From Limnomonas spitsbergensis (Eukaryota; Chlorophyta; Chlorophyceae; Chlamydomonadales), in contig JAYJMM010000032.1 of the NCBI GenBank assembly GCA_037349105.1, positions 2,384,501 through 2,448,500 on the forward strand: a DNA stretch of 64,000 nucleotides, written 5' to 3'. This document shows, one piece after another, positions 1 through 64,000 of this stretch. Position 1 is the stretch's first letter. Each line of letters begins with the position of its first letter. The notes beneath the pieces were generated by a model. It searched no databases. It was not told where the DNA came from and saw nothing but the letters and a program-made list of their open reading frames with translations. A program made the position numbers and the translations under genes.

Positions 1-621
1 TAGCTCTTGATTTCCCGGTATTATAACCGCTATGTGGACGCACCTTTTTTTGAAGTATGCAGAATATTGTACTAAACAGTGCCGGTATAAAAAGTGTGTA
101 GTACCGGTATGAAAAGTGAGCAGTTCCGGTATACTAGGAAACGTTCTGCCCTTTTCGACAGTGGGCGTAAGGAGAGACGCTGCGGATGTTGAGAGTGAGC
201 GTGCCATTCACTGCAAAGGGTGCAGGGGCGTCAAGGTGGCTGCACTCTGGTACTTGGCTGTACACTGGTAGTTGAGCGTAAGCCTGCGATGTGAAGGAGG
301 AGGGAAACAAAAAGGGAGTGGAGACTGAACCCTGAACCGGGATCGGGCGTTGAACAAGACTGAAACCTGGGAGTGGTGTGGATCCACTATAATTGAACCC
401 ATCAGCGGGATGTCTAAAGCCGCGGCCTAGAGAATCCCCTACCCATGACGCCACCGACTCTCGGTGGAGTAGTCTGGGATCTGGGACTACAGATCTAGCA
501 TTTGGGATAACGGCTGATCAGCAGTCGGCCCCCCGTTGTAATCAAATATTTCAAAAAGCAGTTTAGGTTTTGAGGTTTACCGGTAGCATTTTTTCTGAAA
601 TCCTGCCTCCCGACCGATCAG
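1..621. other. Left-edge region without a supported exon
   Basis: Probably intron or upstream part of the gene whose exon starts at 622, since that exon begins in phase after an AG acceptor. Short open frames on the minus strand (134-454) have no recognisable content and no splice or codon support. The words TACCGG and 'cagt(a)ccggtat' recur at about 80-135, as they do elsewhere in this window. I see no gene here. Confidence 0.4.
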
Positions 622-3065
622 AGGTTGCAGGAGATGCGGGCTATGACGGCGGATAGGACCCGCACGGAGCGGATGAAGAAGGACCAGAAGAACACCGACC
701 GGGAGATGATGCGGCTTCAAAAGCAGTGAGTCTGAAGTGTGATGGTGTGGATCGCAAAGGTGTGGCAGGTGTGGATCTGTGTCATGGCCCCAATCCGCGA
801 ATATAGGTGACTGGAGCGGCAGTAGCAGCAGAGGTGTTATCAGTTAGTTCCCTTTGCTTGTATTGGAGTCTTGCTGGAGCGATTTGTGCACAGCCTCCTG
901 GTCTTATGGGAAATGCGTCAGGCAAATGGTGTTGCCAGCAGTGGTTACTTTTGCTGGTAACAGGTTCTACCCGTGTCTAAACATATGCCGGACAATAATT
1001 GGGTTTGTAACTGGTACTAACCACTATACTCCAGTGCTTATTTTAATGATTAAGACAGCTTCATTTTATAGTGCCTATTTTTTACGACTTTCTAAAAGCT
1101 CAGATTTATAGTGAACCAAGGCGAAGCCTCGGTGGGGGGGGTGCGGTGGGGCGCCCGAGCCCCCCCGCCATGGGGGTCCGGGGGCCACCCCCCGGTGGGG
1201 GTTCGGGGGCGAAGCTCCCGAAGTTCAGAAACCGTCTCTCGTGAAACATAGTTTTCCTGCTCTGAAAATGCGTTATATTCAGTGTTCAGGGTCACACCAA
1301 GGTTGGGGCATAAGGTCACTTATTCAGCTGTTTAGTGCCAATTATTCCCAGCTGCTACAAAATTATGCAATCCTACTGCCTACTGGATCTTCCTGCGTTC
1401 CTTGTGCTCTAGCCAGGCCCTAATGGCTTCCTTGTAGGGGAAGTTCCTAAGGGTGACCCTAGGATGGTGAAAGGCTTTTAGCACACTGGGTTAGGTGCTT
1501 CTGCTGCAAGCTGTTCCGCTGTGGGTTCTTGATATACTTCATGGCTGAGAACATCCGCTCCTCCTCCACTGACCCCGGGACCATGACGAAGAAAAGCTGA
1601 GCCAGCAGGATCCACTGCTTCATAGCAGCGGCCCTAGCTGGCAATGCCTCGACGTGCGTCCAGAACGTCTGACAGAGGGTTGTCTGAAGGAGGGGCTGCC
1701 CATCCTCCTCACAGCTGGAGCTGCCCTCCTCTCCTCCCTCTCATCCCCACAACTCGTCACAGAAAGTCCCGCTGTTCACATTGCAGAACTTGCATTGCCA
1801 CATGTACTTGTTCAAGCTGTCGTTAAAACCGCGATCAATCAGCCACTCCCTTCGCGAATCACCGTCTTCAAAGTGAGATTCTTGGAAGGCATTCGTCCCA
1901 CAGCCTTAAAATGTTCTCCAAGCGCCATCGCTGTGGCCTTTCAAAGCTTCATCAGACATTTAACCCCTAGCGTCGGAGTGGCAGTTTGAGAAGCAATCTC
2001 GGCAGTCACAAGTGAAAAATGCGAAAACCTAGGTTTCATCGTGCCGGCCAGCGTCGATTTACCCCCCATTTATCGTGATTCACGATATATCGTGCCTCAA
2101 AACCACTGCTGTACTCTACCTGCCACTATCCAGAAAACTTTTCTGAAATAAATTATGGGACGGAGATATATCTATATCTTCCAGTCAAGGCCACTGGGTG
2201 TAATACACTGCTGCCTGGTGTCATCAAGAAAACTGCCCGCTCTTAGTACATAAAAATAGCAATATAATATAGATTAAATAACGATGCGATGACGATTCTT
2301 CCTTTACCTGGAAAAGTGTGGCAGTTGGGCCCCGTGTCCTCCCTCCTTCTGACTAATACCTGGTGTTATCAAAAGAACTGCCTGCTCTTGGCTATAGAAG
2401 CGTACACGTTTCATTTTGGAGCCCAGTCTTGCTTTCTCTCTCTTCCCCTTATTCTTACCGCTGTCTTCGGGTGACAATGATCCCCCCCTCCTGCAGGTCG
2501 CGGCCTTGACAGATGTATGGCCCGGAAAATGGGTTTGAAGCTTCCGGCCTTCAATATTGTTAAGCATGCCTGCACGCGTATGGTGTGCTGGACAAGTGGA
2601 GAGAATTTCAAATCGATGCTCTAATTGAACGGCTGTGTCTGCTCACGACGTAGGATCGAAAAGGCTTCATCTCAGAGGCCTGGCGCGGCCGCTGGTCAGC
2701 CTCCTCTGCCTCCTGCCGAGCTGTGCCACCAGCCAGAGGCACCTCCGCTGCCCCCTTCTGAGCCTCCTCCTCCCCCGCCCCCAGAGGATCAGCCAGGGAC
2801 CGTGGCCCCGCTGCCGCCGGGGACGGGGCCGCCGCCGCTGCTTGCTGCTCCCGCTGTGGCTGGTTTTGGCATCAGCTTTGGTATGAAACCGAAGGGGGCA
2901 GGGGGCGGCCTGGGCCAGGCGGGTCGGGGAGGTGGGATGACAGCACGGGGCGGGCTAGGCGGGCGGACGGGGCTGGGCAGCAGATTGCCGGCGCGGCCTG
3001 TGTTAGCGGCCGCGGCAGGAGCCTTCGGTATGTCGGACAGCGATGAGGAGGGCGCCGCTGGGTGA
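622..3065 (+). CDS. 3' end of an unidentified gene (two exons; 5' part outside or unresolved)
   Basis: Exons 622-725 and 2654-3065, with stop codon TGA at 3063-3065. The first exon follows a CAG acceptor, encodes a highly charged helix-prone stretch (RTERMKKDQKNTDREMMRLQ) and ends in phase 2 at a GTGAGT donor. The second exon resumes in phase after a TAG acceptor (…QKQ-IEKASS…). It then runs through a proline-rich tract and a glycine-rich tract containing GFGISFGMKPKG, and ends near an acidic MSDSDEE motif. Together these give about 171 C-terminal residues. The order of charged coiled-coil, proline-rich and FG/acidic tail is typical of nuclear RNA-processing proteins, but I cannot name the family. 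The 1.9-kb intron carries a hAT remnant on the opposite strand. A second possible donor (GTGACA) overlaps the end of the frame, so one more exon cannot be excluded. Confidence 0.5.
1105..1230. repeat. Very GC-rich hairpin-prone block in intron
   Basis: Runs of G and C with GAAGC...GCTTC-like inversions (GGCGAAGCC near 1120, GGGGGCGAAGCTCCC near 1206-1220) sit inside the otherwise ordinary intron between exons 622-725 and 2654-3065. It lies directly 3' of the hAT remnant, which is read on the minus strand. It could be part of a transposon end or a dispersed repeat. No coding potential is seen. Confidence 0.4.
1380..1830 (-). pseudogene. hAT-family transposase C-terminal remnant, frameshifted
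   Basis: Read on the minus strand from about 1830 down to a TAG at 1380-1382. The upstream part has a stop at about 1733. The next segment encodes LFFVMVPGSVEEERMFSAMK followed by a Lys/Asn/Arg-rich helix, which is the classic hAT C-terminal dimerisation signature (VP.S...ER.FS...). At about 1460-1470 a one-base slip ends that frame (…QCAKSLSPS-stop). The adjacent frame continues as HHPRVTLRNFPYKEAIRAWL and ends at 1380. So a single family segment is split by a frameshift and preceded by a stop, and the copy is dead. It lies inside an intron of the plus-strand gene. No terminal inverted repeats were identified. Confidence 0.75.
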
Positions 3066-4316
3066 CAACTGTCTGCCTGGAAATCGTCTTTGTTGTTGTT
3101 GTTCCTGGAATTTTTTATCTTGCCAGATCTCTTCAGATCTGGAGGATAAAAGCTTGCTGATGCAGCTGTGTCTGGCTGAAACTATCTATAATGGATTGTT
3201 GGCATTGCGGGGAAGCTCCACCCTGTTCCGGCTGCTGAAGAGGCTGTGTCTGACTGCATCTGTCTAACTAACGGATTGCAGGCCTTGCGGCGAAGTCAGA
3301 GGTTCCAGCTTCGGCACAGAAGTCAGTGGCGTTAGGCTTTTTGGCCCTGCTCAAGAGACTCGGCGCAGGTGTTAATGCCGTTACTCCTCTGGGCCATGCT
3401 GAAATGAAGCTCGGCCACGTCGGCAAACAACAAGTCAGATGGGAAAGTCAAGGAAGAAGGCATAAGAGGAAAGAAAGGCAAATCAAGCTCGGCTCATATG
3501 TCATTTAATGACGTTACACCTCTGCGCCCTGCTTAAAAGGCTCGACTCAGGAATGAGGAAGCTTGCAATCTCAAGAATGAAGCAGCCGCGTGGGCTATTC
3601 CTCCTTCGCTTAGCTAAAAGATTAAAAGTCCAGGTTGGCATCGGATTTATGTATGATACAAGAACAGGTGCCCGCAAACCGATCTGAGCCCGGGATTTGC
3701 GCACTTTATACCCAGAGGTTTAGAACGGTGCATACCCTGCTGAGCGCTCGGCTGCGTTGGGCTGGTAGGGAATATAAGCAGAGGAGTAACGTCATTAACT
3801 GCATCATCGTCCTTCAGACGAACCACTCAACCCCAGGCTTCCTAAGAGCAAGCCACCATGCTGCATAGTCGTGAATAAACCAACGAGAATGTGGTAGCCA
3901 ACAGAAATCAAGGCAGCGCCAACTATAAGGGAAGTACCACAGTGGGCAGACTCAGCTGGATAGCAGCCAGCAGGATTCCCACCCCAATACATAGGTTCAG
4001 CACTTCACGAAACGGAAATCCGTAAACAATTAAAGACTACGGGTACATGTGTGTGTCGAACAAACAGTTGACCCGGAAAAAAGGTTGACGTTCCTGTTTG
4101 CTGAGAACAGCAAACTAACCAGCTCTCCTTAGTTAAGGCCGTTATACCCCGAGATGTTCATTTAGCGACCTTTCCTTTCCTTGCAGCATTTCTCCTGCCC
4201 GCCTAGAAGAAATAATACAAGCCTAAGTGTAAGTAAGGATGCGTAGGACGTAGTTGTAGCGTCGCTCCTTTCAGCATCGCGATACCTCTTGGTGCAGTGG
4301 CTTTAATCCAAGACGA
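3066..4316. other. Intergenic region with SINE-like dispersed repeats
   Basis: This lies between two convergent genes: the plus-strand gene ending at 3065 and the minus-strand gene ending at 4317. It contains at least two diverged copies (about 3375-3425 and 3506-3550) of a repeat whose head reads like TGACGTTACACCTCTG, followed by 'ccctgcttaaaaggctcg'. The same head occurs near 29912, 31050, 31806, 32030, 34466 and 34697. No convincing exon was seen. Confidence 0.55.
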
Positions 4317-7300
4317 TCACCAGCCCTCCCCTACCAGGTTTTCCCTACCAAACGTGCGTGCATCGTGCCTCTCCGGCCCCCACTCCATCCCCTCGTGTTT
4401 CTCCATGATGTGGATCCAGAAGTCGTGGATGGCCGTCACGCGCTGCTCCGCCCGCATCCCCGCTGCCACGTCGAGCACCAAGCTCCGCACGACGGGGTCG
4501 CCGTACGGATGCATCTTGCGCCCGTGCACTCGCCAATCGAAGCGCGACAGCAGCACGTGCTTTGCACCAAGGCGTGCGGCGGTCGCGCCCAAGATGCACG
4601 CGGGAAGCTGCTCGGCAGCTGCCTCTGCCCCCTGGGCGAGAGACACGCCTCCGCTGCGGGTGCTCCTCCTGCCTCCGCCAGCGGGCGCAGCTGCGACGTC
4701 CAGGCCTTCATCTTCAGGTCTTGAGCCAGCCCCTCCCAGCCCCTCCTCCTCCTCTTTGTCCTCAACATTGTCCGCCTCAGCTGCAGCCATGTCCCCGCTT
4801 ACACCCTTACGGGAAGCAGTGACTGCTGCCACAACCATGACGTCCACATCGTGTGCCTCTTGATGTAGGACCAGGGATGAGCAGTCGGTGCACGTGCCCA
4901 TCAGCATCATACGCCTGGTAGGAATTAGGGCAGGTGAAGGGGAGGGTGGAAGCACAAAACCACATACTTCAAACAACGACATGGTTTCAGGCACATCGGC
5001 ACTCGTGCCCATCAGCATCATATGCCTGATAGGGTTTAGGGCAAGTGAAGGGGAGGGTGGAAGCACATCTTCGAGCAGTAGTCCTCAGATTTCATAAATA
5101 TTGTGTACAGTACACAGAAAAGCTAACAAAACCCATTGTACTGTATACCAGTACCGCAGTATGGTGTACTGTAGACCCCAGTACGGTGTACTGTAGACCC
5201 CAGTACGGTGTACTGTAGACCCCAGTACGGTGTACTGTATACCCCAGTACGGTGTACTGTAGACCCCAGTATGGTGTATTGTATACCCCAGCATCTTGTA
5301 CTGTAGACCCCAGTACGGTGTACTGTAGACCCCAGTACGTGGTACTGTAGACCCCAGTATGGTGTACTGTAGACCCCAGTACGGTGTACTGAAGACCCCA
5401 GTATGGTGTACTGTAGACCCCAGTACGTGACCGCCAGAGGTGACCGCCATCCCCCTGTCTACCTTGCTTTGCATATTCCCCTGCGTCTGGGGTTCAGGTT
5501 TAAGGGCTTAGGTTTCAGAGTTTAGCGGAGCCCCCTGTGCCCACCTTCCTGGCTTGATGCAGGTCAGCACCATGTCTGGAGTGACGAGCAGTCCATCAGG
5601 GGTAACCACGGACTCTCCTCCTTTGAGAAGACCCATCGACATGCCTGAATAGGAAGGGGTCAAGGTCAATAATTCGATAATATAGGGGTTTGGGGGCTAG
5701 GATTTGGGATCTGGGGATCAGGGTCTCGGATTCGGCATCTGGGGATCAGGGTCCAGGATTTGAGACCTGGGCATCAGGGTCTAGTATTTGAGATATGGGG
5801 GGGATTCGGGTACAGAGTTTGAGATCAAGAACCACATTTTAAGATCCGTGGAATAGGGTCTAGGATTAGAATGTAGGGATTAGGGTCCAGGATTTGACAT
5901 CCAGGTATCAGGGCCTATGACTTAAGGAAAAGGAATCAGAGTGTAGGATTTTTGATGCAGGGAGATGAGTTTGAGCTGGGTCCAGAATTTGAGAGAGAAC
6001 AGGCACGCGTGATGGTGGGGTAGCGGTTGGAAGTTATGCAGCAGTTGCCTCTCTCTGGCTCACGGAATGTGGGCACCATGACCAAGAGAAAAAATCAAAT
6101 CAAATAGAAATGAATGAATAAGAATGTGAGAAACCTGGGCAATACTCACCTGGGGGGACGCCCAGCATTGAGGTCCGATCCAGCTGCAAGCCACCTATTC
6201 TGTCCGGCTCCCGAAAGATGTACGCGAGGGTTGGGCGCTTGGCTTGCAGCGGCAGCGCCGTGATCCTTCCCGCAGAGTCCAGCTGGATGGACCAGCGCAT
6301 CTCCAGAGGATCGACGTCGGTTCTGCACAGGAGCGACATGCTCAAATACCGTACTGTACACACGGTGATTGCACGCCCAGATGGACCAACGCGTCGCCAG
6401 GGTGCCGAAATCGTTTATGCGCAAGAAGGGGATGCCCGGTTGGAAATCAAATAACGTGCAAACGGTATTTGCGCAACCAGATGGAAAAGAACACCGCCAG
6501 TGGGCCGACATGGGTCCTGCGCAAGAGCAAGATGCTGAGTCGTTAAGAATCGAAACCGATTTGAATTTTGACTTCACACCCTAGGCCTGGATTACGGTCT
6601 CGGCCTGAAGGCACGCCCCTGGCTTCGAGTCTCGGGCACAGCTTTGGGTATGGGAAGAAGGCGATGGGTTGCCCATACTTTTACATCCGCGCAATGGCCA
6701 CACTCCTCTGCTTCTTTACCCATCTGATATGGGTTTTGCTCCAGAGGGGGGGTACGTTATGCAGAATCCGGAGGCTGTTCTGCTTTGAGTTTGAGAGACC
6801 GAAGCGAATATCTTCTGGCGGTCTGCCGAGAATGAAGCTGCTGCACCAAGCAAAGCTGTCGTCTCAGAGCTCCCCCCCCTGATCCAAACCCTGCTAGTCT
6901 CGAGCTGAGAGCTTTGAGCGGTCCCCCGCGCCTACAGTTTGAGAGTCAAACTCTCCCGAACTATAGGCGCAGGAACCGCTCTGATACCACTGTAAGAGTT
7001 CTTTGTCCTGCCATGTGCTTTGGTGGGCACGGGTCTATACTAGACGCTTGCGTATGAATGAGATTTGGCTTCAATGCTCTGCAATCCACTGCGCGAAGGC
7101 CGGTGATACAAGGGGTGCTTACACGCTCTTTACGTCGAGCAATCGTGGAACACAATTCCAGTTCACACATTTTCCATGAAGGCGCGGCTTTGTAACAACA
7201 AAATTTCCAAACCATCACTGTATTTTATCTGTTGACACATGTTCGTCCAAGCGCTTTCGAAACGCATCATCAATAATGATGCAAGACTGGTGCACATCAG

Positions 7301-10300
7301 AATTGGGGAATTTTCGAATTCCAATTTTTGGAAAGTCTCACCTGCTGGGGTCGCCTGGCGGAGGCATGACCAGGGGTTTGTAGCTCGCGCGGAAATCTTC
7401 GCCTAGGACGCCTCCGCTGGCCTTCATGCCTTTGGCCTTCACGGCGCGACCCTGAAGGAAGGATTGAAAAGTAGGGAAAGGGAGAAAAGGGCGGCCTGTG
7501 GCGTGAACAGGACATCCGTGCCAGGCACGCCGTCGCTCGCCTTCATGCCTGTAATCTTCACGGCGCAACCTTGCAGGCAAGGTTTGAAATAGGGGGTAAG
7601 GGTCAAAAGGTAATCTGGGGCCTGGTTAAAACAGGACATCCGTGCCAAGCACGCATTCGCTCGCCTTCATGCCTGTAACCTTCATGCCGCGATCCTGAGG
7701 GCAGGGTTTGAAAGAGAAGGTAAGGGTCAAAAGGTGATCTGGGGCGCGGTTAAGACGGGAGATCTGTTAACGCAGCTCGCCTTTGTGCCTTCGACCCTCA
7801 CAGAGCGATCCTGAGGGCTAGGTTTGAAAAAGTAGGGATTGAGTAAAAGGGCGATCTGGGGCGCGGTTAAAACCGGCAGATCCGTGCCAAGCGCGCCGCC
7901 GTTTGCCTTCATGACTTTGGCTTTAACCGTGCGGCCTTAAGGGCGAGGTGCTGAGGTTACAAAAGAGAGGGAAAGAGTGTACACACGGTGTGACCCTGGT
8001 GCGAAAATAGGGAAAATGGGAGAAGTGCCACCGTGAGGACATGTTTTGAAGAAGGTAGCGGAAAAGATAATCAAGGTGCGTTTATCGGTAGATGCTGTTT
8101 GGCAATGGAGACATTGCCGGACCAGCTCATAGGCCCTCACACTTTTTTTTGCCCTCCATACAGCTATAACTTATAGCTGTATGGAGGGCAAAACAAAGTG
8201 TGAGGGCCTTTGAGCTGGTATAACGTTTAGCCTATAAGGTCTACAAAACCACCTCACCTTCCCCCCGACATGAGCCTCAACCCATCCCCTGGCCACACCC
8301 ACCCCTCGACAGGCCGTAGCTGACGTATCTCATTTTCTTGCCCTTTATATGCGGCTGTAAGATACAAAACCTAGAATCTTGAGCCCTGACCCTGTCCTCA
8401 CTTGAGTGGGCATAAAAAGTGAGATGTTTCTGTCCATGAAACCTTCCAGGTCGCACTTTCTTGCCCTCCATTCGGTTATGCGATATACAAGAACTACAAT
8501 CTTGAGCCCTGTCCCCGTTCTCACTTGTGTGGGCATGAAAAGTGAGATGTTTCTGTCCATGAAACCTTCCAGGTCACTACTTCGTTTGCCTGCATACAGC
8601 TAGCAGATATACACAAACTACAATCGTGAGCCCTAAGCCCGTTCTCACTTGTGTGGGCATGAAAAGTGAGATGTTCCCGTCTATGAAGCCCTCCGGGTTG
8701 AGCTGATCAGGCGGCATCAGAGCCGTGAAGATCCTGGCACGCCTGGAGGTATGAAGGGGTGTGAACGGATGAGGAAAGTAGGAGGGATGTGAGGGGCGAG
8801 AGGGGTCATCAGAGCGGGGAAGGTAAAGGCACACCTGGTGGTATGAAGAGGTGTGAACGGGTGATTGGAAGGATGGAATTGTGTGATGGGTGAGAGGGGG
8901 CATCAAAGCGGGGAAGATACTGACGTTTGCACAGCCTGCCCTCCTTCACTCACCCATTCACCAGGACGGGCTTCATCGCCTCCGGGTCCACAGCCTCCAT
9001 ACTGAACTCGTGAACGATGATGCTGATCTCTAGGTAGGTGTTGGACACCTGGACATAAGGGGGGGGGGCGATAAGGGGGGGCAGGAATATGGAGGTGAAG
9101 GGAATGTTGGATGCTGAAGCCATGAACGATGATGCTGATCTCTAGGTAAGTGTTGTACACCTGAGCATGAAAGGGGGGCAGTGTGCAACAGAAGGGGCAG
9201 GTGGGCAGGAGTATGGAGGTGAAGGAAATGCATCATATTGACATCTTGGATAGTAATGCTGATCTCTAGGTAAGAGTTGGATACCTGAGCAGAGGGGGTG
9301 GGGGGGCATTGAGCCAGTGTGCAACAGCGGGGGCAGGTGGCCAGGAGTATGGAGGTGGGGGGGACTGCTTCATATTGACATCTTGGACGATGATACTGAT
9401 CTCCAGGTACGTGTTGGACTCCCGAGCATGAAAAGGGGGGCAGTGAGCAACAAGGGGGTAGGTGAGCAAAAGTATGGAGGTGGAGGAAATGTCTTTAACA
9501 TAATTTGTGAACGATGATGATGATCGCCTAGTGGGGGTTTTGGACACCGGGGGATGGGGGGGGAGCAGTGAGCAACAGGGGGGGGGGGTGGGGGGGGGAG
9601 GTTGAGGGATGTTAGATGTAAAAACTTGTGAATCATGATGATGATCTCTGGGTACCTGTTGGATACCTGGGCATGAAGGGGGGGGCAGTGAGCAACAGGG
9701 GGAGGGCGGGATACTGGGGTAGGTGGGCATGAAGGGGGGGGGCAGTGAGCAACAGGGGGAGGGCGGGATACTGGGGTAGGTGGGCATGAAGGGGGGGGGC
9801 AGTGAGCAACAGGGGGAGGGCGGGATACTGGGGTAGGTGGGCATGAAGGGGGGGGGCAGTGAGCAACAGGGGGAGGGCGGGATACTGGGGTAGGTGGGCA
9901 TGAAGGGGGGGGGCAGTGAGCAACAGGGGGAGGGCGGGATACTGGGGTAGGTGGGAATGAAGGGGGGGGGCAGTGAGCAACAGGGGGAGGGCGGGATACT
10001 GGGGTAGGTGGGCATGAAGGGGGGGGGCAGTGAGCAACAGGGGGGAGGGCGGGATACTGGGGTAGGTGGGCATGAAGGGGGGGGGCAGTGAGCAACAGGG
10101 GGAGGGCGGGATACTGGGGTAGGTGGGCATGAAGGGGGGGGCAGTGAGCAACAGGGGGAGGGCGGGATACTGGGGTAGGTGGGCATGAAGGGGGGGGGCA
10201 GTGAGCAACAGGGGGAGGGCGGGATACTGGGGTAGGTGGGCATGAAGGGGGGGGGCAGTGAGCAACAGGGGGAGGGCGGGATACTGGGGTAGGTGGGCAT

Positions 10301-13300
10301 GAAGGGGGGGGGCAGTGAGCAACAGGGGGAGGGCGGGATACTGGGGTAGGTGGGCATGAAGGGGGGGGGCAGTGAGCAACAGGGGGAGGGCGGGATACTG
10401 GGGTAGGTGGGCATGAAGGGGGGGGGCAGTGAGCAACAGGGGGGGGCGGGATACTGGGGTAGGTGGGCATGAAGGGGGGGGGCAGTGAGCAACAGGGGGA
10501 GGGCGGGATACTGGGGTAGGTGGGCATGAAGGAGGGGGGCAGTGAGCAACAGGGGGGGGCGGGATACTGGGGTAGGTGGGCATGAAGGGGGGGGGCAGTG
10601 AGCAACAGGGGGAGGGCGGGATACTGGGGTAGGTGGGCATGAAGGGGGGGGGCAGTGAGCAACAGGGGGGGGCGGGATACTGGGGTAGGTGGGCATGAAG
10701 GGGGGGGGCAGTGAGCAACAGGGGGGAGGCGGGATACTGGGGTAGGTGGGAATGAAGGGGGGGGGCAGTGAGCAACAGGGGGGGGGGGGATACTGGGGTA
10801 GGTGGGCATGAAGGGGGGGGCAGTGAGCAACAGGGGGAGGGCGGGATACTGGGGTAGGTGGGCATGAAGGGGGGGGGCAGTGAGCAACAGGGGGGGGCGG
10901 GATACTGGGGTAGGTGGGCATGAAGGGGGGGGCAGTGAGCAACAGGGGGAGGGCGGGATACTGGGGTAGGTGGGCATGAAGGGGGGGGGCAGTGAGCAAC
11001 AGGGGGGGGGCGGGATACTGGGGTAGGTGGGCATGAAGGGGGGGGGGCAGTGAGCAACAGGGGGGGGCGGGATACTGGGGTAGGTGGGCATAAACATGAA
11101 GGTAAGACTGAAGGTGAAGGGTATCAAAGTGTTAAGGTTGGGGCTGCTACCTGGTGACACGCGTATTGCAGCACCACCTTTGCACTCAGGAAAACCCGTA
11201 GCCAGAAAACTGCAGCACATTCTCTCTCTCTTTCCATCTCTTTCCATCTCTTTCCATCTCTTTCCATCTCTTTCCATCTCTTTCCATCTCTTTCCATCTC
11301 TTTCCCAGTTATTATCCACCCTCTGTTCTCCACTGTGCTTTCCCTTTTAATTCGAACTTGAATTCACTTCATTTCCATATCCAGCGCTTTCCTTGTACAT
11401 CTCTTCACTCACCCTCAGCACCGTGTTGACAAAGTCCGTCAGCCCGGGCGGGCCGTACAGATGCAGGGGGATGTCTGCTTGCTCGTGCCCACTCTCCCGT
11501 GACGCGCTGATGGTGCACAGCAGCCCCTGCAGGGGGTCGGGGTTGCTGTATTAGGTTTTGGGTTTCAGATTAAAAGACCAGCCCCTGCAGGGGTACAGGG
11601 TTGCTGTATTAGGGTTTGGGCTTCATATGAAGAGACGAGGGCTGATTTGCAGGAGAATAGATAAGGGCTTAGGCTTCAGGGCTCAGGGCTCAGGGATCCA
11701 GCCCCTCTCCCGTGGCGCGTTTATCGTACACAGCCGCCCCTGCAGGGATTTCGAGTCAGCTGGTTAGGGCTAGGGTTTCAGTTGAAGAGGTAGGGGTTTC
11801 ATGTTTCAGGGCTCAGCCGACACACACCCGTGACGCACTCTAGTGCACAGTAGACCCTGCAGGGGGTCGGAGTCAATAGATCAGGACCGGGGGGGTCAGG
11901 TGAAGAGAAAAGGGTTTCAGGGCTCAGGGCTTGGACCGCTCTCCCGTGACGTGCTCATAGCCCACTGCAGCACCTGCATGGGTTCAGAGTCAATAGATGA
12001 GGGTTGAGGTTTCAGTTGCAGACACAAGGGTTAAACGTTTCAGGGCTCAGCCTGCTCACCCTGGACGTAATTTGAATTCCCTTTCAATTTCTTCTTCTTT
12101 TATTTATAATTCTAATTTCCTCTTCTTAACTGTTTTTTTAAGAATTGAAAAAACTTGCACATCAGACCCTGCATGTTCAGGGTTTAGGGTTCAATGTTAA
12201 AGGAGTAGATGTTCAGGTTCCGGTCCAATATTCAGGGTGTTGAAATGTCTAGGGATAAAAGCCCAGGGCTCAATGTTCAAGTTCAAGGGTTAAGGGTCAA
12301 GCCTGCTCTCCCTGGACACACGCCAATGGTTGAAAGTTTGGGGTTGTGGAGAAGGTGAAATCTGCTCTGCCTGGACATACAATTGGTTGTCAGTTATAGG
12401 GTAAAGGGTTCAGGGTGGATGGTGAATCCCGCTGACCCTAGACACACCAATGGTTGAAAGCTTCAAGGGTTTAGGGGTAAGGGTGAAGTGTGGGGCCCGC
12501 TCACCCTGGATATACCTCTGGTGCCGAGCAAGCCTTGCATGCCATGGTTCATTGTTCAGGTCTAATATATGTGTCCATGTCAATGTCCCTGTAAATGACC
12601 ATGCACCCACCGGCAGGCCCGCTACGCAGTCCGCTGACAAGCATGTGATGAAGATGGCCCAATGTCCACCTTAAACCTTGCCCACCTACCCACCCATCCA
12701 CCCACCGGCAGGCCCACGACGCAGTCCGCTGACAAGCATGGGATGAAGATGCTCCAAATGCCCACGTTAAACCTCGCCCACCCACCCACCCATGCACCCA
12801 CCGGCAGGCCCACGACGCAGTCCGCTGACAAGCATGGGATGAAGATGCTCCAAATGCCCACCTTAAACCTCGCCCACCCACCCACCCATCCACCCACCGG
12901 CAGGCCCACGACGCAGTCCGCTGACAAGCATGGGATGAAGATGCTCCAAATGCCCACGTTAAACCTCACCCACCAACCTAACCACCCACCCACCCACCGG
13001 CAGGCCTGCCACGCAGTCCGCTGACAAGCATGTGATGAAGATGCTCCAAATGCCCACCTTAAACCTCGCCCACCCACCCACCCATCCACCCACCGGCAGG
13101 CCCACGACGCAGTCCGCTGACAAGCATGGGATGAAGATGCTCCAAATGCCCACGTTAAACCTCACCCACCAACCTAACCACCCACCCACCCACCGGCAGG
13201 CCTGCCACGCAGTCCGCTGACAAGCATGTGATGAAGATGTCCCAATGTCCACCTTAAACCTCGCCCACCCACCCACCCATCCACCCACCGGCAGGCCCAC

Positions 13301-16300
13301 GACGCAGTCCGCTGACAAGCATGGGATGAAGATGCTCCAAATGCCCACGTTAAACCTCGCCCACCCACCCACCCATCCACCCACCGGCAGGCCCGCTACG
13401 CAGTCCGCTGACAAGCATGGGATGAAGATGCTCCAAATGCCCACGTTAAACCTCGCCCACCCACCCACCCATCCACCCACCGGCAGGCCCACGACGCAGT
13501 CCGCTGACAAGCATGGGATGAAGATGCTCCAAATGCCCACGTTAAACCTTACCCACCCACCTAACCACCCACCCACCCACCGGCAGGCCCGCCACGCAGT
13601 CCGATGACAGACAAGTGATGAAGATGCGGAACACCTTTGAAGTTCGCACGTGCTCCATGCGCCCAAACTGGCGCTGGGTGTCGTCGCCTGAGTTGAAAGT
13701 ACAGCAACATGTCAGCGGTACACAAGCAGTACGATAGTGGTACACGTGATGAACATCTGTAATCTGGCTGTCCATTAGGGGTCAGCAGACGAGGCAACGC
13801 TCCCAGAGAGATACCACGGCTTGGCGCTTTTAAGGGGTTGAAGATCCAGGTTCAGGGATTAGGCAACCAGGTAAAGGGTTGAGGGTCCAGGCGTCCAGCT
13901 TAAGGGTTACAGGTGCAGGCGTCCAGGTTCAAGGTTTAGCACTCCAGGTGCAGGGTTAAAGGTTAAGGCGTCCAGGTATAGGGTTCAGGGTCCAGGCTTC
14001 CAAGTTTAGGCGTCCAGATTTAGGTGTCTAGGTAAAGGCATCCAGGGTTTAGGTGTCTAGGTAAAGGCATCCAGGGTTTAGGTGTCTAAGGAAAGGCATC
14101 CAGGGTTTAGGTGTCTAGGTAAAGGCATCCAGGGTTTAGGTGTCTAGGTTAAGGCATCCAGGGCTTAGGTGTCTAGGTTAAGGCATCCAGGGTTTAGGTG
14201 TCTAAGGAAAGGCATCCAGGGTTTAGGTGTCTAGGCAAAGGCATCCAGGGTTTAGGTGCCTAGGTTAAGGCATCCAGGGCTTAGGTGTCTAGGTAAAGGC
14301 ATCCAGGGTTTAGGTGTCTAGGTTAAGGCATCCAGGGTTTATGTGTCTAGGTAAAGGCATCCAGGGTTTAGGTGTCTAGGTAAAGGCATCCAGGGTTTAG
14401 GTGTCTAGGTAAAGGCATCCAGGGCTTAGGTGTCCTCGTGTAGGCATCCAGGGTTTAGGTGTCTAGGTAAAGGCATCCAGGGTTTAGGTGTCTAGGTTAA
14501 GGCATCCAGGGTTTAGGTGTCTAGGTAAAGGCATCCAGGGTTTAGGTGTCTAGGTAAAGGCATCCAGGGTTTAGGTGTCTAGGTAAAGGCATCCAGGGTT
14601 TAGGTGTCCTCGTGTAGGCATCCAGGGTTTAGGTGTCCTCGTGCAGGCATCCAGGGTTTAGGTGTCCTCGCGTAAGGAATAACGCTTAAGGTGTCCTCGT
14701 GTAGGCATCCAGGGTTTAGGTGTCCTCGCGTAAGGAATAACGCTTAAGGTGTCCTCGTATAGGCATCCAGGGTTTAGGTGTCCTCGTGTAGGCATCCAGG
14801 GTTTAGGTGTCCTCGCGTAAGGAATAACGCTTAAGGTGTCCTCGTGTAGGCATCCAGGGTTTAGGTGTCCTCGTGTAAGGAATAACGCTAAAGGTGTCCT
14901 TGTGTAGGCATCCAGGGTTTAGGTGTCCTCGTGTAGGCATCCAGGGTTTAGGTGTCCTCGCGTAAGGAATAACGCTTAAGGTGTCCTCGTGTAGGCATCC
15001 AGGGTTTAGGTGTCCTCGCGTAAGGAATAACGCTAAAGGTGTCCTTGTGTAGGCATCCAGGCTATCAAGCGCCATGCCGGAATTACAACAGCTTCCTCAT
15101 TGTGATCCGGGGATTTCCCCAATGTTGGAATAACCCCATTGTCTTCCTCCTCCCCCCTGCCATCTCATTTTCCAGCCCTCCCATCCCATCCTCCCTTCTA
15201 AAACTTGCTCAGCCCTCTTTCTCCAGTAGCATGCACCTGCATTAAAGACAATGACCCCATTGTCTGCCCGCCCTCCCCTCTCCCCTTTTCCAGACGCCCC
15301 TCTCCAGCGGCATGCAACTGCACCAAAGACGACAACCCAACTGCCCCCCCCCCCCCCCTCCCCACTCCCTTTTTCAGCCCTCCTCTTCCCCCCTCCCCCC
15401 TCCCCTTTCCCCTCCCTCTCTCCCCAGTTGCCCGCACCTGCATCAAAGACAAGGACATCCTTTGCTCGCATAAGCACCACGGCTGGCTGGGCTCGATGCT
15501 GTGAGGCCTGGCTGCTGCTGGTGCCGAGGATGGTCATAGCTAGGGCCGTAGGGTTGCTCAGGATGAACCGCTGCGGGCATTGATAGGGTTTGGACAGGTA
15601 ATCGAATCAGGGTTTGGGATTAAGGGTTTCGCCCTACCACCTAAGACCTCTGTGAGCATCGATATGAGGGTTTGGACCGGTGTTCGGATCAGGGTTTGTG
15701 ATTTAGGGTTTAACTCTGTCGCCCTGACCATCTGCGGGCATTGATGTAGGGGGTAGACAGGTATTGGGATAATAAGGGTTTTAGAACCGTGTCGAGAGGC
15801 CTGATTGCTGTTGGTGCTCAGGACAAGCAAGGTCGGTCATGGGTAGGTAGGATTGCCCATACAAAACATCCTTATGAAATGCTGAGAGGGTGGCAAGTCC
15901 TGCAAACAGGGTTTTAGACGGAGGGATGGAGCAGGTTCTTCAAAGGTAGGATGGCGCAAACCCTACAATAAGCACTGGCAGCAGCTGCAGGGTTTGGTTG
16001 TTGTACGCACAAAAACAAACACTGGAAGCGGCTGCCTGGTTGCCTGAACCCTAAACCCTCAAACCCATAGGTGCAGAATTGCTCATAACAAACAACCTTA
16101 CAAAATGCTGGCAGTTGGTTTGGATGGCACGCACACTAATAAATGAACACTGGAAGTGACTGCCTGGTTATGTGCTAACTGAGGAAGGTCATAGGCCGGG
16201 AACATAGAAAAACAGTTAAGTTTTTGATACGCCATGGCTTCTTAGTAGCTTTGAGATTCCGCTCTATAGCAGCATCTCGCTATTTTATTTTAGCCGGAGC

Positions 16301-19300
16301 AAAAAGGAAGGCAGACGTCGGGGGACACGGGCAAGGTCCAGGGTGCGGGATGCCTCGCTCGATGCGGCCACCCAGTCCCATGCCAACCGGAGGAAGTGTT
16401 CATAGGTCAGAGACTGCCTACAAAAGTTCTGCAGGCATTAAAAATAAAAAAGTCCAGATGATAGCTGCCATATAGGTGTTCAAGATTACCCTCCGTCTCC
16501 CCCCTCTCCTAACCTGCTTATCCTCCCATTCCATGTCAAGCTGGTCGCTGCCGTAGCTCGCCCCTTTATACCCGGGCGGGAAAGGCGGTAACTCGGGCAG
16601 CACCTGAAGGGGCAACATAACAGATTTGTAAGTAATGAGGACGAGGTAATGACGTAAAGGTCACGGTACAAATAAATTATTAAACAAATCAATACCAGTG
16701 TCCGGCACCAACAAATAAATAATGAGAGACAAAAGGTGGGGAGGTGAGCAAGTTGCCGTAATACCGTAATACTTGATTTGCCTCTTCCCGAACACCCCGT
16801 CAAGGATCTTTTATAAGCTGGAATATGCCGAAATAATGTTAACTTATGACGCTGGGGGCAGAAGTCAAATGTTTATCAGTTGCGCACCCGCTGATCGACC
16901 GTCCCTGATCACGTTTATCGTCTGGGTGACCTGCATTTCACTGCACGCGGCCGTTGCTCGGTCTGCTGTCACGTCGCCGATAGATCAGGTGTACCCGTGG
17001 TTCCGTACATGTCCGGTCTCGAAGTACGGGGCTCGTCAGCAAATGTTTGATATCGCGAGCTAAGCTGCAGCAGCGTCTATTGGTTATTTCTTAAAGTATT
17101 CATAAAGCCGCAAAGACAACGTTTATTTTCTGCGGAGGCAGAGGACGTCTACAGGACAGAAATTTCATTAGTTGACGGCTGATAGATGGATAGGGGATGA
17201 GGGACATTCACGTAGCCGAGGTGAGCGTTATAGTATCCACCCTGTGGACCTGACCTACCAGCTAACCCACCCACCCACTGATATTAAACTCCCTAATAAT
17301 CGCTTATCAGGACATTCCAGACCTGGCCTTGCAATCAGCCATAGGCGGTGCGGCTGCTATTAGCTAGCCACTGGTATTCCACTTAAACCTTGAACTTTCA
17401 ACCCTAAGAATGCTACCCTAAGAATGCTACCCTAACCTTAAACCCTAAGAATGTTACCCCAAGAATGCTACCATATTTGCGTAGTTATGATAGTTCTGAA
17501 GGGTGCGACAAGATCAAGCGTACAAGTGTCCTTCACTGAGCATTCCCATTTTAAGCGGCAAAGAATCATTCAAATCGACAAGAACTAAGATTTTGTGAGC
17601 AGCAACGAAATCTGAAGATATAAGGGTAAGCTTGAGACAACAGTTTTAATAAATTTTCTTTAAAGAGAAACATGTTTTCCTTCCTAATTGAAAACGGCTA
17701 AAGCTGTTGCTGAGATGCAACGTTATGCTATTTCCCTCAAACGAGTACTCTGAACGGGGCGCTTTGCTGCTGCTGGTCCCCTGACATCTTGCAGGGGCCC
17801 CTGCCAGGGCACCCTGCTAAAAGGGGGAGGGGGGGCTACAAATTGCTTAAGGGCGGGGGGGGGGGGGGGCTACAAATTACTCAAGGGCGGGGGGGGGCTA
17901 CAAATTGCTTAAGGGCGGGCGGGGGGGGGGGGGGCTACAAATTGCTTAAGGGCGGGGGGGGGGGGCTACAAATTGCTTAAGGGTGGGGGGGGGGGGGCTA
18001 CAAATTGCTTAAGGGCGGGCGGGGGGGGGGCTACAAATTGCTTAAGGGCGGGGGGGGGGGCTACAAATTGCTCAAGGGCGGGGGGGGGGGGGGGGGGCTA
18101 CAAATTGCTCAAGGGCGGGGCGGGGGGGGGGGGCTACAAATTGCTGCAGTGCACTGCGATTTGCACCACATGCGGCACCATATCCACAGAAGGGATTGAT
18201 TTAAATAGTTCGTAACAAAGGAACATGCATCGCTTTGGACTAACTCATTTAAATTCAGGTGGGATCTTTAACATGCAGCAACCAACAGGTTCATAGGGTT
18301 AAGGGTTAACAGTTTATAGGGTTAAGGGTTTATAGGGTTTAAATGGTTTAGGGTTCGGGGTTCAGGGTTCATTGAAGGTGCAGTAACCCGCGCCCACCTG
18401 CGTTTGAAACATCTCCTGACAGGTCTCCTCGTCCACCTCCCCGCACCCTACACCAAACTCGTTGAGCTGCGTGGCGCTCAGCGGGGCCGCGGAATAAGCG
18501 GAGGAGGCCGAGGAGGAGGAGGGAGAGGTGCCAGCTGCGTCGCCCCCTTGCTCCCGCAGGCTGTTTGGCAAGGAGGCAGGAAGCAGCCCGGGGGAGAAGA
18601 ACACGGGATCCCGGTGGCCGGCCCATGAAAGGCCTCGACGCTCCTGCAATTGGGCCGGCAGCCAACTTTGTGATATCACCAAAGCATTCTATCAGTAAGG
18701 TACCCAATTTCAATCAGCATCAATCGATTGTTTCACCAAAGCATCGTATCCAATTTGTATGACTAGGCGCAGCCGAGATTACCTAGGCAGCCGCACCGGG
18801 CTTAAGCTAGATTGTAGGTTTTATTCTGTTGTGGGTCAGGTTTAAGGTTCAGGGTTAACATATGGGTGACTTCCATGCGAAGCCGAGGTTCCCTAGGTGG
18901 CTGCAGCGGGTGCGGAGCGGGGTTTAGTGGCTGCGCATGTTGCGTATGTTGCGTATGTTGCGTATGTTGCGTATGTTGCGCATGTTGCGTATGTTGCGCA
19001 TGTAGGGTGTTTTGGTTGCAGGGTTCAGGGTTGACATTCGGGTGACTTGACAGCGAAGCTGGTGTTTCCTTGGTGCGGAGCTGGATTTTAGGGTTCACTC
19101 TGTTAGGAGTTAGGTTAAGGGTTCAGGGGTTACCTCCGGGTCACTCGGATGCGAAACCGAGGTCCCCTAGGTGGCCGCAGCGGGCGCGGAGCGGGGTCTG
19201 AGGATTTGTTCCGTAGGGGGATAGGTTGAGGGTTCAGGGTCTACCTGTGGGTGACTTGATTGTGGAGCTGAAGGCCCCTCGGCGGCTGAAGGGGGAGCGG

Positions 19301-22300
19301 AGCGAGGCGGCCGGACGTTGGGCTTAGACGTGGGGTTCTTCTCCGTCGCAGCCTTGGACACCTGATAGGAAAGGCCAGATCAGGATTTCACTTTTACAAT
19401 TGAAGGCATGAAAAAACGCTTTCCGTGTACACATGGGTGGGAGTCATATACCATATGTGAGGCGGGGATTGGGGTTGGGGGCGGGGCGTGGGAAACTGGG
19501 AGAGGGCGGCGGGGTATGTGAGAGGTGAGCAGAAGATGAGGAATGTAGATCAGGGGCAGGAGTGGGAATGGGAGTTGGTGCGGGAATGTAGACTAGGGCA
19601 AGAGTGGGAATGGGGGCAGGTGCAAGGAGTGGGGATCAAGGCAGGAGGGGGGAGGGGAGCAGAGAGCGGGAGTGGGATCGGGGGCAGGTGTGGGGATGGG
19701 GGCAGATGTGAATATGGGGTATCGAGATCGGGGGCGGGAGTGGTAATGGGGGCTGGGGGGCAGATGTGAGGAGTGGACATGGGGGATCGGGGCAGCGACA
19801 GATAGGGGGGGCGGGGAGGGGAGGCATGTGAGAGGGGAATGTGGAATGGGGACAGGTGCGGGAAGTGGGGCATGGGGGAGCGGGGGCAGGGGTAGAGCAT
19901 AAGAAGTGGGGAGCGGGTTGATGTGAAAGGGCACTGAGAATCGTTTCAGGAGCGGGAATATGAGGCGGGTTCAGGGAGGTCCTGTGTCCTCACCCTCTAC
20001 CATTCAATCTCTGACTGACCTGCATAACCTTGTTGAGCTTGTTCATAAAGGACTCAGTGTCTTCTGCGTCCTTGCCGCGATCGGCTCTGCCACCTGCCTC
20101 CCTGCCCCCAGCCGCTCTGCCACCCGCCTCCTTGCCGCGCTCTGCTCTGCCGCCAGCCTCCGCGTTGCCGCCTGCCTCCCTCCCGCGCACATCCCTGCTC
20201 ACCTCCGCGCTACCGCCTCCTTCCCTGGCACTCTGCTTCAACTGCACGCCCACCGGCCCCTCCCTCGGCGTCCAATCCCTCCCAGGAGCCTTCTGGAAAG
20301 GAGCGCCGGCCCGGCCGCCTACCGCACCCGCTACCCTCGACGCCTCCAAGTCCTGTATTACCGCTTGTGTCTTCGATGCTATCAACGCCGCGACTGCTTC
20401 TGCTTCTGCGGCTGCTTTCGCTTCTGCCCTCGCTCTTGGCGCCGCAGCCGCTGGACCTGCACCTACTCGCGCTGCGCCACCTGGCGCCGCACGTGCTGCC
20501 GCCGATGAGGATGTTGGAGATGTTTGAGGCGACGAGGCTTCCTCCGTAGCATCAAGGCCCCCTTGTCTGGACCGGCCCAGAACGCCCTTGTTCAAGACGG
20601 CGTTCAAGGCAAAACGAAGCCTTCGTGCCTCTTCAGTTGTTGCTGCTGCTGCTGGGACGCTGCCACTGGGCTGCTGGGCCGCTGCTGCTGCTGCTGCTAC
20701 CATTGCTACTGCTCCTGATGATGACGATGTCTGAGGCGACGTCACCTCTTCTTTATGCAAGCGTGTGCTGACCCGACCCAGCACAGCATCAAGGGCAGAG
20801 CGCAATCTACTGGCCTCGCTGCTGCTGCCGCTGCCGTCGCTGCTGCTGCTGCTTCGGCCGTTGCTGCTGTTGCTGCTGCTGCAGCTCACTGACACATTCT
20901 CCATCGTCAAAGCCCCTGATGACAGCGTTTTTCGATGATTATGTGGGTTGGGGGAAGAGAGAAAGCGATAGTTCTTCATTTTAGGCTCACAGGAGGTTAA
21001 GTAGGACAGAGGGGTCCTGAATCAAGGGGTGAAACAAAGGGCTTTCTATCCCGCACTTTATGGGAACATCGTTTTATTATCTCCAGGTCTGAACCTCGCG
21101 GAGTCATGATTAATGGAGCGGAAAGTTATAAGTGACTTGAATAAGCAGGAAGTGGAAGGCATGTACAGTGCTGGGATCTGGTGAGGGACTCGTGTGTAAC
21201 ATGAAGGGGTGTGTGACAGCGTTAAACAGTCAGCGGACAAAGTTTATCTGACTTCGGTCTTTCCAAGTACCGGTATATTATTTTGTTTAGTAAACTTTTA
21301 TGACTGAATAACCATAACACAGTAAAATGTTGACTGAGGAGCCATACACTTTTTGCGGCAGCGTCAAAAGCCCGACCGCCACGGCCGTAAATCGCTCGAC
21401 ACAGGACCCGTACCTGTTCCTTTCCGGCCCTCCATAACAGCCAAGGTCTTGCCTCTGCTGTCTTGCCCCATGCTAGCCTGCCCAGCCATCATGGCGGGCG
21501 CGACGTCCCTCGATTCTGTGCGGCCTGCCCTTGATACCGCATGCGATGAGCGGGACGCAACACCATCCGGGGACGCCTGCCAGGATGCAACACCGTGCTC
21601 TGGCGCTGTACCGCTCTTAGACGTCTGTGGCTCGGGTTGCTGCGGTTGTTGCTGTTGCTGCTGCTCGGGTTGTTGCTGCACGGGCTGTTGCTGCTGCTCG
21701 GGTTGTTGCTGCACGGGCTGCTGCGCCTGTCCCTTGCTGCTGGCAGAGGACAGCCGTTGCACTAGGACTTCTTTGACACCGCTCTTTGGCAGGCCCAGCT
21801 GCATCAGGCGTGCCTGAAGGTCAAGTACCTGTGCCAGACAAACAAGGAAACAAGCATGTGGGGTGAGCAATGCACCTGTGCCAGACAAACATGCATGAGG
21901 GGTGAGCCATGCATGAGGGGTGAGCCATGCATAAGGGGTGAGCCATGCATAAGGGGTGAGCCATGCATGAGGGGTGAGCCATGCATGAGGGGTGAGCCAT
22001 GCATGAGGGGTGAGCCATGCATGACAAAAGCTGGGTTCTGTTAAAAGGTGTATATCGCATGTTTGTCGGGCTTTTCGGAACGGTATTGAAGATGGTCAGG
22101 CTGTTCAGAAAATTATTTCGGAGGATCGGGCTCTACAGAAAGGAGGATCAGATAGTCAGACAGGTACCGATCATGAATCAGTAGGTATGGTGACACCTGC
22201 GTCTGCCTGCAGTCCTTGTAACTGCTACTGCCTTGACCTGGGAAGCATCCTCTCAACCCCGCACAGATTGCCCTCCATTGGTCGCCACGTCAAGATGCAA

Positions 22301-23623
22301 TCAAAAAATAAAACGGCCCAAGAAGGCAGAAGCTTCTCGGAGGCTTCTCGTGGTTTCAGAGGTTTGACAATGAAGTTTTGACAAGGTTTGACAATGAACA
22401 GGTTCGAGAGGACTGAAGGACACGAAACATGTTTCTGGAAGTAACACAAGGAACAGGTAACAATCGCGATATTGCAGAAGGAGGAGAATGAGATGTCAGC
22501 TTTTAGGGATGAGGGGGGGATTCAGTCTGCGACTGAGGGCTTGATCCTTTCCATTTCGCACCAGTGACGTGCAGTACAACACCAGCGACATGAAGTACAC
22601 AGCACCAGCGGCGACATGCAGTACACAACACCAGCGACATGCAGTACAAGACACCAGCAGCATGAAATGTACAACACCAGCGGCAGCATGCAGTACATGA
22701 AAACAATGGCATGCAGTACACAATCTAGCAGTAGAAAGTACACAACATCAGCGGCGGCATGCAGTACATAAAATCAGCGCCATGTAGGTCGCATTCTCCC
22801 ATGGTTCATCATGAAAACTTAACTAAACGTGCATGGGTGCATTGACCCCCCTGGTGTAACCCCCCCTGCTGTAAACCACGTAACAAGGAACCCTGCTTTT
22901 GACAGCTCTGATAATAAACCCTGTCACCCTCATGGGAGGTACATGACAGGGCCATGGGACTTCAAACGGATTTTAAGAAACTCATTTTTAATTTTGAAGG
23001 AAATTACATCCACTTTTGCACAGTTCAATTCGATTTGCCTTCCCTCCAAACAATGTTTCGGGTGAGGGATTCTCGATTATCGATGCCAGGTTCAGTCCGA
23101 AATCAAGAGTTGTTGCCCATGCAAGACCGACTGACAAATCTTATTTCCTGAACAATTCAATCATAACTGGGGGTAGGCAATCGAAATCCACAGTTCCATT
23201 TCCGTTTTTGAGCCCTGCCCTGTCACACTTGGATTGTGGCCCTGGTGGGAGGGTCGAATGCCTGCCACATGCAGTTGCTGCGGCCCTGACACTCACCCTC
23301 AGCTTTCTAAGCGCATTGACTTCGGGGCTGTCGTTTGCCTCTGTGCTGTTGTCCCTATCCGTTGCTTCCGCTGTGACTGCCCTGCTGGAGGCTGGTCCGG
23401 GACAGCCATGCAGTCCGCCTGGGGCGTGTCGGCTGCTGCTGCAGGTGAAAGCCCTGGCACCGCTGTGGCGCAGCCTCGCGAGTGAACAGGGCGTGAGCAG
23501 CTGGAGGGGTTGGCCGCGCGGAAATGGCGACGCGTGTTGGCAGGATCGAGAGGTCGACGGCGTCGCTGGCGCGGTGTACGTGCGACGGCCTGCAGCTGCA
23601 GCGACGGCCCCATTCCTTTGCAT
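4317..23623 (-). CDS. SAP-domain protein with degenerate RNase Z-like (metallo-beta-lactamase fold) C-terminus
   Basis: Fifteen exons, 5' to 3' on minus: 23623-23297, 21828-21414, 20915-20020, 19361-19245, 18643-18398, 16603-16514, 15570-15438, 13687-13581, 11526-11413, 9048-8954, 8742-8649, 7451-7342, 6322-6150, 5644-5545, 4914-4317. Every junction has GT/AG and phases agree throughout (3615 nt, 1204 residues). Residues 1-109 are basic and Ser/Ala-rich, possibly a transit peptide. A SAP motif follows at about 106-138 (L113, L117, G121, L122, S125, G126, K128, L131, R134, L135). Low-complexity linkers run to about 690. The RNase Z-like fold is recognised by LGTSSSQ at 712, DTQRQF at 744, AGLPGLLCTIS at 774, YGPPGL at about 800, AYIFREPDRIGG at about 948 and LGAKHVLL near the end. 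Metal-ligand positions are largely lost: HxHxDH is CLSSDC (767-772), the PLxH position is A942, GDT is GTC, HEAT is VAAV and THF is SRF. Only the Asp of motif I remains. It is therefore probably a non-catalytic nucleic-acid-binding protein. Exons 4-6 are the least certain. Confidence 0.75.
4905..5075 (-). repeat. Duplicated splice-acceptor block of the last exon
   Basis: About 65 bp around the true acceptor of the last exon (exon edge at 4914) is repeated about 105 bp upstream in the transcript at about 5010-5075. Both copies contain the exon word 'catcagcatcata', the reverse-complement acceptor, and the flanking 'ggtgaaggggagggtggaagcaca'-like tract. The outer copy is a decoy acceptor with a truncated exon start. 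Confidence 0.7.
5148..5435. repeat. 23-bp tandem array (about 12 units)
   Basis: Unit is close to CAGTACGGTGTACTGTAGAC followed by CCC. The GTAC-rich core is partly palindromic. It lies in intron 14 of the RNase Z-like gene, downstream of the exon 14 donor in transcript order. Units vary at single bases (tatggtgtactg, tacgtggtactg), so it is an ageing array. Confidence 0.85.
5690..5960. repeat. About 31-bp imperfect tandem repeats
   Basis: Repeated words 'ggatttgggatctggggatc' and 'agggtctaggatttgaga' recur six to eight times with many changes. They fill intron 13 of the minus-strand gene just before the exon 14 acceptor at 5645. No exon word could be recognised in the units, unlike most arrays of this gene. 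Confidence 0.6.
6323..6560 (-). repeat. Degenerate copies of the exon 13 acceptor and start
   Basis: Read on minus, the true exon 13 begins after TCTCCTGTGCAG with codons leading to LEMRWSIQL. Two or three decayed copies upstream keep the pyrimidine-CTGCGCAG core, a 'gac(c/g)..gtcg' block and the Trp-Ser-Ile codons, for example near 6365-6420 and 6480-6540. This is duplication spanning an intron-exon junction. Confidence 0.6.
6570..7330. other. Remainder of intron 12, no feature seen
   Basis: This holds moderately unique sequence between the decayed exon 13 copies and the exon 12 donor at 7341. A near-palindromic 'gtttgagagtcaaactctcccgaactatag' region is present near 6938-6966. No exon could be supported on either strand. 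Confidence 0.4.
7395..7940 (-). repeat. Four degenerate copies of the exon 12 acceptor and 5' end
   Basis: The genuine exon 12 starts at 7451 (minus) with GRAVKAKGMKASGG. About every 120 bp upstream in the transcript another copy occurs: about 7519-7570 (encoding CAVKITGMKASDGV), 7640-7695, 7765-7812 (SVRVEGTKAS) and 7880-7940 (RTVKAKVMKANGGALGTDL). Each is preceded by a CAG-like acceptor and a 'tttcaaaccctgccctcagg'-like tract, so they are stacked partial exons with decoy acceptors. Confidence 0.8.
8122..8218. repeat. 97-bp near-perfect palindrome
   Basis: Arms 8122-8169 and 8171-8218 (48 bp each) are inverted complements with two mismatches and a one-base centre at 8170. The arm includes CCAGCTCATAGGCCCTCACA and GCCCTCCATACAGCTATAA. 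It lies in intron 11 of the minus-strand gene. Parts of the arm resemble the neighbouring donor-derived repeat (TAGCTGTATG, GGCAAA), so it may have arisen by inverted duplication of one of those copies. Confidence 0.9.
8340..8700 (-). repeat. Three tandem copies of the exon 11 3' end with splice donor
   Basis: The genuine exon 11 ends at 8649 (minus) with GFIDGNISLFMPTQ and donor GTGAGA. About 125 bp apart, two more copies follow downstream in the transcript at about 8515-8575 and 8395-8450, each encoding GFMDRNISLFMPTQ followed by the same GTGAGA donor and the same intron start. The copies are close enough that alternative donors could compete. Confidence 0.85.
8743..8953 (-). repeat. Decayed exon 11 acceptor copies in intron 10
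   Basis: The true exon 11 acceptor block at about 8718-8775 ('catcagagccgtgaagatcc', then 'ggaggtatgaag', then 'gtgtgaacgg') recurs at about 8806-8862 and partly at 8900-8925 with substitutions. This intron is only 211 bp long and is almost wholly made of such copies. Confidence 0.7.
9010..9672 (-). repeat. Six copies of the exon 10 5' end with splice acceptor
   Basis: The genuine exon 10 begins at 9048 (minus) with VSNTYLEISIIVHEF. Decayed copies sit upstream in the transcript at about 9122-9165, 9240-9290, 9375-9425, 9505-9555 and 9620-9672. They encode variants such as ESNTYLEISIIVQDV and VSNRYPEIIIMIHKF, each with an acceptor-like CAG or CCGAG in front. Spacing is about 115-135 bp. Only the innermost copy carries the whole exon. 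Confidence 0.85.
9670..11095. repeat. 57-bp G-rich minisatellite (about 25 units)
   Basis: The unit reads GGCATGAAGGGGGGGGGCAG, then TGAGCAACAGGGGGAGGGCG, then GGATACTGGGGTAGGTG. Units are nearly identical, with length variation only in the G runs. It lies in intron 9 directly upstream of the six exon 10 acceptor copies, and its unit ('gggcatgaag…') continues the intron tail of those copies, so it looks like the youngest, amplified part of that duplication series. The transcribed strand is C-rich. Long open frames through it are repeat artefacts. Confidence 0.95.
11221..11305. repeat. TCTTTCCATC decamer array
   Basis: Eight to nine head-to-tail copies of TCTTTCCATC, ending in TCTTTCCCAG. In intron 9 of the minus-strand gene, near the exon 9 donor side. 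Confidence 0.95.
11560..12010 (-). repeat. Decayed copies of the exon 9 acceptor region
   Basis: The exon 9 start block (plus-strand words 'ctctcccgtgacgcgctga', 'gtgcacagcagcccctgcag', 'ggggtcgg') recurs at about 11570-11600, 11700-11755, 11815-11880 and 11935-11995, separated by 'agggtttcaggg' spacers. Each keeps the CTGCAG that contains the acceptor AG in the genuine copy at 11527-11528. Confidence 0.75.
12600..13600 (-). repeat. About ten 96-bp units, each carrying the exon 8 3' end and splice donor
   Basis: Minus-strand units encode …IFIPCLSADCVVGLP followed by GTGGGT, the same as the genuine exon 8 end (IFITCLSSDCVAGLP, exon edge at 13581). 'gacaagcatg' recurs about every 96 bp from 12637 to 13505. 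Each unit has about 45 nt of exon and about 50 nt of intron start. The array gives up to ten potential donors for one exon. Confidence 0.92.
13870..15060. repeat. 29-bp minisatellite and derived variants (about 40 units)
   Basis: The main unit is GGCATCCAGGGTTTAGGTGT plus CTAGGTAAA. From about 14430 onward a variant replaces the second part with 'cctcgtgta', and a longer variant contains 'cctcgcgtaaggaataacgcttaa'. It fills much of intron 7 of the minus-strand gene. It holds telomere-like GGGTTTAG words but no perfect telomere run. Confidence 0.92.
15220..15460 (-). repeat. Copies of the exon 7 3' end with splice donor
   Basis: The genuine exon 7 ends at 15438 with …DVLVFDAG. Two decayed copies downstream in the transcript encode GVIVFNAGAC (about 15225-15255) and VVVFGAVAC (about 15300-15335), each with the GTGC donor core. 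Polypyrimidine-rich spacers separate them. Confidence 0.8.
15600..15845 (-). repeat. Decayed copies of the exon 7 acceptor and start
   Basis: Acceptor words 'catcgatatgag/cattgatgtagg' with TGCCCGCAG recur near 15640-15680 and 15715-15750. Near 15785-15845 a copy encodes MLVLSTNSNQASRHGSK, matching the genuine MTILGTSSSQASQHRAQ. This is a further junction-spanning duplication in intron 6. Confidence 0.75.
17820..18145. repeat. G-run minisatellite with core CTACAAATTGCTTAAGGGCG
   Basis: About ten units of about 30 bp, each ending in 8-17 consecutive G. It lies in intron 5 of the minus-strand gene, so the transcript carries C runs. The plus strand could form G-quadruplexes. Units differ in G-run length and in TTAA/TCAA. 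Confidence 0.95.
18750..19240 (-). repeat. Copies of the exon 4 3' end with donor, plus a 9-bp array
   Basis: The genuine exon 4 end encodes RPPRSAPPSAAEGPSAPQSSHPQ split over about 19245-19320. Decayed copies of that stretch follow at about 19130-19195, 19030-19085, 18855-18920 and 18755-18800, each with the 'gggtgactt' and 'gaagccgaggt' words. Between two of them lies an eight-unit GCGTATGTT array (about 18935-19005). Confidence 0.75.
19450..19940. repeat. Purine-rich irregular repeat in intron 3
   Basis: GGGGCAGGTGCGGGAATG-like and GGGATCGGGGGCAG-like words recur without strict periodicity. The plus strand is almost pure purine plus T. It lies between exon 3 (ending 20020) and exon 4. Open frames on the minus strand here are proline-rich artefacts. 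Confidence 0.6.
21860..22030. repeat. 18-bp array ATGCATGAGGGGTGAGCC next to a duplicated acceptor
   Basis: Eight units. The first units are preceded by a second copy of the exon 2 acceptor word ('acctgtgccagacaaaca' at about 21824-21842 and again at about 21870-21890). This indicates that the array grew beside the exon 2 acceptor of the minus-strand gene. Confidence 0.85.
22560..22780. repeat. About 22-bp tandem repeat with core ACACCAGCGACATGCAGTAC
   Basis: About nine imperfect units in intron 1 of the minus-strand gene. Variants insert 'ggcg' or 'ggcag'. No exon homology was recognised. Confidence 0.8.
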
Positions 23624-24254
23624 AGTCACAGATTGAGATGGTTGTTTCGAATTGCGCAGTCTCTATTTCATGTCAGATGTAGAAAGCCGTCACTGGAGAG
23701 TGATTCTCGGTGAAATTGGCGGACCGCCTTTCCAACTTGAGAAACTCTGGATACCAAAGTGCAAGTACCCTCATATATAGCTCAGGGGTGTTCTTCGTGG
23801 TATCGGTTCGTGTCTGGGTCGCGAAGGGAGGACCGAGAGTTGTGTGAAAGAAAGGAGGGATGGTTCTGGAGCCGGATGGTTTTTCCTTGCCCATGCATGC
23901 ATCGTGACATGTACACGTATGACACGTCGCATTACAACGGGCAACGGGCAATTGCACCTGGCGCACCGTGTCCCTTCGCATCCATTATTACCGTTGTGTC
24001 CACTTTCACGCTCGAGCTCGACGAATTTCTCATTCTCATAACTGTATCACACAACGTGCCCTTTCGTCACAGTTATCACCGACCGCTTCCAAATAACGAG
24101 CCTTGTTTCTTGAGCTCCCGACACTTACGAAATTGCTTAACCTTCTCACCGCCCCCCTTGCCCAACGCTCCCCCTGTCAGCGGGGGGGGACGTCAGCTAC
24201 AGCACCGCACTCCCCCCGGCCGTGGCTCGCAGCACTCCCGACCCGATTTCAAAA
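23624..24254. promoter_or_regulatory. Shared upstream region of two divergent genes
   Basis: The minus-strand SAP/RNase Z-like start (ATG at 23623) and the plus-strand palmitoyltransferase start (ATG at 24255) are 631 bp apart with no exon between them, so both promoters must lie here unless there are untranslated upstream exons. A TATATA stretch occurs at about 23773-23778. Its distance from either start does not single out one gene. Confidence 0.5.
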
Positions 24255-25822
24255 ATGCTGCAAGCGTCCAAGTTCATGAATTGCTTCCAGTACTGCTCCA
24301 AGGCGCTGCAGGTGCTGGGCTCTGTCATGGTGCTGGTCGTGTTGGGAATCGTGGGGTTCTGCTTTTACGCTGTCGTCCCAGCTACCTATCTGCCGCTGCT
24401 GTTCAGCGGAAGCATTTTGAAAGCAATCGGCGGTGGTTTCGTCAGCATCCTCTTCACAGGCATTGTGAGTGCCTGTATCATCAGGATCCTGCAGTCTGCT
24501 GACAGCCTGAAACCAAGCCCTCTCAAATGTTCACTCGTCTCTCCGCTCAACTCCTGGCTGAGATCTCCAGCACCGAGCCTTTCCTGGGCACCGCAGTTTC
24601 TTGCTCCATGCTCACGACCCTGTTTTGCTTGTTACCAGGCTGGAATGATCGTATGGTCCTACCTGGCCACAGTCGCTGCTGACCCAGGACAAGTGCCGCC
24701 AGGCTGGCACCCTTTTGCGGATGATCAGGTGTGTGTTTCCTTGGGGCCATGCTCCTTAGCAGCCAAATACGCGCATGGGAATGCACTTCCATGCATGGGA
24801 GTGCATGACAACACAGTCCCATGCATGAGATTGACATGGACTCCACAGTGCGCCGCAGAAGCGGCATGAATGTTTTAATGTTAATCCCGAAACCCTTTAC
24901 CCATGGTCACCTTCATGCACAGCTGAGGCAGCATCAACAGCAAATGATTAACCATGTGAAAAATTGTGCAATCCTGATGAAGTTAATATTTTAAATCGCA
25001 ACGGTGCAGGTGTGGCCTGTTCGGCCCAGAACTGCGCTGTCCTTGAAATCTCTCTGGAAGGGGGAAACTAGCTGTATTTCAGTCATGAGCAGCGGGGTTC
25101 AAGAGCATTGCATGCTGTGCCTTAGGGCTCAGGCTTTTGTGTGCAGGGCTTGCGTCGCTCTGTGCCTCGCCAGGTCACAATCAAAACCTGAATGCCCAGA
25201 GGGAGTACAATCCAGAATATCCCGAAGTTGAGAGACTGTTGGAAATGCTCCTGCAAATACTCGGTCTTCACGACAAACCAACGAGGGTGCACAGCAAACC
25301 TATATTGTGCCTGGCGTGCATTGACATAGTGTGTTCAGGTTGTGGGTCATGCTGCGCCTCACAGGGCCACACCCATTTACACGTCTAGAGGGGGGCTAGG
25401 GTTCATGACTAGCCAACGAGGTTGCACAGTGCACCTACAACTGGCTCCGCCTGCATTGACTTTCTTGTCCAGGTTGCACAGTGCACCTACAACTGGCTCC
25501 GCCTGCATTGAATTTTCGTGTCCAGGTTGCACAGTGCACCTACAATTGTCTCGCCTGCACCGACCTTTCGTGCCCCCCTTTGCTATATTGCCAACACTTT
25601 TGCAGAGCATTGGTGCGCGCTTGTTTGAGACCTGCTGCCCACATGGTGTCAGATGCAATCTGCCACACTGCACCTCTTGATACCAGCTGCTGCCTGCCTT
25701 ATCGAACCTACCTGCCTACTTTTCTGCCTGCCTATTGAACCTGCCTGCCTACCTGATGCCCGCTGCTACCTGCCTGCCTGCCTGCCTTCCTGATGCCTGC
25801 TGCTACCTGCCTACCTGCCCGA

Positions 25823-25853
<31 letters not shown>

Positions 25854-28800
25854 TACCAGCTGCCTGCCTGCCTGCCTACCTGATCCCGCTGCTACCTGCC
25901 CGCATGCTCTGCAGCAAGCTCGGATTGAACTGGAGCGGCTCTCCTACAGCAGTTACTACTTTGGTGGGTTCGCTCACGATGTAGCAATCGCTCCTGCAGT
26001 GGGTTTGTTATAGAGAGGTTTGTAGCCATGTCATCATTGTGGGGGATGGGATGCCTTTGGGGCCACAATTGCTCACTGAAGCTGGCTGCCGTTGCTGTGT
26101 CTTGGACTGTGTAGCAATCGCTCCTGCAGTGGGTTTTCTATAGAGAGCTTTGTTGCCATTTCATTGCCGTGGGGGATGGGATGCCTTTGGGGCCACAAAT
26201 GCTCCATGAAGCTATCTGCCGTTGCTGTATCTCGCGGCAGTTTTTTTTTCTCTCACAGATATGATGCTGCTATCGTCAGACATGTTAAAAAGCACGACGA
26301 GAAAGGGAAAGCTATGGCAGTTGACGTGTAAATCGACCATTTTGACCCTAGGAATCGTACTTTTGAGTCGCAGGATGACTAGCAGGGTAACATAACGACT
26401 GCCTCCTTACTCGTGAACCGCCCCCTCCTTCCCTACTCTTTCCCCCTCCTCTCTCCCTCCCTCTCTCTCCCCTTAGCGACGTTTTTCGACTGGGCTACAA
26501 ATTTGAAAGTTTAGTTATATATTTGTCGCCCGTATTTGTAGCCTGAGGCTATATATCGCCTAAAAAAAAACTGCAGTGAAGCAATCGCTCCTGCAGTGGG
26601 TTTGATATGGAGAGGTTTGTGTTGCTGTATCGAAGCCGAGGGGGATGGGATCGAGATGGGGCCATGGGGGGCAGGAGGGAGCTGTTTTGGCGGGTGGGTT
26701 GTAGAGAGCTTTGATACAAATCTTTATCAAGGCTGTGGGGGATTGGATCAAGGTGGGGTCACAAGTTGGTCAGTCGGTCTCACACTACACAACAATAAGG
26801 GGAAATAAGTTGGAAGCAAGCCTCAGGTCAAAGTTTTATCTCCGTGTTGGTCTTGCAGACCGTCGTGACCCCCGACGGCCGCGGTTCTGCAAGCGGTGTC
26901 AAGCGTGGAAGCCCGAGCGCTCCCACCACTGCTCCGTCAGCGGCCGCTGCATCCTCAAGATGGATCACTACTGCATTTGGGTCATCAACTGTGTGGGGCT
27001 GCTGAATTACAAGGTAGGGCTGCTGAATTACAAGGTAGGGCTGCTGAATTACAAGGTAGGGCTGCTGAATTACAAGGTAGGGCTGCTGAATTACAAGGTA
27101 GGGCTGCTGAATTACAAGGTAGGGCTGCTGAATTACAAGGTAGGGCTGGATGTGCCAAGCCCTCCCCCCTCAATGAGGACCGCTACTGTAGCAGTGTGCA
27201 AAAAGAAGGAGGGAAAATCAAACTATGCTCAGCAGGGGCGTGGGAGCTAAGGAAGCAGCGCGGCATAGGCCGCGCCGTTGCCATGGTATACCCAGGTACC
27301 ACAGTATGAACAGTTGGACACTGCTAGAATGAGAACGGCCACTGTCGTTGTGTATGTAGGGCATTGACTGTATGGGGCTGCCAACACAAGAATGCAAGTC
27401 CGTCTGTTCCCTCTGCTCTCTTCCGTTGTCACCCCTCCCTCCTTGACCCTTTAGGTTCCCGTCATGTCCATTTAACTTCTTCCTGCTGTGGTAATGTTTG
27501 TGGGTCATCAACTGCGTGGGTCTGCCGAAACAAGAGTGCGAGCTCGCCTGTTCTCTCGTCCACCCAGAATAAGGCACCCCTCCCTCTTTGACCCTTATGA
27601 CTTTCTCCCTATTTATCACAGTTCTTTCTACTGTCCCTGAACCCTTGAAACACTTAACCCTCTTTCGTGTCCTTTCACGACTTTCTCCTTCACAGTTCTT
27701 CCTGCTGAACCCTCTGCCCTCCTCCACCCAGATGAACCCACCCCTCCCTCTTTCACCCGTCACGCTTCCCGCCCTGTCCATCACAGTTCTTCCTGCTGTT
27801 CCTGTTCTACTCGCTCATCGGAGCGCTCTTGGGCTTCTTCCTCCTCCTCAGCTCCATGATTCAATTCATGCAGGGAAAGCTGTTTGGGCCTAGGTAGGTT
27901 AGGGCCAGGATAGACCGTTTCTCTGTATCTCACTTCAGTTTAGTACCTGCCTGTGGTAATGCTGCGTAATTATTTTCAAGGAGGTGCTGTTAAGGCTGTT
28001 TGGCCATTTGAGGCCAGTAAATTTGCTGTCTCGATGCTTTGGTGCAATTACTGACAGGGTTTGTTGCAAGCAGCTCCAACATTTGTCGTTTGAGTTAGGG
28101 CCCATGCATGTGTCTCATTACATGGCACCTCATGCATGGATCCGATGGCATGGCGCCCCGTGCATGGATCCGATTGCATGGCGCCCCATGCTTGGATCTG
28201 ATTGCATGGCACCGCATGCATGGTTCCGATAGCATGGCGCCCCTTGCATGGATCTGATTGCAATGCGCCCCATGCATGGATCGGATTGCATGGCGCTCCA
28301 TGCATGGATCCGATTGCATGGCGCCCATGCATGGATCCGATTGCATGGTGCCCCTTGCATGGATCCGATTGAATGGCACCCCATGCATGGATCGGATTGC
28401 TTGGCGCCCCTTGCATGGATCCGACTGCATGGCACCCCATGCATGGATCCGATGGCATGGCACCCTATGCATGGATCAAATGGCATGGCGCCCCTTGCAT
28501 GGATCCAATTGCATGGCGCCCAATGCATGGATCCAATTGCATGGCGCCCAATGCATGGATCCGATTGCATGGCGCCCCTTGCATGGATCAAATGGCATGG
28601 CGCCCCTTGCATGGATCCGATTGCATGGCGCCCAATGCATGGATCCGATTGCATGGCGCCCAATGCATGGATCTCGTTGCATGGCGCCCCATGCATGGAT
28701 CCGATTGCATGGCGCAAGTGCATGGATCAGATTTGATAGCGCCCCATGCACTCATGGTCAGACTTGCATTCATGGTCTGACTGCTGAAATGTTGTCAAAC

Positions 28801-30336
28801 TCTGAATGCTCTCGCAGCTCTCCCTTCGTGTTCATCTCGGTGATCTTGAACTTCGCGTTTGCCTTGGCGTTAGCGGGCTTCGTAGTGATGCACCTGCAAG
28901 TGAGTTGTTTGTTGTGCCACTGTGCCGGGGGATGAGCCATTGAGTGGGTTGCTGGGAACGGGGGGGTCGTCGAGGAGTACCCTCACTTACGTCATTTTCA
29001 TTTGTTTTTTTATGAGCCCGCTGGTGAGCCAAATGGCGCTACTTGAAACTTGTGTAGGCTAGGTTTATATGCTTTCGCTAGCCTAGGTATATATCCTGAT
29101 GCTAGGGATGGGGAGGGAGACGTGAATCTTGGTGGAATGCTTGTTGTGCTGGCGACGCCTAGGGACACGGGTCATGTCCTCATACCAGGGCTTGCATCTG
29201 CCTTTCTTACTGGTCCCATATTTGTCAATCTAGGAAGATTGGGGTGGCTGTATATACATCATAATACCATGCATGCATGTTAACCCCAAGAATGGCGTGT
29301 ACCGTATGAGGAATTCTATGTACTCCGGTATTCCGAATACAAGAGCTTCCGAGATTTCCGTGCTGCCCAAATCGAAGCCGAATTGGCGTTCTCTTTCCTC
29401 CTTCCTTTATTTCAATGGCAGACGAGGTAGATGTACCGGATGAAGTGCATTTATTTCCAGGCCCTGCCCTTCTCGAAACGATTCTCATACTACTGTCTGT
29501 TACCACACTCAGATGCTTACAGCAAACTGCAGCACCATAGAGATGTACGAGAAGGACCCTGTACATCCTTGGCCGTACAACAAGGGCTTTCGGCGGAACT
29601 TTGAGGAGGTCTTTGGCCGATGGTGAGTACCGCATCACTTCGGAAATATGTTTTGAGGAGTTGCTCACCAAAAGTTGAAGGATGTCGTAGCATCATCTTG
29701 AGGGACTAGACATGCTGTATATTAACATTTTATATACGAATCAACATGGTGAAGCATAGGGTTAAGGGTCATAAGCCAAATCAGCATGGTGAAGCATCTT
29801 GCATTCTTGGTTAATCCCGTGGACCCACAACCAAAGGTGATGACCAAGCCTGCACTTAGTCATCCATACACTACCGACGGCCAATTTATGCGCATGAGCG
29901 CAGACTGTTAATGACCACCTTACACCTCTGGCCCCTGCTCAAAAATAAAACAGAGTGAAACTAGCAGTGTCTGTTGCTGATGGACATTCAAATTTTGAAT
30001 TCGAGTCGTGGCAAAGAAAATTTGATTGCCGTATGGAGGTGGACGATAGTTGTAATTTGCGAGACTTGCTGCATCCACCAATCAAACGCTTTGGTTTGAT
30101 GACTATAAAATGTCCAGTTTCAAGGACGTGGACAATTTTTGCCAATTCGATGCCTGCCATTTTAAATGCAATGCGTTGTGCTTGATGGCTGCAGCAAGTG
30201 GAGGTGGCTGCTGCCGCTTCACACGAAGGAGGAGAAGCGGATGCTGCTGGACAGCTGCCTCAGCCAAAAGGCCTTGAACAAGGGCCTGGCAACATCTCCG
30301 CTCCTGATGTCGTCGACAAACATTAACAATGTCTGA
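24255..30336 (+). CDS. DHHC-type protein S-acyltransferase (DHYC variant)
   Basis: Eight exons: 24255-24464, 24639-24728, 25915-25963, 26859-27013, 27787-27893, 28818-28899, 29513-29622, 30195-30336. All have GT/AG junctions with consistent phase (945 nt, 314 residues). The family transfers palmitate to cysteines of membrane-associated proteins from Golgi, ER or plasma membrane. Exon 1 gives two hydrophobic segments (about 18-40 and 45-70). Then come DPG (DPGQVPPGW, about 81) and [17 protein letters not shown] before the cysteine-rich domain (residues 117-168), with C127, C130, H140, C141, C147, D152-H153-Y154-C155 and C161. Exons 5 and 6 encode transmembrane segments 3 and 4. Exon 7 has a TTxE-like STIE at 238-241. 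The core is DHYC rather than DHHC, a variant known in active yeast enzymes such as Akr1. The GTG codon upstream of 24255 is not used as a start. The introns are rich in arrays. Confidence 0.92.
25340..25560 (+). repeat. About 60-bp tandem repeat in intron 2 of the palmitoyltransferase gene
   Basis: GTTGCACAGTGCACCTACAA followed by CTGGCTCCGCCTGCATTGA recurs three times, with a more distant first copy at about 25275-25340. The CTGCATTGACTTTC...TGTCCAG ends look acceptor-like, but no exon of the protein is encoded here. Confidence 0.75.
25690..25910 (+). repeat. CCTG-type microsatellite before exon 3
   Basis: Imperfect runs of CTGCCTGCCTAC occupy the 3' end of intron 2 and merge into the pyrimidine-rich tract of the exon 3 acceptor (exon starts at 25915). 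The array therefore supplies the polypyrimidine tract itself. Confidence 0.85.
25979..26640 (+). repeat. Three copies of a junction-adjacent block in intron 3
   Basis: 'tgtagcaatcgctcctgcag' followed by 'tgggttt(g)tatagagag(g/c)tttg' occurs at about 25979, 26109 and 26577. 'gggggatgggatgcctttgg' follows the first two, and 'gggggatgggatcgagatgg' the third. They contain CTGCAG acceptor-like sites but no coding exon. Confidence 0.8.
26993..27139 (+). repeat. Seven exact-length 21-bp units covering the exon 4 end and its splice donor
   Basis: The unit is GTAGGGCTGCTGAATTACAAG. The first (26993-27013, with GTGG in place of GTAG) is the genuine exon end encoding VGLLNYK, followed by donor GTAGGG. 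Six more copies follow, each with its own AAG|GTAGGG donor. The unit length is a multiple of three, so use of any downstream donor would add in-frame VGLLNYK repeats. Confidence 0.97.
27340..27730 (+). repeat. Decayed partial exon copies in intron 4
   Basis: 'tgtgggtcatcaactgcgtgggtctgccgaaacaag' near 27499-27534 and a weaker copy near 27362-27390 match the exon 4 end ('gggtcatcaactgtgtgggg'). Copies of the exon 5 acceptor ('tatcacagttctttctac' near 27612-27630, 'cttcacagttcttcctgctg' near 27688-27707) precede the real acceptor (27781-27786). Donor-side and acceptor-side copies alternate, as if whole exon-intron blocks had been duplicated. Confidence 0.8.
28120..28755 (+). repeat. 28-bp palindrome-bearing array (about 22 units) in intron 5
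   Basis: The unit is GCATGGCGCCCCATGCATGG followed by ATCCGATT. It contains the palindromes GGCGCC, CCATGCATGG and GGATCC. Units differ by single bases. Neither edge matches an exon of the gene. Confidence 0.95.
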
Positions 30337-31044
30337 TGGATTTGAGGGGGTGGCAGGTATCCAGGATTTTCACCTGTGTAGGGTTCAGGGTTTCCGCCTG
30401 TTTAGGGTTTCCACTTGTATAGGGTTCAGGATTTGCACATGTCTAGGGGTGGGTCCCCCAGACCTGAAAGAGATAAACTTGCACATCGCTGAGGAAGGAG
30501 AGAGGTCGGGGAGAGACAGAGCTACTAAAACACTCAGGCCAGCCACTAGCCCCTCCTAAAAGGGATACAAGTAGCTGGAATTGAGCTTGCTCATCCCATA
30601 CCAGCCCCACGCGGCCGAGCATTCAACCGGGCCCAGCGGGTATGCACTATTACAAAGATGGATTCCAGGAATTGTAATGCAGGGGTGGAAGTACTGATCG
30701 ATGAAGGGCCCGGGCTAGCCTGTTGTAGGGGGAAAAGGGGGGGGGCAGGAGGGGGTTCTAAACTGGGCTTCAGCTCGTAAGTTTTTGTTGCATGCCAGCA
30801 TGTGTCAATGTGTGTAAATATTGGCGATCAAGCTTATCATCTTGGCAGGTCAAAGGAGCCATGCTTTGCAGGCTGGCTTCCAGCTTTCAAGGCTCGCTCA
30901 GAGGGCGGCTTCCCCTCGCCTCGCTTACCTTGCAACAGCTCTCGAAAGGGTGACTGGGCCTTTTACCTACCTGCAGCTTGCTAAGGGTTTGATCTGGTAG
31001 CTTTCAATATTTTAATTAGATATCATCCATCAGACGCTTAGTAG

Positions 31045-31450
31045 GTCAATGACGTTACACCTCTGGGCCCTGCTCAAAAAGGCTCGGCCGCGTGGGCGCC
31101 TGACTGAAGAGCTGTGAAGTTTGTGAAGTTTCTACAGTCCAACGGGGCATCACATTTGATGCATGGGACTTGTGCCCGTAAACCGGTACAGACACTAAAT
31201 ACGCTAGGACAGCGAGCGAAAACCAGTGACCCCCCTGGACAAGCAACCAACACACAACCACTGAGCAGTAGCGTGGGAATGAACCCCATAGTGCAGAAGA
31301 TTAGCCCCAGCCATAGAACATGACGTGGGTGCAAAAGAGTTCGGTTGGACGCCTCCTAGGAAAATTAAGAAGGAAAGAAGAAGATTTAAGTGAAATTGTA
31401 TAAGTCTGTGTAAAAACTGTGTGATGCGTGAGCGACACTTCAATGTGATT
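31045..31450 (+). mobile_element. Dispersed element, best copy (non-coding, SINE-like)
   Basis: Begins with the TGACGTTACACCTCTGGGCC head, continues through 'tacagtccaacggggcatca' and then about 265 bp from 'acagacactaaatacgctag' to 'tgtgatgcgtgagcgacact'. The latter part is almost identical to 40728-40990, and a third partial copy lies at about 51330-51462. No open frame spans it. No target-site duplication was established. Confidence 0.7.
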
Positions 31451-31639
31451 AAATTTTGTTTTGTGAAATGGGTGAGGCACTATGTGATGCTGGGAGGAAA
31501 GATGGAAACAAACACAAGGGGGCAGGACAAAAGAAAGGAGGAAAAAGTGGGAAATAAAGTGAAGGGACAAAAGAAGAGGCTGGATAATAAATACAGAGGA
31601 AGTTCCAACCTCTGAAAACGCGAAGCGTTCCATTGGACG

Positions 31640-31735
31640 CTTGGTAGGTGCTTCATGCCATGGGAATCGAACCCGTAAACCCCTTACAGTGCCTCATTAG
31701 GTAAGCAAAGGCCACTGGCTGTCTCGCTGCTTCAG
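31640..31735 (-). repeat. tRNA-related SINE fragment with B box
   Basis: On the minus strand GGGTTCGATTCCC (31674-31662) is a perfect match to the pol III B-box and T-loop consensus. Upstream there is only a weak A-box-like 'tggcctttgcttacc'. A full cloverleaf cannot be drawn, so I call a tRNA-derived repeat rather than a tRNA gene. Confidence 0.5.
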
Positions 31736-32139
31736 TGTTCCACGAAATAGATCACCTGGTGTCCAACGCCCACAGGACTAAGCCTTTTGAGCAAGGCCAT
31801 GAGGTTAATGACGTTACACCTAGGAGCCCTGCTTAAATAAACTCGGCCGCGTCAGCATGCAAAAGTCAGCTAGGAAAATCAAGGGAGAAGGCACAAGAGG
31901 AAAGAAAGGGATGCAAGCTCACCTTCCAAGTTCCAAACAACAAGAAGAGCAACAAAAAGGCCAGGCAAACTGTATCCCTTGCCCCTGAAGAGACAATACT
32001 GCTGATTTTCGGCCGCGTTGGGCTGGTTGATGACGTTACACCGCGAGGGGCTGGAAGGGAATGACAAAGTTCAATTTCAGCTACCATGCACAGCCAGGAC
32101 TGGTGCAGCCATACCACCCTCCTATGTGAAGGGGCGGGA

Positions 32140-32250
32140 ACATGGAACTCGGCGATCTAGACTGGGGGACAGAAGATTGTGTGGCGGGTTCGATCCCTCA
32201 ACCTATGGGAACCTGAAATCATGTGGTGCGCCTGAAATCATGTTGTGACG
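32140..32250 (+). repeat. Second tRNA-like B-box repeat
   Basis: GGGTTCGATCCC at 32186-32197 matches the B-box consensus on the plus strand. It is followed by 'tcaacctatgggaacctgaa' and a short duplication 'cctgaaatcatg(t/g)tg'. A TGACGTTACACC head lies about 150 bp upstream at 32032. This fits a SINE family with opposite-strand members nearby. Confidence 0.45.
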
Positions 32251-32615
32251 TAGCCAGTCTTATAAGAGTTTGATACCGGTATGCCAAGACACTGAAACAT
32301 TCAACCAAAACTCAAAAGCAGGGTCCGACCTCAAAAGACGGTGGCTGTCCAGCCCGAGGGGGGGGCAAAAGAAAAAGTCAAACACCCCATCATAAAAAAA
32401 ATGTGAAACGACCCCTGGCTACCCCCCCCCCCGCCCCGCCTCCGGAACCTAGTAAAACTTCATTTCTATGTCAAAAATCAGGATTTCAGGGAGGGAGCGG
32501 GGTCAATTTCAATCAGCCCGTCAGTGCGCTTATGGTGTCGATAAATGTACATGGTTCACAAATGTCAAGTGGTGAAACAAAAGAATATACCATTGCTCTT
32601 GCTACCACCTGCCAG

Positions 32616-33993
32616 CTACCTATCCACCCTAGAGACCATGAGGCTCCAGAAACGAGAGGACTCTCGCACGAGTGGCAGCAAACTAGCATCTAACTTGAGC
32701 GTGCTGACGTGCTGCTTCAGAAGCTTGGTCTTCTGCTTCTTGGGGAGCTCCATGCCCACCACCCCCTCAAACTCCTCAGCGCTGATGGCATATCTCGTCA
32801 CATCTGCCTCCGTCAGCTCCTGACCAGGGTGGGCTGACTCCATGTGATCTAGGAAGTGATAGCTCCACACATAAGGGCGGACGGTGCCTGCGACGCTCCT
32901 GCAGATGGTGCAAGCCAATGGTCTGTTGGTGCAAGGATTGGTGGCAGAACCCCTCTCAGCAGCTGCATATGACATCTTGTACTTCAGGGGGCAGCGGGAC
33001 TCGACTGCTAGTGTGCTGCTGGTAGAGCCTTTGCCCAACTCCGTTTTGCACAGGCCGGATATCCTGTCGTCACACACAATGCCACAGAAGCCGCATGCTT
33101 CAGCACCACTTGGCTCCAAGCTACACACTGCTCCACATTGGCGCAGCAAGATGTGCGCTCCGACGTGCAGTCGCATAGCTGATAGCTTGATTATCTTCCC
33201 ACAGCCATGCACCTTGCACACAGTCGGCGCATCCCCAGCTATTGGTGGTCCATATTCTTGCTGAAGATCCTCCAACTCTAGGGGGGTGTCATCGCAAAAT
33301 GGCCAGGGCTTGGCATCATCGCGTCTGTACGGGAACTCAGCTGACATGCTCAAGCTGTGGCTAGAAGCTGATGGAAGCTGACCAGGGACCCCCACCTGTT
33401 GGGCTAGCATGCAGCTGGAGATGACGTCAAGGGTCGACCCCTCACACGTCGCAATGATACCCGGAGAAGGGGAGGCTGACATTGCAGAGGGGATGGCCCT
33501 GTGGGCTGGCACTTTGAGCATAACACCGACTTTCCCACCCCAAGCTGAGGACGCTGCTGATCCATCAGCCTCACTCCCTCTAGAGTACGTCAAGTGCATG
33601 AACGCCCCTGTCACTACAGGTGCCTCCATCATCAGCTGCTCCGGTGTCAACTCGCCCACGCTGTATATGCCCCCCTTGGCAGTAGGGACCTGGAGCATAT
33701 CTGCTCTGAGCACTGCCAGGGCTTACACGCCGTGCGATGCATGCTAGAGCGAGAGGCTCTACGGCAGCCGTATGCTCGATAGCAGCAGCAGCAGCCGGAG
33801 CAAGAGCTGAAGGATTAGCAGAAGTAAAAGAGGGGTATAATGATGCGATTGTGCGCTGTCGCTTCGTCGAGTTCTCCTTGGCCAGCCTCTCAGCTCCTCT
33901 CTTGCACTCTTTCCCCTGTTGGTGATTTCTTAGGGCCACTGGGTTGTCTGTGAATTTTAAGACCTTCAAACAATGCTCACAGCAGGTTGGCAT
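32616..33993 (-). pseudogene. Frameshifted zinc-finger protein gene, mobile-element-like
   Basis: Reads on minus from ATG at 33993 to TAG at 32616. The N-terminus has a CxxC…H…C finger (CCEHCLKVLKF…NHQQGKEC), followed by a basic stretch and Ala-rich linker. Near 33725-33735 the frame breaks: …ACIARRV continues one base off as ALAVLRADMLQVPTAKGG. No usable intron separates the two. The second part carries three more Cys/His clusters: CKVHGCGKI…H…H, a CGFCGIVCDDR cluster, and CTICRSVAG…YHFLDHMESAH. It ends with a Lys-rich helix. The intact product would be about 455 residues. I do not recognise the family. Several unrelated zinc-binding modules, no introns and a repeat-rich setting suggest a DNA-binding protein of a transposable element. 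A sequencing indel is the alternative to true decay. Confidence 0.55.
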
Positions 33994-34212
33994 TGCTTAA
34001 TTAATAGTAACTACCAATGCAGGTACATCGTGTGAGTCCATAATGGGTGTACGCACAACGGTGCATGTGGTTCTGGAGCCATGACACCCCCCCATGTCAA
34101 AATTGCATGCCAAGAGGGGTCTGACATTCTGTGTGGAATTTTTTATGATGCATATATGTAGCAAATGACGGTGGGGATGCAACGCTGTCGCTATCGTCTC
34201 AATCTGATGTTT

Positions 34213-34243
<31 letters not shown>

Positions 34244-35478
34244 TTCTTTTTACCCCCCTCCCCCCGCCCACTTTGCCCCTCCGTATCTCCCAGCTCCCTG
34301 GGCCAAAAACAATTTTAAGACCAAATATTGAAAGCTCTCGTCAACCTCTACAACTTAAGATGATGGGGTGTATTCAGTTTTTTTTGCCCCCCCCCTCGGT
34401 CCAGCCCTCTCTTGTGGCTCTGCCCTATCATGGTTTCCGCATGAAGTGGATTTCGGGTATCTCAATAACATTACACCACTGGGCCATGCTGAAAAGGCTT
34501 GGCCACATGGGCGCCCACCTGATTGCGGGTGTCTGATGTGTTTCCTGATGGACTGGAATAAACTAGAATCACGAGCATTCTGAGGCGGGGGGGTGCGTCG
34601 GAGCTTCCTTCTGTACAGGAAGTGAACCCGTCAGCCCCGAAAACGAACGTGCATATGGCACCATGTTTCAAGCTCCTGCCCCATTAGATTGCTGCCCGAT
34701 GAAGTTGCACCTCTGCTGAGCCACGCTCGAAAGTCTCAGCCGCATGGGCGGCCGACTGTCTGGTCGGGAGAAAAGTAACTAATGGCTGAGAGAAGAGATG
34801 AGACAGTCTGACAGAAAAAGGAAGCCATTATAGAAAGGGAGGAAGTGGGTATGGCTGCACCTTCATTGCCTGGATCGGATTGCTGGGTTCCATGTTCCTG
34901 TGCCCTCACACGGCTGGAGGTTCGCATGGCTATACCATGGTCCTAGCTGTTCATCTGTGCATGGAAACTGGAATTGTGCTTCCTCTTCCCCAGCCAGGGG
35001 AAGCCCGGCACGGGTGAGCTTTCAGCAGAGCCCAGCGGGTACGCAGTACGCACCATCTTGAGCAAGATGAGAATATGGGTTTGATTGCTCGGGATCAGGT
35101 GAAGGTACGGTATCAGGAGCCATGCCGCAATATCCCAGCAGGGTCAGGGAGGTGTATTTGAGTGGGAGACTTAAGTCGTAGCTGCGTTGAGGCTCGAGAA
35201 TGCGAGGCTGCAGTCAAGCATACCTGGAAGGTGGTGCCCGACAGTGCCCGGCAGGTGCGACGTAGCGTCCTTCCGGGCGTTCCGAAAAGGTGTAAAATGT
35301 GAGGTAGAAAGTGTACGGTCGGAGATAAAAGTGGCGAAAAAGGGGGAGTAGGAAGGAAGGGCGGTATCGCGTCGTCTGGATATAAAATCCTGCACACTGG
35401 GGAGTAGAGAGACATACATCATTACTTAACTGTCTTGGTTTAAGCATCGTCTACAAATTATCAGTCAGCGTCGACATC
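33994..35478. other. Intergenic repeats upstream of the peroxidase gene
   Basis: Includes a 28-base A run (about 34213-34240) followed by a pyrimidine-rich stretch, diverged copies of the dispersed element head (34466-34515 and 34697-34750), and 'gagcccagcgggta(t/c)gca' words shared with about 30631. The A run could be the tail of a retroposed copy. No exon was found. Confidence 0.55.
35381..35387 (+). promoter_or_regulatory. TATA box of the peroxidase gene
   Basis: TATAAAA lies 92 bases before the ATG at 35479, with no ATG between them. A transcription start around 35410 would give a 5' leader of about 65-70 bases. This is the clearest core promoter element in the window. Confidence 0.6.
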
Positions 35479-38400
35479 ATGAGAGCGACACAAAGAGTAA
35501 CGAGCTTGACGAGGGCATGGCTGGCAGTGGCTTTCGTCCTGGGAGCAGCTCATCATGCTAGGTCGGTGAGGGGCCGATCTGCCGATCCTAACTGCCTGAA
35601 CCTGACAAACTTCCGACCGACCAGTAGTGGTGTAGTAAGACTGTTTGCCTGAAGCTGCTGGAAATCTCTCACGATCCTTCATGGCTTCGTTCCACAACGT
35701 CATTTCTGATTTAAGTACATATAAGCCAACCAGAGGCCAACCAGGTCTCATTCCACTCAGTCTGCCTTAAACGATTTAACCCCCGATTTAGAAGGTTCGA
35801 TGGTTTATTTTGCCGCCTGCGTTTTTTTCCTGCTCAAACTTTGCTGCTGCCAGGATAGGCTGCTGGTTTGCGTGGATTGCATTAACATTGCCTTCGACTG
35901 CTTGGTTGCATGCAGTTCAAAGACGGTCCTGAACCCAGCTGGCATCTACGGCAACACTGCAGTGAGTACAGAGTACTGACTGAGTACTAGTACTGGGCAC
36001 TGGCGCATGGCACTGTAGGTCTGATGTAGCCAGCTAGTCAGCTAGTGAGCCAGCCATTCATGCGTCCATGACAGCTAACGATTCCAGCCATCCAGTTTCC
36101 CGTCATTGATATGAACTTACTTGAGCAGGCCGTTGGGAGAGTGGCCACCACTGGGTCGATGGGTAACAAAATGTACTTGGACCAGCCTACAGCTTGCTAC
36201 ACCAGCAGGCCATCCCGGCTATAGGCCACAACGTAGCTGAATTGAAGCGGAACCATCATAAAAATAAGTAAACAGTGCAGCTATACTGCGGCCTGAGCAA
36301 CCGGTCTGATATATTGTGCCATAACGATACAAAGCCATGCACGTCCTGGGACGTTCATCGGGCAATGCATGAAACTCACTGCCATACTGTCTTCAACACT
36401 TTCCAACTTCCCCACACTTCCTCGCCCCTGCTGCCTGCCTCTCCGCCCACCGTTATTCACCGTCCACTATTCATATTTTGTTTACCACTCTTTTCCAAAC
36501 CTTCTGCCTCTGCAGAATGCCCAAACCTGCTTCAACCGGATCTGGACGCTGGCCATGCAGCAGCTGAACGCTGCGACCACGGCCCCCAACTGTCTGCGCA
36601 TGGCCTTCCATGACGCTGGCACCTACAGAACAGATAGTGCAACCTCAGACAAGCAAGGGTGAGCATAATGACTATTTACTAGTTATGAACCATAAATGTG
36701 ATAAATTAAGGTACAGCAGTGGAGAAAATATACTCCAGTCTCATTTGTTACACAACAGCAGCATGCAGTGCATTAGCTTCCAATTTATTGTGCCGGGCTT
36801 TACAAGAGCTCGATAAGTGTGTAGGTACACTGAAGGCACTAACCTTCAGCAAGGGTATGCAGCATTACTAGTCATGAATTATGAGTGATAAAACATGATC
36901 GCAGGATTACATAGTGTGACATGCAGAACATGATGATGCATCGTTGCTGTTCCAGATCAGCCGCTTCCAATTCTTGATGTCTGCTTGATGTGCATGAGGG
37001 TATTTTCAACGATGCACTAACAAGTGGCACCACTGATGAATGAATCATCCTCCCTGCCCGCTCCATCCCCCTCAGTGCCAACGGTTCCATCCTTCAGGGC
37101 AACGAGCTGAGCAACCCCCAGCACGCCGGCCTGACGCTGTGCCCCCCCTTCATCAATGTGAGTTCCTGCTCTTACTCCTCCAAACCCTAAACTAGGCTAA
37201 ACCTTAAACCCTTAAGTTGCCTAACCGTAACACCCCCTACATCGATGTGATTTTCTGCCCTTATCTGCTGGCAAGCTTAGGCGTGTGATGTTGTGCTTCA
37301 TGTAATAAATATGGGATTGCAGTCCAGCTCTGTCAGGGCTGGCTTGACGTATGGTAATGACGGCAAAACCCTGGACCCTGCTAAAAAGACGAAGGCTCGG
37401 CGCCCAACTTTCAGGAAGCGGAGGAGGGATTTGCCGCGTGTGAAGCTGTGGTACTCAAAGAAGCTCGTACAGACATGTGCCGCCAATCAGTAATAAAAGG
37501 CCTCTGGACCCGAGACTTGACCGTCTATTTTTCTACACTATTTTTCTAGTGAGCCCGGCCCCCTTTCACGATGTGAATGCTGCTCTCATAAATAAATAAA
37601 TATATGGATGCGCAAATACGTGGATTTAGGAAGCCGTCCACTTTGGCCGGAGAATGGGACCTGAGGCCCTACCGGCCTCCTGTGATCCCTTGTACCTCAT
37701 CATTCCGTTTGAGAAAAGTATCGGGGGACCATAAACTGGTAATGCCATTAGTTTAGCTACCACCTCCTAGTGAGACTGGCCCCCACTCCCTGAGGCCTTG
37801 CCGTGAACACTTGCACCTCATCATCTCCCTCTCTTTACTCTCAGGCTCTCAAGAGCCAGGTTGTGGCGACTGCCGGGTGCACTTCAGTGACCAACGCGGA
37901 CATCATCCAGGTGCGCCTCTCGCTACCGCTCTCATCATGGAGGCAGGTGCCGTGCATGCGCCATGACAACGCTCCAACGCTTAGAAATCTTAATAGCTCT
38001 GATCGTGGATGCAGATGCAGTGCTTGCGTCATGGCAACACTTTTAGATCACCATAGCTCTGATCGTGGATGCATATTCAGTGTGTGTGTCGCGCCACACA
38101 GTACCAGAATCCGGCTAAACATGTGCCGCATCGTGCCATGTCGTGCAGTATCGCGCAACCTTGGTGGTACAATTTTGTTCATCCTGTGCCGTATTGTGCC
38201 GTATTGTGCTACCATGTCGCGACAGGCATGACACACTCCTGTTCATATATTCCTCTGTCCTCATCTCTCTGCTAGCTGGCTGTCCCTCACCAGGCTTGCA
38301 AGCAAGGCAAGGCCCGCAGCCCTGCCTCGCTGCCAGCTCTATGAGTCTATGGCAGGGTGCAGAAATACTTTTGGCTAGACCGTGGATGGCCAATGTGAGC

Positions 38401-40382
38401 TGCAGATCCTGTCTGCAATATTTGTGTCCACTCAATCACGATGCTTGTGCGCTGTATGCATGCTGTCTGTTTCCAGCACAAACTTCAATCGCGGTACCGG
38501 GAGGTTATATAATTCATTTTCTTGCATAGTTTTCTTGCATGCATCTGGAATTGTGGTTGCAGGACTCAACCATCCAGTTTGCAACCACTAACCATGCACT
38601 AAAAGGGTCATTCCCAGGCCTCTGCTCTACAGTTGCTTGCCCATGGGGTCTCAGTTTTTCTTTTGTTGTATGTTCTAGAAATTTAGTGCCAAGACCAGTT
38701 TGTGGGCAACTGCCCCATCACTCCCATGCATGACATTATCTGCTCAGCGCTACTGTAAATATCTGCTTATGCTTTTTGCCGAGCATTAGACTGCCCAGGA
38801 ACCAGCTTTTCTTCACCTAGCGGACACCGTCCGCTGGGTTTTGTTTGGGTATCCTTTTTTTTACCGTTGCCCCTCCCCCGGCCTCCCTCTCTCAGGTGGT
38901 TGGTGCCGCTGCCGTGAACCTGCTGGGAGGCCCCGCCTGCACCATGCTCATGGGGCGCCCCGATGTGACCACTGCCGACGTCACCTCCGGACTCCCCAAC
39001 CACTGCGACCCGGCGCAGACGGGCATCAACCGATTCACGCTCATGGGGTTCCGTGACCCCCTGACCGCCCTCGTGGTCCTGTCTGGCGCGCACAACATCG
39101 GGCGCTCGCGGGTCACCAACAGCACCTGCAGCAGGGGAGTGGTGAGTAGGAGGGTGGCATGTGGGGGGCTGTAGGTTAAAATTACATTCCATCGGGCATG
39201 ATTTGTATTTATTTAATGATTTTAATGGCGCCAAACAATGGTCACAAACTCTGCATTTCCGACTGGCTGGACCAGGCATTGACAACCGAGGATTGGTATT
39301 TCATGAATCCCTCATCCTTAAACAATCTTAAATTTGAGTTCAGTTGGGTTAAGTTGCGTGGTAAAAAAACGATGAAATCCATTAGGATCGGGAAAATTGC
39401 CTCCCTTGAAGATGGTGATGACCCTTTTGATGAGCGAACAGGAATCCTCTTGCCCTCTTGTTAACAGCTACTACAGCACTGTTTTGCATAACCCACGTGG
39501 ATGACATCCCTGCAAACATATTTTTACAAATTCAAATTTAAATTGAAAGGCAGCTGTTGATAAACCAAAGATCTAGATCCTGCATCATGTTCTTTCCTCC
39601 ACAGTCCACTCCACACCCTACTTCTGCAGAATGCATTAACGGCGGCCCCACAGTCTTTTGACGGGCACTACTACACTGAGATTGTACAGCCCGGCGGCAG
39701 GAACGGCTGGTTCAGCAGTGACAACAACCTCTTTGACAGTCCGGCACCGGCAGCTACCGCGCGCACCACCGCCGCACTAATGCAGGTATGAACACAGTGG
39801 CTGTACTTTGAACAACAAAACCATTAAAACGACTCCCGGCAGGCTGACTGCTTGCACTAAAAGCAGGCTCTGATGTACAGTATATTTGCAGGGCATGCAA
39901 ATACTTGTACGTCATCCTTTCTGCCCTTCCCTCTAATTCCTCTTGTCCTGCCTGCTCCTGCTCCTGCTGCTTTGAGTGCTTTCAATCCCATTTCCCACCT
40001 GCCCCTGCTCCTGCTTCTACGGCTGCCTTAAATCCATTGTCCATCCTGCTCCTGCTCCTGCTGCTAATTTTAGGCTTTCTCGGACAACCACACCGCCTTC
40101 TTGGCTGCGTGGTGTCCTCAGTACAAGGAGATGTCTCTGTTGGGAGTTGACCTGTCGCTAGCGAGCGTCACCATTGCGGACGGCTTCACAGCGCCTGCAG
40201 TCACAGGGGGTGCTGGGGGCGGTGCTGGAGGGGGTGCTGGGGGTGGCGCTGCTGGCGGTGCTGGAGGGGGTGGCGGTGCTGGGGGAGGTGGCGGCGGCGG
40301 TGCTGGCGGTGCTGGCGGTGGCCCAGCTGGTGGTGGTGGTCGCCCTGGCGGGGGTGGTGGGGGCGGCCGAGGAAGATTTTAA
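35479..40382 (+). CDS. Secreted haem peroxidase with glycine-rich tail
   Basis: Eight exons: 35479-35565, 35923-35961, 36516-36658, 37076-37157, 37845-37910, 38896-39141, 39630-39785, 40074-40382 (1128 nt, 375 residues). The junction of exons 1 and 2 has an equal-phase alternative (35561/35916). The N-terminus is a signal peptide (basic start, then AWLAVAFVLGAA). Plant/fungal/bacterial-type peroxidase motifs follow. The distal site is LRMAFHDAGTY with R70 and H74, then ANGSI…GL, the helix ADIIQVVGAAAVNLLGGP and MGRPD. The proximal haem-ligand motif is VVLSGAHNIGRSR with H205, and FDGHYYTEI…SSDNNLF matches the distal end of the fold. Both catalytic histidines are intact. The enzyme should oxidise phenolic or similar donors with H2O2 outside the cell or in the wall. 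The last about 65 residues are almost pure Gly with Ala, ending GGRGRF, which may anchor it in the extracellular matrix. The class (II, III or hybrid) is undecided. Confidence 0.9.
36645..36900 (+). repeat. Decayed copy of the exon 3 donor region
   Basis: The donor block 'gacaagcaagggtgagcata' followed by 'gactatttactagttatgaa' (36649-36690) reappears as 'cttcagcaagggtatgcagca' and 'ttactagtcatgaattatga' at about 36844-36886. It is a junction duplication inside the peroxidase gene. Confidence 0.65.
37135..37265 (+). repeat. Decayed copy of the exon 4 donor region
   Basis: The exon 4 end 'ccccccttcatcaatgtgag' plus 'ttcctgctctta' (37143-37170) reappears as 'acaccccctacatcgatgtg' plus 'attttctgccctta' at about 37231-37264, separated by 'ccctaaac'-type words. 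Confidence 0.7.
37960..38085 (+). repeat. Two copies of a 70-bp block in intron 5
   Basis: 'tagctctgatcgtggatgca' followed by 'gatgcagtgcttgcgtcatg', and its variant 'tattcagtgtgtgtgtcgcg', occur head to tail just downstream of the exon 5 donor at 37911. The upstream genomic text 'atggaggcaggtgccgtgcatgcgccatg' (37937-37965) is a third, weaker copy. Confidence 0.6.
39950..40085 (+). repeat. Decayed copy of the exon 8 acceptor
   Basis: 'ctcctgctcctgctgctttg' with 'agtgctttcaat' (39954-39987) parallels the genuine acceptor 'ctcctgctcctgctgctaat' with 'tttaggctttctcg' (40050-40083). The first copy lacks a usable AG before the exon word. Confidence 0.6.
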
Positions 40383-41205
40383 GAATGGCTCCACCCTAGA
40401 GCCAGGCAGCCTGGCACCTGGCTGGTAGGTAATATGAGAAATCATGCATGCTGAATCTATGTCTGTACCGGTCAGGGACAAAGGATACGGAATATGGTAA
40501 TACGATATTGTACGACAGGATACGGGACTTTTGCCAAACGGGACAAAAGTGTGGACGTATCGATACAATACAGGACAATACTTATTTTTTTGGCCAAAAC
40601 GGCTTGTATCCTGTGTCCATGGTACCGGTCAGAGACACATTCACCAGTATGCAGTGAATTCATGATTAATTCATTCATGCACCTTCTTGAGGGCCAATGA
40701 TCAGAACATACGGTACTGTAAACCGGGACAGGCACTAAATACGCTAGGACAGCGAGCGAAAACGAGTGACCCCCCTGGGCAAGCAACTAACACACCACCA
40801 CTGAGCAGTAGCGTGGGAATGAACCCCATAGTGCAGAAGATTAGCCCCAGCCATAGAACATGACGTGGGTGCAAAAGAGTTCGGTTGGACGCCTCCTAGG
40901 AAAATTAAGAAGGAAAGGAGAAGATCTAAGTGAAATATAAGTATGTGTAAAAACTGTGTGATGCGTGAGCAACACTTCAATGAGATTAAGTGTTTAAAAA
41001 AAAGTGAAATGGGTGAGGCACTATGTGTTGTGTAACTGAAGTGAGTAAAGTGTTTAAAAATTGTGAACTGTGTTGTATAATCATTGAGATGAGTACCGGG
41101 TGTGACACTTCTGTAAGTGAGCGATTTCAATGTTGCATAAGTAATCTAGAAACAAAGATGAGACCAGAGAAAGGAATTGTGATAATCAAGGGGACAGTCT
41201 TCCCA
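40383..41205. other. Intergenic repeats 3' of the peroxidase gene
   Basis: 'taccggtcagggacaaagga' to 'tggtaccggtcagagacaca' (about 40464-40636) is a CGGTA/TACGG-rich unit with near-inverted ends. From 40720 to 41000 lies the second copy of the dispersed element of 31045-31450. A short AT-rich tail with 'gaaatgggtgaggcactatg' also matches both copies. Confidence 0.6.
40720..41000 (+). mobile_element. Dispersed element, second copy
   Basis: About 265 bp nearly identical to 31184-31448, sharing for example 'acactaaatacgctaggaca', 'gcagtagcgtgggaatgaac' and 'ttggacgcctcctaggaaaa', with a few substitutions and a small deletion near 40935. It lacks the TGACGTTACACC head present in the first copy. 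It ends just before the LINE-type ORF1. Confidence 0.75.
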
Positions 41206-42102
41206 TCAAGGACTGTAAGTCAAATCTCCCGCAAATTTCCCCCTTAACCTGACAAATGAGGTCAAAGCCACCTCCACCCCATCCACAAAGAGCCGAGCAA
41301 GCGTGAAAAACACCCTCAACTTCATTTCCTTGGCAAACTGGGACCTGGGCCAGAGCTCATGCCGTGCCGACAGCTCTGCAGGGGACATATCATCCCAGAT
41401 GGGGACACCCTTGCCTGCCAACTGAATCCTCATGTACACGATGCTCTCGGCCTCGCTGCGATTGTTCACGCGGAACTTGATCTTCCGCAATAACTTGCCG
41501 TTGGGATCCGGCTTGCCCATGCGGAAGGCACTCCTGACATTGATAGTGATGCCCATGAGCTTGCACACTGTCTCACAGACCTGAGCCGCACAGTCCTCCC
41601 CCAAACCACCCTCTGGTAGGCCGGATATGACAAAACTGGAATCCCAGCCGTCCTGCATGGCGGGCAGCGCAGTGCCGCTGGCACCCACGCTGTTGCCAGC
41701 CCCGCATGATGGTGCAGCCGCCGGGGCTGCTGCTTGCCGCTCTGTGTTTTTGTTTCTTCTGATGTTGTCGCCGCTGGATCGTTCAGTCTCTGCTGTGAGT
41801 GTTGTTCCTGCTGTTGTTGCTGTTAGTGCTGCTGCTGCTGTCTCCATCTTCTTCATGTCTGCCTTCACATCGGCTTGCTCCCTCTGCATCGCTGCTACCT
41901 CGCCATCCCTGCCGTTGAGGACGCTCAAGCCAGCCTTCAGTTTTGCCACATCATCACGAATGATCAGAAAAGATGGCTCGGCGACATTCTTCACCCACGT
42001 AGCAACCATTAGTAGTCCCCTTGCTGCCCAGTGTCCATTGGGAATGTATAAATTCTGCTCTAAGGCCTCACAAGTCAAAGTACTGAGTTCCCCGGAGTGC
42101 AC
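41206..42102 (-). mobile_element. LINE (L1-like) ORF1 protein, isolated
   Basis: A single open frame of 298 residues on minus, with stop codon at 41206-41208. The N-terminal third has a coiled-coil region (about 60-95, VAAMQREQADVKADMKKMET) and an Ala/Thr-rich hinge. The C-terminal half has the RRM-like organisation of L1-type ORF1 proteins: SFVISGLPEGG, a helix ending in CKLMGI, AFRMGKPDPNGKLLRKIKF, a helix with SEAESIVYMR, WDDMSPAELSARHELWP and LRVFFTLARLFVDGVEV. These proteins bind the element RNA. No reverse transcriptase or endonuclease frame follows downstream on minus, where repeat 40720-41000 begins instead. So this is a fragment of an element, though the frame itself is intact. Confidence 0.75.
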
Positions 42103-43965
42103 ACTATCGATATGTAGCTACGGTATATGCATCGTTGAATACCGGTACATACATCACCCACTGCATGCATGCATCAAGTTACTGCCTAACTTAGGTAGTG
42201 CTGCTGAAGCACCTGGGCATGATTACAATTCTACCGGTGTGAATGGAATTTTGCATGTGTTCGTCTTAAGACGGGACTCCCAGAACCATGTATTGATGTA
42301 CGGCAGGGTAACCCGGTACGGAAACACGGTACGGGAATACGGTGCGGTACGGTACGGATACGGTACGGACAAAAGGGACGGTACGGTAGGCCAATACGGT
42401 CCAAGATTTTCCCCATTTTCAAGGCTCAGAACAGCAGGATCCACACATAGAAAGACATGCATGCAACACTCACATGACTGTTTGATCCCATGCACATCCT
42501 GACATACTGCATGGCTGCATGACAGTCCCCATGCAATTTTTGCATGGCCCCCAAATAACCACCAAGGATCTCCATGCATGCATGCAGATTTACCAGGCTG
42601 ACATGATAGGAGAAAATATGATCATTGATGCAATCCCAAACTCCTTACAGATCGCCATTACAATGTTCCAACATGCCATTCAGCATTTCTGTAATTCAGC
42701 TAGTCCATATAAACGCTACCCACCAGCATGGCACATGAAATTTTACATGTATGAATATAGCAATAGAAACAAGAGGCCTCAGAATCACCTTGCATAGTTG
42801 CTGAGTTGCATGGCATGCATGGAAATCACTTCGTAAGGAGACACGGAGCTCCTGTGTCTTGCCTCCCTCCTGGGAGTCCTGGACTCATGGGCTCCTACTC
42901 CTCCTGGCCTCCTGCCCTCCTCCCTCTATGCAGCTTTGGATTGTGACTTGGTGCCAAGTTCTGTCTTATTGCCACTAGGTTTTGGGTTAGACTTGTACTT
43001 TCACGAGCAACGAATGCCTCTTTACCACTGGAAGCGAGCGAGCTTACGTAGATTTTGATGCCCTGGATGTGTGGACTGTGGACGGTGTGGATTTGCCAGA
43101 CGAGGGAGACGATCACACGTCATCACTGCAATATGCCTGTATCACCCGTCCTGACGTCTTACACGCCGCAACTTGTCCTGTTATGCCCGCGAGGTGATTG
43201 GTAAATCGCGTAGTGTTGACGATCATATAATTACAAAATTTGTATCGCCCACGCTTGGCCGGGCCAGCCTTCGATGACGGCTGCAAAATCCAATGCGAAT
43301 CAGCCGTGTACGCTGCATTCCTGTTCTCAGCGCTACCTCCATCGCTCTCATGCAGTCATGCAGTGCAGGAAATGGCGACCGTACTTGGCCGTGTTGCAAA
43401 CGGTACGGTACGGTACGGATACGGTACGGGATTTTAGGCCAATACGGCCCGTACTGGGTAACCCTGATGTACGGTATCATGTACGAGGACATGGCTGAGG
43501 CACTGTGCAATCTGCGGAGAGACTGTCATCGCCCTGTTTGCACTGCTTGGCCCTCCGATACAAGGACTCAGTGAGGGTGCAAACGCGCTGTAATAACACT
43601 TGTGCAGTGTTGGTGAGGGCATGGATCCCGATCAGATTTCACAACTTGGGTCCGTTCCTATCTACCCGGCATCAAGACATCGGGCTTGATTTTACGTTAC
43701 ATCAATGCAGATTCAATGACCTTATACACGCTCTCGCTGTCCCATAGAGAACCCTAGGCGCCCTGTCCAGTTGGGGGTCTTGGTGGGGTACGTACGTACC
43801 GGTTGAGGATTGCGAATATTGCCTTGAACTTGGATAAAATGGCCCAAACCCTACCCTGCCAGTGACATGTGAGGGCACGCGGTCTCGGTTTTGTAACATA
43901 GTCACCTTAGCCATACACACCTCTCCGGCACGCTCGGCTGCGTCCCCTTATTTCATTCGCCAATA
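42103..43965. other. Intergenic region upstream of the plastid S1 gene
   Basis: Holds two related TACGG-rich blocks in opposite order: 42293-42410 ('gatgtacggcagggtaaccc' then 'ggtacggtacggatacggta') and 43395-43475 ('ggtacggtacggatacggta' then 'gggtaaccctgatgtacgg'). It also has ATGCATG-rich words (42510-42600, 42800-42830). The last 200 bp before 43966 should include the S1 promoter. No clear TATA box was seen. Confidence 0.55.
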
Positions 43966-46900
43966 ATGCAGGCGGCTAGGTTGCTGAACCGTTCAAGGGC
44001 GTTCATGCCCGCGAGCCACAAGAGGTCGACACTCGCCCGTACCCATCTGCCCTTCCGCAATACGAAGCTACGCATTGCAGCCACTGATGAGCAGACCGAT
44101 GCGTTCGAATCGCCACAGGAGGAAACAGTCGGTCTTGCTAGCCAGCCGACAAGGCGTTCGCTGCCCGAAGTGGACCCCGAGCTTGCACGCGAGCTTGAGC
44201 TGGATGAGCTTGACTCTGTCCAGGTGCAACTTTTGAATTGGATGATGTTGGGCGAGGAGGAGCAGGAGGAGGATTTGGATGAGATGGTCGACTACGACGA
44301 GTTCGGCGATGAGGAGTACGAGGAGATGTTTGAGGAAGTCCAGGAGCTGTTCTTGAGCTCCGACGTGGAGCTCAAGGTTGGAGACAAGGTTGTCGGTACC
44401 ATCTACGAGGTTGATGAGGACGGTGCTTACGTGGAGATCGGTCAGAAGTATTCTGGATTCGTGCCTCTGTCGGAATGCTCGTTTGCAAAGCTCAAAACGG
44501 TGGGTTAAAATCGCGCTTACTCGGCCCATCATTGCATGAGTATCATTTTGTGTATCGGTTGCTTGTGTGTCCCTGACAGTGCGGATCCTAACCCTGCCCA
44601 TCTCTGCATCGCCTGCCCAATCGACACAGCCTCTGGAGGTCCTGCGAGTTGGCATGAAGAGGGAGTTCTTAGTCGTTGAAGATGACTCGAGTGATTTTGG
44701 CTCAGTGATCCTCAGCTTGGCAGCTAACGAGGTGCGAAGGCGCAGGGAGTTTAGCATCGCAAGCTGGTGTGGGGGTGGCAGTCAGTTTCCACGCTTCCAA
44801 TCAAGTTTGAGGTCGACATGAAGGATCTATGGCATCCATCATAGCAGCAATTGAAGCGATGCAGTCCTCCTGGTCCTATCTCGGAACCCGCAACTTGAGC
44901 CGCGGTCCAACTTGCTGGCTAGCGAATGGAAAATGATGCCTTATGTGCAAGAACGCTACAGATGCTGAAGAATTTCACATGCGACTAGAAAACTCGCATG
45001 CTGATGTGGCATGCGGTTTAAAACGCTGCCTCCTGACCCTCCCGTCCGTCTCGCCAGGCCTCAACCTTCTGGCAGCGAATGAGGCAGCTCCAAGAGGAGA
45101 ACATGACCGTGCAGGTCAAGGTCGAGGGCGCCAACAGGGGTGGCCTGGTTGTCCGGTACGGAATCTACGAAGGTTTCACCCCCGTCAGCCAGTTCGGATC
45201 CGTGAGTGCCAGATGCCCTAAGACGGTTGGGCGTTTCGATGATCCTGGCACGCAAGCAGCCTGCTGCCGCTGCGATAGCCAGGCAGGATGTAGCAGCTTG
45301 CCCATCTGAGCAGGTAGTCTAGCGGCGGTTTCGGCTGTGGCATGCATGGCGGCTGTCCTGTCGCTGGTTCATGGACCCTCGTGGCGCTGGACTAGAATGC
45401 AGCTGACTTATTGGGCGCTTTTGGCTACAGGGCAGCTGGATGCATGGCAGCCCTTTGAGGCTTGGGACGGCCAGGACACAGCCTAGTTGCATGCCATGTC
45501 CTAGGCAATGCATGCCCACTGCAGCAGCCCATGCCCTCAGCCTGGCTGAAGGTTAAGCCAGAAGGGAGAAGCGTGCAGCAGCTGTCCTCTTGGAGGACAT
45601 GGGCTGCCATGTCCATTCGCTCCCGATCACGAATCGGGTCCCACTCATCCGGATCCTCTATGGGATCTCAATTTGGGATGCCCCTCTCACTGTTGTATAA
45701 TATATTTGAAGTGCTGATTTCCCCTATTGTTGCGACCCTGTTGCGAGCAGCAAATCAGCCCGGAGGCGATGGAGGACCTTATTGGGAGCGAATTGGCCGT
45801 CAAGTTCCTGGAGGTGGACGAGGTAAGGAACACGGCCTCAGTTGCTGGGAGGAACCATGGATCTATTGTGAGAGAGCTCTGTTGAGGGTGTGGGGCCAGC
45901 AGAGTTGAGGCTGATAGGGTTCAGGGTTTAGGAATGGCTGAGCCTGCCTGGGTTCAGGGTTGGCAAGGTATGCTTTTGTGGACGCATGGGTGAGGAAGCC
46001 TGGGATGCATGGGTCTGTACGGGAAAGCCGCAATTCCAGCATGCGGCAGCCGGGGTGGGGCAAGAGACGCTGTTTTATGCTTTTCGTAGTGAGGAGGCGC
46101 ATGCATGCGTGTCCTGGTGTGGTGGAATTGTGTGAACGGGTGTGTCTGGGTGCAGGGCGCAGCGACAGTCAGATGTGGCTTCAGCTCTATGACCTGTCAT
46201 GTTTCAATAATGATTTGTGTTGAAAGAAAACATGACCATCGTTTTGCTTTATGGGCGCTGGGCCCTGACGGAAGGTATCAAACATGCCGTCAATTTTGAA
46301 ATGTTGGAAGACTGGCCCCACGTGGCTTATTCAAATATACCGTCTGCTGCTTTGGCCTCACCCTGTCATTCGAATTGCACGCGGCCTTCAGGACAAGGAG
46401 CGCCTGGTTTTCAGCAACAAGCGGGTGCAGGGAGCATCCACCGCGGACTTGCAGGGATACAAAGTGAGAGCCAGAGATGAAAACCCTGAAATAGCCAAGG
46501 AGCCAGGGATGAAAACCCTGGAAATAGCCAGGGAGCTCAGGATAAAACCCCTGAAAATAGCCAGGGAGTCAGAGATGAAAACCCCCTAAATAGCCAGGGT
46601 GTCAGAGATGAAAACCCCCCAAATAGCCAGGGTGTCAGGGATGAAAACCCCCTAAATAGCCAGGGAGTCAGGGATGAAACCCCCTAAATAGCCAGGGAGT
46701 CAGAGATGAAAACCCCCCAAATAGCCAGGGAGTCAGAGATGAAAACCCCCTGAATAGCCAGGGAGTCAGAGATGAAAACCCCCTATATAGCCAGGGTGTC
46801 AGGGATGAAAACCCCCTAAATAGCCAGGGAGTCAGAGATGAAAACCCCCTGAATAGCTAGGGAGTCAGGGATGAAAACCCCCTAAATAGCCAGGGTGTCA

Positions 46901-49900
46901 GAGATGAAAACCCCCTAAATAGCAAGGGTGTCAGGGATGAAAACCCCCTAAATAGCCAGGGTGTCAGAGATAAAACCCCCTAAATAGCCAGGGAGTCAGG
47001 GATGAAAACCCCCTAAATAGCCAGGGAGTCAGAGATGAAAACCCCCTAAATAGCCAGGGAGTCAGAGATGAAAACCCCCTAAATAGCCAGGGTGTCAGGG
47101 ATGAAAACCTTCTAAATAGCCAGGGTGTCAGGGATGAAAACCCCCTAAATATCCAGGGAGTCAGGGATGAAAACCCCCTAAATAGCCAGGGTGTCAGGGA
47201 TGAAAACCCCCTAAATAGCCAGGGAGTCAGAGATGAAAACCCCCTAAATAGCCAGGGTGTCTGGGATGAAAACCCCCTAAATAGCCAGGGTGTCAGGGAT
47301 GAAAACCCCTTGAATAGCCAGGGTGTCAGGGATGAAAACCCCCTAAATAGCCAGGGTGTCAGGGATGAAAACCCCCTAAATAGCCAGGGAGTCAGAGATG
47401 AAAACCCCCTAAATAGCCAGGGTGTCAGGGATGAAAACCCCCTAAATAGCCAGGGAGTCAGAGATGAAAACCCCCTAAAAAGCCAGGGTGTCAGGGATGA
47501 AAACCCCCTAAATAGCCAGGGAGTCAGAGATGAAAACCCCCTAAAAAGCCAGGGTGTCAGGGATGAAAACCCCTTAAGTAGCCAGGGAGTCAGAGATGAA
47601 AACCCTGAAATAGCCAGGGTGTCAGGGATGAAAACCCCCTAAAAAGCCAGGGTGTCAGGGATGAAAACCCTAAAAAACCAGGGAGTCAGGGATGAAAACC
47701 CCCTAAATAGCCAGGGAGTCAGGGATGAAAACCCCCTAAATAGCCAGGGTGTCAGGGATGAAAACCCCCTAAATAGCCAGGGTGTCAGGAATGAAAACCC
47801 CCTAAATAGCCAGGGTGTCAGGGATGAAAACCCCCTAAATAGCCAGGGTGTCAGGGATGAAAACCCCCTAAATAGCCAGGGTGTCAGGGATGAAAACCCC
47901 CTAAATAGCCAGGGTGTCAGGGATGAAAACCCCCTGAATAGCCAGGGTGTCAGGGATGAAAACCCCCTAAATAGCCAGGGTGTCAGGGATGAAAACCCCC
48001 TAAATAGCCAGGGTGTCAGGGATGAAAACCCCCTAAATAGCCAGGGAGTCAGAGATGAAAACCCCCCAAATAGCCAGGGAGTCAGAGATGAAAACCCCCT
48101 GAATAGCCAGGGAGTCAGAGATGAAAACCCCCTATATAGCCAGGGTGTCAGGGATGAAAACCCCCTAAATAGCCAGGGAGCCAGAGATGAAAACCCCCTG
48201 AATAGCTAGTGAGTCAGTGATGAAAACCCCCTAAATAGCCAGGGAGTCAGAGATGAAAACCCCCTAAATAGCAAGGGTGTCAGGGATGAAAACCCCCTAA
48301 ATAGCCAGGGTGTCAGAGATAAAACCCCCTAAATAGCCAGGGAGTCAGGGATGAAAACCCCCTAAAAAGCCAGGGTGTCAGGGATGAAAACCCCCTAAAT
48401 AGCCAGGGAGTCAGAGATGAAAACCCCCTAAATAGCCAGGGTGTCAGGGATGAAAACCCCCTAAATAGCCAGGGAGTCAGAGATGAAAACCCCCTGAATA
48501 GCCAGGGTGTCAGGGATGAAAACCCCTTGAATAGCCAGGGTGTCAGGGATGAAAACCCCCTAAATATCCAGGGAGTCAGAGATGAAAACCCCCTAAATAG
48601 CCAGGGTGTCAGAGATGAAAACCCCCTAAATAGCCAGGGAGTCAGAGATGAAAACCCCCTCAATAGCCAGGGTGTCTGGGATGAAAACCCCCTAAATAGC
48701 CAGGGTGTCAGGGATGAAAACCCCTTGAATAGCCAGGGTGTCAGGGATGAAAACCCCCTAAATAGCCAGGGTGTCAGGGATGAAAACCCCCTAAATCGCC
48801 AGGGTGTCTGGGATGAAAACCCCCTAAATAGCCAGGGAGTCAGAGATGAAAACCCCCTACATAGCCAGGGTGTCTGGGATGAAAACCCCCTAAATAGCCA
48901 GGGTGTCAGGGATGAAAACCCCTTGAATAGCCAGGGTGTCAGGGATGAAAACCCCCTAAATAGCCAGGGTGTCAGGGATGAAAACCCCCTAAATAGCCAG
49001 GGAGTCAGAGATGAAAACCCCCTAAATAGCCAGGGTGTCAGGGATGAAAACCCCCTAAGTAGCCAGGGAGTCAGAGATGAAAACCCCCTAAAAAGCCAGG
49101 GTGTCAGGGATGAAAACCCCCTAAGTAGCCAGGGAGTCAGAGATGAAAACCCTGAAATAGCCAGGGTGTCAGGGATGAAAACCCCCTAAATAGCCAGGGT
49201 GTCAGGGATAAAAACCCCCTAAAAAGCCAGGGTGTCAGGGATGAAAACCCTAAAAAACCAGGGAGTCAGGGATGAAAACCCCCTAAATAGCCAGGGAGTC
49301 AGGGATGAAAACCCCTTGAATAGCCAGGGTGTCAGGGATGAAAACCCCCTAAATAGCCAGGGTGTCAGGAATGAAAACCCCCTAAATAGCCAGGGTGTCA
49401 GGGATGAAAACCCCCTAAATAGCCAGGGTGTCAGGGATGAAAACCCCCTAAATAGCCAGGGTGTCAGGGATGAAAACCCCCTAAATAGCCAGGGAGTCAG
49501 AGATGAAAACCCCCTAAATAGCCAGGGTGTCAGGGATGAAAACCCCCTAAAAAGCCAGGGTGTTAGGGATGAAAACCCCTTAAGTAGCCAGGGAGCCAGA
49601 GATGAAAACCCCCTCAATAGCCAGGGAGTCAGAGATGAAAACCCCCTAAATAGCCAGGGAGTCAGAGATGAAAACCCCCTGAATAGCCAGGGAGTCAGAG
49701 ATGAAAACCCTCTAAATAGCCAGGGAGTCAGGGATGAAAACCCTCTAAATAGCCAGGGAGTCAGAGATGAAAACCCCCTAAATAGCCAGGGAGTCAGGGA
49801 TGAAAACCCCCTAAATAGCCAGGGAGTCAGAGATGAAAACCCCCTGAATAGCCAGGGAGTCAGAGATGAAAACCCTCTAAATAGCCAGGGAGTCAGGGAT

Positions 49901-52345
49901 GAAAACCCTCTAAATAGCCAGGGAGTCAGAGATGAAAACCCCCTAAATAGCCAGGGAGTCAGAGATGTAAACCCCCTAAATAGGCAGGCTGTCAGGGATA
50001 CAAGGTTAGAGATATGCAGTGTTGATGAAGTCGGCGTGTGGTAGCCTGTGGTGACCAGTAGGGCGAGTCAGATTGACGATTCCAGCCCTGCCACTTACCA
50101 AGTAAATTTGTGGCTCGCCGAGGGCGGATGCTCACGTTTACACTATTTCGAACCATTGGCTTCTGGAAAGGGAAGTCAACGCTTTGAAATCGGAAACACT
50201 GGAGCCATGGATGAAAACTCTGAAACCGGCTGCATGGTGATTAGTCGAGGGTGGGTTGAAGGTTTTTTGGCTGAAAAGGTGGAAGGTGAGCCACGGGGTT
50301 GTAGCCGGGGAGCTTGGTTACTAGACGACGGGCAGAGGGGGAGACCCTGAAGCAAGCTGCATGGTGAGAACCATGTTAATTTGTGCCTAGGAAGGCTGAG
50401 AAGGAGCCACAGGGATTTAGCTAGGCTGCAAAGTTGGCCGCTGGTTTTCCAATCCCTGTTATTCCGTGAGGCTGAAAGGCAGTCAATGCTCGGGAGGGGT
50501 CCATGATTGTTTTGATGAAATCCCCGCGCATGGTTAAGCGGCAAGGCAGGCAAGCCATGGCCAGGAGAGATCTTGAAAGGGGGCCCACTTTGCTTGGCAC
50601 AGCTCCCTAGTCTCCAAATAGTTAAACAAGGCGTCCACTAGGGTGTTCCTGAAGGGAATGGCTCATCTGGCCTAAACGACCTGGTAGAATTCTGGGGCCC
50701 TGGGGTCTGTTGACGCGCCCTAGCGAGGGGAGAGCGGTTGCCTGGCTCTTTCTGAGGGCGTCCTGCATGCCCCCCTGCCAGACAGACTGCGGACATGAGC
50801 CTTGACATGGCACTGGCAGCGGGGTTGTAAGAAGAGGGATGGGTGGGCAGTGATATGCAGGTTAACCCCTTGTTGGAAAAAGAGGGAGGAACACTGTAGC
50901 ACACCAGGGGTGAGAGGCCTTCTACATATCTGCTGCGATGGTATGTGTATGTCTGGGTGGGCCGCCTTCACCGTCTGGGACCCTAATCGTGCCGCACTGC
51001 GCTTTAGAGAATTGTATCAGCATGGAAGGTCTTCTACGGCACCCATGAATGGCGCCCGGGGTATCCTGTGATCATGTCAACAGTGCAAGTGGTGGTGGTT
51101 CACTGTTCTTTCAACCCTGAGTACTGAATAGCCTGTGTGGTCGTGGCTTAGGGTTATCGACGCTCATCTGTGTGTGGTTTTGGTTTAGGACTCAAATCTT
51201 GAGGAGGGGTGTAATGTGGTGTGTCGAAATATGATTTGTTGGTATTTTTTTTATCACCATCAAAATGTGTCGGAATAGGGTACTGCAGGGGTATGGATAG
51301 GAAGTTGCCAACGGCCAGGGTGATTTTTTTTTAAGTTTTTACAGTCCAGCAGAGCATCACATTTGATGCATGGGACAAGTGCCTGTAAACTGGTACGAGC
51401 ATGAAATCTACTAGGACAGCGAGGGAAAAGCCAGTGACCTACCTGGACTAGCAACCAACACAAAGCGCGGTGTAGATGTGGGCGTTTGTGTCGATTGGCC
51501 ATCCTTTGTTGTTTTGCCGGACCCTGGACCATTCCTGATGTTGCCGTGTGTTCCTCCACCCCCACCCACACAGATTGGTGACGTCGTTGAGGGTGTGGTG
51601 CAGAGCATGCGGCCATACGGCGCGTTCCTGGATCTGGGTAATGGCACCATTGGATTATTGCACGTGAGCCAGATCAGTCACGAGCGCATCATCAGCGTCG
51701 ACAAGATCCTGCGCGAGGGAGACAGGCTGAAGGTGCGGGGCTGGCTGGAGCTACAGGGTACTGGTTTCCAAACGGCAGGGAAGGGTTGGTGGAAGCCAGG
51801 CAGACAGGGCCCCAAGGAAAGGGGGGTCAGCCTGGGGGAACCGATTTACGTCCAGACATACCCTGTCTCGCGAACTTTCCGCTCCCCTAAGCCGGTCGCA
51901 CCTTCCCCAAGGCGAACGTTATATGCTTGTTCTGTAGTGTTGTTTTGTACAACGAGTTTGATTTGACACACAGCAGGTGCAAACTTGGTAATGCGAACAA
52001 AATATTATATCAGACAGCTGATGAGGGTCCTGGGACCGGAGACTAGATTTGAATTTGAATTTGAACTTCGGTGTCCTGGGATCCCCCTTGAATGTGCAGG
52101 TGATGGTGCTGAGCATGGACCAGCAGCGCGGCCGTGTCACGCTTTCAACGAAGAAGCTCGAGCCCTCGCCCGGCGACATGCTGCGGGACCCGCAACTAGT
52201 GTTTGACAAGGCCGAGGAGATGGCCGAGCAGTTCAGGAAGCGCATTGACACAGCCGAGATGAATGCACGATCAAACGGGGAGATGGGCATTGGTGCTGAC
52301 GCACCGTACGGTGGCGAGGCTGCGGCGGCCGGCTTTGAATTCTGA
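43966..52345 (+). CDS. RPS1: Plastid 30S ribosomal protein S1, nuclear-encoded
   Basis: Seven exons: 43966-44499, 44630-44731, 45058-45201, 45751-45822, 46392-46463, 51574-51732, 52100-52345. All junctions are GT/AG and phase 0 (1329 nt, 442 residues, close to known chloroplast S1 lengths). It binds mRNA on the small subunit of the plastid ribosome. Residues 1-45 are a Ser/Arg/Ala-rich transit peptide, followed by an acidic linker ([17 protein letters not shown]). There are three S1 RNA-binding domains. The first is about 138-210 ([20 protein letters not shown], then [12 protein letters not shown]). The second starts at about 225 with [20 protein letters not shown] and includes [11 protein letters not shown]. 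The third starts at 309 ([20 protein letters not shown], then [13 protein letters not shown]). The end, [20 protein letters not shown]…KAEEMAEQF, is diagnostic of plastid S1. The fifth intron is 5.1 kb and mostly satellite. Confidence 0.96.
46464..50045 (+). repeat. 33-bp minisatellite (about 105 units) starting at the exon 5 donor of RPS1
   Basis: The unit is GGGATGAAAACCCCCTAAAT plus AGCCAGGGTGTCA, with GGGAGTCAGAG variants. It starts within about ten bases of the donor (exon end 46463). The first units contain the donor's own 'agagccagagatgaaaaccc'. At the far end (49988-50010) 'cagggatacaaggttagaga' repeats the exon end and donor 'cagggatacaaagtgagag'. Longer-range copies, for example 47656/49228 and 46782/48130, show higher-order duplication. 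Since 33 is a multiple of three, both strands stay open for hundreds of codons, which is an artefact. Confidence 0.95.
50046..51573 (+). other. Distal part of RPS1 intron 5
   Basis: Unique-looking sequence with a partial copy of the dispersed element (about 51330-51462: 'tttttacagtccagcagagc', 'atttgatgcatgggacaagt', 'aggacagcgagggaaaagcc'). No exon is supported: exon 5 joins exon 6 in phase, and the protein alignment needs nothing in between. Confidence 0.7.
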
Positions 52346-55300
52346 GCGCCGACAGCAGCTTGCTGAGCCCTGCTGTGTTTTGAAGCTGGGTGCGCCCCGC
52401 TGAGTGGCGGCGCGGGGTGTGCAGAGCAACGGCAGTCGTCGCTTTGATCGATTTTTTCGTAAGCAGCCAGTAGCACTATTTCATGGAGCAAAATGCTAGA
52501 CGCTAGGGGAGGCCGCGCAGCAAGCTGGTAGGGGGGTCAGGTCGAGGATTATGTCCGGCTCATGCCGGCCCATCGTGCCTTTCTTGAGGGAGAGGCCTAC
52601 GTGCCGGCAGTTTTTTCGCCCCCCCAGCCGGCCAGCCGCATGGCTGAAGCCAGGGAGCATAGAGCTTGGAACAAACCATATAGCAACGCAAAGGGATGAG
52701 AATGCAGGGAGGCCGGAAAAGGGTGCATTGTGTTCCTCTGCCCCGGCAACATAGCAGCATTCACAAAATCGCAGTCACTGTTGTTGTGCGTTTTTTGTAT
52801 AACGGTGGCGAGGGTTTTTCGGAGAAGCCTATTTTCTAGCTGCCAAGCCTTTGGGATGGAGTGGAACAAAGGACGTCCGTTGGCTCCTTTAGGGCTGGCT
52901 AGCTGCCTCGATTGCCCCATTTTAGCTTTTTGCAAAGACCGTACGCGGCGCAGCCTGTGTGCTCCTCTGTTCTCATGCCTGCATTGCCGTGATGCTGATC
53001 TGGCTCTACTCGGGGAGCCTCTTCACTGCTATGAATCAGATTAGTATAATACATATGTAAACTGAGCTAATGGCCGTGTGTCTGAGGTCAGGGCGTATGT
53101 TGCCCTTAAGTCTTAACTCATTTAAAAGGGAATCAATCTCCATCCCTAAGGCGAGGTCGGATCTCATCCAGGGCGTATGTTGCCCTGAAGTCATATTCTG
53201 TAGGCAGCTGGCGTATGCACGGTCAACCGTTACGACAGTTTAGAATGCGAAAGCCCAGACCTAGCCATCGTCCACGTGGTCTAACGCGACCGGAACTCCA
53301 TCATGTCTTTTTGGAATATTATGTGTACGGCATTTCAAATCCTGTATTCCTCAAGCCACGCTCAGGCGTTTTCTTTCTTTCTTATAATGTTTCCAATCGA
53401 GTTTCGATGGAGATTGCTAATGCATGAAGGCCGCGATAAACTGTGCGTCCTGCCGATATGTGGCCCGAGCAGTCAGTGCAAGCGTAGGGGGGTCGGTTCG
53501 ACAACACCGGTTCGGCAAGCCGTCGCGACTGCGTTCCGACTCCTTTAAGGCGGCATTCAAGTGCTCAATGTCTGTTGTGTTTCCAATATCTATCAACATT
53601 TCTTGCCCAAATTGGAACACCCAAGGGAGAATGCAATGTAAATGTCCGACACCTGTACCAGGCCTGGGGGTCATCATGGGGAAGTTGTATATATATCCGG
53701 CCTCCACATAGTTGAGAGTTGAGACTAATGGAGGGTCATAGCCTAGAGCCCCAATGCTAGAAGACTACAATGCAATGGCGATTTATTCGTTCAGAAGTAA
53801 GACACTAGACAAGTGGGTTGTCTACTTGTCTTGTTGCGCTGTTTATGGCATGGCGACATCAATGGCCAAGATGTCCTGTCCTGCCCTGCCCCCCTTGTTG
53901 CCACAGGATGGCATGCCATGCCATCATGGTGGCGTGGAGTTTCAGAAGCCCAGAAGCAACAATTGCACGCCAATTTTTGTTATGCAGTCTCAGAGGGAGG
54001 GCGCTCCAAAACCAATGCTACCGGAGAATACTTTGTGCACATTCATAGGTTCTGTGTGCCCTACTGTAGATTCGCTTTGCCTTCCCTCATAAATAACGTT
54101 GTTTGGGGTTGAGGGTTCCAAGAAATTACTAATTGTCTTTTGTCAACGCCAGATTTCAGTAAGGAAATAAGAGTTTGGTCGTAAGTATGCCCTGAGGACA
54201 GCATTAAAAAGGAAAAATTTCATACCCCAGGGAAGGCGAATTAAATCTACCGGTCATCAATTTCCATCAACATCTTCCCTAGGAACCTGCAGAACCACCA
54301 TGCAGTTGGAGTTGGATCACAACTCAAGATGTGTACTGTCGACTGCACCTGCATGGTCAACGTACCTCATGCCCAGGCGGTACAGTCGACGATACCTATG
54401 ATGACGTGATTGACAATGTGTGCCTGGTGAAACAGTTAGGAGTGGCAATCCGGCCAGAGAGGGAGGATAAGGGAACGCTGACATCAGCTCGAGTCCCATG
54501 GCCCTAGGTAGCCATGCAAACGCAAGATGATTTCAACAAGCACTTATCGTCAAAATGTGGACCTTACAAGAGTATGAAAAGGCTCATCCATTATGGTCCG
54601 GTCCAGCTGGCCTCAGGGCAGTACAGTGCCGCCTGAGGGCAGAACAGGGCTGCCCGAGGGCGCACTTCCCTTCGCCTTTTGGCCTGCCTCGTCTCCCATC
54701 AGGCACTGGCTCTGGTGCTTGGCCAGGGTCGCCGCGGTCTTCGCCTCAGCAGCAGAGTAAGCTGCAGCTGCCGCCCAGCTCCACCTCTGTGTGGTTCCCC
54801 GCTCCTGCTGGCTGCGGCTCCAGGTCTCACGCGTGCCAGAACTCGACACACATGTCACGGGGAAGTGCGCGGACCCAGAGAAGCAGGCCCGAGTCACTCG
54901 GGACAGCACCGGCACACTTGCGCCACCAGCGACGGACCACTTGGCCCTAAAGCGCAGGACAGGGGGCAGAGGAGGACAAGCTTGGGTACCGTGTCGACTT
55001 GGTTTGACCAAGTGATTTATCTAAAGGGACCATACTGTCGATTTGCGTTGTGAGGGACCATACTCATAACTACCGTTGTTTGGGGTTGAGGGATCCGCGG
55101 ATTTACTTGTGATCAATTGTCGACGCCAGTTTGTCGACGCCAGTTTTCAGTCGGAAGGTCAGAGGTTTTGTCGACAGTTTGCCCCAAGGGCACTCAGCAG
55201 TAAAAGAAATACTGTTTCAATGCCCGAGGGAGGTCAAATTCAATCCACGGTAGCTTGCACAAACTAACTTCGGTTGACACGACGGCACGAAGCCCCTTTT

Positions 55301-55630
55301 TGAGCAGGGTTCAGACGCACCAGAGGTGTGATGACCTTGACACACCCGGCCCCATCAGAAATCGCTCCTCCCTGGCAAGGCCACAAGCACCATCACTCCG
55401 CCCCCAGTTTATTTGAGCGTGCTTCAGCTTCATCACGACCCACAGCCGTGGAGGCTGGGTGCAGCAAGTCCACATGCTTGGGCCACCAGTCTTAGGCCGC
55501 CCAGGTTTAATACACCTCGTCCCTGTGGTGGCTACCCTGCTGCTACCCGGTGGCTACCCTGCTGCTACCCGGTAGCTACCCGGCGGCCCCCAAAGGTGGT
55601 AAACACGTATAACTAACCCATGGCTGTTAC
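52346..55630. other. Intergenic region between RPS1 and the right-hand gene
   Basis: Contains RPS1 3' sequence, a short direct repeat 'agggcgtatgttgccct(t/g)aagtc' (about 53090 and 53168), and two diverged copies of a longer repeat (about 54060-54250 and 55025-55250). The latter share 'gttgtttggggttgaggg' and 'gtcgacgccag(t)ttt(c)agt'. The minus-strand frame 53417-53707 (96 codons) and frames around 54613-55011 have no recognisable domain. The last exons of the minus-strand gene to the right probably lie here but could not be placed. Confidence 0.45.
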
Positions 55631-58600
55631 CTGTTGAGGGCTGTTGGCAAGGGTGGTGAGAGCCCTGGTAGGCTGTTCAGCAAGGGACCTCCACCAGCCC
55701 CCTGTTGGCGAGCTGACATGGCCGACTGCACCCGCCTGTAGTCTCTACCCTCGGCTTGCGGGCCCGCCCCGCCCGATGCCCTGGCCCCCAAGCCCGGCCT
55801 CCCAGCCTGCCCAGGGGCGGACAACCGATTCGACCAAGCGCTTGCAGTGGAAGGCGTGGCAGTGCCGTTGCTGCTCCGCCGAGCAACGTCCGGCAGCGCG
55901 CTTGGGTTGGAAGCTGAGTTCTGGCCGGAGAGTGGACGGGGGCTGGCACCAGGCACTCCTGAGTCTGGGCCATCGAAACCTGACCTGTGCAAGCTCCCCC
56001 AGCGGCCCACGGTCGAGGGAGGCAGCGGCGCCCCTCTGGCTTGTGCCCTACCGCCCTCAGCAACCAACCGCAACCTCTGCCGCTCAACAGCTGGGCAGGC
56101 CACGTCATCTCTGGGAATTACGTGCGGCAAAGCCATCTGCAAGACATCGCCGCTGACGCACATGCGGGCCGAGCCAAACCTTCTCAACGGCGCCTGCCTA
56201 CTAGAAGGTGCAATCGGCACTGGGTTCCGCGAGGAGCTGAAGAGCGTCTGGAGCGACCGCTGCTGCTGCTGCTCGCTGACCCAGCGCCGTGCGAGGCCCT
56301 GCTGCTGCTGACTACCCGCTTCCGACAGTTGACAGGATCCTGATCGCGGCGGCGGGATGGCTCCCGCCTCATCCTCCGGACATGGCTCCAACCCAGGGAG
56401 GGGACTGCTGCTGTCGCCGGTGCAGCTCCTGGAGCGGCGGGCGCGAGACCTGGCGCACCGAAATGAGGATTCAGTCGCTCCTCAGCAGGAGTGTAGCATT
56501 GCTAAGCAAGGGGCATAATGCTGGTCAGGCACCCCCCCCACGCACACACCCCATCCACCTCAGATTCGCTCCGGCCCCCACACTTTTCCACACATGCTCA
56601 CACTTTTCCACACCTGATTATTTTGTTTAGACCAAGATATGAAATGTGCATCACTGGACAAATGTTAACATTGGTCGCTGGGGGATGGTTTGTATTGGAA
56701 GGCTGTTTGTGTTGGAGGATTGTATGGCAAAAGCGTAAGTGTGACCAGAGGTCAAGACAGTAAGAGGCACAGCTCTCACAAAACTGTTTCATACATGGCT
56801 GAGTAAGGGTTTCCCGTACAACCGTTGTGAGGGATCCATACCACCGTCACTGATCCACGTTGTCCCTGCGCTCACCGAATGTCCACATGCGGGCTTTGAC
56901 TTCCTCCACCGCTTGGCTGGTTCGCCTCCACAAAGCCCGCCATGCTGCTTTCAAGCGTAGTGCGGCGCGACCGCCGAGGTCTGGGCGCTCTGGACAGCAA
57001 GGCTAAGAAGCGCAGCTGCCTGACCGAGGCTTTGGTTCCGGAGCGGAGCTGGCGCCGTTCTGCCGCCAGTATGTCGAGCAAATCACTGGATGCCGGCCCC
57101 GTGTCCTTACGTCTCGTTTCCTGCCCGGCAGCGACTCCCCACCGCCCGCACGCGGCCTTCGCCAGCCTGGAGTTCAGCTCTGATACGTCCATATCGCTGT
57201 GGCAGCGTCTGAGCACGCTGAGCTGCTCCTCGAGGCTGTCGGCATGCAACCGGACGTTCAGGCTGCGCAGGTCGGCCATGATGCTGTCCACCAGCTCTGA
57301 GGGGCTGAATGAGCCGTCTACGGGTACGAGGGGGCAGCCGAGGGCAAGGCTAAGGCACACGAGGGTGTTAAAAGGAGCAGAGGCGGGGGGCAGCCGAGGG
57401 CAAGGCTCGTGCATGCGAGGGCGTAAAGCGGAGCAGAGGCGGGGGGGGATGGGCGAGGGCAAGGCTCAGGCATGTAAGAGCGTCAAAAGCAGCAGAGGCG
57501 GGGGGGGATGGGCGAGGGCAAGGCTCAGGCATGTAAGAGCGTCAAAAGCAGCAGAGGCGGGGGGGGATGGGCGAGGGCAAGGCTCAGGCATGCAAGAGCG
57601 TTAAAAGCAGCAGAGGCGGGAGGGGATGGGCGAGGGCAAGGCTCAAACATGCAAGAGCGGTAAAAGCAGCAGAGGCAGGAGGGGATGTGGAGGCTGCGGC
57701 TTGTGGCACATCACTCTATGACTACAGGTCTGTTGAACAATCCCAAAGCTAAAGCTTTGAAGGTTGGCTGCTCACCGTTGAGCAGCTGAAGCTCCTCCTC
57801 CCAGTGGTGAATGAGGCTACCCCCTGCTGGCCTCCTATGTGTCATCCCATCACCTGATGAGCAAACCACAGGAAAAGTCGGGAAGCGACGTACTGATATG
57901 TCAAGCGCAGTCAGATATTTCTTCTCACCTCCTCTTCTATAGGGGGGGGGGCAGGGTTAAGGGTAAATGTTGAGGGTTCAGCTTTTTCTTGTTTGCATCC
58001 TCTTCTGGAAAGGGGGGGGGTAGGGGGGGGGAGCGCCAGGCAGCCTGAAGCCACAAGGTAGGTGTAAGCACAGCCTCCACAGCGAGTCACAATTCAGTCG
58101 TCACCCAGCTGGCCAGCTCCCCCTCTTGTCAGACTGCTCATTTGTTTCGTACATATTGATATATGGCAGTCAACCTTGGCCTTTTATGCATATGGGCTGG
58201 TTGGTATGTAGCAGCTTGAGAGGAGCTTGCTTACCACTTTCAGATTTCCGCCTTCCGGGTGGCGGTTCCACGGGCCGGCGACGGCCGCGAGCCTGCTCAA
58301 ACATTTGGACCAGCTCCTGGCAAGTTCCTGGGGGCGGCACCGGGAGCTGGCCGTCCTCTGCGGCCATGGCAATGACCAGACGATGCCTGTTTGGATGAAG
58401 GGATGCAGAAGAGTGAGAAAGGCCTCACTCAGCAGGAAGCTTGTTTGTCCAGTCTCTCACTTGGTAATGCGTCCTGACAATGACCTGGCTGTCCACTGTG
58501 GCCATGGCGATTACCAACTGGCGCCTGTTTAAATGAAGGGGAGCACAAATGATCAACCAGTGCCTATTAAAATTAAGGGAGACAGAAAGTTGGGAGGGGC

Positions 58601-61600
58601 TCCCTGCCTCCCTTAACTGGCAGCTCATTCGCCAAGTCTGACTCGCTGATGCGTCCCGACCCGCCACTGATCAATCTGTTGTTAGTTATTTGGTGGTTTA
58701 TGGCCAGGTCATCTTCTTCTCTTTGCCCATAAACATGACCTTGGACTCGATCATGGGCATGGTGTGAAGCATTAAAGGTGTGATTTCAAACGCTTTCTCC
58801 TCCTGCATTTAAGGTGTGATTTCAAACGCCTTCTCCTCCTGCATTTAAGGTGTGATTTTTAACGCTTTCTCCTCCTGCATTTAAGGTGTGATTTCAAACG
58901 CCTTCTCCTCCTGCATTTAAGGTGTGATTTTTAACGCTTTCTCCTCCTGCATTTAAGGTGTGATTTCAAACGCTTTCTCCTCCTGCATTAAAGGTGTGAT
59001 TTCAGATTTCAGACGCTTTGTCCTCCTTGTCCTCCTGCATTAGACCTATGATTTCGGACGCCTGGTTCTCTTATATCTGAAGTATGCTTTCAGAGGCCTG
59101 GTGATCCTGAATGAGAAGTATGATTTCAAATTCCGGATGCTTTGTTATCCTGAATAAGAATTGTCATTTCAAATTTGAGACGCTTGGATATCCTGCATTA
59201 GAGTTACGGTATGCCTCCAGGCGCTTGCTCCTCCTGCATTACAGGTATACCTTCAGAAGCTTGGCCACAGGCTGCGCCCTCACTGCTCAGACCTCACCTG
59301 TATCGCCTCTCAAGAATGGCCTGGGCCTGCTCAAAGAGCGCCAGACTCTCCTCAAAGCAATCCCCGGCAGGGATGGATGGCAGCAGTCGGCCGGCTTCAA
59401 TGGCTGCTGCCAGCTGCACGCGGTACTCGACGAGCACCTGGCCCTCCTCTTCCGATTCGCTGGTCTCTGACCCATTAGAGCTGCAGGACCTGGGTCCACC
59501 AACTCCTGGTTGCGAAGCACCCACGCTGCGCCCCCCGAGCGATAACGCGTGGACTGCGCCGAGGCAGGCCACGGTCTGGCGGTACAGCTCCACAAGGTGA
59601 GCGCTCACGGCGCGCGATGGGGCCGGCGGCGGCTTGAAGGAAGTGATGGCGTCGTGCAGCATGCGCAGGTAGCCTTCGTCAGCTGCGGGCATTCTGAAGA
59701 AACCTGTGGCAGCCTGCATCTGCCAGTTGTGCTGGAGGCCAGCCCGCTTCAGGAGCCCCTGGCTTGCACCTGGGTCGGACGTCCTCGAGGTTAGCGGGCG
59801 CGCATCGTTGCCGCCCACAGAGCTCGCTGTGGCAAGCTTTGTCGTGATGTAGCTGGCCAGCATTCTCAGGGTCAAGCTGTAAAACAGGCAGGCAGGATCA
59901 GGGCTTAGGTTTTAGGGTTACGGATTTTGCATAGGGTTCAGGGTTGATGGTTTTGCAGAGGGTTTAAGGTCGAGGGTTTTGCATAGGGCTTAGGGTTGAT
60001 GGTTTTGCATATGGTTTATGGTTGATGGTTTGCACATGTTTTAGGCTTTGTGGTTTTGCATAGGGTTTAGGGTTGATGGTTTTGCATATGGTTCAGGGTT
60101 TAGGGTTTTGCATAGGGTTGATGGTTTTGCATATGGTTTGGGGTTGATGGTTTTGCATAGGGTTCAGGGTTGAGGATTTTGCATATGGTTGAGGGTTGAG
60201 GGTTTTGCATAGGGTTCAGGGTTGAGGATTTTGCATATGGTTGAGGGTTAAGGGTTTTGCATAGGGTTGAGGGTTGAGGGTTTTGCATAGGGTTGAGGGT
60301 TGAGAGTTTTGCATAGGGTTGAGGGTTGAGGGTTTTGCATAAGGTTCAGGGTTGAGGGTTCTGCATAGGGTTCAGGGTTGAGAGTTTCACACAGGGCTCA
60401 GGGTTCAGTTTTGCATAGGCAAAGCAGTAGTGATCCATGATATCGACCAGTATGAAGGACGTTTTCTCTTGCCAGTCTGTGCATCAATTGAGCGCAGGTC
60501 AATTGTTTTGCTACCCTCGAGGACCTACCTTAATTGAGGATGGGTCGAAAAGGGTGCGGGACCAGCAGCTGAACCTCCCTGCAAGCAGCGCGTTGAAATG
60601 CATCAGCGGTGAGCAGACGAGCAGTCTGGCTGGATCTCCCGAGAGGTAAAGCCGTATCATTGAGGTGAATGCTCTCAAATGCTCTCAAATGAGGTAAAGA
60701 GGTAAATGCTCCTAAACCATTGAGGCGGCTCACCTCTGCAGCATCCACTCTTCCCTGTTTAATGTTGTGAATGCTTTCCATATACCTGCACGGTGAAGGT
60801 AAAAAGGGTGGGTAAGCGTGTGGGGCTAAATGGCCGCTTCTTCAAGCACTCAATCGGGGCCTCGTCTGGTAAGAGCGCAAAGCGCCTCCACCACATGGGA
60901 CCCAAATTGAGCACGAGAAGAGATCCATCCCCTTTCTGCACAAATGACTGCAGAAAGCCCTCGTCAAGGGGAAGGGGAGAAACAGCTGAATCTCTGCATG
61001 GCGCACACAAACAGAGACACGAGCGGTTTGCAAGATAGCCAGCTGACTCGTCTTGATACAGCCTTCAGCCAGGCCGATCAAACTGCACAACCATCAGCGT
61101 CCAGCAACTGTTCAAACTGCTGTTCAAACTGCACGATTATCAGTATCCAGCAGCTGTTCAAACTGATGTTCAAACTGATGTTCAAACTGCACGACCATCA
61201 GCATCCAGCAGCTGTACAAACTGATGTTCAAACTGCACGACCATCAGCATCCAGCAGCTGTTCAAACTGATGTTCAAACTGCACGACCATCAGCATCCAG
61301 CAGCTGTTCAAACTGATGTTCAAACTGCACGACCATCAGCATCCAGCAGATGTTCAAATTGAAGGTCTTCCCCTCGGGCACTTGCCTTGCCTGAGCCGAA
61401 AACCTCTTCCTGCTTTTCTGGCCGGCAACGTAACGCCTCGCCTCAGCAGATAGCCCCGGCCTCTCACCAACCCTCTTGGAAGCCTTCTCAGCATCCACAG
61501 CATCCGAAGAAATTAGGGCCGCCGCTGCTGCCGACGCCGCTGCCGCCGACGCGGTTCTGATCAGCCTGAGACGGGCGAGCTCCTCCCCGGGTATGTAAGG

Positions 61601-61702
61601 CCGCCCGGTCTGCCTCTGCATGTGCTTGCGGTGTAGCGGGTTGTCGTCGGAGGGCCAGCGCCCTAGCCCCCGGCATCTGGCACTCCAGGTACGGAACGCG
61701 TG
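55631..61702 (-). CDS. Unidentified gene, seven internal exons (5' end beyond window, 3' end unresolved)
   Basis: Exons on minus: 61702-61386, 60993-60786, 60578-60529, 59876-59298, 58386-58235, 57317-56876, 56449-55631. Phases fit across all six introns (2567 nt). The first donor is GC rather than GT (AAG|GCAAGT). The product has no domain I can name. Notable parts are a basic N-terminal segment (GRPYIPGEELARLRLIRTAS) with poly-Ala, then a compact hydrophobic/aromatic stretch (SLLVLNLGPMWWRRFALLP). A helical region follows with STHPQLSLTLRMLASYITTK and CFEESLALFEQAQAILERRY, then further Leu-rich helices (LEEQLSVLRRCHSDMDVSEL). It ends in a Ser/Pro/Gly/Gln-rich low-complexity part. It may be a scaffold or regulatory subunit. 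The exons were chosen on splice consensus, codon phase and biased composition, so individual edges (especially 60529-60578 and 56449) could be wrong. Confidence 0.55.
57330..57695 (-). repeat. About 60-bp array beside an exon acceptor
   Basis: Six units of GATGGGCGAGGGCAAGGCTC plus AGGCATGTAAGAGCGTCAAA plus AGCAGCAGAGGCGGGGGGG start about 20 bp from the acceptor of the exon ending at 57317. The innermost units are the most diverged, so the array grew away from the exon. Confidence 0.85.
58386..58575 (-). repeat. Copies of an exon start with its acceptor
   Basis: The genuine exon start (58386, minus) encodes HRLVIAMAAEDGQ after CATCCAAACAG. A copy at about 58450-58530 encodes RRQLVIAMATVDSQVIV after CATTTAAACAG, and a third fragment lies near 58545-58575. 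The duplication spans the acceptor. Confidence 0.8.
58765..59060. repeat. About 38-bp array with core GCATTTAAGGTGTGATTTCA
   Basis: Seven head-to-tail units (plus 'aacgctttctcctcct'), followed by progressively decayed versions to about 59250 ('gcattacaggtataccttca'). In an intron of the right-hand gene, next to the donor of the exon ending at 59298, whose donor is 'cagGTGAGG'. The decayed end nearest the exon suggests the same origin. Confidence 0.85.
59900..60415. repeat. 27-bp array GGGTTGAGGGTTTTGCATAG
   Basis: About 18 units of 'agggttcagggttgagggttttgcata' with telomere-like words (GGGTTTAGGG) scattered inside. It lies immediately upstream, in transcript order, of the exon starting at 59876. 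It is not a telomere because the units are long, variable and interstitial. Confidence 0.9.
61085..61360. repeat. About 46-bp array CAGCAGCTGTTCAAACTGATGT…
   Basis: Five to six units of 'ttcaaactgcacgaccatca', 'gcatccagcagctgttcaaa', 'ctgatg', with sub-repeats 'gttcaaactgat'. In the intron with the GC donor, between exons 61702-61386 and 60993-60786. Confidence 0.9.
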
Positions 61703-61814
61703 CTGATGAGGTCCAGGGAATAAACAGGATAAATGGGGCCAGAGAAAGGTCAGGCAGGTCAAGAGAGGTGCACGCAGAGTGTAAGGGTGACATCCATGCA
61801 GGGAATGTTTCTGT

Positions 61815-64000
61815 TACTGCAACGTGGCCACACAGCCAGTGAATGCACCCCTTGTCCTCGTCAGCATCTGCCCCCCCCCCCCCCGTGGCCACACGGCCAG
61901 TGAATGCACCCCTTGTCCTCGTCAGCATCTGCCCCCCCCCCCCCCCGTGGCCACACGGCCAGTGAATGCACCCCTTGTCCTCGTCAGCATCTGCCCCCCC
62001 CCCCCCAGTGGCCACACGGCCAGTGAATGCACCCCTTGTCCTCGTCAGCATCTGCCACCCCCCCCCCCGTGGCCACACGGCCAGTGAATGCACCCCTTGT
62101 CCTCGTCAGCATCTGCCCCCCCCCCCCCCGTGGCCACACGGCCAGTGAATGCACCCCTTGTCCTCGTCAGCATCTGCCCCCCCCCCCACCGTGGCCACAC
62201 GGCCAGTGAATGCACCCCTTGTCCTCGTCAGCATCTGCCCCCCCCCCCACCGTGGCCACACGGCCAGTGAATGCACCCCTTGTCCTCGTCAGCATCTGCC
62301 ACCCCCCCCCCCCGTGGCCACACGGCCAGTGAATGCACCCCTTGTCCTCGTCAGCATCTGCCCCCCCCCCCCCCGTGGCCACACGGCCAGTGAATGCACC
62401 CCTTGTCCTCGTCAGCATCTGCCCCCCCCCCGTGGCCACACAGCCAGTGAATGCACCCCTTGTCCTCGTCAGCATCTGCCCCCCCCCCGTGGCCACACAG
62501 CCAGTGAATGCACCCCTTGTCCTCGTCAGCATCTGCCCCCCCCCCGTGGCCACACGGCCAGTGAATGCACCCCTTGTCCTCGTCAGCATCTGCCCCCCCC
62601 CCCCCCGTGGCCACACGGCCAGTGAATGCACCCCTTGTCCTCGTCAGCATCTGCCCCCCCCCCCCCCCGTGGCCACACGGCCAGTGAATGCACCCCTTGT
62701 CCTCGTCAGCATCTGCCACCCCCCCGTGGCCACACAGCCAGTGAATGCACCCCTTGTCCTCGTCAGCATCTGCCCCCCCCCCGTGGCCACACGGCCAGTG
62801 AATGCACCCCTTGTCCTCGTCAGCATCTGCCCCCCCCCCCCCCGTGGCCACACGGCCAGTGAATGCACCCCTTGTCCTCGTCAGCATCTGCCCCCCCCCC
62901 CCCCGTGGCCACACGGCCAGTGAATGCACCCCTTGTCCTCGTCAGCATCTGCCACCCCCCCCCCCCGTGGCCACACGGCCAGTGAATGCACCCCTTGTCC
63001 TCGTCAGCATCTGCCACCCCCCCCCCCCGTGGCCACACGGCCAGTGAATGCACCCCTTGTCCTCGTCAGCATCTCCCCCCCCCCCCCCCGTGGCCACACG
63101 GCCAGTGAATGCACCCCTTGTCCTCGTCAGCATCTGCCCCCCCCCCCCCCCCCGTGGCCACACAGCCAGTGAATGCACCCCTTGTCCTCGTCAGCATCTG
63201 CCCCCCCCCCGTGGCCACACGGCCAGTGAATGCACCCCTTGTCCTCGTCAGCATCTGCCCCCCCCCCGTGGCCACACGGCCAGTGAATGCACCCCTTGTC
63301 CTCGTCAGCATCTGCCCCCCCCCCGTGGCCACACGGCCAGTGAATGCACCCCTTGTCCTCGTCAGCATCTGCCCCCCCCCCCCCCCGTGGCCACACGGCC
63401 AGTGAATGCACCCCTTGTCCTCGTCAGCATCTGCCACCCCCCCCCCCCGTGGCCACACAGCCAGTGAATGCACCCCTTGTCCTCGTCAGCATCTGCCCCC
63501 CCCCCCCCCGTGGCCACACGGCCAGTGAATGCACCCCTTGTCCTCGTCAGCATCTGCCCCCCCCCCCCCCCGTGGCCACACGGCCAGTGAATGCACCCCT
63601 TGTCCTCGTCAGCATCTGCCACCCCCCCCCCCCGTGGCCACACAGCCAGTGAATGCACCCCTTGTCCTCGTCAGCATCTGCCCCCCCCCCGTGGCCACAC
63701 GGCCAGTGAATGCACCCCTTGTCCTCGTCAGCATCTGCCCCCCCCCCGTGGCCACACGGCCAGTGAATGCACCCCTTGTCCTCGTCAGCATCTGCCCCCC
63801 CCCCCCCCCGTGGCCACACGGCCAGTGAATGCACCCCTTGTCCTCGTCAGCATCTGCCCCCCCCCCGTGGCCACACGGCCAGTGAATGCACCCCTTGTCC
63901 TCGTCAGCATCTGCCCCCCCCCCCCCGTGGCCACACGGCCAGTGAATGCACCCCTTGTCCTCGTCAGCATCTGCCCCCCCCCCCCCCCGCGGCCACACGG
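61815..64000. repeat. About 60-bp poly-C minisatellite running off the window (about 36 units)
   Basis: The unit is GTGGCCACACGGCCAGTGAA plus TGCACCCCTTGTCCTCGTCA plus GCATCTGC and 7-18 C. Units are near-identical apart from C-run length, CGG/CAG and an A after GC. It lies in the intron upstream of the exon starting at 61702, so the transcript would carry long G runs. The six-frame frames of 60-196 codons are artefacts. Confidence 0.96.

What the first reader, a model, noticed from the sequence alone, without database searches (positions are those of the whole stretch)
4317..61702. Introns built from tandem copies of exon-intron junctions in several unrelated genes
In at least four genes (RNase Z-like, palmitoyltransferase, peroxidase, right-hand gene), and probably in RPS1, intron repeats are degenerate copies of the adjacent exon end together with its donor or acceptor. 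Seen directly: exon 8 end x10 (12600-13600), exon 10 start x6 (9010-9672), exon 11 end x3 (8340-8700), exon 12 start x5 (7395-7940), exon 4 end x5 (18750-19320), exon 7 both ends, and palmitoyltransferase exon 4 end x7 (26993-27139). Tandem duplication of AGGT-containing segments is a published model for intron birth. Here it seems to act repeatedly on existing junctions and to account for much of intron length. I infer a genome-wide, junction-targeted duplication process, perhaps transcription- or R-loop-linked.
Basis: partly seen in the sequence, partly recalled or inferred. Interest (0 to 1): 0.92.

Follow-up and report, generated by a model that had tools for sequence, protein, structure and literature searches.

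The report
Introns lengthened by duplicated exon edges
In a green alga, most likely the Arctic snow alga Limnomonas spitsbergensis, many long introns hold tandem copies of the neighbouring exon's edge with its splice site, so these introns likely grow by short local duplications that splicing is predicted to remove.

Summary
The core observation is real and not confined to this window. In 95 introns of kinesin, TCP-1, HSP70 and P450 genes elsewhere in the genome, 23 of 190 exon ends have a copy in their own intron, against 0/380 other introns, 0/190 inverted and 1/380 shuffled. Intron length tracks duplicated sequence (r=0.84). Four of 16 paralogous intron pairs differ by presence or absence of such an array. 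Copied splice sites show no clear sign of selection. Best reading: short tandem duplications of about 50-170 bp, tolerated when spliced out, lengthen introns and leave fossil exon edges. 'Junction-targeted' is only partly supported: with a detection bias corrected, 18 of 31 arrays cross a junction against 9-11 expected, but the excess shrinks and mostly loses significance if introns were short at seeding. R-loops are untested. New variant of a known kind.

The parts
19245..19361 (-). RNase Z-like gene exon 4
   Evidence: anchored splice sites
18838..19193 (-). 3 intronic copies of exon 4 end with donor region (19111-19193, 19020-19061, 18838-18919)
   Evidence: 75-79% identity
15213..15330 (-). 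2 copies of exon 7 end with donor region (exon 7 ends at 15438)
15796..15823 (-). weak copy of the exon 7 start region
   Evidence: score 18
13581..13687 (-). RNase Z-like exon 8
12599..13527 (-). 10 copies of exon 8 end + donor, period about 96-100
   Evidence: 85-92% identity
11413..11526 (-). RNase Z-like exon 9
11579..11990 (-). 4 copies of exon 9 start + acceptor, 5' of the exon
   Evidence: 78-90% identity
8954..9048 (-). RNase Z-like exon 10
9111..9685 (-). 5 copies of exon 10 start + acceptor region
   Evidence: 76-84% identity
9668..11091 (-). 57-bp x25 C-rich minisatellite adjoining the exon 10 copies in the same intron
8649..8742 (-). RNase Z-like exon 11
8377..8574 (-). 2 copies of exon 11 end + donor, period 124
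   Evidence: 83-87% identity
8801..8922 (-). 2 copies of exon 11 start (one with acceptor)
7342..7451 (-). RNase Z-like exon 12
7511..7943 (-). 4 copies of exon 12 start + acceptor region
   Evidence: 74-78% identity
6380..6435 (-). 1 degenerate copy of exon 13 start (exon 13 = 6150-6322)
   Evidence: 70% identity
4996..5050 (-). 1 copy of exon 15 start + acceptor (exon 15 starts at 4914)
   Evidence: 85% identity
26859..27013 (+). palmitoyltransferase (DHHC) exon 4
27014..27148 (+). 6 perfect intronic copies of the 21-bp exon-4 end + GTA donor
27351..27529 (+). 2 older copies of exon 4 end (27351-27381, 27492-27529)
   Evidence: 77-82% identity
27456..27707 (+). 3 copies of exon 5 start + acceptor region (27456-27489, 27607-27639, 27686-27707; exon 5 = 27787-27893)
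58482..58548 (-). copy of the start of a right-hand gene exon (exon starts near 58390)
   Evidence: 76% identity

Best explanation
In this alga, segments of about 50-170 bp lying inside an intron or across its border with an exon stand in tandem copies, which likely arose as local duplications that were tolerated because the outermost donor and acceptor, predicted to be the ones used, still splice the copies out. Shown: the copies are local, direct, partial and degenerate, sit in introns that paralogues share, usually carry GT or AG with them, are absent from the same intron of some paralogues, and rise with intron length in the sample. Inferred: the mRNA is unchanged (homologous proteins and open frames agree, no RNA was read here); secondary growth of arrays by slippage or unequal exchange; perhaps a somewhat raised rate of formation around the 3' splice site. 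The exon-edge copies then drift as neutral fossils.
For: Exon-end copies in own intron 23/190 (set A) and 9/38 (window), with inverted 0/190 and 0/38, other introns 0/380 and 0/74, same-gene introns 0/70 and 0/38, shuffled 1/380 and 0/76; exon interiors 60-120 bp from the junction 2/118 against 23/128 ends in the first 64 introns. Self-duplication cover is level across the junction and fades over about 50 bp into the exon (70 introns), as expected for units about 100 bp long that run over the border. Four of 16 paralogue pairs shown differ by a junction-crossing array: kinesin intron 1126 bp with seven 82-bp units at the acceptor against 541 bp with a single one (an older donor-side duplication of about 135 bp is shared); TCP-1 329 against 227 bp and 756 against 445 bp; P450 565 against 386 bp. 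Length against duplicated bp r=0.84; remainder 302 bp with and 286 bp without duplication. Core splice dinucleotides in copies, averaged by junction: donor identity 0.87 against 0.85 in neighbours, acceptor 0.83 against 0.77; AG intact 48/76 (0.60 expected). Periods not enriched for multiples of 3: 11 of 44 in set A, 6 of 22 in the window.
Against: Uniform duplication does not fully fit: junction-crossing arrays exceed uniform placement about 1.6-2.3 fold under two of three nulls; exonic overhang is shorter than uniform within the unit (acceptor mean 41 against 61, p=0.0004; donor 41 against 57, p=0.012); duplication is denser in 3' halves (0.60 against 0.46, p=0.017; set A alone p=0.055, window alone p=0.21). 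These hint at a hot spot near acceptors or at selection on overhang. GT is intact in 59 of 67 donor copies, above the 0.73 expected per copy, though 26 of the 67 come from one array. Some paralogous introns differ in length with no array to explain it (HSP70 374 against 206 bp, 249 against 123 bp). No RNA evidence was seen for which sites are used.
Confidence: 0.72

Rival explanations
1. Junction-targeted duplication: a process linked to transcription or splicing makes duplications preferentially at splice junctions, chiefly acceptors, with the unit ending within about 50 nt inside the exon.
For: Arrays crossing a junction 18/31 against 8.8-11.1 expected in set A and 11/22 against 4.8-6.6 in the window; acceptor-side edges 15 in exon [5,50) against 7 in intron [-50,0), both sets; acceptor overhangs 21/25 at or below 49 nt; 15 of 21 arrays at >=85% identity overlap an exon, 6.5 expected; introns 0.27 against 0.04 duplicated in non-genic blocks.
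Against: Donor side shows no excess of exonic edges (9 against 8). With introns capped at 230 bp at seeding the excess is not significant in either set alone. Set A alone gives 10 against 5 acceptor edges, p=0.20. The non-genic control is one window without annotation. Acceptor against donor counts 25 against 15, p=0.15.
Confidence: 0.25
2. Functional decoys: the copied donors and acceptors are kept to regulate splicing or make protein variants.
For: Most copies keep GT (59/67) or AG (48/76); the palmitoyltransferase 21-bp array is in frame and open.
Against: By junction, splice dinucleotides are hardly better kept than neighbours; periods not enriched for multiples of 3 (11/44); some arrays are present in one paralogue only.
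Confidence: 0.06
3. Intron birth by tandem duplication of AGGT-containing exon (Rogers/Hellsten model): the introns themselves arose from these copies.
For: Same type of mutation; the potato RdRp case duplicates an intron-exon border (PMC4974935, passages read).
Against: Introns sit at the same positions in paralogues with and without arrays; introns under 200 bp have no exon-end copies (0 of 14 in set A).
Confidence: 0.04
4. Artefact: low-complexity similarity, misassembly or wrong gene models.
For: Some introns are C-rich; long-read assembly.
Against: Shuffles and other introns are clean; window copies other than the 21-bp array are 70-95% identical, unlike assembly duplicates; models are open, in frame and colinear with homologues.
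Confidence: 0.02

Closest known systems
[quoted passage not shown]
   Same: Tandem duplication of a segment holding a splice site; the potato RdRp duplication copied an intron-exon border, and the same potato gene has an 83-bp duplication inside an intron (passages read).
   Different: Here existing introns grow; no new intron was seen to be made, several exon ends per gene can be involved, and one junction has 26 detected copies.
Intronic minisatellites (recalled)
   Same: Tandem arrays with a regular unit.
   Different: The array runs over the exon border, so one unit is real coding sequence and the others are its decayed copies.
Tandem exon duplication / mutually exclusive exons (recalled)
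   Same: Exonic sequence copied next to itself.
   Different: In most cases only the first or last tens of bases of the exon are copied with one splice site, so no usable exon results (inferred).
Introner elements (recalled)
   Same: Repeated sequence in many introns.
   Different: No sharing of exon-end copies between introns: 0/380 other introns and 0/70 same-gene introns match (set A).

Membership tests
[quoted passage not shown]
   paralogue pairs share the intron with and without array
[quoted passage not shown]
   67 donor and 76 acceptor copies span the splice site; inverted copies 0/190 in set A
Minisatellite / tandem repeat array | adjacent direct copies with a regular period | tested here: met
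   TRF; smallest offsets 51-170 bp in 42 of 44 set A arrays, two longer (235, 548)
Introner elements | similar element shared among many unrelated introns | tested here: not met
   exon ends against other introns 0/380, set A
Introner elements | terminal repeats and target-site duplications | not tested
   not looked for
Regulated decoy or alternative splice sites | splice dinucleotides kept better than neighbours | tested here: inconclusive
   by junction 0.87 against 0.85 (donor) and 0.83 against 0.77 (acceptor); per copy GT 59/67 against 0.73 expected, AG 48/76 against 0.60; no significance test, copies not independent
Regulated decoy or alternative splice sites | use of the copies in transcripts | not testable with these tools
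   no RNA reads held

The most novel reading that the evidence does not exclude
Introns of this alga grow at their 3' splice sites through a transcription- or splicing-linked duplication process that repeatedly copies the acceptor with the first 15-50 nt of the exon; it sets intron length across the genome and would be a mechanism for the long-intron habit of volvocine algae.
Probability: 0.25. Interest if true: 0.85.

Novelty: new variant of a known kind. Interest (0 to 1): 0.6.

Why it matters
How introns become long is an open question. For the core-Reinhardtinia volvocine algae a comparative genome paper says that the mechanism behind their atypical intron lengths is likely ancient and that any advantage of such lengths is unknown (PMC8226300, passages read). 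Here much of the length can be traced to local duplications with a built-in clock: the conserved exon edge against its drifting copies. It supplies natural decoy splice sites of known origin, a test bed for how the spliceosome picks the outermost pair, and a caution for gene prediction, because decayed exon edges with intact GT or AG lie beside the true ones.

Tried and rejected
Naive enrichment test: rejected as the headline, because exon-bearing pairs diverge at half the rate and are over-detected; several such pairs match almost only in their exonic part (listing). It was replaced by arrays found from intron sequence alone, which weakens the claim. Present-day intron length as null space: biased, since arrays lengthen the intron; collapsed and capped versions were added, and the capped one removes significance in each set alone. 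Selection for or against decoys: no clear signal. Unit lengths in multiples of three: no excess. Peroxidase exon and RPS1 S1 exon regions: no copies. Literature: 8 searches listed no paper that I recognised as describing exon-edge arrays in introns; two of them listed only the top 15 of 41 and 12 of 39, and most subscription papers are not in that library. In what I read of the Limnomonas paper (results section part 1 of 2 and passages) they are not mentioned. The Pfam scan of the RNase Z-like protein gave 0 families, so its name rests on relatives. One search turned minus-strand loci round by mistake; onwards uses them as fetched.

Limits of the sample: set A is 95 introns resolved from 101 candidate exon pairs, out of hit lists of 139 of 139 kinesin, 72 of 72 TCP-1, 39 of 43 P450 (4 lone rows not typed in) and 37 of 88 HSP70 hits (only the four genes fetched); pairs whose DNA was not in hand were dropped. 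Five genes were picked partly for wide exon spacing, later ones for compactness; the set A median intron is 353 bp and the published mean 788 bp. Earlier calls used fewer introns: 64 and 70. The same-gene control covers only introns whose gene mates the script recognised (35 in set A), and its 'foreign' introns may include some of the same gene. Several thresholds and nulls were run without correction for multiple testing. Copies inside one array are not independent. Set B is the discovery window, 19 introns, with the exon 6-7 intron left out because exon 7 start is not placed. One search placed the exon 9 donor one base early; it was corrected.

Full report
What was checked. The window is part of a 260,226,709-base genome in 124 contigs. 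The RNase Z-like protein has its best named relatives in Chlamydomonas UWO241, Haematococcus and Gonium. The genome of the Arctic snow alga Limnomonas spitsbergensis is published as 260,248,090 bp in 124 contigs with 54.15% GC, placed near UWO241, with a mean intron of 788 bp. I take that as the likely source; it is inferred from these numbers, and the sizes differ by 21 kb.

Gene models. Exons 2-15 of the RNase Z-like gene were anchored on splice sites, except the start of exon 7. Exons 8-15 join into one open frame of 462 aa that aligns with algal homologues with no copy inserted at its junctions, and the palmitoyltransferase exons join into 315 aa with a DHHC domain. So the outermost donor and acceptor of each array are the ones that give the protein; transcripts were not seen.

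Observation. Within these introns lie head-to-tail, decayed copies of the adjoining exon edge with its donor or acceptor: 10 of exon 8 end, 5 of exon 10 start, 4 each of exon 9 and exon 12 start, 3 of exon 4 end, 2 of exon 11 end, and others. The palmitoyltransferase intron 4 holds a young perfect 21-bp array plus older copies of both flanking exon edges. One right-hand gene exon shows it; one peroxidase exon and two RPS1 exon regions do not.

Beyond the window. From Pfam hits of kinesin, TCP-1, P450 and HSP70 in the same genome I resolved 95 introns by reading frame, profile continuity and splice-site weights. Of 190 exon ends, 23 have a copy in the same strand of their own intron at score 18 or more. 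Controls at the same score: inverted 0/190, other introns 0/380, other introns of the same gene 0/70, shuffled introns 1/380. In the first 64 introns, exon interiors gave 2/118 against 23/128 for ends. Set A introns with at least one copy: 0/14 below 200 bp, 3/43 at 200-400, 7/22 at 400-700, 9/16 at 700 or more.

Intron length. In set A, duplicated bases correlate with intron length (r=0.84). Taking them away leaves a median of 302 bp in introns with duplication and 286 bp in those without. Duplicated fraction by bases is 0.27 (0.18-0.36) in set A introns, 0.56 in the window introns, and 0.043 (0.014-0.080) in 21 presumed non-genic blocks of the window (set A pieces of 300 bp or more against blocks p=0.029, window introns p=0.00001). 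Those blocks carry no annotation, so this contrast is provisional.

Gain after gene duplication. The kinesin genes on C35 and C124 share an intron. Both keep an old donor-side duplication with 96 nt of exon, but only C35 has seven 82-bp units with 45 nt of exon at the acceptor, and its intron is 1126 bp against 541. Two TCP-1 introns and one P450 intron show the same presence or absence. Of the other 12 pairs looked at, one kinesin pair has arrays in both members, another (698 against 205 bp) has an array in one whose match across the junction is weak (61%), one has none, and of nine HSP70 pairs six have no self-match and three a single one in one member. Some HSP70 pairs differ in length with no array to explain it (374 against 206 bp, 249 against 123 bp). 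That the array state is the derived one is inferred.

Is it aimed at junctions? Cover by self-duplication is level across the junction, about 0.17 at donors and 0.30 at acceptors, and fades over about 50 bp into the exon. Counting arrays naively, 33 of 44 overlap an exon against 16-19 expected, 25 with introns capped at 230 bp. But exon copies are found at greater age because one partner is conserved. With arrays found from intron sequence alone, 18 of 31 in set A still cross a junction against 8.8-11.1 expected from uniform placement (p<=0.0045), and 11 of 22 in the window against 4.8-6.6 (p<=0.028). A null with introns capped at 230 bp gives 13.2-15.9 for set A (p=0.056-0.26), 8.5-9.9 for the window (p=0.18-0.39), and 21.6-25.8 against 29 of 53 for both (p=0.023-0.22). 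Edge counts over both sets are balanced at donors (9 and 8) and tilted at acceptors (15 and 7, p=0.056; 15 and 6, p=0.030, at threshold 22); set A alone gives 10 and 5, p=0.20. Overhangs average 41 nt, shorter than uniform within the unit. I read this as a general intronic duplication process that spills over the borders, with a possible acceptor bias that needs the full annotation to settle.

Fate of copies. Averaged by junction, splice dinucleotides in copies are kept about as well as their neighbours (0.87 against 0.85; 0.83 against 0.77). Per copy, GT is intact in 59/67 (0.73 expected) and AG in 48/76 (0.60 expected); 26 of the 67 donor copies come from one array. Periods are not enriched for multiples of three (11/44 in set A, 6/22 in the window). 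I see no clear sign of selection for or against the decoys in this sample.

Comparison. Tandem duplication of exonic AGGT segments as a source of new introns, and one potato case that copied an intron-exon border, are published (PMC3443670 and PMC4974935, passages read). The difference here is that existing introns are lengthened, many times over, with decayed exon edges left behind. Eight searches of an open-access library listed no paper that I recognised as describing it.

Noticed in passing
window 13581-13687 (-): The RNase Z-like protein reads TCLSSDC where the bacterial RNase Z in the alignment has THFHADH; the algal relatives that cover this stretch also lack the histidines, and two relatives (one from Gonium) have a SAP domain: likely a metal-less green-algal RNase Z-like family that Pfam does not match.
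   Followed up: partly
window 26996-27148: The perfect 21-bp x7.3 array is in frame and open (GLLNYKV repeated), so use of an inner donor would add seven residues per copy.
   Followed up: no
window 46472-49999: 33-bp x107 array of 3.5 kb lying between two S1-domain hits, presumably of one RPS1-like gene.
   Followed up: no
window 61823-64000: 61-bp C-rich array that runs off the window end.
   Followed up: no
L010 (kinesin C34, profile 275) and L069 (TCP-1 C62, profile 93): Two predicted GC-AG introns among the first 64.
   Followed up: no
G000 C124:7568786-7572002 and 7584138-7586493: Two kinesin genes about 15 kb apart with matching exon hits, a good pair for dating arrays; the second could not be fetched.
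   Followed up: no
introns of set A+B: Duplicated sequence is denser in the 3' half of introns (0.60 against 0.46, p=0.017).
   Followed up: partly
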